Shown here: in pieces, positions 1 through 64,000 of the stretch
Position numbering within the stretch: the stretch's first letter is position 1
Layout of the letters: each line of letters starts with the position of its first letter
DNA from: Argopecten irradians
Lineage: Eukaryota; Mollusca; Bivalvia; Pectinida; Pectinidae
Direction of reading: 5' to 3'
Assembly (NCBI RefSeq): GCF_041381155.1
Contig: NC_091134.1
Location: 31,811,540 to 31,875,539, forward strand
Length of the DNA: 64,000 bases
Translations under genes and position numbers: made by a program
Notes under the pieces: model-generated
What the model was told of the DNA's origin: nothing
Seen by the model: the letters and a program-made list of their open reading frames with translations, nothing else
Databases searched by the model: none

Positions 1-348
1 ACTTTGTCAAGATATAAAGTGTCTAATTGCTTCAATTGTCTAGGAGTAACTTGACGGCTGATATTGGCCAAGAAAAAAATACTTAGAGCACAGGTGAAAA
101 AAAAACATTCCCATCACAAGTCTGATGGTTTGACTTGTCAATTGAGGTTTAAGAACATATACATACTTCTGTAACAACAGTTATCACTTTGAATTCAATC
201 GACCACGTCCAAGGCAACAGCGGGGATGATAAATAGATCGAGATATGAAATTAATAAAATAAAAATAATACTAAGCTATAATTTAATTTTAAAAAAAGAT
301 ATAATAATATTACATATATTTTGTAACATAATGATAATGTACACTTAC

Positions 349-3300
349 TTGGAAGTGTCGTTTGCCGGAACCTCCTTCCTCGTACGCAGATCGTGCATGC
401 AACATTCTCCTATTGTTGAATGCAATCACCTCCCCTGGTTTCAGTTTGGTGTCTATCTGATGAAACGGGGATAATTAGGTTAATTCGCTTAAGTGACAGT
501 GATTAATAGATATTTAATTAGCCTCAGAAATGTATTCATAAACTTTGTTTTCGCGCGCGCAAAAAATACACTCGAAAAACCAACGAATTCATGACGTCAC
601 AATAGAGACGTCGACCTTGCGTATTGATTTAGAAAAAATAATCCATTGTAAAATCAATAGAATCGTTCATTTTAACTATTTTATGTTATAAAGTTGTCTG
701 AAAATTAATTATGAGCATTGATGTAACTATTTCTTAACTTCATAGAAGTTTTAAATAAATGTTGTTTGCAATTTTTTTGTGAGAATCAGCTACGCAGATT
801 CACACAGTTTGCAAACAAAATTTCTTTCAAACTTCTATGAAGTTAAAACATAGTAACATCAATGCTTAAATGAATATATTCATAAACGTGCAACAACTAG
901 ATTACCACCAAGATATTTGCAATATAAATACCAATACAAATATATATACTAACTGCATCCTCAGAAAATTCCACTGCCCTCCCCAAAAGCTGGTAGGCAT
1001 TATAAAATTCCTCGACGTCTTCCTGTAATATTCATGTAAATAGAGGTGTAGCGAATCCTGTCTATAAAGGACAGCAAAGGGACATAGCAAAATGTCCTTT
1101 ATAGACAGATGTTCTGAATACAGAAGACAGTTATATCCTTTGGACGACCGTAACGTATAAATGTGTAATTAGGAATTGCGTTAGTCCCACGAGCAGGTTT
1201 CTTCCTCAGATGACTCGTGCGCGGTGAACTTTAGGTGACTTCCGGTGAAGTTTTTTCTTCTTTTCCGTGAGTATTGTTTTTGTTATCTTCGTGAAAATAA
1301 CACCGAACCGAAATCTAGATGCAAATTGCTTTCATAAATGGCATTTGTTATAACCTATCAAATTTAAGCCAGGTTCGAATGCTGCCGGCCGTCGAAAGGG
1401 TATAGAACATTGCACCAAATGACACTCGTTACATTATATAATTATCGTAATGCTATCGTCGTAGTGATTTTTTTGAGGCACTAACGCAAGGTGGAGTAGA
1501 AGTTTTGAGTCGGGGAGCTTTCCGCCCTTTACGTATATAGTACAATGTAGATTATGATTTTTACTGATTTTTTATCTAGACCTCTAAAACGTCTTAAAAT
1601 TGTCTATGGTCACTATATGGTAATTATATACAGGTTAAGAGTTATTGGTTCTATAGTGATCTTGCGATAATCCGGACGCCGATATAAGCTGATGACATAA
1701 ATATCCGGATTATCGAGGGTTCACTGTACATGTCTGTTTAACATAACCGGTATCCATAACTTTGAAAATATATTGACAAAGTTGCATATCAGTTATCTTG
1801 TACTTATCGCTAAATGGTTATATTAATTGTTAAAAACTATATTAAACATAAGTTAATTAGATGTTTCAAAATAGACAGCCACAAATGTATTTAAACAATT
1901 ATAATACTCACCTCTGGAACTTCCAATGGGGCGTGCATGTATGTATGCCATACTACCGATATTACCTACACAATGTAAATTCATTGTATCATGAAAACGT
2001 GATTGTTTTGTTAACGTATTTCCTGAACTATAAACAGTCTCAAAGAGGTTTTAATATACAAAACAATGTCTGTAGGCGATTTTACTTGAAAGTCAGAACA
2101 AAAAACAATCTGAACCGAATATGAACAGCATAAGTGAAGCGGTGTTCTTAGTATTTCAATTTGAAGCGGTGTTCTTAGAAAATTTCAATTTCTGTTCAAA
2201 GAATTTAAAAAAAATCTATCGTTAGAAATTTAGGACAAAAAATCAACAGGATCGAGACTACATTCACCCTAATATTACAGAAAACATAATTTTATGAATG
2301 TTTCTATTTTCGGCCAGCAAATTTGCATGGATGGTATATTTCAAGCTCAAATATCTCAAAAAGTAGTTCGAGAACACCCATGTATCTTTACAGATTTGAA
2401 ATATACTTGAAAAATGCAAGAAAATAAGACCTGTTAGAAAAAAATGACATGGGTTTTCCCAAAAGTATGGAGCTACCTTAACATGGGTTATATGATAATA
2501 AATTCCATGTACAATTTCTGAAAATATATCAGTGTATTAGTGCATAAATGCAACACATACGTCTCCATAGTCATCAAGGTATATCATTGGTCTTCGTTTG
2601 GACATCAGAACAGGGTAATCACTGTAAATAATGGATACTTTATTCTGTATTTACATGATATAGAGTTATCTTCCCTTGAAGGTCGGTATTGATTTTCCGA
2701 AAAAAAGTCATGCGTTCCAAATTCCACTCATAAAACTACGACTTCACAATGCATACCTACCCATAAGGGAGATAACAGTGTCATATTCGAATTAGTACAA
2801 AACCAAATTTTACATAATTGACTTTTCATCACAAAATAGTGTTGTTTTAGCTTCGTTTAGGTGATATTTTAAATAGAAAGGAAAGGTTACAATTTTACAT
2901 GTATGTTCATGTAACAATATCAAGGGATTAAAATCAATTAAATAAGGATGAACGTATATATTGAATTTCATAGGAATACTTATAAAGAAAAAAATATGAA
3001 CAGAATAAGAGAACCGGTGTTGTAAGTACATTTTGTAGTTCATTTTTGTTTAAAGGATTTCTCAACATGGCTTAATATAAAATTGTGTATATCCAATATT
3101 GTCCTTCATTATATAAGACAATACACAGACAAATTTCCTTTATGTAAATTTTATCTGAAAAGATCTTGACCTAATATTGAAAATGAGGTCACATGAACAA
3201 TAAGTCATGTCAATTTTAGGTCTAATCGATCAGAAAAAATCGTATGAATTATCTGAGTTCACATGAAGACAATTTGCATGTGTATCTATCAGGCTAGGTA

Positions 3301-6300
3301 TTCTAACGTGTCGTAGAAGGCTTTTGAATTAAGCGGCTCGTGTATTATTTGAATTAACATGAACATGTATTTGACCACTAATGAGGAAGGCTAGGTTTTA
3401 TAATGCTTTGTAGAAGGCTTGTGAGTTAAGTGACTCGTGTATCATCTGCATTAATATGAATCTGTGTGTTCTTCTACCACTTATAAGGCAGACTAGATGT
3501 TCCAATGCTTTGTAGAAGGCATGTGATCCGTACCTGTTTTCATACTCCATCTGTATGGAGATGGGTACTCTACACAGTGTCTTGAACTCGTTAGGGTGTT
3601 CAACTCGGAATTTTGATAGCACTTGGTACATGTCCAAAAATCTTGTCACTCCTCCTCTCACATTTTCGTCAAATCTAGGAGAAAACTATATCAATTACAA
3701 CACTACAAGACACTATAAGACATAAAACAAAACATTTCATGAATATAAAATGTAAGATAGTATATATATATATGTAGGTGTATAAATTCAAACAAGTATA
3801 GCAGTATCAATGCAAAGATTAACATGCCTAATTTTATAATTGTTTGAAATCGGTTCTCATCAAAACTTATGACTAGTTGTTATGAATTTATTATATGGCT
3901 TTTTAAATCCATGACCTACCATTATTAATTCAGTATCTTCAATTAATTATTCGTAGTCTCAGCTAGATGAGCATTCCGTTTGCATCGTATTATCAAATCG
4001 TTAATTCCGATTAGCTAACCAGAATAACTAATCTGACGTAACATGATTGAATGATCTGTATCATCATTCTATGGACAAGGTGTAATGTCTTTACCTCTGG
4101 CTTGCCAGTTGGATCCATGTATGTGGTACAATGCGGAAGTTTCGAGATACCAAAAACGACGTGGGTAAAGTACAATTCACCGTTGATTAGTCCCACCTTC
4201 CGGTGAATATGACGTAACGAAACTCACGTCAATGATGACGTCATAATCACCGGATAGTGGGACTAATCGACGGTAAATTGTACTTTACAAATGTCCTTTT
4301 GGGATCTCGAAACTGAAACTCCCGTATTGTACTGACTGCTGCTATACTTCGTACTCCGGTTTTACCCCACTCCACTAAAAAAACCTGGCACCCAGCCTTA
4401 AATGACCATACCGGTTGTTAATACGGCGTTACTCTAATCAAACTAATCGAACCAACCCGTCCATAGGGCTAAGTGCAAAACAAAAGATTAGAATATACTT
4501 ATAGGTACTCATAAACAATTTGGAAATAACGATGATTTTCATTATCCTGTTCTTAGTTTTTATAAGCATACTTTTCTCATATGCATTTGTGGCCCACGTG
4601 TGACTCAGTGATGGTGATGGAGTGTTATATATACCGAGAGTTGGTTATAATATCCGTAGGCTTTGCCCAAAAGAAAATATTATGGATGATGAGAAAATAA
4701 ACCTTCAATATCACACTGCCACTAAAGGGGACATATAATTGATTATATATACGAAATAATTTGCTGATTCGTCTACTCTTGTGTGAAAGATCACTAACTT
4801 ATATTTGTGAGTATGATAAAAATGACGTTTTTATCTAAATAGAACTGGTTCATGCGACAGGGAGCAGAGTTCCTCGCACGAGACAAGTAACGCGGCGGTT
4901 ACGCGACCCGAGGAAATACCGGCGCATTATCTGTTCATTACCTATAACCTGGGGTGTAATACTGGCTTGCGTCCTATGGGCCATACATCTACACTTGCCG
5001 CCTGAGTCGTGTATTGCATGGAGGGGGGGGGGGGGACTACCCATGCAATAAAGCCTCGTGACGTCACGGCGTCAATATTTTTTTTTTTTCACAAACTTGA
5101 CTGGTTTTACTAATAAGATGCAAACAACGGATTTTTTGTTGAAAAATATCACGTAATGAAAAATTGACTTTCAGCCGTGGATTTCTTCGAATTTATTTCA
5201 AAATGGCGGGATATTAATAATTGTAAAATTACAATGAAAGGTCGAGGTATGAAAGAAAAAATACTCTTTCATAAGTGGATATGAAGGATAGGGATATTCT
5301 ACCCTCGGGATCATATTTGTGACCCTCGGGCAGAAATATCCCTATCCTTCATATCCACATATGAAAGAGTCTTATATTATTTCCCCCAAGAGAAATACGA
5401 CGTTTTATTTCCCTGTCACGTGCTGTTGTGTATTAATCCTACCAATGTAATTTAATCATTTATGATTCGTTTGTTTTGTTGATTGAGTTAAACTAATGAC
5501 AGAACCTGAGTTAATAAACCATTCATGTATAATATCAGCTGGCATAGATCGCTTACTAAGACGCAGGCTGACGGAAACTGGATAACATGGCTGATGCTCC
5601 CTCGTTACACAGAGTAGGTCATGGTGGAAATGTAGTGTGCCACCAAGAGCTAGGAAGCATTCATTCACACGGGTCATCAAGAGTGCGACCTCAAACAGCT
5701 TCAAAATTAAGAATACCCAGGTTGGTTAAAGTTATTTTGTTTTTCGTACAGCGTATTGAATTTTTCATTTAGTATTATGATATCAAATGCAAACAGTAAC
5801 TTATATAGGGAGTCCCTATGTACATTTTATCAATTTGACCTCAGCCTTTCGTATCTTAGTCTTAGAGTAAGTTAAATTGAGCTTATTATCAACAGGTTTT
5901 TTAGTTCTTCTCATATATCAATCACCAAATCATAGTTTCTATCCTCATCTTTCTTCGCACTAATGTATAAATCATCAAGTATTGCAACGCAGCCTTACAT
6001 AGCCGTACCGTACGGGGGGGTATGGATGATTGGTCCTATTTTTTTTCAATCACCTGCAAAGATATGTAATGAAATATAGATTTTCATTTATTGGATAGGA
6101 ACATTTCCAAATTACTTTAAGTGTTCAATAATTAAGAATTAAAGCATGTTCTCAAATGATATAATATGGTTTGACACGCTATGATTCAATTCTATAAAAA
6201 AGACACCCGAACCGAAAAACGTTTGACAATAGTCTCTCTCCATAGGAACCCCCAGACAACTTTGCTAGCCCGTCTTCATTCAGTGTCCCGCAGCCATCTG

Positions 6301-8940
6301 AAAAAAAACAATGCATCAGGTTTTTAGGCAATGGAATTCCCTGGCAATAACTTGACCATAACTCTCCAAATGAAAATGTAACCTCGTATTCTCGAACTTA
6401 TATAACATTAAACGAGGATTTCAAATATGAAAGAAAGAAAGAAGAAAGAAAGAAGAAAGGAAAAGAAAGAAAAGAAAGAAAGAAAAAGAAAGAAAGAAAG
6501 AAGAAAGAAAGAAAGAAAGAAAAGTTATAATAGTTATATTTCACCTGTAAAGTGCCTCTTCTGAGATTTTTGGACGTCTTTCCATGACATTATCTTTATA
6601 ATCTTTCTGAAATGAACAAATGTATTTGTAAGGCGTCATTCATGTAAAACAAAACACAACAATATAAAAATGTAAATACATACTTTTTTCACACAATAGC
6701 TTTTGTAGCGTCGATAGAAGACCGATTTTAACACACAGTTTTGACTGTTCCGATTAAAAGACGAATGACTATTATTGAATCAACTGTCTTTTAATTCACC
6801 TTCCATTTACTAATAACGGTGTAGCATTTTTTCTTTCATGATAATATATTGACATTTCTTCACGTGTAAAAATTAACGTTATATATTACAGTAATGCGCA
6901 GTATATGTCTTATATAAACGATGAAAGCGTTCCTTTTATCCTGTTCGCGTTCCTTTTTTTTTTTCGGTGTAGCATTTTTCGCCCTGTGCATCTCTATCGT
7001 GAAGTTGATCACAACTCAAAATATACCCTCGTTCATTTGTTCGCGTTGAAAATAAATTTAATGAATGTAGAATAAGCACACAAAATCCTAACGCCGAGAA
7101 AATTTGTATTTTTACATCTAACAATAATATTGTCTTACCGCTGCGTTTAAAAACTGGTCTGGACACCTCCTTCTTGGCCTGCAGCTGGTCCTTGGAATAT
7201 ATGTGTTGGTGGAGAAAGTCCTGGGAGAAGTGTCCATGGTGCTGCTCCTCTTTCCACTGCACTTGGACATCTCCATTGTCTACGGGAAGAAAATTTCCGC
7301 AATCACGACATAAGCACGTTTGAAAATTAAGGGACTGAAGTAAAACTTAATGTAAAATACTGCTACAGTGATGCCATTACGAAGAAGAAAAATCTTTACC
7401 GAATAAATCTTCTTCAAGTTTTGACATTATAGAAGTGTACTTTATGACACTAAATTGAGATTAGTGAGAATTTAGATTTAACATAAATTTCTTAGAGTTT
7501 TTGACTTCCTACAAACGTTTTTATACCTGAAATTAGAAAGTTTTCAAAATTACAACATTTAATTTTGAAGAAATTGTATCTGTCGGCATTGACTGTTTAT
7601 AACGGAAAGAACCGAGTGCATCTTTGAGTTCGAAATCGAGGTCGCTGAAAATCTCATCCGGCTAATGGATATACATGTAATAACACCACTAAGAGGCAAC
7701 TTATAAATTTATTGGTTACATTGGCCTGATTAAGCGTAATAGCCGATATATTTACAATGTATCTCAGTGGCGTAGGAAGATGGAGGGGGGGGGGGGGGCA
7801 AATGTCATCAATATTTGGACCCCCCCCCCTCGCCCCGCACCCACAGGAGGAGATTAATTCTTTAATTCAACACACAACCATAATATACTTGATAAACTTT
7901 TTTCATATATCGTTAAGTAGAATCCTAATACACATTTATAGACAGTGGCGTCGATAAAAGGAAACTAATGAATACGCAAATTGCCATGCGAGCGCCGAAG
8001 GTGCGATATTTTGGTGTTTGGGGGGCCGAAAATCTCCCACGAGAAAAAATATTACGATTTAGAACGGCTAAGATGAGTTTTACGATGCATTTTGATGAAT
8101 TTGCGAGCGCGCCGAAGACGCAAGAAATTGGTGTTTGAGGGGTCCGAGGGTCTCCCCTGGGAAAAATATTACCATTTAGAATTTTACGATGCATTTTGAT
8201 GAATGTGGGAGCGCCTGAAGGCGCGAGATTTGGGTGTTTGGAGAGTCGAGAATCTCCTACGAGAAAACAATATTACGATTTAGAATGGCTAATATGAGAT
8301 TTAACGATGCATTAAGATGAATTTGCGAGCGCCGAAGACGCGAGAATTTGGTGTTTGAGGGGTCCGGGGTCTCCCCTGGGAAAACTATTACGATTTAAGA
8401 ATTTTACGATGCATTTTGATTAATGTGGGAGCGCCTGAAGGCGCGAGATTTGAGTGTTTGAGGGGGTCGAGGGTCTTCCAAAAATATTACGATTTAGAAT
8501 GGATGTGATGAGTTTTACGATGCATTTTAATGATTTTAAAGCGTTCTTAACATGATTTTTTTTTTTAATTTAAAGATACCTGCATTTTAGAAATGATAAT
8601 TGTGAATGCCGTCATATCATTATGCAACTCTGATCGATCTGAACATACCGGCTTCACACCATCGGCACATTGTTGTTTAACACAAAATAATAATGAATTA
8701 ATTGTCTTGCTAAGTCATATAAACAAATGAATATTTTAAGAGACATTTTTTAAAAATAGTACGTAGAATCCCTTGATTGACATTTTTTAGTCTAGTTCAC
8801 GAAAATGTGCAGGAGGACCTTTTTTTCTTTCAAATGTGCAATTATAAAACATTTCAGTCGACGAAAAATGGGGGGGGGGGGGGGGGGGGGGGGGTTCAAA
8901 AAGACATGTTTGCCCCCGTCCTGGGAAACGGGAAGGCAAA

Positions 8941-8979
<39 letters not shown>

Positions 8980-11900
8980 ACCCCCGCTTCCTACGCCCTG
9001 CATCTACATTGCCAAGTAAAACAGCATACGTTCTATGAAGCTTTAGAGTATTTGATGGAAATATGACAAGAAGTGAGAGGTATTTTCACCCGTTAATTAT
9101 TATATTATCATACATGAATACAGGTGTACATGTACATTTTATTAAGCAAACATATACATAGGTTGTACAATGTATATGTAAGGTATATTTTTGCTTTGAA
9201 AACGTAAAAGTACACATAAAATTTAGATATATAGTTAGGCTGATTTTTTTAAAGAAAAGTTATATAACTGGTGACATGTAGGGGAATGTCCATTAGACGG
9301 ATAGACACTGTAACTAAGGATATATAGGAAATTTCCATTAGACGCATATATATTATAGCTAGGGCTATATATGGAATGTCCATTAGACGGATAAAGACTA
9401 TAAGTAGATATATATAGCGAATGTCCATTAGACGGATAGACATTATAACTAAGGATATACAATGTATAGGGAATGTCAAATATTGATATAATGATAAAAG
9501 AAATACACGTACTTACTTAGTCCGCTAAACATGCCTATATTATTAATTTTTCCCCATTTTTTCCCTTATTATAAAGTATATATATTAGGCCATTTTTTTT
9601 AAAAGCATAACAATATTGGCAGGTTTAGCGGAATAGTACCTAATATCATGACAAATGAAAATAAAATAATGGTAGAAGCAAGCATAAAACCATATAATAT
9701 AATGAAAAATCTTCTTTATGGCTACAAAAACCTGTACAGTATAGGATTATTTAAACTTAGAAACTCTTCACAAAACTTCTGCATACGTTTCAACGTTTAT
9801 TAGATTAACACAGTAATCAGGAACCTATTTTCGACAAATTTGTGTTTTCAGTCGATAGCAGATATGTCCATTAGACAGATGAGATTTCCTTCGATCGAAT
9901 GTTTTGAATGTTCACGCGTCGCGCATGCACATAGGCGTTGTTTACACTCGCCGAAAGATAATAATATGAAATAGTGACTAGGTCGTTTCTATTTATTTTC
10001 AGTTTTTCTCCATTCTGAACAAAATTGTAATACAAACTTTTAAATTTTGTTATTAACACAAAGTACACAATTTTTTACAATTATTTTTAGTTCTATAAAT
10101 CTTTTTATCTTTTATTAATGATTTTTTAACGATTTAGTCCCTTTAAAAAGAGAACTTGACCATTTGTAAAAGTTCGTTACGTATATGTTAAAGTTGTATG
10201 GTCTATAACTTTCGCTCTTTTGGTCATAATGAAAACTGTTTAAGTGTTATACATATTTTTCTCCGTCTGCCTGAGGTTTAAACTTTCTAATTTTACCACT
10301 TTTTATAAAGTTGCAGCACTGGGAGTATCTTTAATTATAAAAGTAAAAATCTTTTTAACGTGTACACGTGAAAAATAGGCTCGAAAGATGCCGAATCATT
10401 CCGAACTCTTCCGAACATCGTCGCGACAATCTCGAAGTAAAACGAGAGTTGTGAAACCAAGAGAAGATATCAACAATTTTTCATAAACAAAACATGTGGT
10501 CGACCTCATCAGACTCTATCTACAAAGAAAATAATGCTCGCACATTACAATATTTGATACACACAACATTTTACGGTAATGTTGTATTAAATTGGATGTT
10601 TTTCAATCTGTACTACCAATCTGTGGACATATACCAGATACTATTTGTTCAATAAAATAGCGCTTTATTCATTTTTAGGCCAATTGAAGGAGCTAAAACG
10701 TACATGTCAATGTTAAAATATCAAATGTTTAAGTTACATATCGTTACAGTGAAATTAGCAGCAATACAACTTTAAGGTTAAATGTGCCGTAATTAGCAGA
10801 AAATTTTCGACCTGTTTTGTTTTCTTACGTAATCCATTAAAAACTATGTGATTGAAATGAATAAATCTAATAAAATTCCTAAAATGGGCAGACGTTCATA
10901 TATGATGCCTTATAAACGTTAGTTAGAACATAGACGTTATGCGTGTTGCTGATGAGTTTTCGATGAAGATGAAGATCCAATTAAATACAAGTATAGGATC
11001 GTTTTTAAATTATTGAAAACATCACTACCACAGCTATTGGTAAGTATACATTTATTTCCATCACAATTTTAAGATAATTTGATGCAAAATGGTGTTACCT
11101 GTTTTGACAGCATCTTTGATCTTTAACCCTAAAGGTATGTCGGCTGGTCGGGTTCTAAATAACCCGCTAGATTCCTCACGGCAATTCGAGCATGGGCACT
11201 GGAACCGGAGCCAAATACTGTGGAAACTGTAATAAGCATTTTCTTTCCAGAATTAATTTCATTACAGTCAACCAGGTCAAGATGAATTCGCTAAGAAACA
11301 TAACGTTACACATGAATGTTACACTTAGACAAACGAAAAAGCCAATATGCAGCCGATTTTACGTTAGAGATGCTTAATAACCAATGCAGTGCAATCTCAA
11401 TAACAAGCTTGTGTCGTTATTTAATTAATAATGACACGCACATACTTTACACGGATGCATAACTACATGCTCGGGTGCACCTCAATGGCATTTGCATGCT
11501 ATAAATATATATCTTTTCATTTTTTTTATATAGAGATGTTGTGTAGGTACTATTCTAATTTATTACAACTTAATCTTCAAGATTAGAGGTTATTTATTGC
11601 ATGTCGCTAACACAATCTTACTTAAACCAGATAATACCTCTACTACCAGATTTTCAAGCCTATTGAACTTTCGGCGATAAACAAGATTAAATTGCGATAT
11701 TAGATATGCTACTTTGCGTCGCTAATGCTATTTGTTACCAGTGTGACATTTTATGTCTTTCGAAATGAAATTCACCATTGTGTTGGCGGTAAACATTTGG
11801 TTTTGTTTGTTATTATTATTTTCGTTTGTTTGTAATATTGTCTGACATTTATTTTAAAAGCGAGTAATAGTTGTTGTGACTTAACGTACATTTGACCTAG

Positions 11901-12496
11901 ATTTGTATAAGGGGGTATCATTTAGGAACATTATTGTTAGAGTTTATGTTATAAACTAAACATTAAAACAAGTTTTTTTTATATATATTCCTTAAATTTG
12001 TTTTTTATAATTACTGATAATTTTGCGATTGTTAATTTTGATTCGATTTTTAAATCTTGTAAGGGATCACCATGGCTGTGGGGTTAAAGTATCTCCGATA
12101 CCATATCTTTACCTACCTTCAAACCATGTGTCATTGAATGGGGCTATTGTAATTAATTATAACATTAAATAACATTCTGTGGAATATTTAAACATGATTA
12201 ATGATCAGTCATTTTTTTTAATTTTTTAATTATGAGGTGGTACAGAAACTATTCCTGCATTTTGCTTACTTATTTTTTACCATATTTTTTACGTTTTGTC
12301 TGAATAATGATGATTATTATTAATATTAACCATATCGTGTTCAAAGCAATTCCCAAGTACAAAAAAAAAAACAAAAAAAAAAAACAAACAACATTGTCTC
12401 TTACTCAAACGATTTGCCGTCATCCCACGTGACATTCAGTTTTTTTCCGCCATCGACTACCTGAACCTGCTGTACCGATGACAGGAGTTTACTGTT
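349..12496 (-). CDS. BBOX1-like: gamma-butyrobetaine dioxygenase-like gene (BBOX1/TMLHE family), 3' end off window, middle exons damaged
   Basis: Fe(II)/2-oxoglutarate dioxygenase of the carnitine-synthesis family. Exons from 5' to 3': 12405-12496, 11099-11217, 7139-7279, 6545-6602, about 6230-6297, 5999-6053, 5557-5698, 3534-3674, 2561-2621, 1912-1965, 954-1022, 349-456. Exon 2 gives IWLRFQCPCSNC, the CxCxxC zinc site of the N-terminal domain (human BBOX1 has WLRDNCPCSDC). Exon 3 gives VQVQWKEEQHHGHF, which holds the fourth zinc ligand region (His). The 5557-5698 exon gives TLHFHHDLL, the HxD iron motif. Exon 8 (3534-3674) gives the GGVTRFLDMYQVL block, and the last exon gives NNRRMLHARSAY then GKRHFQ, with the distal His and the 2OG-binding Arg. 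Phases agree for exons 1-3 and from 3534-3674 to 349-456. The final exon is off the left edge and no start codon was identified. Exons at about 6230-6297, 5999-6053 and 5557-5698 do not stay in one frame, so this is a decayed gene or carries sequence errors. TMLHE-like function is the alternative. Confidence 0.8.
714..866. repeat. foldback (MITE-like) element
   Basis: Imperfect inverted repeat. The left arm begins AGCATTGATGTAACTA and the right arm is its reverse complement, ending in TAACATCAATGCT. The inner arms contain CTTCATAGAAGTTT on both sides. It lies in the intron between the 954-1022 and 349-456 exons of the dioxygenase gene. A related right-half fragment occurs at 36020-36126. Confidence 0.75.
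1058..1108. repeat. perfect 16-bp stem hairpin
   Basis: CTGTCTATAAAGGACA at 1058-1073 is repeated as its exact reverse complement at 1093-1108, with a 19-nt loop. It lies just upstream (in gene sense) of the 954-1022 dioxygenase exon, inside the intron. Confidence 0.7.
1651..1729. mobile_element. short pogo/Tigger-like MITE
   Basis: Terminal inverted repeats of about 25 bp end in GCGATAATCCGGA (left) and TCCGGATTATCG (right). The outer end reads ACAGTGAACCCTCGATAATC on the reverse strand, which resembles the CAGT...CTCGATAATCCG termini of Tigger/pogo-type elements (family assignment from memory). It is too short to code for anything. Confidence 0.6.
2641..2793. mobile_element. MITE with GAGTTATC...GATAACA ends (family X)
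   Basis: The left end TATTCTGTATTTAC...AGAGTTATC is the imperfect reverse complement of the right end GGGAGATAACAGTGTCATAT. A second copy with better matching ends is at 42391-42676. Confidence 0.6.
3310..3530. repeat. about 100-bp tandem repeat, 2-3 copies
   Basis: The block GTAGAAGGC with its downstream context starts at 3313, 3410 and 3512, giving periods of 97 and 102 bp. The copies share GGCTAG, the GTAGAAGGC core and the CTCGTGTAT block. The array sits directly after the donor of the 3534-3674 dioxygenase exon, inside its intron. Confidence 0.65.
4138..4314. mobile_element. foldback element of about 177 bp
   Basis: Inverted arms: AGTTTCGAGATACC at the left against GGGATCTCGAAACT at the right. 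Inside these, GTAAAGTACAATT and GATTAGTCCCAC pair with GTGGGACTAATC and AATTGTACTTTAC. Intronic in the dioxygenase gene. Confidence 0.75.
4319..4450 (+). repeat. degenerate SINE-like fragment
   Basis: Contains GTACTGACTGCTG, GTACTCCGG, then a CCTGG-CAGCCTTAAATGACC block and a GTTAATACGGCGTTA tail. This is the same order as the repeat at 14640-14768. I associate these tails with bivalve SINEs from memory only. Confidence 0.4.
5022..5035 (+). repeat. G14 homopolymer
   Basis: Uninterrupted run of 14 G. Similar long G or C runs at 7785-7798, 8870-8894 and 8943-8978 mark other repeat ends in this region. Confidence 0.9.
5262..5370. mobile_element. foldback element of about 109 bp
   Basis: The left arm ACTCTTTCATAAGTGGATAT, continuing through GAAGGATAGGGATATT, pairs with the right arm AATATCCCTATCCTTCATAT, continuing to ATGAAAGAGT. 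The centre holds a tandem ACCCTCGGG pair. Confidence 0.8.
6429..6525 (+). repeat. GAAA microsatellite
   Basis: About 97 bp of GAAA with occasional GAA and GAAAA units, in the intron between the 6545-6602 and about 6230-6297 exons of the dioxygenase gene. Confidence 0.95.
7955..8530 (+). repeat. satellite core with about 110-bp monomers in about 220-bp dimers
   Basis: The landmark GCGAGCGCCGAAG (or GGGAGCGCCTGAAG) starts at 7988, 8103, 8207, 8325 and 8427. The spacings are 115, 104, 118 and 102, so long and short monomers alternate. All copies share TTTACGATGCATTTTGAT, GGTGTTTG and TATTACGATTTAGAA. Confidence 0.85.
8870..8978. repeat. G25 ... C36 homopolymer pair
   Basis: A run of 25 G at 8870-8894 is followed 48 bp later by a run of 36 C at 8943-8978. 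Together they could form a very stable hairpin or G-quadruplexes. They are the likely source of assembly-length error here. Confidence 0.9.
9285..9480 (+). repeat. 45-bp minisatellite, about 4 copies
   Basis: The block AATGTCCATTAGACGGATA recurs at 9285, 9330 (variant), 9375 and 9420, each 45 bp apart, with a last partial copy at 9472. A stray TGTCCATTAGACAGAT lies at 9866. Because 45 is divisible by 3, two repetitive minus-strand ORFs run through it; I do not consider them genes. Confidence 0.85.
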
Positions 12497-12646
12497 CTGT
12501 TAAAAGATCAACACATGGATAAACCTTAAAGATCCTTCATCGCTGATAGAGCAAACATATACTCATCATTTTAGCAATAATTGGTGTTTGAAAATATATA
12601 TATGTCTAATTAATACCCCAAAAATACGATAATTTATTTCGATTTA

Positions 12647-12942
12647 TGTGCATGTGCAACCACTACTTCATTACATATAGGACATAGTGCCACGGCATTT
12701 TTTTCCGGATTTGCACCTATCTTTGATAGAGAAAAAATCATTTGTCAGCGGTGTAGCAACTTTAAAGAATCAGTATTTGTTTTCAGTTATGAAAGTTTCT
12801 TTCTTTACACCATTACCATCATTGAAAATTTTGAGTTTCTGATTTAAATTCAAGATATAATATTAAAATTAATTAATTGCGTCCCGAAAATATTCCATGG
12901 CTGTAGGCCCTATACAGAATTAAGTACGTATTGTACACGCAC
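12647..12942. mobile_element. MITE family Y, apparently complete copy
   Basis: About 60-bp terminal inverted repeats: the left end has ACTACTTCATTACATATAGG then ACATAGTGCCACGG, and the right end is the reverse complement with CCATGGCTGTAGGCCCTATA. The inside holds TTTGTCAGCGGTG. Partial relatives lie at 15250-15400, 31128-31345 and 36213-36512. Confidence 0.7.
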
Positions 12943-13326
12943 CAAAAGTAAAATGAAGTATTTCTATATGCATTTTTGTGTTAATTAGACACACACAAAC
13001 ACGATTTTACATCAGTTTTTTGTTCACATGATGGGTATCGTTTATGCTCTATCGGCGATGAAGCATCTTTCGTTGAAAGTCGTTATACATGGAATTAATA
13101 AGAATAAAATGGGTTAATAATGTGATATCAGAAACGGTTTTTTTTAAATCACTCTTTCAAGCAATTAGTATTTTGAGGTTTTGATAATTTTCATTATTCA
13201 TTCTTGCAAAAACCGTATACTTTTGAAGTTGTTTGATAAATTAATAAGTCAAAATCTTATATTCATTCAAAAATATTTAAAAAAAAACTTGTTAATATCA
13301 TTAAAATATTTACTGTTTTGATCCAC

Positions 13327-13363
13327 CTGACAGGAACACTCGAAGACCCAGTCAACGCAGATA
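13327..13363 (-). other. candidate upstream exon of the BBOX1-like gene
   Basis: On the minus strand a strong pyrimidine tract plus CAG acceptor precedes 37 nt that end in CAG followed by GTGGAT, a plausible donor. One frame (ICVDWVFECSCQ) is open and ends in phase 0, as the first recognised exon (12405-12496) requires. The peptide is not recognisably conserved, so this could be chance or 5' UTR. Confidence 0.25.
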
Positions 13364-14639
13364 CTGCAAGACAAGAAAAATCTAGTGAGCATGAAGCTAT
13401 ACACAATCCCTCTCGTATTAATACATTATAGGAAGTTAATCAGCCAATTCACAAACAGATTTTATCTTATAACAGACAATGAAATAGGATAATTTTTGAA
13501 GTTAGCGTGTTCTTGTCAAGACAATATTAAACTTTTCATTTTCAAAATACTTGATAGCCTGTTTATCCTTTCGACAACATCGTAGGAAATTAGATTAAAT
13601 ATTCAAAGAATCTTAAAAAATTACCAAAACTCAAAGGTGTTGCCAAAATGTAGCACAATTATAAACCGATTTATTATCGAAGATCAGCTTTGTTTTGTGC
13701 TATCACTCTGACGAAATAAGAAGGTGAGAAAGTAATACTATGATACATGTATTTAGATTTATCAAACATAAAAATAAGATACATATAGCTATGTTGATTT
13801 ACATATATATCTAACGTAAACAAACTGGTACCAGTTGGGGAAAAGCACTACGTGCTTTAAATAGCAGCATGTAAATCATTTTAATTGAGTTTATACAGGG
13901 TGTCCCATAATTTATGTTACCCGTTCAAAATGCTATAGATTTTAATACACATAAGCAAAAAGTCAGTTACAGTAGGCATACAATCATTAAAAAAATTGTC
14001 GTTTGAATATTATAAAGGTATAGTTGTTTCTGCTAAAAAGCATGTATTTATAATTGAGAGATGGAAAAAAACGCATATTCATCAATTAGGCATTTTTAAT
14101 GTGAATAAATATAATTTTAAAAAAGTGAAAACATCTATATATATGCCAGTGCTCCGTTTATCATCATTATGGAAAGTCAAAATAATAATTTTGATCCAAT
14201 GTATCAGGATTGTAAATACCAATAACATACCGTGTTGATAGCGTCCAACAGTCTGCTTACAGAAGGTTCGCAATACAGCATTCAGCATGGCCATGTTTTG
14301 ATGTCAACCGATTTTCAGCCAGTCTCACCCAATCCTACTTCAGAGAGTAGTACACAAGAAGACCTTTATCCTGTCCCGTCCTGCACAGGATTGCGGTGTT
14401 ATCATACTTGCATCTACTGATAAAGGGTCAGTGATTTTATCTCTACTCGATTCAATGTAACCCTATCGTGAGATACGGTGTCATGTCGGTAATGTTTTCA
14501 TCGCGTGATGAAAAATGACATGCATGATGTTTATCATTATACTTGTCCCCAGCACAGTTAGTATTGAGAAAGATAAAAAAATCTGATAAAACGTGTTTTG
14601 TTTTAATACTGTGGCCGATTGGTAAAGCTGTCCAAACAT

Positions 14640-14768
14640 CTGTTGCCAGGTACTGACTGCTAGTAGGTAGTTTTCTCCTGGTACTCCGTTTTTCTGCCAT
14701 CATCTAAACCTGCAGGTCCTTTAATAACCCTGGATGATAATAGGACGTTAAACTATCAAACCAAATCT
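14640..14768 (+). repeat. SINE-like fragment with bivalve-type tail
   Basis: Holds GCCAGGTACTGACTGCTAG, TTTTCTCCTGGTACTCCG, then AACCCTGG...AATAGGACGTTAAAC and ATCAAACCAAATC. Related fragments are at 4319-4450 and, in opposite orientation, 45100-45240. No tRNA-like head is present. Confidence 0.5.
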
Positions 14769-15249
14769 GCGATCCATGTGTATGAGGGAATGCAGTGACT
14801 GACATTCATCACTGGTTTATGTTTCTCAAAATTGTTTGTACAGAAAGTCAATGCAAATAGGTTAAACTATTAAATAACCATTTTATGGCCATTTATCTAC
14901 AACCTGGGATGCTGAAAAGTAAATTGTCTTAATTGAAAATTGTATACTTAGCGATTGTTTGTTGACTTCTATCAGAAAATTTAATTTAGGTTATCTGAAA
15001 AAGCCAAACTGTTCATATAAACTCAGCACTGAAAAAGCTTGATGGACTTTCCTAAGCTACTTTTATTTCATTTACATTATTAGGAGACGGCGTCCTAGAG
15101 CTTCAAGCAAAAACAAGATTTATACCATTTGTTATATTATTGCCATGAGTTACATAAAATGCTACTATTGAAACACTCAATACATAAAATATATGAGAAT
15201 TGATATGAACGTTGATATCCACGTGTTTCTGTTTCTGATCCATTGCTAT

Positions 15250-15400
15250 CTTTATTGACAGATGCTCCACCGCTGACAAATGATAATTTTTTCTGTATCA
15301 AGAAACAGGAACAGACGGTTTAGTATTTTCATCAGTTAGAACAGTTCCTGACTTTACACAATTATCTCCATTAAAGAGTTTGAGCTTCCAATTTTATTTC
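15250..15400. repeat. partial MITE family Y copy
   Basis: Contains CCACCGCTGACAAATGAT and the following CAGTT...TTTACACA...CCATTAAAGAG blocks seen in the 12647-12942 copy, without the outer ends. It lies about 0.7 kb upstream of KvA. Confidence 0.5.
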
Positions 15401-16127
15401 AATATAAAAATACAAATCTACGTCCTTACATGTCTCTGACCGTTAAATAATGCAAAATAAAAACATTCCATACATAACTTGCTAAAATAATACTATCAAA
15501 CTCTCTAGTTCCTGTATGCTGTTTATTCAATGGTCAATGTACACGTGTTTTTTTTATCATGCAGTGAGTAACTTAGCATATTAACAAAGTTGAATAAACG
15601 ACTTATTAACAGTATAATATCATCTGGAAATTCATCGAAAACGAAGGCAAATTTCTTAAGTTATATGAAGAACGCAAAACGCTTCCCAATTTAAAACTTG
15701 ATATTTTTTATTTGTATCAAAAATTAAATGAGAACAGTACCATGACTTTGAAGCTTGTGGTAATGTGACGAAATATAATGATAGAAAGTGTTATTGTTGT
15801 AAACATTCCATGGGACGGACGAGATACAGAGATAAGAACTACCTGTAATTTACTTGTACTAGCAACAATTAATATGCATGACTATTGAGGAGTCTAATAC
15901 CACATTCGTTCGCTAACTTTCCACACCTCGCATCATAACTATCACAATTTCATATCCAAACAATTTTATGAATAATGCACGCATACCTGGAAGGCATTAC
16001 CATACGCTATCGGAAGCCGTTAATGAAAATAATTGCTGAATTAAGAAGTAGTTATAACGTTATAGCAAATAATGTCATATATTTGAATTTATAGTCGTCA
16101 AACATTATCAATATAAAGTATATCAAT

Positions 16128-18893
16128 ATGGAACACCATACATATGACTGTATTCTTCAGGTCGGTGCTGATCAGTTTGTAGTTCCTAAATGTGTTGTTC
16201 GTAAAGTTTTCGGAACCAAAATAGACATGTTCCTTGACGTAACATCCGGAACACATAGGAAGTACGTCATAAGGAGACCAAAGGACTCGACCATGGCCCT
16301 GATAGAATACTGTTATACAGGTAATCTGCACATCCCTAAGAGTGTCTGTAAGGGTGAATTCCTGGCAGAAATGCGGTTCTGGGGATTAAAATACAAACTG
16401 TTGGAGTCGTGTTGCTATCATAAGCTCCGTGCCTTCTTAAACGACCAGAGAATGCTTAAAGGGTTCGAAACCATGTACACAGAATCAGAATACATATCCA
16501 ATCGGCATTCTGGAAACGGCAATACAAAGGAACGAATATGGGGCATTGTCAACTGTGATAGAAAATCAACATGTTCAAAGGTATGGTATGTCTTCTGTCT
16601 AAATGGCTTAAAATACCTGTTGTTAATGTATATGAAAGAATTACTAATGATTATTTTCTGTTTTCTTGGAGGATTATGAGAAAATGTATTTCTAGATAAA
16701 AGAGCAATGTATTGTTATATAATCAGTTATTGAATTAAAAAGCCGAGTCATCTTCATCAGAACACAATCGTCTGGAAAATGCATTTAAGAAAACTAAACA
16801 ATTGTCATGATTTAGGAAGAATAGTCTTTACTCTCAATTCCATTTATATCAGTACAGTAGTTGCACCGGTAGCTAAAATAATAGTAATATTTGATAATAA
16901 ATGGCAATTTGCATCGACCTCGTAGAATGGGTATAATTTCTTTCTTTAAGGCTCTTTGCGTTTCTGAAACAAAAACTAAAAGTTTATCAATAACAACCAA
17001 CTCGTACAATAAAACATCTGTATTTCGCTGTTTTACCGTGTAGGATGTAGTGATAATCAACTACTATTCGGTATTTAGGACGACTTAGGGAACATAAGAC
17101 GGCCCAAGTTATGAAAATTAGCATTTAATTGATCTATTTAAGATTTCTAGAACGTGGTAATAAATCGTATATGAACGGTAGGCTAAAACCTTTTGGAACT
17201 CTACAACATGATCAAAAAGTTAAGAACGGTTTCCGTAAAGGTATATACCTTTAATTACTACAGTCCAAATAAATACGTTTTATTGGAAAATGATTTCACA
17301 GTAAAATGTCATTTTCGTAATTTTTTGAATATATTATACTTGAAAATTGACGTTACTCTTTGATAGACCTTTTAAAACAAAAGTATATTTTTTCAGGTGT
17401 ATTTCTATGTGTCGACAACCATCGTGCTGCTGATGATCATTGCCCTCGCTCTAACAAGTTTAAAAAATGTACATACTATGGGTGAAGCTGAATTGAATTC
17501 CACTTCTGAATATAACAATTCTGTTTCTTCAAACTCTGTTTCTTCGAACTCTGTTTCTTCAAACTCGTCATATGATCACTCAGCTTCCCAGACGTCAAAG
17601 TCACAGTGTGATTCACATACTTCTGCCATTATTAAAGTTCTTTGCGAAAAATGCAGTCGCCGGGGGATTTCAGCGAGTAAAAATCGTAAAAAAATCAACG
17701 TACAGAATACAAATCTAAATTTGTTTATTCCGAAATGTTGTTATCCAGAGATCACGTTATCAGTCGTTAGCGAGGACAGTGCAACAAAGCCTCCTATTGA
17801 AAACAAAGATAATCATAATCCGTATGATTTGGCTAAGCCTCCAAAACCTCAGAATATGGACCATGCTAGAGATACTTATCAAATGAATGTCACACAGGAG
17901 TATTCTGTTACCAACGTTACATCTACTTCCGCTTCCGGTCAGATCTTAAGAGATAGCGATAGCCCCGATACAGAACAAACTTCATCACATTCTAGCAATA
18001 ATTCATTAAAAAACACATCGTACGATAAGTTTCCACTAAAAGATACTGGTATAGCCACTATTGTTACTAACACTGTCTCTAATTCAAAAGACAAACTTTC
18101 TTCAATCACTTCATTATGGAATATGGGTGGTAACACAGAAGTCGAATACATAATATATCATTACATGGAGTATGTAATAGAATTGTTCTTTGCTGTAGAA
18201 TTCGTTCTCAGACTTATCACGTGTCCGAATAAAAAAGACTTTATTAGCAGCTGTCTTAACTGGTTAGATATGCTCCTGTTCATTGACAGTTTCTGCAGAA
18301 TTTTGCTGGATTTACGAAGGGATGTCATGGACACAATGTCACTTGTGTATGACCTACTGCTTTACTTGCAAATGCTTCGGATATGTCGTCTTTTTCGAAC
18401 AATACAAAATGTCAAAGCATTTAAGATCCTTCGCTTTTCTCTCATTACTGGGATGAAAGACATTTTCGTCCTTGTGATGTACGTCATGGTTACAATGTGC
18501 ATTTTCTCCAACTTCATCTACTTTGTCGAAAGCAAATCCGATTTCCAAAGCATTCCCGCGACATGGTGGTGGAGCGTTGTAACCATGACAACGGTAGGAT
18601 ACGGGGATATGGTGCCAAAGACAGTGTTAGGGAAGCTGATTGGCTGTATCTGTACTCTGTCAGGTGTTGTGCTATTTTCTCTTATCATACCGGTCTTTGT
18701 AACAACATTTCACACTGCCTATGAATATGCAAAGGAGTGTCGCGTCGACGATGAACTTATTAGTGAACTTAGACTGCTAAATGTTAACCCAGACAAACAA
18801 ATAAAAAAATTGGCTGTGAAAAGGATGCGAAACCCCAATGGAAATATGAACCGGAAAGCTGGAGCAGAATGCATAGAAACTACTCAGATTTGA
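16128..18893 (+). CDS. KvA: voltage-gated potassium channel-like subunit with long S1-S2 ectodomain (649 aa)
   Basis: Exons 16128-16580 and 17397-18893, an 816-bp GT-AG intron, phase 0. Residues 7-105 form the T1 tetramerisation domain, with the HX5CX20CC zinc motif (H68, C74, C95, C96) of Shab/Shaw/Shal channels. S1 is about 152-174. An extracellular linker of about 225 residues follows, with several NxS/T sequons, three SVSSN repeats and cysteines C234/C237 and C265/C266. S2 keeps FxxE, and S3 keeps the Asp of LNWLD (charge-transfer centre). S4 reads LRICRLFRTIQNVKAFK. The pore has TVGYGD at about 550-555, and S6 has IIPVF where most Kv channels have PVP. The start is the first ATG of the T1 frame and matches the paralogues. 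This is a K+-selective plasma-membrane pore subunit by family; gating is unknown. It is followed 566 bp later by KvB. Confidence 0.93.
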
Positions 18894-19460
18894 AAATTTC
18901 AGGTTAGAAACAAAAAAAAACATGTTTTCGCTTACAGAATGTCATTATCTAAGATCGTCTAATTGGTTTTGATGACGTAGAGAATCGTACCCAATTACAA
19001 TATCTGTTAAATTAAATATTCACTTTAAAATAGTATCATAATTTTGTTCAAATGATATGCATCTACAATATCACCAAAACAATCCCAATAGATCAAACTG
19101 ACTATCGATTACTAATATCCATCGCTTCCATATAAGAGTCATGACATTAAGCGATTGCAGAGATTAGAACAATGTTTGTATTGGTAAATTGAAAGTTCGG
19201 TAGCCATTAACATTTTAAATATTTATGAATAATTTAGGTAAAGGTCGTCTATATGCCACTATTCACTATTGCTAGCTATTGACAACCGCTATAAGCATGC
19301 AACAATCAACCATATATCTCACTGAATGAGAACGTCTGTCTGAAGATTGCCATAGCTTGTCGATAACGTTTTTTGACGATGAAGAAACAACCAGATGCGT
19401 TTTAGTTGTTTTCTAACGAGACTTTGACAAAATTGTATTCTTACAACTTTAAATAACATT

Positions 19461-22167
19461 ATGGAATACAATGAGTGCACTCTCCAAGTTGGAGCAGATA
19501 AGTTTAAAGTTTCTACGGAAATTGTTCTCAAAATTTTTGGAGCAAAGATTGACTTGTTCCTTGACGTAACATCCGGAACAGACAGGAAATACGTCATAAG
19601 ACGACCGAAAGACACGACGATGGCCTTGATAGAATACTGTTATACCGGGGAGCTACATATTCCCCAAAGTGTCTGTAAGGGCACGTTTCTAACAGAACTT
19701 AAGTTCTGGGGGCTGAACCACAAATTACTGGAATCCTGCTGTTATCATAAGCTCTGTTCTTTCGTCAACGATCAGAAAATGCTCGAAGGATTCGAAAGAA
19801 TGCATCAAAGACCAGAAAACAACATTGCAGAAAAGGATAACAGCGTCAAAAGGCGAATTTGGGCCATTGTGAATTGCGATGGAAAGTCAAAATATTCAAA
19901 GGTCTGTTATTTCTTGAATGAGTTATTTCGTCAAAACGGTATCGAAGAAGAAGAAATGTGTTAAAATGATGTTAAAAAGCTTACGATCACATATTACCTG
20001 TCATATTTTTCAGACATAAGTAATTAGTATTTGCAATTTACATGCACTTTTAGCACCTACATACATAATGAAAAGGAGAATATATGAACATAAGATTCTT
20101 CATCATACAGTTGTCACTGTTGTTTTTCCCTATACAGAAAGTGTAAACAATTCTCTATAAGTATGCCTTTGGTGAAAATCTATCAATAAATGAGATCAGA
20201 AAAAAATAAAAATAAAGATACAGAGTATGTAGGGAAAACACATAAGTGACGAATACTCATACCCCACGACTGTAGATTTAGCTTCCATGATCTAATATAT
20301 CTGAATCCTGATTACTGTTAAAACGTTCTAAGTCAACAAGCATATGCTTTTAAGGTTTACTGTACTGTATGTGCTTTATTTATTGTTATATATTTACTTC
20401 CAGGCATACTTTTATGTGTCGACAACGTTTGTGCTATTGATGATAGGCATTCTTGCTCTTTCAAGCATGAAGGATGCACAGGACATCGGTGAACCAGCTG
20501 CCGAGACCATGGTAGAGGGTAACGGACATAATGCTACCTCTGCATCACCTACCAACGATTCCCTAGCCTTCAATGATCAACCAGAGACAGAAAGTCGACC
20601 CATGGTTACAAACAGTCCCAATGTGACAACTGGTATCAGAGACCCACCTGTTGTCTATCCGTCATTTCTTCTGGACGCCGACTGTGGTACATGTAGGACT
20701 TGCAACGCCACCACCCCGGGAAATGATTTGAATGATGAATTTAAAGTTGAACATACAAACGTTTTACTGCAATTTTCAGAATGTGCTTCGTTTATGTTAA
20801 TACAAGAAAGTGAACCTAGACCAGCACCAGGTGTCGAAGACTCATCTCAAAATTACTTCTATCCTCCACTTATCATACATATTAGGTGTGATCCGTGCAG
20901 GTCGTGCAACGCCACAATTCCGACACCAAAAATTAAAATTAAATTAAAAGTTGAACACACAGATATCATTATGAATGTCTCCAAGTGTGCTTCGGTAGTC
21001 ACAATACAGCGAACCCCGATTAAAATAGAACTAGCAGGTGCTGAGAAACAAGACAGTGAAGACGTGACCACCTTAGATCCTGATCATACAGAATATAACA
21101 ATAGTAGTTACCTTAATCAAACATATCGTTCAAATGAAATGGAATCTTCGACGAGATCCCTCAACGTTAAGCCAATCATCCATGGCATTGGTAATTTCAC
21201 TGCTATAGATATCCCTGAGAGAAGTAATCTTAGTGTTGGCAATTTCACTTCGAAAATAACGTTTTTGGAACACTTCCATACTCCTGTCATTAATTCTCAG
21301 GAAAAGCTGCTCATTGTATCGTCATCACAGAATGTAAGCAACATCAGCCTTATAGAGAGTGTTGTTTGTTATTACTTAGAACACGTCATAAATTCTTTTT
21401 TCACGATGGAATTTGTCCTCAGACTTATAACATGTCCAGATAAAAAGGAGTTTTTCCGCGGGATCTTGAACTGGTTAGACCTTCTCCTTCTTCTCGGCAG
21501 TTTCGGAAGAGTTTTGTTGGAATTACGGAGTGAACTGAGGAAAGTAATGGCATTTTTGTACGACTTTCTGCTATATTTACAAATGTTCCGCGTATTTCGC
21601 CTATTCCGAACAATAGAAAACATCAGAGCCTTTAAGGTCCTGCGTTACTCTCTCGTTACCGGGATTAAAGACATTTTCGTCCTTGTTATGTATGTCATGG
21701 TGACCATGTGTATTTTCTCCAACTTCATCTACTTTGTCGAGAATAAATCCGATTTTCCCAGCATTCCCGCGGCGTGGTGGTGGAGTATTGTTACCATGAC
21801 AACGGTAGGATACGGGGATATGGTGCCGAAGACAGCATTAGGAAAGCTGATTGGCTGTATCTGTGCTCTGTCGGGCGTTGTCCTATTTTCTCTCATCATA
21901 CCGGTATTTGTCACCACATTTCTCACCGCCTATGAATACGCGAACGGATCGCCGGCCGACGAGCCTAGGGAAGGTGACAACAATACAATTGTTTCTGTGA
22001 GCCTCAATGATACTAAACCTTTGACCCACGGTTGCCATGAAAAGGAAACGGGTTGCTTGTATAACATCGAAGTTCAATGTGAAGGTCATTCTGAAAACAT
22101 CAACAATTCCGGTGGTAATCCTAAACGGAAGTATGAGGAGACTACTCTCGAGACTACAGCCATCTAA
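19461..22167 (+). CDS. KvB: voltage-gated potassium channel-like subunit with duplicated cysteine module (734 aa)
   Basis: Exons 19461-19901 and 20404-22167, a 502-bp intron, phase 0. Domain order is as in KvA: T1 with the HX5CX20CC motif, S1 (about 148-168), a linker of about 295 residues, S2-S6, and a tail of about 70 residues. The linker carries two copies of a module: C241/C244/C247 then KVEHTNVLLQFSECAS, and C309/C312/C315 then KVEHTDIIMNVSKCAS. Each triple cysteine is followed by NAT. About ten further NxS/T sequons indicate heavy glycosylation. S4 reads FRVFRLFRTIENIRAFK, with a Glu in the charge series. The filter TVGYGD is at about 614-619, and S6 has IIPVF. The second-exon frame stays open 20 codons upstream of the acceptor to an ATG at 20344, but the CAG acceptor and the paralogues support splicing from T1. 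Confidence 0.93.
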
Positions 22168-23017
22168 TTAATGTTAACGGGTCATACATTAATTTAAATA
22201 CTGTAACTTATTCTAGTGAAGTCAAATTTTAGCGCGAATACACAAAATGCAAAATTATGACTAACTATAGCTAGTGGGAATATAAATGAGCTCAATAGAT
22301 AGTTCAGTACCGGAAATACCCTTTGACACAATTAAGCGCTGTACATGAATTAACGCTTCAAAGACAGTACGACTAGTGCTAAAATTTTACTAACACTAAA
22401 ACAAGTCTAGAGTATCAATGATGTATCAACTCGATTTTTAAAACTTTAAATGAATTACATTGTTCACTTTATATACATTTATAACAATAGGAGTTATTGA
22501 AAATCAATGAGTGATAAATGGGACTTGGATTTTGTGATCTTTAGCTAACTTAGCACACCATGAAAACTTAAAAACGATAGAACATCGTGTGATATATACA
22601 GAAAAAAATGCAATTTGACAGTTTTGAATGACACAAAATCATTAGATCGAGGACGAAATCACCAGATAATAAGAGGATTTGTATTATAGAAAATAATTTG
22701 CTCGCCTACGTTTTCTATTCATCATCCAAAGCACCAAGTTCAGAATATGATATGCATGGCCGGTATAGTCGGTTAAAATTAGGACGCTTACTTTGCAGGA
22801 CTATCTGATCTTATTTGACTGGTGTTGTCTCTTAAGCCGGATACGACTGAACATCACTGTTTTATTAATGTATGCTATGGTATTTTAAATGTATTTTATG
22901 ATATATGACACTTTATTAAAATATCATTGTATTGTTGTATTGTAATATATTGTTACACTGACTAGGATATAATTATGAACGTTATGCTATTCATGGTACA
23001 TTGTCTTGTTATTTTAG

Positions 23018-23172
23018 ACTGTGGACCTGCGATAAACCGAATGCCGATACTCCGGAATAATCAAATCCGAGTCGAAATGTCAATAAATGGAATTGATTAT
23101 TGACTATGTTGCCGAAAATTCGCCAGTCCGGAAGATTCCATTAACTTTTCGGGTTATCGATGGTCCACCTGC
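23018..23172. mobile_element. pogo/Tigger-like MITE
   Basis: The left end GACTGTGGACCTGCGATAAA pairs imperfectly with the right end TTATCGATGGTCCACCTGCA. Inner blocks ACTCCGGAAT and CCGGAAGATT also face each other. There is no coding capacity. Confidence 0.55.
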
Positions 23173-23227
23173 ATTAAATGTTGAAATTGATCACTAATTA
23201 AACACGCCACATTGTACATATTATTAT

Positions 23228-23572
23228 AAGCTTCTCGCACCTTTTTCATTTTGGTTTTCTTTTATTTAAAGAAATATGTATCATGATATTCTTCAATTGT
23301 TTTTGTTATGTTATTTGATCTACACAACAAACGTATGATGTATTGTGTATACCGTGCAGCATGTATACTAAAGTTTGAAAAATGATTATACAAAATAAAA
23401 TATGGTGGCTGATTTCTGACATTTTTGCCTTTTCTCGTTGTTCGGCGTGTTGTCGTCTTAAATTCACAAAAACACGAAAAGGGCAGAAAATTAACACGAA
23501 AAGGCGCGGTTTTGAACTGATTAAGCCGACAGCTCACCGAAAAGGCGAAATGTCAGAAATCAGCCACCATAT
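23228..23572. repeat. dispersed element copy 1 with inverted 'ATGGTGGCTGATTT' ends
   Basis: From AAGCTTCTCGCACCTTTTT onward it matches 24165-24570 in order. Within it, 23401-23572 is an inverted repeat: TATGGTGGCTGATTTCTGAC against GTCAGAAATCAGCCACCATA. It has about two units of the CACGAAAAGGGCAGAAAATT repeat that is expanded in copy 2. Confidence 0.75.
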
Positions 23573-24164
23573 CTCACGCCAACATATTATCTATAGTCAT
23601 GATCGACAAGTGTAAGTAAATTTCAGGCTCATCAATTAGTTCGAGTGTCAAAAATGCATATATGTATCTATAACTACTAAAGCGACATTTATAAAATAAG
23701 AATCTTTAAGTTCAATGTTTTATAAATGTGCTAACTTAAACCTTTAAAACTCCACGTTTTATTTGAAGTGCTTTGTTGCTTTTAATACTTTATGCTAACT
23801 ACGACCTCACCCCTTTTAATCTTTCTAGCCCTCTATAGCTTGATAAATTGTTAATAACTGACTGTATAAACTAATAATACAGAGGCGAAAGCGCAAAATG
23901 ATTTCAGAAGAATAGGAAAAGTAAGATTTCAGTCGCTCCTTATAATCATGCTATGGTGACAGCCAGAAAAATACTAATATCCTACCTTCAACATGTTAAT
24001 TAAGGAGCATTCAGATTTAGCATATTAAAGTCATTTCAAGGCGCCATTCATTGTTGCAAAATGCAAAAAAATGTCCTCAGACTTAATTCTTTCAAACAAG
24101 ACTTCTTTACAATATACTATATATATATATATATATAATCTATTAAAACTGTATATAAGATTAT

Positions 24165-24570
24165 AAGCTTCTTGCACCTTTTTGAATTTTTGTATCTTTT
24201 TGTTTAATGAGATATGTATATGATGATTTGCTCTAAATGTTGTTTTTGTTATGCTATTTGACCTACGTATAGTGTACACTGTAAACATATATTGTCCTAT
24301 GTATACTGTGCAGCATGAATACTTTTAAAAGTTAGAAAAATTTGAATATTAATTTTCTGACATGATTGATTTTTCGCGTTGTTCGGCGTTCTGTCGTCTT
24401 AAATTCACGAAAACACGAAAAGGCCAGAAAATTAACGCGAAAAGGGCAGGAATTTAACACGAAAAGAGCAGAAAATTAACACTAAAAAGGCAGAAAATTA
24501 ACACGAAAAGGCAGAAAATTAACACGAAACGGGCAGAAATTAACACCGAAAAGGCACGGTTTTAAACTGA
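24165..24570. repeat. dispersed element copy 2 with expanded 22-bp minisatellite
   Basis: Diverged duplicate of 23228-23522: AAGCTTCTTGCACCTTTTT, then GTTGTTTTTGTTATG, GCAGCATG and GTTGTTCGGCGT in the same order. At 24412-24557 the CACGAAAAGGGCAGAAAATT unit is repeated about six to seven times, against two in copy 1. Confidence 0.75.
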
Positions 24571-24639
24571 TTAATATCTCATCTTTTATTCATAATATCC
24601 TACGAGCTTTGCCCGCCTCGGAAAACCATTTGTTTAAAG

Positions 24640-24727
24640 CCGCATGATCCGTATCTTTCAGGGTCCGTAAAACAAACAATGACAAGACATGGTATAATAG
24701 CCCTAAAAAGTTATGAACTTTCCCAAA
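24640..24727 (+). repeat. left arm of a 3.6-kb-spaced inverted repeat
   Basis: The segment with GCCGCATGATCCGTATCTTT and AGTTATGAACTTTCCC is the reverse complement, with changes, of 28134-28219 (GGGAAAGTTGATAACTTTTT ... AAAGATACGGATTATGCGGC). The arms could be ends of one element or two independent insertions. Confidence 0.6.
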
Positions 24728-24889
24728 ATTACAAGTCTAGAAAGTTAAGAGGTCCAAAGATATAAATATACAAAATTTCATTTTAGACTTATGCGCGGTC
24801 CGACAGAAAGTCAAAAGTTAACGCCTCCAAAGCTTAGAAATGCTACTTTGCGCATGTCCGGAAATAAAAGTTGTTTACCGCAATGGAGC

Positions 24890-26260
24890 GCTCGCTGGCT
24901 TAGCATCAACTGTTGATTCGAAGTGAATAAGGAAGTTATTTAAACTAAGAAATGTTGTGAATTGCTGAGAATATTATATGGAAACGAATTCGAGCTATGA
25001 CAACAACTATGATTTGTGAATGATCTACCAAAACCACATAAACTGACTTCTCTTCGTCTCTATAGGTGAGTGGGGCCCCAAAGGGGTAACAGTATATTCT
25101 ATAAGTGTTTGGTCGCTTTTTGGAATTGGTACCGTAGTAAAATAGAGATTAGAAATCAGAAAAAGTGTTGATAAATTGGGAAACATATAACAGATTTAAT
25201 CTTGGATTACAACAGAAGCATTAATAGAGTCGTATTATACGCGTTTCCTTAAAAGATGATCACATACATGTAGCTACTGTTACAGGCTTACAGCGCCAGG
25301 AGTGTGATATCTTTTCCGATATCTATTTGTGTATTTATGTATATCAGTGATACATATCCTTTTACTGTATGCTATGGATATTACTTTATTAAAGAAGCCA
25401 CTTTCAAACTTACTTCATTAGTGCTCGTGTGTGTAAAATTGTATTTTTTTAGACTTACAGTCACTTAGTCACGTACTCGTTATCCTTTCTGCTGGTCTTA
25501 ATTATATAAAATTCACACCAATACATCATAAGTGGGTTAAGTAAAGAATAGTAATTGACTTTTTTAAAATATGTATTATATATTATGTCCAATACATTTA
25601 GGCTACATAAATTCTGGCACTAATTAGTACCATTATTCTTCACATGAAATGCCTAGACCCCTGTAATTCAAGAAATGACTAACCTAGTATCTAGTGAGGT
25701 TTGATTTTGATAAACGTGTTCAAAAAATGTGTAATTGTTATAAATTTGTGTTGACAGAAAGCAATTGGAACTAGTTTGTTTTACATGTAGGCTTACACTG
25801 AAAGATTATGTACATGCATGTATACATTATTTATCTATGTACATAACTGACATTTACTCCATATTTTCTTTATAGAATGTATGGGACCTTCAACCAGATG
25901 ACAGAAGTGCAAGATGTGATGGCAGCTCGCCCAAAAATAAAGGGAAAAACAAACTACATGTTTCTCTGAGATCAAACTGACAGTAAAAAATAAAGCCTGT
26001 TTGTAATGTACCCATTATGAACCAGAAAGAAATTATTGTCAAGAAGGAAGGACAGAACAAACCTAGCATAATTCTTTACTATTATCACCAGGATATTTTC
26101 AAATAATTTATTTCTTCACACAAATGAAAAAAGGAATAATAATGATTATTGCATGTTTACATACCTAGTATGTATAGCTTTTGAATAATTTATATGGAAC
26201 AAAGATGTAATTCCAATTTATGAAAAATTAAACCAATTAAAATAAAATATGTCATTTATC
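24890..26260 (+). ncRNA. possible two-exon spliced transcript, coding potential minimal
   Basis: A strong donor (ATAG then GTGAGTGG) at 25065/25066 and an acceptor (TTTCTTTATAG) ending at 25875 flank an 810-bp stretch. The second segment starts with an ATG at 25877 that opens 30 codons (MYGTFNQMTEVQDVMAARPK...) to TGA at 25969. It is followed by AATAAA-type signals near 25988 and 26240. No family is recognised, so it may be a long noncoding RNA, a remnant of a gene, or chance signals. The 5' boundary is a guess. Confidence 0.25.
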
Positions 26261-28133
26261 TGAGTTGTTTAATTATGTTGTGTTCATTTTAGAAATGTTC
26301 AAATACAGAAAATAAATAGCAAACAAGACTGGAGCTAGATCAAAGGTTATTTGGGTCAAAAGTCAGTGTCAAATCTCAAGATTTTGGCTCTATAGATATA
26401 CATATATCCCTATGTGTAATAAAAAAAATCTTGTTGTGTAATACACAGATTGCACATATATATAAGAATATCCATATATCTGTAGAGACAATAGCCTGTG
26501 ATGCATGTTGTTAAATTGCATTATTCATTATTGACTATTTTAAGTTGCAAAGTTTTGATTGAATTAGAAAGGAAATAGACTGACAATAACTTCTAATTAG
26601 TCCAGGTCAATCAAGGTCTACATGTACAAGCTCTTAGCAACTTCACTTAGTGTTTGGAGCAAGATCACACTAAAGGAATTAGGATTGCTTGAATATAAAA
26701 CAATAAACTAACAAAATACAACTAATAAAGTTAGATTTTCCACTAGGTTAGACTATATACATACTAAAAAATGAATTTTACTGCAATTACTCTGATGACA
26801 TGAGAATCACATGCTATGGTCAGCTTATTTACTACTGGATGCTATTTTGAACTCCAGTCATTTTTTTATTGACTTCAAATTCAATCAATGTACAATATGT
26901 GTACATGTACACTATACAATGTATATGAATGTGCTATTTGTGCATGAATATGATTGTATAAGAAACACCTAGGTCTTTCATTATACATGTTTCTGATTCA
27001 TTTGATTCAGAGGCAAATTCACGGCTGGACATCATATTATATGGTTCATTAACAAGCTATCATGTACATGTACATGTACATCACAAATTTAACTAAGGGA
27101 GCTGTCTTCATTATCTACACAGAAAATATATACATAATTGCATGTTAGACATTTAGAACTTTTAACACACATTAAACCGCCTTATTGCAACCTCAACCCC
27201 ATTCTTTTTTTTATTTTTTTTAAATTTCTGTAATCCTTGAAATCATATAACCAAATGTTTATAGTTTCACCAGAAATTTATCATCATGTTTTTAACGAAC
27301 ATGGAGCTTTTCCAACATAAATATCAGAAATATACATACAATAACATGTATTAAGTTTTATACTCGTTTATGGCGGTACATGGTGATTTTTTAACTAATA
27401 GATATGTATACATGTATACACATATGATATTGAACAAAAATGCATATTATGTCAAGTTTGCTCTCCGTGCATATTTTACTTGATTTATTATTATATTTCA
27501 TTTGGACCTTTATAAAACAAGTTATATGGTTATCCAAGGCAAGTCAAATATCGTCTGAGATATTTATTTTAAAAAATATCACCAGAGATTTCCATGTAGA
27601 TAACCATTTTTGTCTCTATCTAGTACGATGTGTCTTGTCTATTTCATTATTTATCAATACCATTATTTATATATCTGGTACATTTTTGTACAATTTATTA
27701 TCTTGTCTAGTACGATGTATGGTATCGCAACACGTATTTTATACGAAGTTTAAATACCATTCCCACAAAAATCCCTCCGGTGGCCCCCGGAAATTAGGCA
27801 AAGCATAGTCAACCGATCGCCGTATTGTAAACACTCAAAATGACCGAATGGAAGTATTGTTTACACGACGATAATATATATATATTGTTCTGGGGGACTC
27901 TTTAACTTCATCACATAACAAAAACATTCACTTGTTCATGATAAGTAACAAGTTCTTCTGTAGAAGTTCCTGCTAACATGAGAGACACACTTTTGACTGG
28001 GCAAGCCATTTCGTTTGGTCTGGAAAGTCACGTGATCGTCTACGATTGAAAATGAATATTCAAACACTCTGGATATCGAACTTTTAATCATTAATTTCTT
28101 TTGAACTCGGGACTTTTTGGGTGTGTTATTAGG

Positions 28134-28219
28134 GGAAAGTTGATAACTTTTTATAAGATATGTACCCTTATTTTCTTTTGTTGATTTACGGACACTGAAA
28201 GATACGGATTATGCGGCTT
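28134..28219 (-). repeat. right arm of the 3.6-kb-spaced inverted repeat
   Basis: Reverse-complement partner of 24640-24727, sharing GGGAAAGTT, TTTACGGAC, CTGAAAGATACGGAT and ATGCGGC in the expected order. Confidence 0.6.
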
Positions 28220-28837
28220 TAACTGGCATACGATAACATTCATACGATGGTTGCATTTATATGGTTTCTTGGATGAAGGACACTTGCGCCTTTGTTATGT
28301 TAGTGATTTTCATTTACACGGAGAAAATTTAATATCTGACTATAAGAATAACTATTATACCTCAAGTGAGAATCCTGCATTCGGATTGGTCGAGATACAT
28401 TTGGCATTTCAAACTCTCACATGGTAGTTAGCATTAGAACAATAAGAGACAATAGATACGTTCGTAGCAACCACTAGCAATGGGTGATAACATGTTTTGG
28501 ATAGTTGAAAATATTAACCGCCTGAAAAAGATGCGCACTCGTTTCTTATTCGTAGCCATCTTTGGTGGTTTGAAGCGACGCTTCCAAATCAGACTTGGAG
28601 CTTTTTATTAATAATTTTGACAAATTAGTCTGTTTATCTTTTTTTTTTTAAATCAAGTCCAGAGATTTACGTTTACACATTTTCGCTTACTATCGAAACA
28701 AAAATTCATTGAGATTTATAAAAAAAAACGTTAAAGATGTTCCCCGTCGACAGAGCATAAACGGTACTCATTTGAACAATAATGGTTTTTAATCGTGTAT
28801 ATATATATATATGTTTAATTAACACGAAAAATAATAT

Positions 28838-28962
28838 ATACATACTGCCTGTATTAGAGGATGACAGTGTCTAATGTCAGCCCGATGATGTCACTTGAGG
28901 AGAAGCCGAGAGTGACAGTGATATTCCGAGGGGTGTCACCCTCTAATGCAGGTAGTATTTAT
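28838..28962. mobile_element. foldback element of about 125 bp
   Basis: The left arm ATACATACTGCCTGTATTAG...GATGACAGTGTC faces the right arm GGGTGTCACCCTCTAATGCA...GTAGTATTTAT. A related fragment with GTGTCACCCCTCGGG lies near 31600. Confidence 0.65.
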
Positions 28963-29612
28963 TTTACAAGCTAACCGATGTTTACATGATATATAATTCA
29001 TTTTTCGCAATTTTCAGTCATGTGGACATGACGTACATAGCAATTATTTTACATGATGAATAATTTGCGTGTCCCTGTGCTTGGGCTGAGGTAACCAATA
29101 TTACATTTCACGATATCTGAAATCACCTATCTTAGTTAATATCTGATGATGTATGATTTAGTATTTCCTAATAAAAAAAAACTTTCATAACTGTAATGTA
29201 CATATAGCTGTGGTTTCAACATGAAGAAAAGTGGAAAAAATGATAATTACACATTGATCACAAAGCACAAAGTTTTTTGTTGTTCATTAATATACCTGGT
29301 ATATGATAATCTTTGTTTGTTTGTTATTTTATTGATATTTTGCCGAAATGTTCGAACGTCGGCGAAGACACCCCTAAGGGGAATGGGTTGTATTTCGCCG
29401 AGACGAAGCACTGGCCGGAGGCCCGTTATGATACGGAGAAAAACAGTTTTTATTTTATGACGTTACCATGGAATATCAAAGTTATGTGGTGTGAGAAATT
29501 GAACAATACTATTTTTAGATTACATCTTTCGATCGAGCCTACTGCGTATGCATCATAAAATTATATTAAGTTGAAAAATCACGATGACTGCATGGTGGGG
29601 TATAGTAGTCGA

Positions 29613-30078
29613 TGTCGGGAACCAATCTCTCCCAGGGTGCATTGCGGTCCCCACAATTTCACCTCTGTAAACGGCCCAGCGAATTTTCAAGATTCTTGAA
29701 AAACGTATTTCGAACATATCCTACATTCTTAAATACATATTGCAAGTTTCCTTTTGTATCATTTTCCTGTAAACAACTGTCAGTTCTGACATTACTTCAT
29801 TTGATCATTCAATACCAAACAAAACAATAATGGATTATTTTGCGGATACATTAGATTCACTTGTAAGTAAATAGTCACAATTTGCATACGACGTCCGCCG
29901 TTTCAAAAACAATAACTGTGACGTCATATGTAAAGGGGGCGCAATGCATTATTCAATCGTCATGACGTAATATTCTGTGACCCGAGATCAACAGACGGTC
30001 AGTTCGATTCGTGAGCCGTTGACAGAGGTGAAAGTGGGGACCGCTATGAACCCTGGGAGAAATTGGTCGGGAAAAGGT
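29613..30078. mobile_element. non-autonomous DNA element of about 465 bp with about 75-bp inverted ends
   Basis: The left end, with CTCTCCCAGGGTGCATTGCG, GTCCCCAC and TTTCACCTCTGT, is mirrored at the right by ACAGAGGTGAAAGTGGGGAC and CGCTATGAACCCTGGGAGA. No transposase frame lies inside. Confidence 0.75.
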
Positions 30079-31127
30079 CCGATTTGATACCTCCAACTCA
30101 AATATAACAAAACATAATTGAATGAATGCTATTTCTGAAACTTTTTGGACTAAAGATAGTTCATGTGAATGTTTAAGTCTTCAAATATTGCTTCTTTTTT
30201 AATGAATAAGAAGAGAAAAAAAAAAAAAAACACAAAAAAAAACACGAAAACATCACGATTACTGCTCTCGACCAGTACCGCGGTTTTATCGGTTTTCGAC
30301 GTCGAAAGACCAAAAAAGATTTTTTACACACAATGTCAAACATATTCAATGCAAATCATTAATTATATGTTTCAGATGCATGTTACTGATGTTTTTGTGC
30401 AATATTTCATGAATTTCATCCACTAAACGAAGCACTGTATCCACAAACGCTGTGCATACTGTTTCTTTTTGTCAAAAAGACGTTTAAGGGGAAAAATGTT
30501 TCAAGAAAAACTTACACTATTATTTCAAACTATGTTATGCTGTATATGAGTGCAAATTGCAACCATAATACCACAAACGAATACTTATTCCTTCAAAACG
30601 CCAGCTTGTAACGTTGAATTACCCGGGCTCATAGAGGACTAAAAACTGACGTGACTGGGATGTTCGGGATCAATCATCAAATTTAGAAATGGTAATCAAA
30701 ATAAAGAAATTAAACATTTATTTACTCGCATCGTAAAATTTTCCCAACGCAACTGTTACAGGAAATTCTTATTAATTGGTATCGAGCCTGATTAATCTCG
30801 ATGTTAGTGCTGAAAATATCTTATTTATTGATATTGTTCCGCTACTTTTGTTGAGTTGAAATTCGCAAATTCGAAGGGCGTCAGAACGCTTTTTTTCAAC
30901 CGGAATCACAGTAGTGATAAAGACATTCCAAGTGAATATTTGCATTGGGGGAACAGGGACTATAAAAATGATTTTCTCAAAAAGTAAGTAAATTAAAATA
31001 CATTTATTTTGCTGGAACTCTATAAGAATCATTCCGATTTCAGAACAGTTAGAATTATGAAGATACCTCTAACAGTATTATTATTTTATATTATGTAAGT
31101 TAATTATTATGTAAAATAACTTCTTTT

Positions 31128-31345
31128 GCCTTTGATCTATGCGCAATCAGTACTTCATTCCATAGAGGACATAGTGCCACGGATTTTTTTAAGGAGACAA
31201 TTAATTATTATAATATTTTTTATCTCGAATTTTTGAATGGTGGCAATGGTGTAAAGTAACTTTTATGACTGAAGAAAAATACTAATTCGTCTGCTCATTT
31301 TTGAATAGAGAAAAAATACTATTTGTCAGCGGTGGAACATCTCTA
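31128..31345. repeat. MITE family Y partial copy upstream of psi-KvC
   Basis: Has the left terminal block (ACTTCATTCCATAGAGGACA then TAGTGCCACGG) and the inner TTTGTCAGCGGTGGAACATC block of the 12647-12942 element. Confidence 0.65.
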
Positions 31346-32784
31346 AGGTTTTAACAAATGTAAGACAACCAGTATATTTTTGCCGAATGTCAATTGTGAG
31401 TATTCTTTTTTCATTGCAATGGTTATAAGCGCTACATAATGGAAGCTGATATGTTATTTTACTGCCGATGGTGAGTTTTCGACTTTTGCTAAAATAAGTA
31501 AAATGGTTCAATAGATTTCATATACTTGAAAATTAGTTTTGTTTCTAGACTTTTAGTATAATACAATAAACAACACTTGTATGAGAAGGTGCGGTGCTTA
31601 GTGTCACCCCTCGGGATACCACTGTCACTGAAAGTGCGGTAAATTTCCTTTCAAAATCATCCTAAACAACTACATAAAGTGCCGTCAGTAAGACAATAGC
31701 AGCCTCGTTATTACAAAATTATACGAAAAATATATTTTCTCATGCATTATGCATAAGCGAGACCTTCGCTGCTATTTCATTGGCTAACCAAAATAAAAAG
31801 TTGTTACGCTCCTTTCGGATCACCTCGTCATTTACCTTTGGCGTAGCTCACTCACCAAAGACACCCGAAGTGAAAATGGTATGATGATTTTCCAGAACTT
31901 ATATTTTGTTCGCTTATATATGTTTTTTCACCTTCTTTTTTCAATATTTTGAGCAAGAATACAATAATTTCATTAAACTATATATTGATTAACACAGTGG
32001 ATGTCTTCAGCCGGCCATAAACTACATGTGGTTATATGCTGACATAAGCCATCATTTTTCGTTTAATAAATTTGTCTGAAGATGGTCATAGCTCATTGAC
32101 AACAGCGTTGGTAGTAGAAGATTTGGATAAACAAACTTGTCAACTTCAATATTTTTTCATTTTTAAAAATCAATCAACTTTCACGATTTAAAAGATATGG
32201 ATTGTACAAAGTATATTCTCCAGGTTGGTGCTCACCAGTTTAAGGTTCAAGCAGGAGACTGCCCTCAAAATACTTGGTTCTAAGATTGTGATTTTCCTTG
32301 ACGTGACGTAGGAGGTGACCTCCGGTATAAAAAGGACATACGTCATTAAGAGACCCAAGGACTCGACCATAGCCGTGATACAATACTGCTATACGGGAAA
32401 ACTTACGGGGCATCTCTAAGAGTGTCTGTAAGGGTAAGTTTCCGACAAAACTTAAGCTCTAGGGGCCTGATTCACACGTACACTGTTGGAATTCTACTGC
32501 TATTACAAGCGCTGTTCTTTCGTGAACGATCAGAAAATGCTCGAAGGGTTCATTTTTTTGTTCTTAAAACCAGAACTCAGTATAGTATGATTTATGCCCA
32601 TTACCATATTATACAAATATCGACTTATTTTCAAGTGGATACGGTGATTTATCAACTCGAGAAAGTGATATTACCCGAGGCCGTAGATATGTTTTATTAT
32701 ATAGCATTAACATAATGTAAACCATTTGACTACATGTATATGTACATGTTTATTCTTCTTCATGATATTGAGCAACCCCTCGCA

Positions 32785-32842
32785 ATGGTCGAGTCCTTGG
32801 GTCTCTTAATGACGTATGTCCTGTTTATACCGGAGGTCACCC
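32785..32842 (-). repeat. inverted duplicate of part of the psi-KvC T1 exon
   Basis: ATGGTCGAGTCCTTGGGTCT...CGGAGGTCACC is the reverse complement of about 58 bp within 32312-32370, with only one visible mismatch. It lies about 415 bp downstream of its source. Confidence 0.85.
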
Positions 32843-33465
32843 TAAAAACAGGTCGATATCTGTTTTATTATATGGCATTTACATGATGTTAACCTTTTCA
32901 CTACAAGTATTTGCACATGTATTTCCTCCTCTTCAAATATTGACACTCTATAGTCCTGTTGAATAATTTCGAAGAGAAAAATGAAGGCTGATAATATTTA
33001 TAAACTAGAGAAAACACCACGTAATACATTTTACTTTTTTTTGAAAAATCTAAAAAAAAAGTACACACAAATATTTTCAGTGTCTCATTGATTCCAGTAA
33101 ACCTGCTGCTCCCCGACACATCTCGCTGAATGATGACGTCACAATAGATATTTGACGTAACGGAAATGTCCTCTACACTATATTTGGGTACGACCTGGAC
33201 TCATTGGAATTTTATATCAACCTGTGAAGCGATTTTGACGTCATAATGCAAGATTTCTATATTTTGGTACGACCCGGGGGTTTTGGAATCTTTTATCAAC
33301 CTGGAATGACGTCAAAATGCATAGTTCGGAATTTTCTGGTGGAAATCGTGTTTTGTTATATGACTGGTGCTTTTGCTGTATTTTGATTGGCCAATACGTT
33401 TCTCAGAAGTATTCATCAACTGCGATATCAACCCCGAAATCGGCGGCAAAAAGCACGCGAGGTTA

Positions 33466-33585
33466 CTGGACTGAGTCCAATCTGATTAAAATCAGCTGTT
33501 TGATACTCCGCTTACTACGTGCTCCGGAGCACGTAATAAGCGGAGTATCAAACAGCTGATTTTAATCAGATTGGACTCAGTCCAG
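33466..33585. repeat. 120-bp spacerless palindrome, one mismatch
   Basis: The 60-bp left arm (CTGGACTGAGTCCAATCTGA ... ACGTGCTCC) is immediately followed by its reverse complement. The centre GCTCC/GGAGC lies at 33525/33526. One position differs (ACTACG against ATTACG). Weaker pairing (CGCGAGG...) extends outward on both sides. Confidence 0.92.
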
Positions 33586-33970
33586 ATACCTCTCGCGAGT
33601 CCAGTAACCTGTGTCAAAAATAGATCGAGGAAAACTCCCTTATTCAATGACGTCGGGATAATCAATTGTGACGTCAATTTTATAGTCGGCAACATATATG
33701 GCGGAAGGCAGCAAGTTTACTGCGATCAACGGTGAAAACTGCAAACTTCAATTTATGGAAAACGTTCAAGAAAGCCTGACGGGCTGCAGTTGATACAATA
33801 TTCCAGTTCTACCAGTCTAAACCGTTAGCAAGAAACATTTGGATATTTACCATATACTACATGTAATTGCTTTTGTAAACAGAAAGTTTTCAAATAGTTT
33901 TGTTTTTTGTGTAGTTTTAAAAGTCTTTTTGAAGAGTCGGGTTAATATCATGTAAGTGTCATATAATAAA

Positions 33971-34113
33971 ACAGTTATCGACCTATTTTCAGGTGGATAC
34001 GGTGAGTTATCAACCCTCGAAAATGATATAACCCTCGGTCTCTGGCCTCGGGATATATCACTTACTCGGGTTGATAACTCACCGTATCCACCTGAAAATA
34101 GGTCGATAATTGT
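33971..34113. mobile_element. foldback element with 45-bp arms
   Basis: The left arm ACAGTTATCGACCTATTTTC...GAGTTATCAACC is mirrored at 34069-34113. Diverged half-copies are at 32617-32706 (CGACTTATTTTCAAGTGGAT) and about 32850-32876. All lie in the region that replaced the middle of psi-KvC. Confidence 0.8.
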
Positions 34114-35419
34114 TTAGTATCGTGGCGAGGAAGTGTAGTTTCAGCCAATCAGAAGCGAGCAAAACACACAGTCATATAATAAATGAAATTATCAGTAGGC
34201 ATGCAAACGTGTTGGGCTACTCTCCTTTATATTGGTAACGCGGGACCTTAGTGTAATACACTGATGTAATACAGGAGTTATCTTCTCCTGACCACACTTC
34301 CGGTAATGCTTGAAGAGTTATTATTGGAGTTACGGATTGAACTGATTCAGGCTGTACAATTTGTTTACGACCTACTCCTTTATTTACAAATGTTCCGTGT
34401 GTTTCGTCTCTTACAGGCGATAGAAAATAACAGAGCATTTAAGATCCTGCGTTGCTCTCTCGTTACTGGAATGAAAAACATCTACTTTCTAGTAGTGGTA
34501 ACCATGTGCATTTTCTCCAACTTTGTCTATTTTGTTAAAAACAAGTCCCATTTTCCCAGCATTCCCTCGGCGTGGTGATGGAGTATTGTAACCATGACGA
34601 CCGTATGATACGGTGATATTGTGCCGAAGACAGTGTTCGTACAGCTGATTGGCTGTATCTGTACTCTGTCAGGCGTTGTCCAATTTTTCTTATTATACCG
34701 GTCTTTGTCAGTATTTTCCCGACCACCTATGGATGCGCAAATGGATCAACGGACTTCGGACATGGGAACGAAGTTTTCAATAGAAAATCTTCACTGAATC
34801 GTGATGTCCAAAATGTGCCCAAATTCATACAGGTGTCCGTATACTTAGTAAGCATTTTACTTGAAGACAGGAAATGTTATTTAGTATCATCAATAGTAAG
34901 AACAATTTAAAAATATGTTGAGTTGAATGAAAAATTATACACTTTTAAAAATGGAAATTTCAATGTAAAATGTAATAAAAGACAACCGTTCAAGTTATTT
35001 AGAATTTTTAGTATCGAGGTTTACTAATGGATATCTTTTTTTTCTTTTTTTTTTCTTTCTGAAACCATGGATTGAGTACATTCACCAGTAACCAAAATAA
35101 GTGTATCAACCTTATATAAATCTATTTTAAATATGCATGATTTTAATCAGTTGTATATCTATGTCATTAATGGGTTCTATACGAGTAATTTAAATGTTGC
35201 AGTAAGCACGGTCCCTGTCTGCTCACTATTCCTTGCGGGCATGTGTATATAGACTGAAACATGTATCTATAGGTACAGATGAGGAGCGAAACATCGAGAT
35301 AGTAAGGTCGATTATGTTATATCAGAAGAATTCAAATTGGAAACAGCAGAATCTCTTCGCATAGAATTTTCTGAATTTGTTTTCATTAACAGTACAGAGA
35401 CATTGAAAAAATAAACATC

Positions 35420-38400
35420 ATGGAATGTAAAGAGTGCATTCTTCAGGTAGGAACTGATCAATTCGTAGTTTCCATGGAAACTGTTTTCAAAACATTCGGA
35501 TCAAAGATTGAGATGTTTCTTGACGCGACGTCAGAGAAAAACACAAAATACGTCATAAGGAGACCAAAGGACTCGACCATGGCCCTTATTCAATACTGCT
35601 ATACGGGAAAGCTACACATCCCACAAAGTGTATGTAGGGGTGAGTTCCTGACAGAACTTCAGTTCTGGGGGCTGAAGCACGGATTGCTGGAATCATGTTG
35701 TTATCACAAACTCTGTTCTTATTTGAACGACCAGAAAAAGCTGGAAGGGTTCGAAAAAATGCAAGCGAAATCAGAAAACAGAAAAACTGGACGAATTCTT
35801 GGTATGAAGGAATGCATTTGGGGCATTGTTGACTGTGATCGAAAATCAAAATATTCAAAGGTTTGTTATCTGAGTTGTGGCTTTAAAAATATTACAAATT
35901 ATCATATTATAATGTATTAATCAATTTTTCTTTATTATCAGCCAAAATCTGGCTTTCTGATTGGCCGATTCATTTTTACATACAACTTTGAACAAAAATC
36001 CGAAAATGGCGCAGAAACCTGAAATTCTGTTCGCAAATAATTGCGAGAATCCACTCGGGTTCACAAAGTTTGCAAAATTTTCTTTCATACCCCGATAGAA
36101 TTAAAAAACAAATCACATCAATGCTTAAATATAATATAACGATATCTAATATTATCATTGTATTGTATTGCAAGTATTTTTTAGTTTATGAACAAACAGA
36201 ACTGCATGTAATTAAAGATGCTACACCACCGATGAATTGTAATTTATATCTATTAAAACAGGAGTAGACGAATCAGTGTTTTTCTCAGTTAAAAATACTT
36301 ACTTAACATTATTGCCATCATTGAAAAGTTTTATATCCCTATTTTTCTTCAAAATTAAAGTATTTAAAATAAACAAAGGGACAATTCAGTGAGACTAATT
36401 ATGTTATCCACAAAGCATAATATGCAGTAAATGTATTGTTCTACATCCCGAAAAAAAAAATCCATGTCAATATGCCCTATATGGAATGAGGTACTAATTG
36501 CACAAACAACAAAAATAAAAATAAGATTATTATCATCATTAGGAAGCTTTAAAAGAGAAAATAGGATAGTTGTTATGGACGTATAAACGTATTTTGTTTT
36601 CCCAGTTTAAGCCTGTGTAGATCTATCACAAAGTGAAATATCAGTTATGTCTCTCTTAGAAATATTTTCTTTATCTGTCATTTAATTTAAAATATGCTTA
36701 CACTGTTTCATTTTTCAAAAGTGAAACGTGCAATAAAAATGCAAATATACACCAATTTAAACTAAATTAGACCAGTTTGATATTCAATATAGAAGGTATG
36801 GATTTTGAAATGTCCTTAACAATTTGTATTTCTATTTATGTTTTTAAAGTGTTTGAAAAAGGAAAGGAAACACTTATTACATATATCCAACTAAAAATAT
36901 TTTAAATATATAAACTTTTATATAGTGTTTCAGAAATTGTGTCCTAATATAACTTTAAACATCAAAAATCCTTTTTAATTAATTATTGATTAATTGATTG
37001 AATTTATTTAATTATTTATTTTTAAACATGAAAGATAACTAAGATAACTTTATCATTGACATCTAAACATGTGTGTGATTCCAGTCTCACCTGATGAACA
37101 ATATTTGTAGGTGTATTTCTATGTGTCGACCTGCATGGTCCTGTTACTGATAGCTGTCTTGGCCCTGACCAGTATGAACCAAGCACAGGATAACAACCCA
37201 TTGAATACCACATCACCCATTAGAACCACAACCGAGACTTCAACTTCAAGCTCTGGTTCGCCTTCGACATCGGGATCGAACAACTACCGCTTACCATGTC
37301 CGAAAAAAAGTGACTGCATGACCAGGACAACACCGACACCCCAGGTAGTGACTTATACACCAATGTCTATCAAGGTAAATTGCGTATCATGCAGTTTATT
37401 TACAAGCAGTCTGTCCCCATCTAGAAAAGCAATCGAGAATAAAGTCCAAAATACAGAGGTACAACTATACATCCCGAAGTGTTGTCGGGCGATTGTGAAA
37501 ATGCCAATGGCGAGACCACCAAAAGCCATACGTGTAGATGCCCCGATTTCCGACCAGGACTATCAGAATAATGGAACCTCTGACAACACCAGCAAAGGGG
37601 CAAATCAATTCCCAATAGCAGCCTCAAATGGTAGTACAGGTGTTGTTCAAAATGTGGCAAATAACAAAAAGATAAAAATAGGGAACTTAACAGATCCCCG
37701 TACCAAAAGTTTCGGGACGAACATAATGACTATGTATCAGATTACAAAGAACAAACTGTCCTCATTCACATCAACATTACGACAAACAAACGTAGCTGGT
37801 CAAGAATTCATAGTATACCATTCCATAGAAGACATCATCACGGTGTTCTTTACACTCGAATTCGTCATAAGGATCCTGACCTGTCCAAACAAAAAGGAGT
37901 TCTTCAGCAGACTTTTGAACTGGTTAGATCTCGTTCTGCTTTTTGGCAGTTTTGGGAGAATTCTTTTAGAAAATTGGAGACATCTCTTAGAAGATTCGAT
38001 TGTTGTGTACGACCTACTCCTTTATTTACAAATGTTCCGCGTGTTTCGTCTTTTACGGACAATAGAAAATATCAGAGCCTTTAAGGTCCTACGTTACTCT
38101 CTTGTCACTGGAATGAAGGACATAGGCGTCCTCGTTATGTACGTATTGGTAACAATGTGCATTTTCTCCAACTTTATCTACTTTGTTGAAAACAAGTCCG
38201 ATTTTCCCAGCATTCCCGCGGCCTGGTGGTGGAGTATTGTTACCATGACGACCGTAGGATACGGGGATATGGTGCCAAAGACAGTGTTAGGAAAGCTGAT
38301 TGGCTGTATCTGTGCTCTGTCAGGTGTTGTCCTATTTTCTCTTATCATACCGGTCTTTGTCAGTACATTTCTCACTGCCTATGAATACGCGAATGGGTCA

Positions 38401-38568
38401 CCAGATGATGATCATATAAAGAGCGAATCAGCACGCATCACACCCCTTGAAGAAAGCCCAGACAAAAATGTTAAAACGTGGCACTGCCCGAAGGTTTTAT
38501 TTTCCAAACACCAGGAACAGGGGTCTGCTTGTCGTGTGTTTGTAAAACCACAGCTTCCTCCGTATTAG
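35420..38568 (+). CDS. KvD: voltage-gated potassium channel-like subunit with long S1-S2 ectodomain (632 aa)
   Basis: Exons 35420-35860 and 37111-38568, a 1250-bp intron, phase 0. T1 carries the same HX5CX20CC motif. S1 is about 148-168. The linker of about 210 residues is Thr/Ser-rich at its start and contains C238/C241 (NCVSC) and C271/C272 (IPKCC), matching the KvA module. S2 is FTLEFVIRILTCPNK and S3 keeps LNWLD. S4 reads FRVFRLLRTIENIRAFK, the filter TVGYGD is at about 528-533, and S6 has IIPVF. The short tail is divergent. From S4 to S6 it is nearly identical to KvB, including at many silent sites, while the linker cannot be aligned outside the cysteine module. The intron contains a partial family Y MITE. 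Confidence 0.93.
36020..36126. repeat. fragment related to the 714-866 foldback
   Basis: Shares the GCGAGAATC, TTCACAAAGTTTGCAAA, TTTCTTTCA and CACATCAATGCTTA blocks, in the same order, with the right half of the 714-866 element. It lies in the KvD intron. Confidence 0.5.
36213..36512. repeat. MITE family Y partial copy in the KvD intron
   Basis: Contains CTCAGTTAAAAATACTTACT, CATTATTGCCATCATTG, then TCCCGAAAAAA...TCCATG...GCCCTATATGGAATGAG, which matches the right half of the 12647-12942 element. Confidence 0.65.
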
Positions 38569-41236
38569 ATACATCCGATATGTCCCGGTATGGATTTCCA
38601 GCATATCAATGCAACAGCAAATCCAGAAACTACAAAACTCTAACATGTCAAGTCTGAAAAACCATAATTTGTTTCCAAGATCGGGAATAATGACATCATA
38701 CGTAAACGTAGCAATATAAGTTAAAAATAAGTTATTTGGTTTTGATGACGATACCAATTGGGAAATACTACATTTTTATTCTAAATTGAAAAACTACCAT
38801 AACGGTATGAACACACCGTTGTTCAATGAAATGTCGGAAGAGAAATGTGTGACTTTGTAAATAAAAGGAAACATTCTCTTTGTGACTTTTACAAAGTTAC
38901 AATTTATTTTACTATTGTAATACTCAAATTATCATATTATCAAATATCCTTTAAAATTGTCACATTAATTTACTTGATGTTTATTCCTTTGTAAGTCAAT
39001 CTGGCCCAAGTCTTATCAACGTTCCTTCATGTTAAGGCATTCCTTAACTTAACATTTTCCATATATAATATAACAGTTGTTAAGGCAACTCTTAAGGTAC
39101 TATTTTCAACTTCCGCAATGTTTTCCGACGGATAACTCTAAGCAAAGAAACTACTTTAAGTTTAGGAATGTTGATGAAATAGATCTTGATATCCACATCA
39201 TGTCATCATCGACAATTAGTACTGTGTAATTGTATAATTTCGCGATCTCTAGTTTAATTCTAAAATGCCAGAGGGAATGTTCGCGCATTAGTTGATATAT
39301 AAGCTTCAACGTCATCTTTCCATTTTATTCATGGGTATGTTTGTTCGTGAAAATTAACCGCATATAAAACGACAATTAATCCCCCGCAATAGCAATCACT
39401 GAATATGACCTTTTCAACTTCAAACCAATTTTTGTATTATCCGTTATGTATGAAATTGATTGATACATCGCTATCTAATCTCATATAGGTGATTAGTGTT
39501 AATATTTTATTATCCTCATACTGGATAAATCCATTATTTGATCTGAATTAAATATTACGATAGAGTTATGTCCCCCGAGGGACGACTATGATGGCGGACA
39601 ACTGTTTGGTTTCTAATGATACATGACTTAATGTAGTGTAGGTCATTAATCGATCTGAAATACATTTAACTCATCAATGATAACAACATTGGTCTAAGAT
39701 TACTATTGACGATAACCCAAATGGAAAGTCGAAATGGAATTCTACGCTGAAAAAATGAAAATATTATTTGTTCTAACATTTTTTTTTCAGAAATAATATT
39801 GACCTTTCGTCGTTACTCAATGTATATATTGTATTCTTAACACTCATTACGTGTGTACATACATTTATCTTTAGATTTATCCTTTTATTTCAGTTTTGTA
39901 TTTAGTTATAAACTTGAATACTGTTTACTGAAAATAAAGTGATATATTCAGAAGTATTGTTTTCTTCTTTCTTCTCTAAAGTAAATAGATATGAAACAAA
40001 GTCATAATAATTTAGGTTAAATTTACTTTCTATTTACTTCTGGGCCATATATGACATAAAGTCACCATTATCCATTAACTTTAAGAGATAAGCCAATTGT
40101 TACAGTCGTCTCAATTCTTATTCCCGTTACTAACTATAGCCTGAATTGAGTATTCATGGCTATCGTATGAAAATATGAACTGAAGTTTGACGAGATTTGA
40201 GAAAGTGTCAGGCGGGTTTTTTTTCCTTTGTCAAAAATGCAGTTTTTAATTAAAGTCACTGACCAAATACTTTTCATCATTTAGCATTCCTATAAACAAC
40301 AGATGCCAACATTTAAAGATGCCAAAATTGTTTTAAATAGTGTAAACCTACTTTTTGTCGCGTGCGACTTGCTGTTGCAGTTTTCGCGATCGAAGTATAT
40401 TCGCAAAATTCTGCAAATTATTATTTGCTTTAATAGTATTGAAAGATATGTTTTGATCCGCAAAACATAATCTCGACAATTTTGATTTGAAACAAAATCG
40501 AGAAATTTTGTAGCCGCGAAAGGAAATTTGATTACAGTATTCTCGTCTTTCACACAGTTTCACCGCAAGGATTTGTCAGTCGAATCTGCGGACACGGAGA
40601 AAGAAAAAAAATCATATATATATATATATATATGTGATAAATATATTCGGACAAAGCCAATATTTGATTCAGGATAAAAGAGAGATAATATAGAGATGTT
40701 GATGCTAGTTTGTATATTTATATGTTGCTTTTACAGCACATCATGATTGGATGACAATGCTTGAAGCATGGTCAACGAATGATGATAAGGACCAATACAC
40801 ATTACGTAGCTATTCAAATATGTTTAAGTTCAAGTAAAATATTGAGACAAATCAGATATATTAGAGGCACACATATGTGATTTATAAACAAATCTAACAA
40901 TAATAATGGTTTCAAACAATTTATTCTAACTGTAACGTTACACAAATTGAAACTGTCCATACAAGGCTAGTATTTAGGGCCTCTAATGTATAGCGTAAAT
41001 CATTCGTTGGGTCTATACTGTCGTGGTTACCATACTGAAAACGTTTCCCTTTTTACGGGGGATTAAATTGACGATTTTCACAGGTCAAAAAAAGCTTTAA
41101 AGAGCTATTTTAGTTACCGATAAACATTTTCACAATTTTCATATAAAAATATTATCTCTGACGACATTTATTGTTATGAGTCGGAGATTTTTTTGTTTTG
41201 TTTATGTTTGTTTGTTTTTATTTTGTTGGTGTTTTT

Positions 41237-41261
41237 ATTATTATTATTATTATTATTATTT
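41237..41261 (+). repeat. TTA microsatellite
   Basis: About eight TTA units in a T-rich stretch. Small low-complexity ORFs around it are not genes. Confidence 0.9.
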
Positions 41262-42390
41262 TGTCTTCTTTTTCTTTCTTTTTTTGAATTTTTTCCTTAC
41301 ATTGTTTGGCTTAAATTGTACATTCGAATGCATATGCATCATCTCGACTATAAGTTTTACCTTCAAACTATGGATTTTATTCGCCAACTTTCAAATATCG
41401 TAACCACGAAACAAACATATTACAATCACTAACAGTTTTCACTAGTTTTAACTCACTGAATACAAGCATTATCCAGAAACTGAAATACATTACTTATCTT
41501 CAAAAGGCCAGAGAACATTTGGTTATTTTTTTACCATGAAGACAGAAGACCAGGTGCTACGCTATTTCTATAGAGATGCAAGCGTAACTCTGAATCATTA
41601 TAATGCCATAGATGCATGCTTATTCAAACTTATTTCATATAAAAGACCGATTGACAAATGGTGCCATTAAAAGGCCTTCGAACAGTGATGATCGTTATAA
41701 AATACAATAATATTTCATAAAACAAGATAGATCATTTTTAACATATTACGTAAATGGCCCTGTGAGAGCGCATCATATTTTAGGGGGTGGAGGAAAATCC
41801 TGGTTCCATGAGAAAAATACACCGATTCCCAGTTGGCACCTGGTGATTGTCCGCGTGTGCCGCCAACCCAAAATTAAAAATTAATTTGCATGTGGCAATA
41901 TTGTCCTGATATCAAGCCTATAGATATATATTATGTACTATTCGGAATCATACCTCATGGTAAATTAGTTTTAAACAAAAACAACATAATGCTCAAGCAG
42001 ATTACATACTATGTCATTATCTGTGTACCGCCACCTATCTTCGCACCATTCCAATATTATTATGTGTCAATATGAATGTTTTGAAGAACCCTAATAAAAA
42101 TGATTTATGTAAAGACGGTCTTCATGACGGATTCAACAATGGGTTTCCTTAATTTGGGGATATAATGATCGTAATACACGTACCTTTATAATGATACACG
42201 TGTTTAAAGGGAAACCTTACATAGAATATTCATTCCACGCATGAATGTGTATGAAAATTGGAGTATTGTGGTGGGGGGGGGGTCATTTTAAATTAAGTAT
42301 AAGGTTTGATATGCGTTTGCTTAATAAAATGGTTGGACATTAATAAAACTGCAATATACACGAATATAATCAGTTTGTCTGGTATGTTTT

Positions 42391-42676
42391 TCCTTATTCT
42401 GTATTTGTATATTACAGAGTTATCTGCTCTTGTGGAAAGATATTGATTATGACGTCATGTGTTCGCGGGCATAACGTCATACTTTTCGGAGAAAAAGACG
42501 TGAATTGCGCCCATAAAATAATAATTTTACAATGAATACTTACGCACAAGGGAGCTTATTATGTAATATGCGTCATGATTTTCAGAGAAAACGACGTTAT
42601 TTTCTATCACAAAATGATGACATCACAACTGATTCCTACCCGCAAGGGAGGTAACTCTGTAATATTCAAAGACGGA
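42391..42676. mobile_element. MITE family X, second copy
   Basis: The left end TATTCTGTATTTGTATATTA then CAGAGTTATC is the reverse complement, with few changes, of the right end GGTAACTCTGTAATATTCAA then AGACGGAATA. Related to 2641-2793. Confidence 0.7.
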
Positions 42677-43606
42677 ATATATATGAAGTTACACGTGATA
42701 AATCATCATTTTTCTACGTCACTAAATGAAATCATAATGCCACATTCATACTCACACGTGAGCAATATTTCATACAAATACATAGAGTATCTCCACATAA
42801 AGTTCTATCAGTTGCTGTTTTTGAACTTGTTTCTCTAAAATATATCTTAAATATACTGAAGCAGATGATTTTCTGTGTCCTCTACCGTTGAATGTCCATT
42901 AAATATGCAGCATAGTGGACATTTCATTAAATAAGTTATATAATGATTCATTACAATAACGTCTAAAAGTCATATCTCCTTATAAGAAAATACAAAGACG
43001 TTTTTAGTCAATCTGGTTTGATAACAAGCACGTAACAGACGTTCATCGATAAAACAATTGAATGAAGAAAATGAGTATTTACATCATCAGCTACAGATAA
43101 ATAAAAAGATCACATCAATATTGCCAAAGGACAACATAGCACTTTTTATGACATACAGGGACGGTAACACTTTTATCACTACATGTATTCACATTCAGTA
43201 ACATGACTTTAAACATACTGACGTACAATATAAACATAATAATACTTTTCACAGTTGACAATCATGACTGTCATACATGTATTTTTAATGTTAAAGATAT
43301 AAGTTCAGTAGTAATTATCGAAAATCTTAAATAGCAGGAGAGCAGTATTGGAACCGAGCATAGCAGAAAATCCAAGTCATTCTTAAAAAGTACATTGGAT
43401 ACCTTAAACAGCACAAACATTTTGAACAAAAATAGCATATCTAATAGATCGCTCAATGGTCAACCAATGAAAAGTACGTTTACATCATATGGCGTTTTTT
43501 GTATCCATGGTGATAACCGCTCCATACACACATTCAGATGACGTATACACATTACATATAATTTATTTATAAGACTCCATCAGACCAGCTAACTTCCGGT
43601 TTTATA

Positions 43607-46600
43607 TCAGCTAGGCCGGCGCTTATGCCGTTTCTGATATGTCTTTTTGATGATATCCGCTGCTTTTTCTGCTACCATGACAACAGGTGCATACGTTGCC
43701 CCTGAGAGAGGTGTCGGAAGTATGGAGGCATCGACGACTCGTAGTTGGTTAACGCCTTTTACCCTGAAAATAAAGTGCTCGAATTTTGTACTTAGTTCTC
43801 ACGTTCAGAGTGAAAACGTCAGGAAGATAAAAATATAAGAATGTGGCATGCGTTGTCTTTACATGATATACTGATTTATTAAGATTTGAAAAATCAGGCA
43901 AATGACCACCGATTAACAGTGGATGTTAACAAAATGAACATAACAGCAGATTGATTTACAATATTTCTACATCTTTATCTTTACAAGTGAGCTAAAGGAC
44001 CAAGTATGGTTTGGGCCCTTTTTGGTTTCAAAAATCCGTCCAATTTTCAAAACTGTTATTTAGTATTTAAATTGTTTGACACATTTAGTACATTCCCAAT
44101 TTAATTGTGACTATAGTTTTCTAATTTTGCAGCCTCAGTTCCCATGGTAATCACTCGAAATATGCATAAATTATGAAATGTCGAAAATTTTGGTTTTGTT
44201 TAAGAAAAAATAGAGCGCATCCTTGAACAAACTTCATATTTCTTCTAAAGATGTATTGGAAGTGCATACATATTCTCAGTAAATATAAGGTTTGTTCAAG
44301 GATGCGCTCTATATTTCATAGACAAAAACTTGGCAAAAAATGACCAAAATTGTCAAAATTTCAACATTTTCATAATTAATGCATATTTTGAATGGTTACC
44401 AAGGTAATAACAGCTGCAAAATTAGAATTACAATTTAATCAGGAATTTACTTAATATGTAAAAATACAACAAATTAATCAACAAATAACAGTTTTTAAAA
44501 TTTGATGGATTTGGGGGCCAAAAACGACCCAAACCATACATAGTCCTTTCAGACTGTTCTTCGCCACAGCTAATGCTAAATTCCACTTATGTCACTATAT
44601 CTAGTACACATGACCATAAAATGAACAATTTTTTTAGCACTCAGAGTTGAGACATCAGACATGTCAGACGTTTTTGTTCTTACCTCAATTGTGGGTCTAC
44701 CACCGTAGAGTTATCCGAAATATCCCCCATTTTACACGTGCCCCCAACGGTTTCTGAGGATATCGCCAGGTAACGAATGAGACACTCGTAATACTGGTCT
44801 GTGTAACTTTTATGTTTAGCACATTTAGTTAAAACTCTCTTGGGGAGCTTAGGCTCCAGTCTCTTAAACGCTTTAGTTCTTGATAATTTGAAAGCAAGCT
44901 TCATTCCTGTAAGAAAACAAAAAATAATTACAAAATCATGAATTCTAGATATAATATGTAAATATCGCTCTGGAGGATAATCGTTTCAAAAAATATAATA
45001 GTTTTATTTGTTTTTGCGAAAAAAAAGCATTAACCGATGTAACTTTGTTTTGTAAATTCTCATCGCCATTTCTTTCGATTTTATTGCTTTCGGTTTGGTT
45101 TGCTTAGTTTTACGTCCTGGGGTCATGTAAGGACATGCTAGGTTTTATGATGGAGGAAAAACGGAGTAACCGGAGTAAAATCACCGACAAGCGGCGAGTA
45201 CCTGGTAACTGGCCCATATGGGTTTCCAGACCAATTTTATTGCATGTTATTGGTTAATGACTGCACCAATATAATACAAATGTTTAACAAAATTGTTTGA
45301 AAATCTTAAAACTGACCTTTTACTAAAGCTTTCATGTCTGCCGGGTCCTCGAGATAATGAGGGTCAATGGTTGGATGTTCGAACGGGTTGGTACTTTTAA
45401 GCGTTATCCTCCCGATACTTGCCGGAGTCAGTAATTGTACCATCAGCATTATTCCCTCCTGGTAGTTGTCCTTGTTCTCCGACAAGTCATTCAGGATCTA
45501 GTTATAAAAGTAAATCATCGTCTTATATTCGAAAACAATCGAGCTGTGTTAAAAATGTAAACAACTCACAAATGCATGTGTTTACTTCGGAAGACTTTCT
45601 GTCTTTTTCTAAAATAAAATATTTTATCATCACAGTGTATATGAGAAACCTATTATTGATTACTTAGAGAATTAAATTTTCACGACAACAGCAGATTCCT
45701 AGAAAATCACACAAAATTAATCCCTGCAAAGTATCCAAGATCCCATCGAAAAGTCTCAATGGTTCAAAAGCATTGATATAAAGTGGACAACCATGTAAAA
45801 TATCTAGTTATTTCCTCAAAAATATGGAAAACTAAATTCAAATCAGTCACATTGTTCTGATACTTACACTTTCTTTTAGGTTCCAATCTAAACCTTCCCA
45901 GGCCTCCGGGAGTGTTGCCATTCCGGATATAGCTATATCGGGTAGTTCACCTCCTTCTTCGGTGGATGCAAGAACATGTCCAAATATTCCAGAGGGCATG
46001 GGTAAATAACCTTAAAACGGTACATCCATAATTGATAAGAAAATAATCTTCTGCACTTCGCCTGTTTTCAATGTATAATTACAACTGCCAAAATTGAAAA
46101 TTAAGAACTTGAGAGGAATTGTTTATTAAAATATATCACAATATCATAGAGGTTAAATGGAATTAACATGGTATTACCCACTTAATACTTCTGTTAGTAA
46201 CAGTACATCTGGAAAAGGTTATTCGCAAATAACTGATAATGGTGCATACAACCAAGGAACACCATGGAGCCATTGCATTTGTCATGGAAACTGATAAACC
46301 TTTCACTTGAAATCATTGCAAAAGAATGTCTCTGGCAATATTATCAAAAATATCATAAATTGTGACGGATTTTTTTTCTTAATCATAATACATTATCAAA
46401 TTTTCAATCGACCTCACATAAAATGAACTTATACATTCTCTATAGTTTATAAATTATATGCATACCAGCACCGGACACTTTGTACTTCATTCGACTGATC
46501 ACACTCGTAGATCGGGCTGGCGTTATTGTATAGCTTTCGTTAATGTATACCCGAAAAGGAACCATCAAGCCGTCGTAAAGATTTTCTCCGACAGGAAGCA

Positions 46601-49600
46601 CCGATTGAGGCGTCACCTATAGGAATAAATAAACTATACTAATATAGAAGATTGACAAAATCAACGAAGCCATTGTAACGCTTAGAACAATAAATGAATA
46701 TGTTTGTTTGTTTGTTTGATTAATTTACGTCCTATAAACAGCTATGGTCATATAAGGATGGACTCCCACGTATGCGGTGTGTTGCGTGTATGTTGTGCGA
46801 GGTGCTTGTTTTGGGAGACGTGGTATATTCATGTTGTTTCTCTTGTATAGTGGAACTGTTGCCCTTTTTATAGTACTATATCACCGAAGCATGCCGCCGA
46901 AGACACCAAGCAACACACCCCACCCGGTCACATTATACTGACAACGGGCGAACCAGTCCTCCCAGTTCCGGTTTGCTGAGCGCTAATCATGAGCAGAAAC
47001 TACCACTTTTATAGACTTTGGTGTGTCTCGGCCAGATGACAGAACTCAGAGCCTTCCTCACAGGGGCGAACGCTCAACTCAAGGCCTGTGTCTGGGACTA
47101 CAAAAGTCCATAACCAATTATTGGCAAAAGCCCCTAACACAGGCAAATCCTAGATTCGCATCCAATAAAACTGGAAAAAGAGAGTAAAGCTTAGTATCAT
47201 CATGATTGTGATTTAACATCAAAGATTCATATAATAAGATGAGTTTTTTTATAGAAGTTCTGATCGTCATCACTACCCACCATCGCCATAAAGGAGGTTT
47301 ATAAACAATAATAAGAATTTTTATCAGCTTGCTCAGTTGGTACATGTAAGTGAAAGTGATATTCCCAATTTGTAACAAAATACATGAATATTCTTGCCTT
47401 GGTCAACATGAAGTGAACACGTACTTTATAAATGTGTCCATTTAGCTTTATCGGAAACGTTTGTGAGTGTTTATGCTTACCTTTAAGATAAATTGAAGAG
47501 GTAATAAGACGATTTGATCTATTGCTATTTTTGTAACAGGTTCCCTGTTTTACACAGCATCATGAACATCGTTTTTAATGTAGATTTGAACCATCGCATA
47601 CCTTTAGGTCAGAAAGCATGTCCTCGGGCCCAACGCCGGAGAGAATTAGAATCTGGGGCGTGGCCACTGGTCCGGCAGAGAGGATGACTTCCTGTGTAGC
47701 TCCAGCTATTTCTCTCCGGCCATTCCTCAGAAATTCCACGCCTACAGCCTTCCCATTCGATATCAACACCTATTTCACACAAGGGAAAATTGCCAGGTTA
47801 CCCATCAAGGTTATCTTGTGATAACGATGGCAGGAAGTTTAATATATATGTTAATATAATGCATACCTAGATTGAAATTCAAATCAATAGTACATTAACT
47901 TGTACCTTCTTTATAGATTATAACGGTAAGTGTCTTACAATTGACCAGCCTTCGTCGAGCCGTTTTTGTGTTTCAGTCCCGAGCCAGATGTGTTCGATAC
48001 CGAAGCCGATTGCAGGACAAAAAGTTCTTGACAAACACAATAATATCCGACAAAGTGGTGAATTAAATATTTATAATTAATCGAATACTCTTTTTTGATA
48101 TTTAGAATACTTATGGTGTGTGTGGTATATTATTCAAACACATTTTCGAGATGTTCTGATGGACAGGCAACGTTCAATACTCAATGTTAACTCACTAAAC
48201 CATGGCTGCGCGCTAATTTCACATCACCAGCTGTTGCATGCCGAGATTGGGCCCGACCCAAAAATTCAATACATAGCTATATCTCGTATTGAATAAGATG
48301 ACCGATTTTTATTTGGATTTTCATTTGTCAATATACAATGAGATCGCGTGAACTATTCATAATCATAATATTGCTACATTATACAGCAAATGATAAAACA
48401 TAATGCTACCAGGCATATTACGGTGACAAATTGATATGTACTTAAAGCAAATTCAATAAAGTGGTTTATGAATAGTTACTAAATTACAATACAAGTCCGT
48501 TTTAAATTATATATATAAGCCCGTATAGCTCAGTGGTTAGAGCACTGGTCTCGTAAACCAGGGGTCGTGAGTTCGACTCTCACTGTGGGCAGCTCATTCT
48601 TTTAGTAAATACACGTACATGTAGCCAAGATATATTCTCAAAATGTATTGAAAGTGTTACACAATAACCAGCCCGCAATTTACGGATATATGGTTTTTAG
48701 TATAAATTTTCTTTATTCGAATTCTTTATACAACTATATAACACACAATTGCCATAGTTTTTTAATGATAAGAAATATTTTTCCTACTTTTGTAACGTGA
48801 GCGAAGGGGGCGACATGAAGGTTCGGCCTTGAAAGTGCGGGTCTGAGGAAAGCGTTAGAGGTACTCATCCGTACACCTTTTTTGGTGGTTGCCTGCACTT
48901 GACAATAACCTGATAAATGATAAATGATACATAACTGTCGAATACATGTTGAAACCAAGAGCAAATATAACCACTATATAGATTTGTGTGGAGATTCCCA
49001 GAAGTTACAAAAGAAACTTACAGAAGTTACGTTGAATTGAAAATATAACATTCAACCAATCAAATCATGAACAAATGCAGTAGTTTAGACTTAGCATTTG
49101 TCTAAACTTACTTCAACAACTGATGGATAAACCAGTTGCAGCATATATGTTAAAAAACTTACTTATATATTCTCTGCCATTGCAGCTAAAATTACCAATA
49201 GATGACATTCCATATCGTTCTACTTTGCATAGTAACCTATAGATTGTTTTGTCGTTGCAGTTCATAGTTATGTAAATACCAATAGATCATTTAGTCAATA
49301 GTCATTGCAGTCCATATTCAATTTTTTTGTACTTTGCATAGCTTACCTATAGATTCTTTGCCGTTGCAGTCCATATCTTTGTAACCGAGTTGATTGGCAG
49401 CCTGTCGAAATGCATCATCCAATGTTGGATGTGGACTGGATACGGGGGTTACCATTAAAGGACCTCTGGCGGCGTGGTAGGCTGCAAAGTGCAATATAAT
49501 GTGCAATCCTGGTGTAAAAGGGATGAAAGAGAGAGCACACCTTAAGAGGCGTTCTTTACTACTTATATAAATGGATACAGGTTTCCGATAAGCCCGTATA

Positions 49601-52600
49601 GCTCAGTGGTTAGAGCACTGGTCTCGTAAACCAGGGGTCGTGAGTTCGACTCTCACTGTGGGCAAATGATTCTTTTAGTAAATAAAGATACACCGATGAA
49701 AATCAATTGGAGTAAGGTTTAATCGTTATAGAAAGTTAACATTAAATTCCTCCATTTGACCGTAAGTTCTTGAAATTTTAAGTCATCATTCGAAATTCAT
49801 AAACCGATGCGAAGTACTAAAATCACCGAAAAAAAAACCTATGAGAACGACGATTTATTTACGCTTCCTTCAATTCTCGCACTTCACTTTTGATAGGCAT
49901 CGTTAGATGTTTATTAAATTTTGCAGTATTCATTTTAAGTTAAGAACGTCAACACTTCTCTGATGTCCAAACACACGAATTTCACTTTAAAAGTTTATGT
50001 CGACATTATCATACTATGAAATGTTATACCGTCGTTAGTTTAATGCCAAAATCCAATTTGTGTTTTATTAAAGAGTAAATACACCATTCCAATGGCAATA
50101 TCAGCTCTTTTCCTAATATCTTATACTCACCAGAAGGCTTGAATTGTTCTGCCTCGTTGTCTTCCGACTTGAGGAAGTATGGAATGACCTCCTTGAAACC
50201 CCAACCTTTACACCCGTCATTCTCCCATTCCTCATATCTCCGCCTTCCACCTCGGAGGTATAACATGTTGTTCAGGATGCTGGTTCCGCCTAAAGCCCGT
50301 CCTCGCTGGATACGAAGAGTCTGTCAGCAAAATTAGTAACAATTACAATATTATAACTAGTAATGACATTGTCGAAACTCTTCTACCGTACAGTTAGACC
50401 GTATATCTGTCTCTTAAAATGAGCTCCATTTCTTTTTGTTGTCGTTATTTATACGCTCATTTTAGCGTATCAATAAACGATAACAAAAAGAAAAGTAGCT
50501 CATTTTAAGAGACAGATTATTCGGTCTACCGCACAGTATATTGCTTTATGCGATAGACATAAATCAGTCGCATGTTAGAAGCTTGAGATATTGTTGACAT
50601 CATTGATAGAAATGGAACTATTCTAACGAATTATAATGGACATATGGTGGATAGAGGATTTATGCTCGGGAGAGAAAGCCAAAGGTGACATGTCAATTTG
50701 GTTTGCTATTATACTGCTTATGGTTTTAAATATGGGTCATGCATTTTTTTTGTAAAAATATTTATAGAATATCATAAAGATACTAAAGATAACTATTCAT
50801 TTTAGCTTGTACATAGAAACCAACGCAATAGCTACTATGGATGCATTGGTTCCTATTGTAATTAACAATACAGTCGCAATAAGAAAGCATGAAATGTGGA
50901 AGTATGGGGAGCAAGAGCAATGGATCAGCTTAAAAATGCGTTTAAACAAGCTTAAACAACAATGTGGATGAATCCAAGGAGCCACAAAACAATAAGAATC
51001 GTATGAAGACCGTTTTAGAAGTCCTAAACGACAGAATATACAACAATATTAGCACTAGATGTTTTAAAATGATAAAGTGCCCTGGGGAGGAACCAAGGAG
51101 ATAAGTCGAAACAAAACTTTGGATGGAACAACGAAAAGACAGTATTAACATAAAACACGTCAAAATAAAAAAAAAGCTTTTTGGCAAAAACATACGCAAT
51201 ATGTCATTATCAGTTTTTATGGTCGTTATATGGTCGCAAATTTTTGAAGATCTAATACTATTGATTATGTGTTATATTTGCACGAAGAGGAGAAACCCAT
51301 TAAACTCATTGTAGGATTATAGATAATGTGTCAATAAATCTACAATTTATATTGTGTAAAATGTGATCATTGCATCAGTATTGATTTGGAGTTTATATTG
51401 TTTCTCTGTTGAATGACTATAAGTAAACACTATGACATAACAAACAGAGTAAATACGTGTGATGATAAGGTGAAATTTATCTGTATAGGATCGATAAGGT
51501 ATGACACGCGTTTATCAGTGGTGTACTTATCAATAGTGTTACAGGTATACTTCATCTCACAATACATACAGAGCTTCGTTATATATCACTGTAAAATTAT
51601 TCAATACGCAGCAGGAAACAGATGTTCATATTATAGCTGTAATTTTAAGGTATTTCAAGCCCTTATAGCTCAGTGGTTAGAGCACTGGTCTCGTAAACCA
51701 GGGGTCGTGAGTTCGACTCTCACTGTGGGCATAATATATTTTTAAGTAGGTATTTGACATATAAATCTATTAAATATCCTTGGGAAATAACTACTTCTTA
51801 ACAAGAAGTTGAATCCTCTACTATGCCTGTCCTTAGGCTAGATACCAATTTTGACCCAATGGTACCCTTATTTGATCAATTTTATTTCTCTATTTTATGG
51901 TGTGTTTTTTTTCAAATCCGTATAGTTCAGTGGTTAGAGCACTGGTATCGTAAACCAGGGGTCGTGAGTTCGACTCTCACTGTGGGCAATTTACATATTA
52001 TGCATATATTTGATATAAATCTATGAAATATCCTATGGAAATATCTAATCTTCTTTTATACTTGTAGATGAATCCTCAATTATGCTTATATAACAAAGAA
52101 TGTGTACCAATTTTGACCCTCTAGTGTCCTTATTCGATCAATTTTATTTCCCATTTTAGGTATCTCGAGCCCGTATAGCTCAGTGGTTAAATTATATTTT
52201 ATGCATGTATCAGCTGCTATGAAATAGTCAATGGAAAGATTTGGATACTTTAAATACCTGTTGTAGTTGAAATCCCGACTATGATTGACTGTTATGTATC
52301 AATCTAATTTACGGATACCATTTTTTGCCTTTGGTGTAATTTATTTCCCTAAATGTATTTGTTGATTTTTCTTATTTTTTGTTTCTTTTAGATACACTTA
52401 TGTCATGTTGATATGAATATAAATATATATGTTCCGATACCTTATATCCATATCCTCAATTTTTCACAGATCAAGCTTCTATCTTCATTATTTTAATGAA
52501 TTGTAAATGTGGAAAACACTGCAGATTAATAACAAAAAAAAAACTCTTGTGGCAAGGAAAGTAGACATCCAGATTTCACCATGACTTAATCTCTTAGACT

Positions 52601-55600
52601 GAATTGCCCTTTAATTCTCAATAACTTGAAATATATGTTAGGAATAACGAAATCGTAATGTCATGGTTTTAACAGAAGTAATTTGCAGTTAAATTTGATC
52701 ATTGTGATTTTGAGCTTGGAGTGAGCGATTGTGACATATTTTTGATATTTAAAATCTAAAATTTTTGAATTATGTCAACTGCAAAATCAAATGAAATATA
52801 TATGGAAGGGAACACACATGTTTGTCAGAAAAAAATAAGCACGCATCATTAGTTGAATTTGCTACCCCCTGAAACATACCAAAAAGATATCAATTTTCCA
52901 GAAAGTTATCTACTTTTGGGGGTTTTATTTAAAAGATTTTAGTTTTTCAGGCAAAACTGGTAAATGGACTTAATGATAAACAGTTCCTACCCACACCTCC
53001 TCTATTGCATTCATAATTGTCCTTCCATTTTTTATGTGAAAATATTCTAATCAAAACATTTACAGTTAAACCGGTCTATAATGACCACACAAGGGTCAAT
53101 GACATTCATAACCAATAAATCTTTATTCACAGATCAAATTGTGTTATAAATGATCATTTGGGACCCTACTAAATATTGATCTTAATAAGCACGCGGTCTT
53201 TATATAGAGGTGATTGCTAAGGCATGTTGAACTGTGGTGTCCCTATGTATAATAAAACTCAAAGTAGAGTTCATTTTTACCATCACCAAGTTTCAATTCA
53301 CAGTCCGCCATCCAATATGAATAAAACATCAAAACAATTATTCGATTTTTTCAAGTAGATATTAAAAATGGTCATGCATTTAAATACTTTCCTTTTGGCA
53401 TAATATTGCCCAGTTGTTCAAAAAGAAATACTAATAAGAGAATATTGAGTATAGGAAACGATGTTTTGCAAAGGAAAATAATAATAATACATGTATTGAT
53501 ATAAAATGAACATTCTGAAATATATTTCTGGTGTAAATAATGTAAAACTTCCTTTTTGAACTCTTGTTAATGAAGAGTTGGTGTTTATTTCATAAATGAA
53601 ATTATACAAACAACCCTCAGAAAGAACAAAGGCAAATACAATAACATGCTGATGGAGTTATTTCGAATCATACGTATGGTGATTCCTGAGCAGAGCACAA
53701 AAACTTGTGTTCTGCTCTGAAACCACCGTGCGAAATTCGTTCCAAAGGTTATTGTTAGGCGCGGAAACCCTAAAAGTACCACAGCCTATTACTTACACAT
53801 AGAACACCTTTGATAGTGACTTCAAGGAGGACGGTACCCAATTATCATATAGTAACTACATAGAAATGAATGCAGACAATTAGCTAGAGCATGCTATGAT
53901 GTATCTATCCATCTAGTCTATAGTACTCTGTCAGGATTAATTAGACAGCGTTCTAGAGCACTACATGTTAAACTGTGGGAAGACCATCTACGTCATCCCC
54001 AGCACGTTTCCATCAAAGCCTTATCTTGAAGGGGAGCGAGTTAAGTTTTAAAACCCAAAGACTAGAATACTATATGAATTATCTCCAGGAAATGGAATTC
54101 CGATCTCTTCCAAAATACCTCATAAATAGGATATATTGGTCTATACACACGGGCTGTTTTCGAATGAGATTTCTTATCACCAGAAGAAACATATTACGGC
54201 TTTCCTCTAAAAACTGAAATTCTTCAGGTTGAGTATACGTAATGGTTTTGTATATAAATGTATATATTCACCGATAATTTTAAAATACATTGGGTGTTTA
54301 CCCTCTTGATGCGGGAAGACTCGCTGCAATTACATTATGAATTTATCCCCACACTTTATCCTTTGCTATAGAGATTATAATGCATATCATTTGTTTTATT
54401 GGTGTCATAACGATTATGGTATAAGGCCACATTCGTTATTGTAACTGCGCATGCTAAATATGTATCATTGCGGACATAGCAAGCAACCAAAAAGATTATA
54501 ATACATTAGCTGAATCATAGTTACTGAAAAAGGGAAATTATTGGCGACATTGGATATTTTCGCGTAATTCAATTTTTTTTTCATCCACACACGAGCATAC
54601 CAACAAGAGCATGTTGTGTTTTTTGTTTAAATAATTTCATCGTACATGTAAAGATGCTCACTGAGAAATTTTACTCATGGTGAACACTTTGAGAGCGTAC
54701 TATTAAAGCGAAAAAAATCCAATCGGGAAAATAACTTTGTTTAGAGTATAAAATGACTAAATCACCACATTGCTGTACTGTAGAATGTCCCCGAACCTAT
54801 CTTTAACTCCTTGGTTGACTTATCATCCAATTAACCCTTACACTAATGTATGTGTGGGTTTACTTATGTTGCTTTAGTGATTCTGCATCACAAAGTGACA
54901 AGCAAACATAAAGGAATAATTACATCCTTGCTCTTTTTGAAATGCTGAATCGTCTATTGTTCGTACATCTGTATATTACCATCATACTATCCTAAAGAAA
55001 CGACAAACTGCGAGGGTAATTTATTTAAGCCTGATAATTTCATAAAACCCCATATTTCCCTAGTTTGAGATAATATGCGCATAACACGCATGAATCTATC
55101 AAGAGGTAATATTGATTAATATGAAATTATGTATTTCTTGACACACTATCTCATTTGCGTGGTACAAATACGTAGTGGGGACTGTTTCAACGGTTTTAGT
55201 TTATCAATTTTTTAATCTTAACATCTAGATTTTGACATGAATCTCATTTTATATAACACGCACCAACAGCTACATTGTAAACACTACTTGAAACTCCCGA
55301 AAACAGGTACCAATGCTTTGTTTTGGTGTAAAAGGGTGGTATACGTTATGACCATTACTATTAAATTAATTAATACAACTGTTAATAATATAATCACCCT
55401 GTCATTCATCCCCATAGCAACATATTTCTGTGGCACTGTGTAATACATCCACTCAAAATCCGGGTTCTTCTGTAAAGAAGACAGTAGCGGCACGTGCAGA
55501 TTTGGGTCACGTGTCTCCTCTCCTCCAGCCTCCAAAAGTAAAACCTTAACATTGCTGTCCTCTGTCAGGCGGCTGGCTAGCACCGACCCTGCTGTCCCGG

Positions 55601-58600
55601 CACCCACTGAAAAAAACAAAAGAAACTAAAAATGCAACCAGAAAAACCAATTATTGAATGTTTTTGAAAAACGTCACTGGAATACATGTTATTTAATTAC
55701 GTTTTACTAATGTAAAGCATGTATTGCTATTTTGTGTCAATAAAAGTATAGGCGGTTATTTTCGCTGGGAATTTTTTTTCGCGATTTCTTTATCCGAAAA
55801 AATACCATAACGTGTATATTGAAACTCGGTTGAGATTGAAGGCGTTTGTGTGGGGTTCTTCTTTTGTTATTTAAAAATAATGTTTGAATTGAACGTTGTG
55901 TGAATGTTATATTTAGATCTTGTGTTGTGGTCAATTTTCAAGTTATGGGTACTGCGAGAATGTATATGTTTTGTGTTTGGCAGTAGTGGCCATCATTGAA
56001 CTGTTTTACATTTTTACAAAATATTGCAACCGTAAATGCTTCAAGAACAATCTCTTATACTATCGCATTTTGCGCCAGAACACGTGCGTTCATAAATCTA
56101 CAAATGCGAATGCGCGAATCATCGTTTCTCTTACATATTCATTATCCATTTCGCACTAATGCTTTATTTTTTTCTGAAATAGATATATATGATTGCAATA
56201 ATTTATTTACTGGCGGATCTCAAATTTGGTGCAAAGGAAAAGCCATATACTTGAAGAACTTTATATTTAATAAGGCGTTAACTTTTGTAAATACTATTTG
56301 CGTTATCGAAAGTGTAATAAGACGTGGTGCCAAACTTCCTTGTTATCAAGATAAGATTCTGATTGTCAGTGGAGTATTCCAAATAGCTAATGGCCACTTT
56401 TGTGAGATTGTGGCACAGTGTAAGTGGTGGGTCAGGTGGTGGCGGAAGTGAACCACGAAGGAGAACGGACACTCTTATTTATTTCCTAGTGTATTTTCTA
56501 CTTGTGGCTTGCCAATAGGCTAGAGGATATACTTTAGAAGCTACACATGCTCTGTCTAAATTTACCACATGTTAATGAATTTTCCGATGTTTATCACAAA
56601 ACACATGTTACCATAACGACTATATAGTTTAATAAAGCATGCTACCATAACATAGGTATCCAAACGGTTGAGTTTAAAATGAAAGCGTAGCAGACAAATG
56701 GCACAAAATGAAACATTTGGGGTATACCGTTATTCAAAAGATGCCTATCAGAAAGGAGCTGGAGAACAATTCTATTACTTTTCTTTTTTTAATTTTTATT
56801 TTCAAAACAACATGTTGTAAAACAAATATTGCGCTCTGTGTTCGGACTGATATGTAAATCATGATAGACATTTTGAAAAAAAAAATCTGAAAAATGTCTG
56901 TCTCGCACAACTAATGAGAGACAGTTCATATAATATCACACAGGTGCCATTTGCGTAAATAAGCAGATCATGTGATAGATAGGCAAATATGTACGATACC
57001 TACCGATTACGAAATCATAGCTGGAGTTGGTACGTTCGATGATTGAGTGGAAGGATGAGACACTCGTCACGTAGACAACGGCGACGACACCAGCGAGGAT
57101 ACCGAGGACGAGCCACCAGACCAGGGTCCTCCTGTTAGGGCAGAAAATATGAATTTTAGAATAAAACAACACCAGGGTTGCTCTGTGGGATAGACAATAT
57201 TTAATCTATAGAGAGATAACCAACACCATCAGGATCCTGCTGCAGTAGGAAAGTAACAAAATGATATTTAGCATATAATGATGGATAATCCACCACATAA
57301 GGGAATTCTTGTTTGAAATATATATATATAGGTACTTATAGAAATAAACATTGATTAAATAAATATTCACAACTCTTTAGAATAAAACAAGATTGATCTA
57401 CTCAAAACCCATTTGAATGAAATATTTCACTGCAAAGAAAGAAATAAGGTTGATGGTGTTCTGTTTGTCAACTATTAAACAAATGTAGGCAACGACTCCC
57501 ATGGTCACAAGCTCACAAGCCTTTACCGACAAAATCTCATTCATAATATATATGTAAGAGCACGTGTTAAGTTAATATAATGCATGCAATACACTCACTT
57601 CACGAGTGTTTAATATTCGCGTATTTTGCTGGGTGTACAAATCGCGAAAATTGTTTGCCGCAAAAATGTAGCGGTTGGGATTTTTAATCGCAATGGAAAA
57701 GCCATTAGAAATGAAAATGCAAAATTACGTCGCAAAAATGAGTTTGTTTGTGCATGTTTTATTGGGTTTTTGTTGTTGTTGGTTTTTGGTTTTTTTGGTT
57801 TTTTTCGTCAACAATTAAACAAAAACTCTTTTATCATTTCCAGATAAAATGTAATTGGATGTTATCTGCTTGAAATCAGACGATTGGTGTGTCTTTAGAT
57901 TTAGCATGTGTGTTTTGAATAAAGCCATTAACCCGGAAGCACTTACATGCTAAATTGCCATAATATAATACAGTACCGCATTAATTAGAATCTTTTAAAA
58001 CAGCTTATTTAGTTACTGTGTGAAACAAAAGCCCAATTATCACAAACATGCAGGAACTCCCATGAGGAAATAAAGAAGATAAAAAGCGCGGCATTCCAGG
58101 TCTGTTCATTGCTCGATAGACTACGAGAGAAGGGCTCTGCTGTGTATGTAAGCTGTTCATTGCTCCATAGACTGCAGTTGTGTTGCTGACTGTGTATTGT
58201 GGCACTAAATCATTCCCTAGATACAACAGAGCAGTATAGATGAGGCTTTGAGTAAACTTGTAGTCTGTTTAGGAGATTACAGGTGTGTTTGTGTATAGTA
58301 ATGTAAAAATACCCCAATGTATCCATTAATCAAATATTTAGTTTATACACTATAAAGTATATAAATTAAGGCGTTATTGCCGGTTCATGATTACTTTTTA
58401 CTTTTTAAGGATTATATAAAAATAAAGAGATATAAACAAGTTTGAGACAGAAAATAAAATGCTGTAACCGAACACCTTTAGCGGTAACATACCTCTCAAA
58501 ACCAACATTTTGTGCTGAAATGTGAAATTAAGATTCTTTACATATGTAAATTTGTGTGTTTCTTTATTGCTTGATAAATATTGTAGACAATAGAAAACAT

Positions 58601-59825
58601 TGTAGATCAGAAGTGTTTTCGGATAAGCAGTTTCTTTGTTCTTTTCAGCAATAAATATATTTCCGACGAAAATTGAATCGTAGGAATATTTACTTTGATG
58701 AAACACTTAAAACCATGATTTTGTTGAGAAGCATCTTCATTTCTTAAGAATAAATTAATTATTTCTTAATCAGTTTAAAGGAATCCAAACCAATGATTTG
58801 TGCAATATCAAACGATTACATATAGGCCTACAAGACACTAATTAAGCACCAACAAAATAGCCAACATCGTGCAGCAATATGTATACTTCTCTCGGATTTT
58901 GCAGTATTATGTTGATGGTAATAGGAACCAGAAATAATTGAATGCTATTACGTAAATCCAATTAAATAGGACATGACAGTTTAGTCAATTTCATAAGTAA
59001 TAAAAAAAACTGATAGGACCATTTCACATGTCTTTCTAATCTAAACAAGGAACAAAATAAATCAACGAAGATATGGCAAGCAGTGTCCTGAAATACTTGG
59101 CTATGAAATGCGTGGAACATATGGCTTCAACATATGACTTCATTGGATCAAGTGACACCTACCGGATTTTTTTTTTAATTTTGCATGACAACTGCGGAAA
59201 GAAAACGGTTACTCTTTTGCAATACCTGGATCCTTTTCTTATACTCTATCGAGACTATCCATAAAGTGGAAAACGGGACATACTACTTCATATGGCATAT
59301 TGTATTGTTGTATGATTCTGTCGTATTACGTGTTACTACTTTATTTAATTAATTAACTTAATTAATTAACAGCACAAAACAAAGAAGGAAGCGTGTCCTT
59401 GTAAATATGAAATGATATTTGTAATTTAAAGCTAAATTATATTGAAAACTTATTTTTGAAATTATTACGCATTAGCTTAGTCATACATAAGGAGTTTTAT
59501 TCAATACACAATGCATCACATTATCTTAAGATTTGTTCAATCTATATATATATAACTATAACGTATTTCTAATATGATATTTATGCCTGGACAAACACGT
59601 ACATCTCAACCACAGAAAGTTTCGAAAAAATAATCAAGCTGCAGTTTATCAACGTATTCGTTAGTGATATAGGGCAATAGGTTGAAGATGGGTTCAAACC
59701 AAATTTCTACTTTGGAATGGAAAGATATAGAGGTATATTGTCAATCACTGGTATGTTTAGTCTTACCTTGGTTGGTCTGGTAAATAGGGTCTATAATTTG
59801 ACGGATTCTGACCAGCGTACGCCAT
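43607..59825 (-). CDS. membrane-anchored GMC oxidoreductase-like protein, 12 exons, 621 aa, altered active site
   Basis: Exons 5' to 3': 59767-59825, 57004-57131, 55398-55606, 50131-50320, 49347-49481, 48788-48909, 47602-47769, 46466-46616, 45868-46010, 45317-45497, 44684-44906, 43607-43763. All junctions are GT-AG, phases agree, and the sum is 1866 nt. The N-terminus [20 protein letters not shown] is followed by one hydrophobic helix ([19 protein letters not shown], about 24-42), implying a signal anchor with the catalytic domain outside or in the lumen. Then come YDFVIVGAGTAG (FAD-binding fold, 63-69), VLLLEAGG, the GMC signature 1 ([18 protein letters not shown]) and signature 2 ([15 protein letters not shown]). 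By family it would oxidise an alcohol, sugar or choline using FAD. However, the usual HPVGTCKMG reads TVGGTCKMG (Thr548), and the usual SGNTNAP reads SGATYAP (Tyr594), so both catalytic positions are substituted. An inactive or repurposed enzyme is likely. Confidence 0.92.
43996..44552. mobile_element. inverted-repeat element of about 555 bp in the last GMC intron
   Basis: The outer arms AAGGACCAAGTATGGTTTGG and AACCATACATAGTCCTTT face each other. Further in, TTTCAAAACTGTTATTTAGT faces AACAGTTTTTAAAATTTGAT. A central pair TAGAGCGCATCCTTGAACAA and TTGTTCAAGGATGCGCTCTA is also inverted. The structure is a nearly full-length foldback. Confidence 0.8.
45100..45240 (-). repeat. SINE-like fragment
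   Basis: TTTTACGTCCTGGGGTCATG, GGACATGCTAGGTTTT, ACGGAGTAACCGGAGTAAAA and GAGTACCTGGTAACTGGCC occur in the order expected for the reverse of the 14640-14768 repeat. Intronic in the GMC gene. Confidence 0.5.
46709..47105. repeat. dispersed repeat of about 400 bp
   Basis: Starts TTGATTAATTTACGTCC with a CTATAAACAGCTATGGTCAT block and ends CTCAAGGCCTGTGTCTGGGA. It has higher GC than its surroundings. I recall near-identical blocks from bivalve genomes, a memory-based family call. It is inserted in the GMC intron between 46616 and 47602. Confidence 0.5.
48519..48590 (+). tRNA. tRNA-Thr (anticodon CGT)
   Basis: 72-nt cloverleaf: acceptor GCCCGTA/TGTGGGC, D arm GCTC...GAGC, anticodon stem CTGGT/ACCAG with loop CTCGTAA, T arm GTGAG-TTCGACT-CTCAC. 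A and B box promoters are intact and a TTTT terminator follows within about 12 nt. It lies antisense in a GMC intron. Confidence 0.95.
49592..49663 (+). tRNA. tRNA-Thr (anticodon CGT), identical copy
   Basis: Sequence identical to the 48519 copy, and its 3' flank (ATTCTTTTAGTAAATA) is also shared, which points to recent duplication. A TTTT terminator is present. Antisense in the next GMC intron. Confidence 0.95.
50397..50526. mobile_element. foldback element of about 130 bp
   Basis: GACCGTATATCTGTCTCTTA...ATGAGCTCCATTTC pairs with AGTAGCTCATTTTAAGAGAC...ATTCGGTC. The centre is ATACGCTCATTTTAGCGTAT. Intronic in the GMC gene. Confidence 0.8.
51659..51730 (+). tRNA. tRNA-Thr (anticodon CGT), one acceptor mismatch
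   Basis: Same as the 48519 copy except G5 is T, which leaves a T-T mismatch in the acceptor stem. A T-run terminator follows. Probably functional or near-functional. Confidence 0.85.
51916..51987 (+). pseudogene. degenerate tRNA-Thr copy
   Basis: Changes against the good copies: the first two bases are AT instead of GC, GCTC became GTTC in the D stem, and loop position 32 is A. No T-run terminator lies close downstream. Boxes A and B remain recognisable. Confidence 0.8.
52169..52189 (+). pseudogene. tRNA-Thr 5' stub
   Basis: Only the first 21 nt (GCCCGTATAGCTCAGTGGTT plus A) remain. The sequence then jumps directly into the 3'-flank-like AATTATATTTTATGC, as if about 51 nt of the tRNA body were deleted. 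Confidence 0.85.
53063..53235. mobile_element. pogo-like MITE
   Basis: The left end CAGTTAAACCGGTCTATAAT then GACCAC, and the right end GAGGTGATTGCTAAGGCATG then TTGAACTGT, form diverged inverted termini of the CAGTTAAACC...ACTG type. No coding sequence. Confidence 0.5.
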
Positions 59826-59994
59826 ACCTCCTCATATCACTACCTGTGGAGTGGGAAACAGTCTGACACATAGCCAACATACCCAAGTAGCAGGGGTAAA
59901 AATAAAATAAGATTACAAGTAAATAACAACGACTACTGGTGGTATGGGAGAGGGCCTAACCTATGGCATTGTGACGACAGACGGTCATATTCTT

Positions 59995-60352
59995 ATAACG
60001 GCGAGAAAGAGTGGGGCGGGCAATAATATGGGTGGAGGTCAACATAGACGAGAGTTAAGGCAATAAAGTGGGGCCGGGAGATATAAGGGTAGAGCCGATC
60101 CAATAAAGGTGGAATTGAGCGGACAATAATGGCTGGGAGAAGAGGGCAAAAATGAAAGAGGAGAGGGCAGTAGAGTAGAAGAAGAAGGAAGCAACAAATG
60201 GGAAAGAATGGGTAATGGGGAAGCCCAATGTTTGAGGGATAAATAACGGGATAAAGGGTAATAATAAAGGATAGGTGGGTACAACAGTAAAGTAAATAAC
60301 GGCGACGAGGAAGGTCAATAGCCGGGAAGAAGGGACAGCAATGGTGGAGGGG
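59995..60352. repeat. purine-rich degenerate repeat flank
   Basis: Diverged G/A-rich sequence with scattered ACAATAA and GGCAATAA motifs, grading into the clean minisatellite. It lies immediately upstream of the first GMC coding exon and may include its promoter or 5' UTR. Confidence 0.55.
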
Positions 60353-63300
60353 ACAATAACGATGAGGAGGGGACAATAACGATGAGGAGGAGACAATAAC
60401 GATGAGGAGGAGACAATAACGATGAGGAGGGGACAATAACGATGAGGAGGAGACAATAACGATGAGGAGGGGACAATAACTATGAGGAGGAGACAATAAC
60501 GATGAGGAGGGGACAATAACGATGAGGAGGAGACAATAACGATGAGGAGGAGACAATAACGATGAGGAGGGGACAATAAGGGGGACAATAACGATGAGGA
60601 GGAGACAATAACGATGAGGAGGAGACAATAACGATTAGGGGAGGACATTAACGATGAGGAGGGGACAATAACGATGAGGAGGGGACAATAACGATGAGGA
60701 GGAGACAATAACGATGAGGAGGGGACAATAACGATGAGGAGGGGACAATAACGATGAGGAGGGGACAATAACGATGAGGAGGGGACAATAACGATGAGGA
60801 GGGGACAATAACGATGAGGAGGGGACAATAACGATGAGGAGGAGACAATAACGATGAGGAGGGGACATTAACGATGAGGAGGGGACAATAACGATGAGGA
60901 GGGGACAATAACGATGAGGAGGAGACAATAACGATGAGGAGGAGACAATAACGATGAGGAGGAGACAATAACGATTAGGGGAGGACATTAACGATGAGGA
61001 GGGGACAATAACGATGAGGAGGGGACATTAACGATGAGGAGGGAGACAATAACGATGAGGAGGGGACAATAACGATGAGGAGGGGACAATAACGATGAGG
61101 AGGGGACATTAACGATGAGGAGGGAGGAGACAATAACGATGAGGAGAGACAATAACGATGAGGAGGGGACAATAACGATGAGGAGGGGACAATAACGATG
61201 AGGAGGGGACAATAACGATGAGGAGGGGACAATAACGATGAGGAGGAGACAATAACGATGAGGAGGAGACAATAACGATGAGGAGGAGACAATAACGATG
61301 AGGAGGGGACAATAACGATGAGGATGGGACAATAACGATGAGGAGGAGACAAAAACGATGAGGAGGGGACAATAACGATGAGGAGGGGACAATAACGATG
61401 AGGAGGGGACAATAACGATGAGGAGGGGACAATAACGATGAGGAGGGGACAATAACGATGAGGAGGGGACAATAACGATGAGGAGGGGACAATAACGATG
61501 AGGAGGAGACAATAACGATGAGGAGGGGACAATAACGATGAGGAGGGGACAATAACGATGAGGAGGGGACAATAACGATGAGGAGGGGACAATAACGATG
61601 AGGAGGGGACAATAACGATGAGGAGGGGACATTAACGATGAGGAGGGGACAATAACGATGAGGAGGAGACAATAACGAGGAGGAGGAGACAATAACGATG
61701 AGGAGGGGGACAATAACGATGAGGAGGGGACAATAACGATGAGGAGGGACAATAACGATGAGGAGGGGACAATAACGATGAGGAGGGGGACAATAACGAT
61801 GAGGAGGAGACAATAACGATGAGGAGGAGACAATAACGATGAGGAGGGGACAATAACGATGAGGAGGGGACAATAACGATGAGGAGGAGACAATAACGAT
61901 GATGAGGGACATAACGATGAGGAGGGAGACAATAACGATGAGGAGGAGACAATTAACGATGAGGAGGAGACAATAACGATGAGGAGGGGGACAATAACGA
62001 TGAGGAGGGGACAATAACGATGAGGAGGGGACAATAACGATGAGGAGGGGACAATAACGATGAGGAGGGGACAATAACGATGAGGAGGGGGACAATAACG
62101 ATGAGGAGGAGACAATAACGATGAGGAGGGGACAATAACGATGAGGAGGGGACAATAACGATGAGGAGGGGACAATAACGATGAGGAGGGGACATTAACG
62201 ATGAGGAGGGGACAATAACGATGAGGAGGGGACAATAACGATGAGGAGGGGACAATAACGATGAGGAGGGGACAATAACGATGAGGAGGGGGACAATAAC
62301 GATGAGGAGGGGACAATAACGATGAGGAGGGGACATTAACGATGAGGAGGGGACAATAACGATGAGGAGGGGACAATAACGATGAGGAGGGGACAATAAC
62401 GATGAGGAGGGGACCATAACGATGAGGAGGGGACAATAACGATGAGGAGGGGACAATAACGATGAGGAGGGGACAATTAACGATGAGGAGGAGACAATAA
62501 CGATGAGGAGGAGACATTAACGATGAGGAGGGGACAATAACGATGAGGGGACGATGAGGGAGACAATAACGATGAGGAGGAGACAATAACGATGAGGAGG
62601 GGACAATAACGATGAGGAGGAGACAATAACGATGAGGAGGGGACAATAACGATGAGGAGGGAGACAATAACGATGAGGAGGAGACATTAACGATGAGGAG
62701 GAGACAATAACGATGAGGAGGGAGACAATAACGATGAGGAGGGGGACAATAACGATGAGGAGGGGACAATAACGATGAGGAGGGGACAATAACGATGACA
62801 TTAACGATGAGGAGGGGACAATAACGATGAGGAGGAGACAATAACGATGAGGAGGAGACAATAACGATGAGGAGGGGACAATAACGATGAGGAGGAGACA
62901 ATAACGATGAGGAGGGGACATTAACGATGAGGAGGGACAATAACGATGAGGAGGGGACAATAACGATGAGGAGGGGACAATAACGATGAGGAGGAGACAA
63001 TAACGATGAGGAGGGGACAATAACGATGAGGAGGGGACATTAACGATGACGAGGGGACAAATAACGATGACGAGGAGGGACAATAACGATGAGGAGGGGA
63101 CAATAACGATGAGGAGGGGACATTAACGATGAGGGAGGAGGGGACAATAACGATGAGGAGGGGACATTAACGATGAGGAGGGGACAATAACGATGAGGAG
63201 GGGACATTAACGATTGAGGAGGGGACAATAACGATGAGGAGGGGACAATAACGATGAGGAGGAGGAGACAATAACGATGAGGAGGGGACATTAACGATGA

Positions 63301-64000
63301 GGAGGGGACAATAAACGATGAGGAGGGGACAATAACGATGAGGGAGGGGACAATAACGATGAGGAGGGGACAATAACGATGACGAGGGGACAATAACGAT
63401 GACGAGGGGACAATAACGATGAGGAGGGGACAATAACGATGAGGAGGGGACATTAACGATGAGGAGGAGACAATAACGATGAGGAGGGGACAATAACGAT
63501 GAGGAGGAGACAATAACGATGAGGAGGGGGACATTAACGATGAGGAGGGGACAATAACGATGAGGAGGGGGAGGGACAATAACGATGAGGAGGGGACAAT
63601 AACGATGAGGAGGAGACAATAACGATGAGGAGGGGACATTAACGATGAGGAGGGGACAATAACGATGACGAGGGGACAATAACGATGAGGAGGGGACAAT
63701 AACGATGAGGAGGGGACAATAACGATGAGGAGGGGACAATAACGATGACGAGGGGACAATAACGATGACGAGGGGACAATAACGATGACGAGGGGACAAT
63801 AACGATGAGGAGGGGACAATAACGATGAGGAGGGGACAATAACAATGAGGAGGGGACATTAACGATGAGGAGGAGACAATAACGATGAGGAGGGGACAAT
63901 AACGATGAGGAGGGGACAATAACGATGAGGAGGGGACAATAACGATGAGGAGGGGGACAATTAACGATGAGGAGGGGACAATAACGATGAGGAGGGGACA
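60353..64000. repeat. 20-bp minisatellite array, about 180 copies, continues past the window
   Basis: The unit is ACAATAACGATGAGGAGGGG with common variants GGAGAC for GGGGAC and ACATTAAC for ACAATAAC. Occasional 1-2 bp indels shift the phase. The minus strand has no stop in any frame of the unit, so 20 bp x 3 gives an endless 20-residue peptide repeat (heptad-like pieces SSSLLS, PPHRYC, PLLIVIV). All long minus-strand ORFs here, up to 670 codons, are products of the repeat and not genes. Confidence 0.97.

Follow-up and report, generated by a model that had tools for sequence, protein, structure and literature searches.

Long, variable S1-S2 linkers in a cluster of three Kv channel genes of the bay scallop Argopecten irradians

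The loops of voltage sensors are usually viewed as short connectors. Several described systems nevertheless provide points of comparison for longer ones. In vertebrate Kv1 and Kv3 channels, according to passages of PMC10178682 and PMC12455010, the S1-S2 linkers carry one or two N-glycans, which reportedly change gating, kinetics or surface expression; in these sources and in passages of PMC10244465, S1-S2 loops are described as carrying glycans and as binding modulators that change Kv gating. For molluscs, a portion of PMC10377628 reports parallel loop enlargement in unconventional HV3 proton channels and proton conduction by an Aplysia member. The Kv regulatory (R) subunits of cnidarians and vertebrates, as described in parts of PMC9989356, are a further system, which KvA-C resemble in an altered S6 gate and lineage-specific expansion; the term S1-S2 is absent from the main text of that paper.

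The locus considered here lies in a window of 64,000 nucleotides (contig NC_091134.1; positions below are those of the window) and comprises three intact two-exon genes on the + strand, KvA (16128-18893), KvB (19461-22167) and KvC (35420-38568). The first exon encodes T1 (KvA, 16128..16580, Pfam BTB_2 E=3.3e-07; KvB, 19461..19901, E=8.6e-08; KvC, 35420..35860, E=2.3e-09), and the second encodes S1-S6, the pore with the TVGYGD K+ filter, the C-terminus and the stop codon (KvA, 17397..18893, Ion_trans E=1.1e-30; KvB, 20404..22167, E=3.5e-31; KvC, 37111..38568, E=2.2e-31), both domains exceeding the Pfam cut-off in 3/3 genes. The exon junctions given in the original prediction (16580/17397, 19901/20404 and 35860/37111) are all GT...AG and phase 0, with AAG/GTATGG at the KvA donor, and the spliced products are letter for letter the database proteins P0005 (649 aa), P0004 (734 aa) and P0001 (632 aa), respectively. 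Thus, both the junctions and the claim of three intact genes sharing T1, S1-S6 and TVGYGD were correct. The T1 motif HX5CX20CC, which we take to be the Kv2-4 zinc motif, is present in P0005 and in all 13 proteins tested from the wider clade described below (13/13). By their T1, six membrane segments and K+ filter, KvA-C are genuine Kv channel subunits. An HV3-type channel was rejected as an identity, since KvA-C possess S5-pore-S6; HV3 conducts protons, whereas KvA-C are subunits of tetramer-type K+ channels, and the loops of the two are likened by description, not by sequence. To our knowledge, HV channels have neither a pore domain nor T1.

The S1-S2 linkers measure 229 aa in KvA (17460..18146, +; 7 sequons, 5 Cys), 297 aa in KvB (20467..21357, +; 14 sequons, 8 Cys) and 211 aa in KvC (37174..37806, +; 5 sequons, 6 Cys), close to the predicted 225, 295 and 210 residues. 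These lengths follow a single fixed convention, with S1-end anchors picked by eye for each row; a looser convention gives 235, 303 and 217 aa, over which the probability of encountering no stop codon is 2e-8, 1e-10 and 8e-8, given the local base composition and independent bases. Elsewhere in the genome, 26 Kv loci (a set that omits L029, L036, L037 and L040) have S1-S2 loops of 10-72 aa, with a median of 32, in keeping with the expectation that ordinary Kv linkers are a few tens of residues long. The vertebrate Kv1 and Kv3 linkers occupy the same topological place; they have one or two glycan sites in the passages cited above, whereas the 211-297 aa of the KvA-C linkers contain 5-14 sequons together with Cys mini-domains. 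It should be noted that the description of the linkers as packed with sequons holds for KvB, in which 14 sequons compare with 4.2 in shuffled linkers, but not for KvA and KvC, in which shuffling yields about as many (6.4-6.6 and 4.8) as the 7 and 5 observed. Enrichment is thus confined to KvB, and sequon density was ruled out as a defining feature of KvA and KvC.

A Cys mini-domain is common to the three linkers, with one copy in KvA (17616..17771, +), one in KvC (37354..37512, +) and two in KvB (20656..20817 and 20860..21021, +). The KvB copies align with a local score of 125, the top of 2000 shuffles being 45, and KvB also contains a 36-nt DNA repeat (20683-20718 versus 20887-20922; 75% identical, spacing 204), while a 15-bp in-frame tandem repeat of 3.1 copies, encoding SVSSN units, lies in the KvA linker (17520..17566, +). 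In each gene the linker is wholly within one exon and has no flanking intron. Above the cut-off, Pfam recognized BTB_2 and channel domains only in the six exons and 10 relatives, and PDB profile searches returned 0 matches up to E=10 for the mini-domain and 0 matches for a 28-Cys array. When KvB residues 215-370 were searched against proteins, only the query itself was found among 97 candidates, and a search of the scallop's own genome with the KvB linker found only KvB; because both also missed KvA and KvC, their silence is weak evidence. The idea that an extracellular domain was grafted beside the voltage sensor fares poorly in view of the missing flanking intron, the local duplications and, as far as weak searches can speak, the lack of an outside match; grafting of a known domain was rejected on the matchless, though weak, Pfam, PDB and protein searches.

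The S4 segments of KvA-C lack Arg at the first two charge positions, with Leu at R1 and Gln at R2, but the R3, R4 and K5 equivalents are Arg, and the K7 equivalent is also kept; together with the preserved E...F..E of S2 and D of S3, which are charge-transfer residues, this is the charge pattern of a Kv channel. Gln at R2 occurs in 30/30 rows of the clade described below versus 0/27 others; R2 lacks Arg in 13/27 non-clade rows as well, so that the clade-specific part is Gln.

A full-length protein search, whose seed words covered only residues 1-500, supports the suggestion of a lineage-specific channel family: seven of the eight matches are scallop family members (Argopecten, Pecten, Mizuhopecten), the eighth (P0008) being a weak match to an unrelated channel. 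Phylogenetically, KvA-C belong to a single branch within a larger clade, which is wider than first claimed and molluscan wherever the organism is named (21/21 of the named rows, among 32). This clade is supported 100/100 in both trees, comprising 30 of 57 rows in the first and 32 of 82 in the second. The 57-row tree omits L029, L036 and L037 (partial or duplicate), the duplicates P0001, P0004, P0005 and P0018, the partial P0022, P0023 and P0028, and also P0008, P0013, P0025 and P0032-P0054; the 82-row tree, built on S2-S6, adds P0022, P0025, P0028 and P0032-P0054 minus P0041, and in it the clade contains no Shaker, Shab, Shal or Shaw row.

Shaw (Kv3) and Shaw-like channels share with KvA-C the T1-S1-S6 plan, the K+ filter and a phase-0 intron directly before S1, and the Shaw-like loci L015, L017-L019, L021 and L028 adjoin the clade in the 57-row tree with a support of only 60/29. 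In the 82-row tree L024 and insect P0044, both Shaw rows, group by themselves, with no firm branching order relative to the clade; the loops of the Shaw-like loci measure 31-64 aa versus 211-297 aa in KvA-C, and Gln at R2 sets the clade apart. A Shaker (Kv1) identity was rejected: the intron before S1 is present in 3/3 KvA-C genes and absent from 5/5 Shaker/Shal-type loci scored, the gate of KvA-C is IIP and not PVP, R1 and R2 are Leu and Gln, and the groups stand apart in both trees. Analogously, Shab (Kv2) and Shal (Kv4) were rejected, since the 100/100 clade of the 82-row tree excludes L022 and L044 and, on the Shab side, P0025, P0035, P0037-P0040, P0043 and P0045. The existence of a separate channel kind among bivalve proteins that databases list under the names Shaw-like or subfamily A or B calls for caution with such names.

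Measured loops of the clade are highly variable, from 47 to 482 residues, and on the tree their length has changed more than once. A division into long and short at 190 aa needs 4 changes, of unpolarised direction, and a single origin of long loops was rejected when 15 long-loop rows, picked after viewing the tree and including the partial P0007, were forced together (p-AU 4.9e-05). Three lengths were entered rounded (470, 470 and 410; exact 475, 482 and 415), which leaves the long/short class unaffected. No title or abstract opening describing Kv channels with such loops was found in the literature searched, in which subscription journals are sparsely covered.

We favour the readings in which the head formed by the linker modifies gating from the extracellular side, perhaps as part of regulatory subunits, with a drifting filler as the main rival. 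That the long, Cys-containing S1-S2 head modifies gating from outside, in a homomeric or mixed channel, has in our opinion slightly less than an even chance of being right on the sequence evidence. The loop would have been enlarged where it stood, through duplications confined to a single exon, and it diverges fast in sequence between paralogues. Because T1 assembles four subunits, a homotetramer would place about 840-1,190 extracellular linker residues round four voltage sensors. Anchored at the tops of S1 and S2, the head could shift the balance of a sensor that retains the R3, R4, K5 and K7 equivalents, whether by drag, by its glycans or by a bound partner, and would thereby tune how easily the homomeric or mixed channel opens.

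Quite possibly, although we lean somewhat against it, the products would instead be regulatory (silent) subunits that join other Kv subunits through T1, the head forming a new outer surface of the mixed channel. This is compatible with a gating role of the head, and the confidences placed in the two need not total one. In the S6 gate, 30/30 clade rows have another residue in place of the first proline, which 19/27 others keep, an alteration that fits subunits not opening alone and would count against the head as gating modifier; candidate partners exist among the 44 Kv-like matches in the genome, fragments included (38 of them outside the 64-kb window, 36 of these covered by fetched loci). However, the second gate proline is retained in 30/30 clade rows, Thr (6/27) or Ser (1) replaces the first in non-clade rows too (1 being unreadable), and neither the K+ filter nor T1 is damaged. 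Moreover, in mammalian Shab-type R-subunits the gate change is a marker and not a cause, according to a portion of PMC9989356, and the altered gate is recognized here as replacement of the proline, not by the non-conservative standard of that paper.

Rather doubtful, yet a serious competitor, is the explanation that the linker is near-neutral filler, a mostly disordered spacer that drifts and is merely compatible with folding. The core of KvA-C is under purifying selection (dN/dS 0.12-0.19), whereas the dN of the linker (0.86-1.24) is similar to the dS of the core (0.91-0.96), in a comparison of three paralogues only, with linker dS saturated in 2/3 pairs. Paralogue identity is 20-30% in the linker and 19-39% in the stretch just before S2; at the C-terminus it is 16-30%, with dN of 0.64-1.14, and thus fast change is not peculiar to the head. 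A Ser+Thr+Pro content of 26-33% in the three linkers, the lack of a domain match, the in-frame micro-repeats and the variable loop length over the clade also agree with drift. Against filler stand four observations. In the mini-domain, C, C, V, T and C are invariant in 7/7 copies from three species. K-[LIF] occurs 8-18 residues before the start of S2 in 27/32 clade loops versus 5/26 others and a shuffle mean of 6.5 (maximum 14/32), in a window set after seeing the data; an earlier window of 14-26 residues gave 14/32, inside the shuffle range (mean 7.6, maximum 15). Sequons exceed shuffles in 10/19 loops tested (P<0.05, uncorrected), and the linkers of Tegillarca P0011 and P0015, with 28 Cys each, are 51% identical over a stretch of 335-338 residues.

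Returning to the head as a gating modifier, a fast-changing outside segment and variation at the same spot across molluscs suggest that the voltage sensor serves as a mount for outside domains, and the variation of Kv S1-S2 loops parallels that described for molluscan HV3 proton channels in the portion of PMC10377628 cited above. The broader reading, which we consider unlikely but worth stating, is that the S1-S2 loop of this molluscan Kv branch is a free slot for lineage-specific extracellular domains, through which an outside partner controls the gate. The slot would contain the Cys mini-domain in scallops, the 28-Cys array in one ark clam and tandem repeats in one mussel, and its products would be K+ channel receptors whose partner binds next to a sparsely charged voltage sensor. 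A clade that has changed its S1-S2 size repeatedly, and that also departs from the other Kv rows in S4 and gate, would be a natural experiment on the coupling of outside force to voltage sensing.

Evasion, in which the head would screen the voltage sensor from toxins or antagonists and change in an arms race, is improbable: the linker diverges fast against a conserved core, and peptide modulators bind S1-S2 linkers according to a passage of PMC10244465, but the intracellular C-terminus diverges as fast, the saturation of linker dS noted above applies, and no sequence feature points to an antagonist. Ligand sensing and adhesion, the other roles first suggested for the linker, would likewise be guesses. 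An artefact, whether an intron mistaken for coding sequence or a faulty assembly of the linker DNA, can be dismissed almost entirely, because, although the linkers are known here from gene models and not transcripts, the frame is open across them, the database models are identical to KvA-C, and the Pecten and Mizuhopecten relatives P0002, P0003 and P0006 have linkers of 233-262 aa.

The window also contains a broken fourth copy of the family. Its T1 remnant (32255..32587, +) was found by tblastn with the three T1 exon queries at 42-50% identity, its broken frame being judged by eye; the tblastn search that located the T1 and S3-S6 remnants found no S1, linker or S2 of this copy. The S3-S6 remnant (34348..34763, +; locus L008) has 2 TGA codons inside the match and is up to 77% identical to KvC over 34363-34695.

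The three Kv genes KvA, KvB and KvC (exons at 16128..16580/17397..18893, 19461..19901/20404..22167 and 35420..35860/37111..38568 of the window, which lies at G000:C1:31811540-31875539 in a genome of 846 Mb) encode T1 in exon 1 and everything from S1 through the stop in exon 2. The originally predicted junctions are all GT...AG in phase 0, and the spliced products of 649, 734 and 632 aa match the database proteins P0005 (KvA), P0004 (KvB) and P0001 (KvC) letter for letter, entries titled "uncharacterized protein [Argopecten irradians]". The long S1-S2 linkers of the original prediction are real: by one fixed rule, with the S1 end set by eye and a constant position ahead of S2 as the other limit, they measure 229, 297 and 211 aa in KvA, KvB and KvC. 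Loops were likewise measured in 32 of 36 additional Kv-like loci fetched from the same genome, which make up 36 of the 38 genome matches outside the window (L029, L036, L037 and L040 were left out). The 26 measured loci outside the cluster's clade have loops of 10-72 aa, with a median of 32 by a count from the table, versus 372, 133, 132, 115, 106 and 49 aa in six clade loci outside the window; thus, the loop excess is real and a family trait. A long loop is a property of a family, yet not of every member. L009 (4749-6686), a clade channel on the same chromosome as the cluster, has a Cys-free S1-S2 loop of 372 aa. Four Shaw-like genes in tandem (L017, L018, L019 and L021; G000:C6, ~32.86-32.89 Mb), very close in S2-S6, have ordinary, short loops of 31-35 aa.

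Of the 1031 candidates for an S2-S6 query, 53 proteins reached E<=1e-30. One clade (support 100/100) takes in 30 of the 57 rows of a tree that includes the scallop paralogues; when the tree was enlarged with relatives from other animals, the clade comprised 32 of 82 rows, again at 100/100, separate from the Shaker, Shab, Shal and Shaw rows. Its genera are Argopecten, Pecten, Mizuhopecten, Ylistrum, Tegillarca, Saccostrea, Pinctada, Mytilus and the snail Nucella. The proposed lineage specificity is borne out, since the organism is a mollusc in all 21 of the 32 clade rows that state one, and a full-length search (search words from the first 500 residues) found the cluster's type in scallops only (7 of 8 matches), the eighth, P0008, being a weak match to a different channel. 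Two proteins whose loops bear CxxC motifs, P0022 and P0028, adjoin the scallop cluster in the larger tree with weak support (92/50).

In an alignment to scallop Shaker, the first five S4 charge positions of KvA-C are occupied, in order, by L, Q, R, R and R. Gln occupies the second position in 30/30 clade rows and 0/27 others; Arg is likewise absent there from 13 of the 27 other rows, one of which has Lys. A reduced S4 is thus widespread in this genome, and the clade is marked by the Gln alone. At the gate, all 30 clade rows replace the first proline and keep the second, versus 19 of 27 non-clade rows keeping the first (Thr in 6, Ser in 1, 1 not covered). It should be noted that this change resembles the R-subunit pattern in passages of PMC9989356, which makes it a serious possibility that the clade consists of silent subunits. 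A second, diverged Kv cluster (L031, L033, L035, L036 and L041; G000:C9, 22.17-22.40 Mb) has PxA in place of PxP at the gate in its four aligned members, L031, L033, L035 and L041; L035 and L036 are near-identical.

The linkers share a recurrent block of 52-57 residues in which a pair of Cys spaced three apart is followed by V..T and finally by Cys or Cys-Cys; 5 positions of the block are invariant over seven copies from three scallop species. KvB carries two copies of this mini-domain (mutual score 125; top of 2000 shuffles, 45), a duplication that persists in the DNA as a 36-nt repeat, 75% identical, with a spacing of 204. The pairs KvA-KvC (94) and KvB2-KvC (66) exceed every shuffle, KvA-KvB2 is marginal (48 against 47), and KvA-KvB1 (29 against 36) and KvB1-KvC (40 against 42) fall below the top shuffle. 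KvA also contains an in-frame tandem repeat with a 15-bp unit. The idea of a domain grafted beside the voltage sensor fares poorly: no intron flanks the linker in any of the three gene models, which therefore give no sign of exon shuffling, and Pfam, own-genome, protein and PDB profile searches, all insensitive, found no outside source. What is indicated is local duplication. Where intron position was scored (23 of 36 fetched loci), a phase-0 intron stands at the same place before S1 in 18/18 non-Shaker, non-Shal loci and in 0/5 Shaker/Shal-type loci.

Among the three paralogues, S2-S6 is 71-81% identical (dN 0.12-0.17, dS 0.91-0.96) and T1 67-68%; the linker, under an uncertain alignment, is 20-30% identical, with dN 0.86-1.24, and its dS has reached saturation in two of the three pairs. 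Such a pattern fits rapid drift around a mini-domain that is itself conserved, and does not demonstrate positive selection. The explanation we favour, at somewhat short of even probability, is that the loop is an extracellular gating modifier: four such heads, each anchored between S1 and S2, would act on voltage sensors with few charges. That the loop is near-neutral filler, a drifting and mostly disordered spacer, is possible if rather doubtful; in its favour, divergence about equal to that of the linker is seen both in the stretch before S2 (19-39% identity) and in the C-terminus, which is intracellular (16-30%). The description of the linkers as packed with sequons stands for KvB (14 versus 4.2 expected from shuffles) and not for KvA (7 versus 6.4-6.6) or KvC (5 versus 4.8), so the packing partly reflects an Asn/Ser/Thr-rich composition. 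Sequons exceed shuffles in 10 of 19 clade loops at an uncorrected P<0.05.

Clade loops range from 47 aa (Pinctada P0027) and 75 aa (Saccostrea P0014) to 475 aa (Tegillarca granosa P0011) and 482 aa (P0015). The last two contain 28 Cys each, their Cys-rich stretches of 335-338 residues are 51% identical, and no Pfam or PDB match was found for either; the Mytilus P0030 loop has repeat-like stretches by eye. Joining 15 long-loop rows into a single origin was rejected in a tree test and the long and short states require four changes; therefore, loop size changed more than once, whether by growth or by shrinkage. Lys followed by Leu, Ile or Phe lies 8-18 residues before S2 in 27/32 clade loops, where shuffles average 6.5 and reach 14 at most, versus 5/26 others, in a window picked after a first one (14-26) had scored 14/32, inside the shuffle range; the exceptions are P0021, L013, L014, P0024 and P0031. 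The closest parallel is the HV3 family of molluscan proton channels. According to passages of PMC10377628, its S1-S2 loop is very large and varies enormously in length, a bivalve species can have as many as eight members, and a member from Aplysia is functional. Literature searches of open-licence works found no Kv counterpart.

A broken fourth copy of the family lies at 32255-34763 of the window, reduced to remnants of T1 and of S3-S6, the latter with stops; no S1-linker-S2 portion was found there. The region also holds a reversed T1 fragment (32781-32840) and, by eye, two inverted-repeat stretches (~33470-33610 and ~33980-34110). Elsewhere in the window, tandem repeats of 104-bp and 220-bp units overlap at 7990-8476, and four tRNA-Thr genes (anticodon CGT; three at 69-71 bits, one at 51) lie on one strand within 3.5 kb at 48519-51988. 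A satellite of ~181 copies of the 20-bp unit GGAGGGGACAATAACGATGA runs from 60346 to the window end at 64000; it has extreme strand skew and produces long artificial ORFs.
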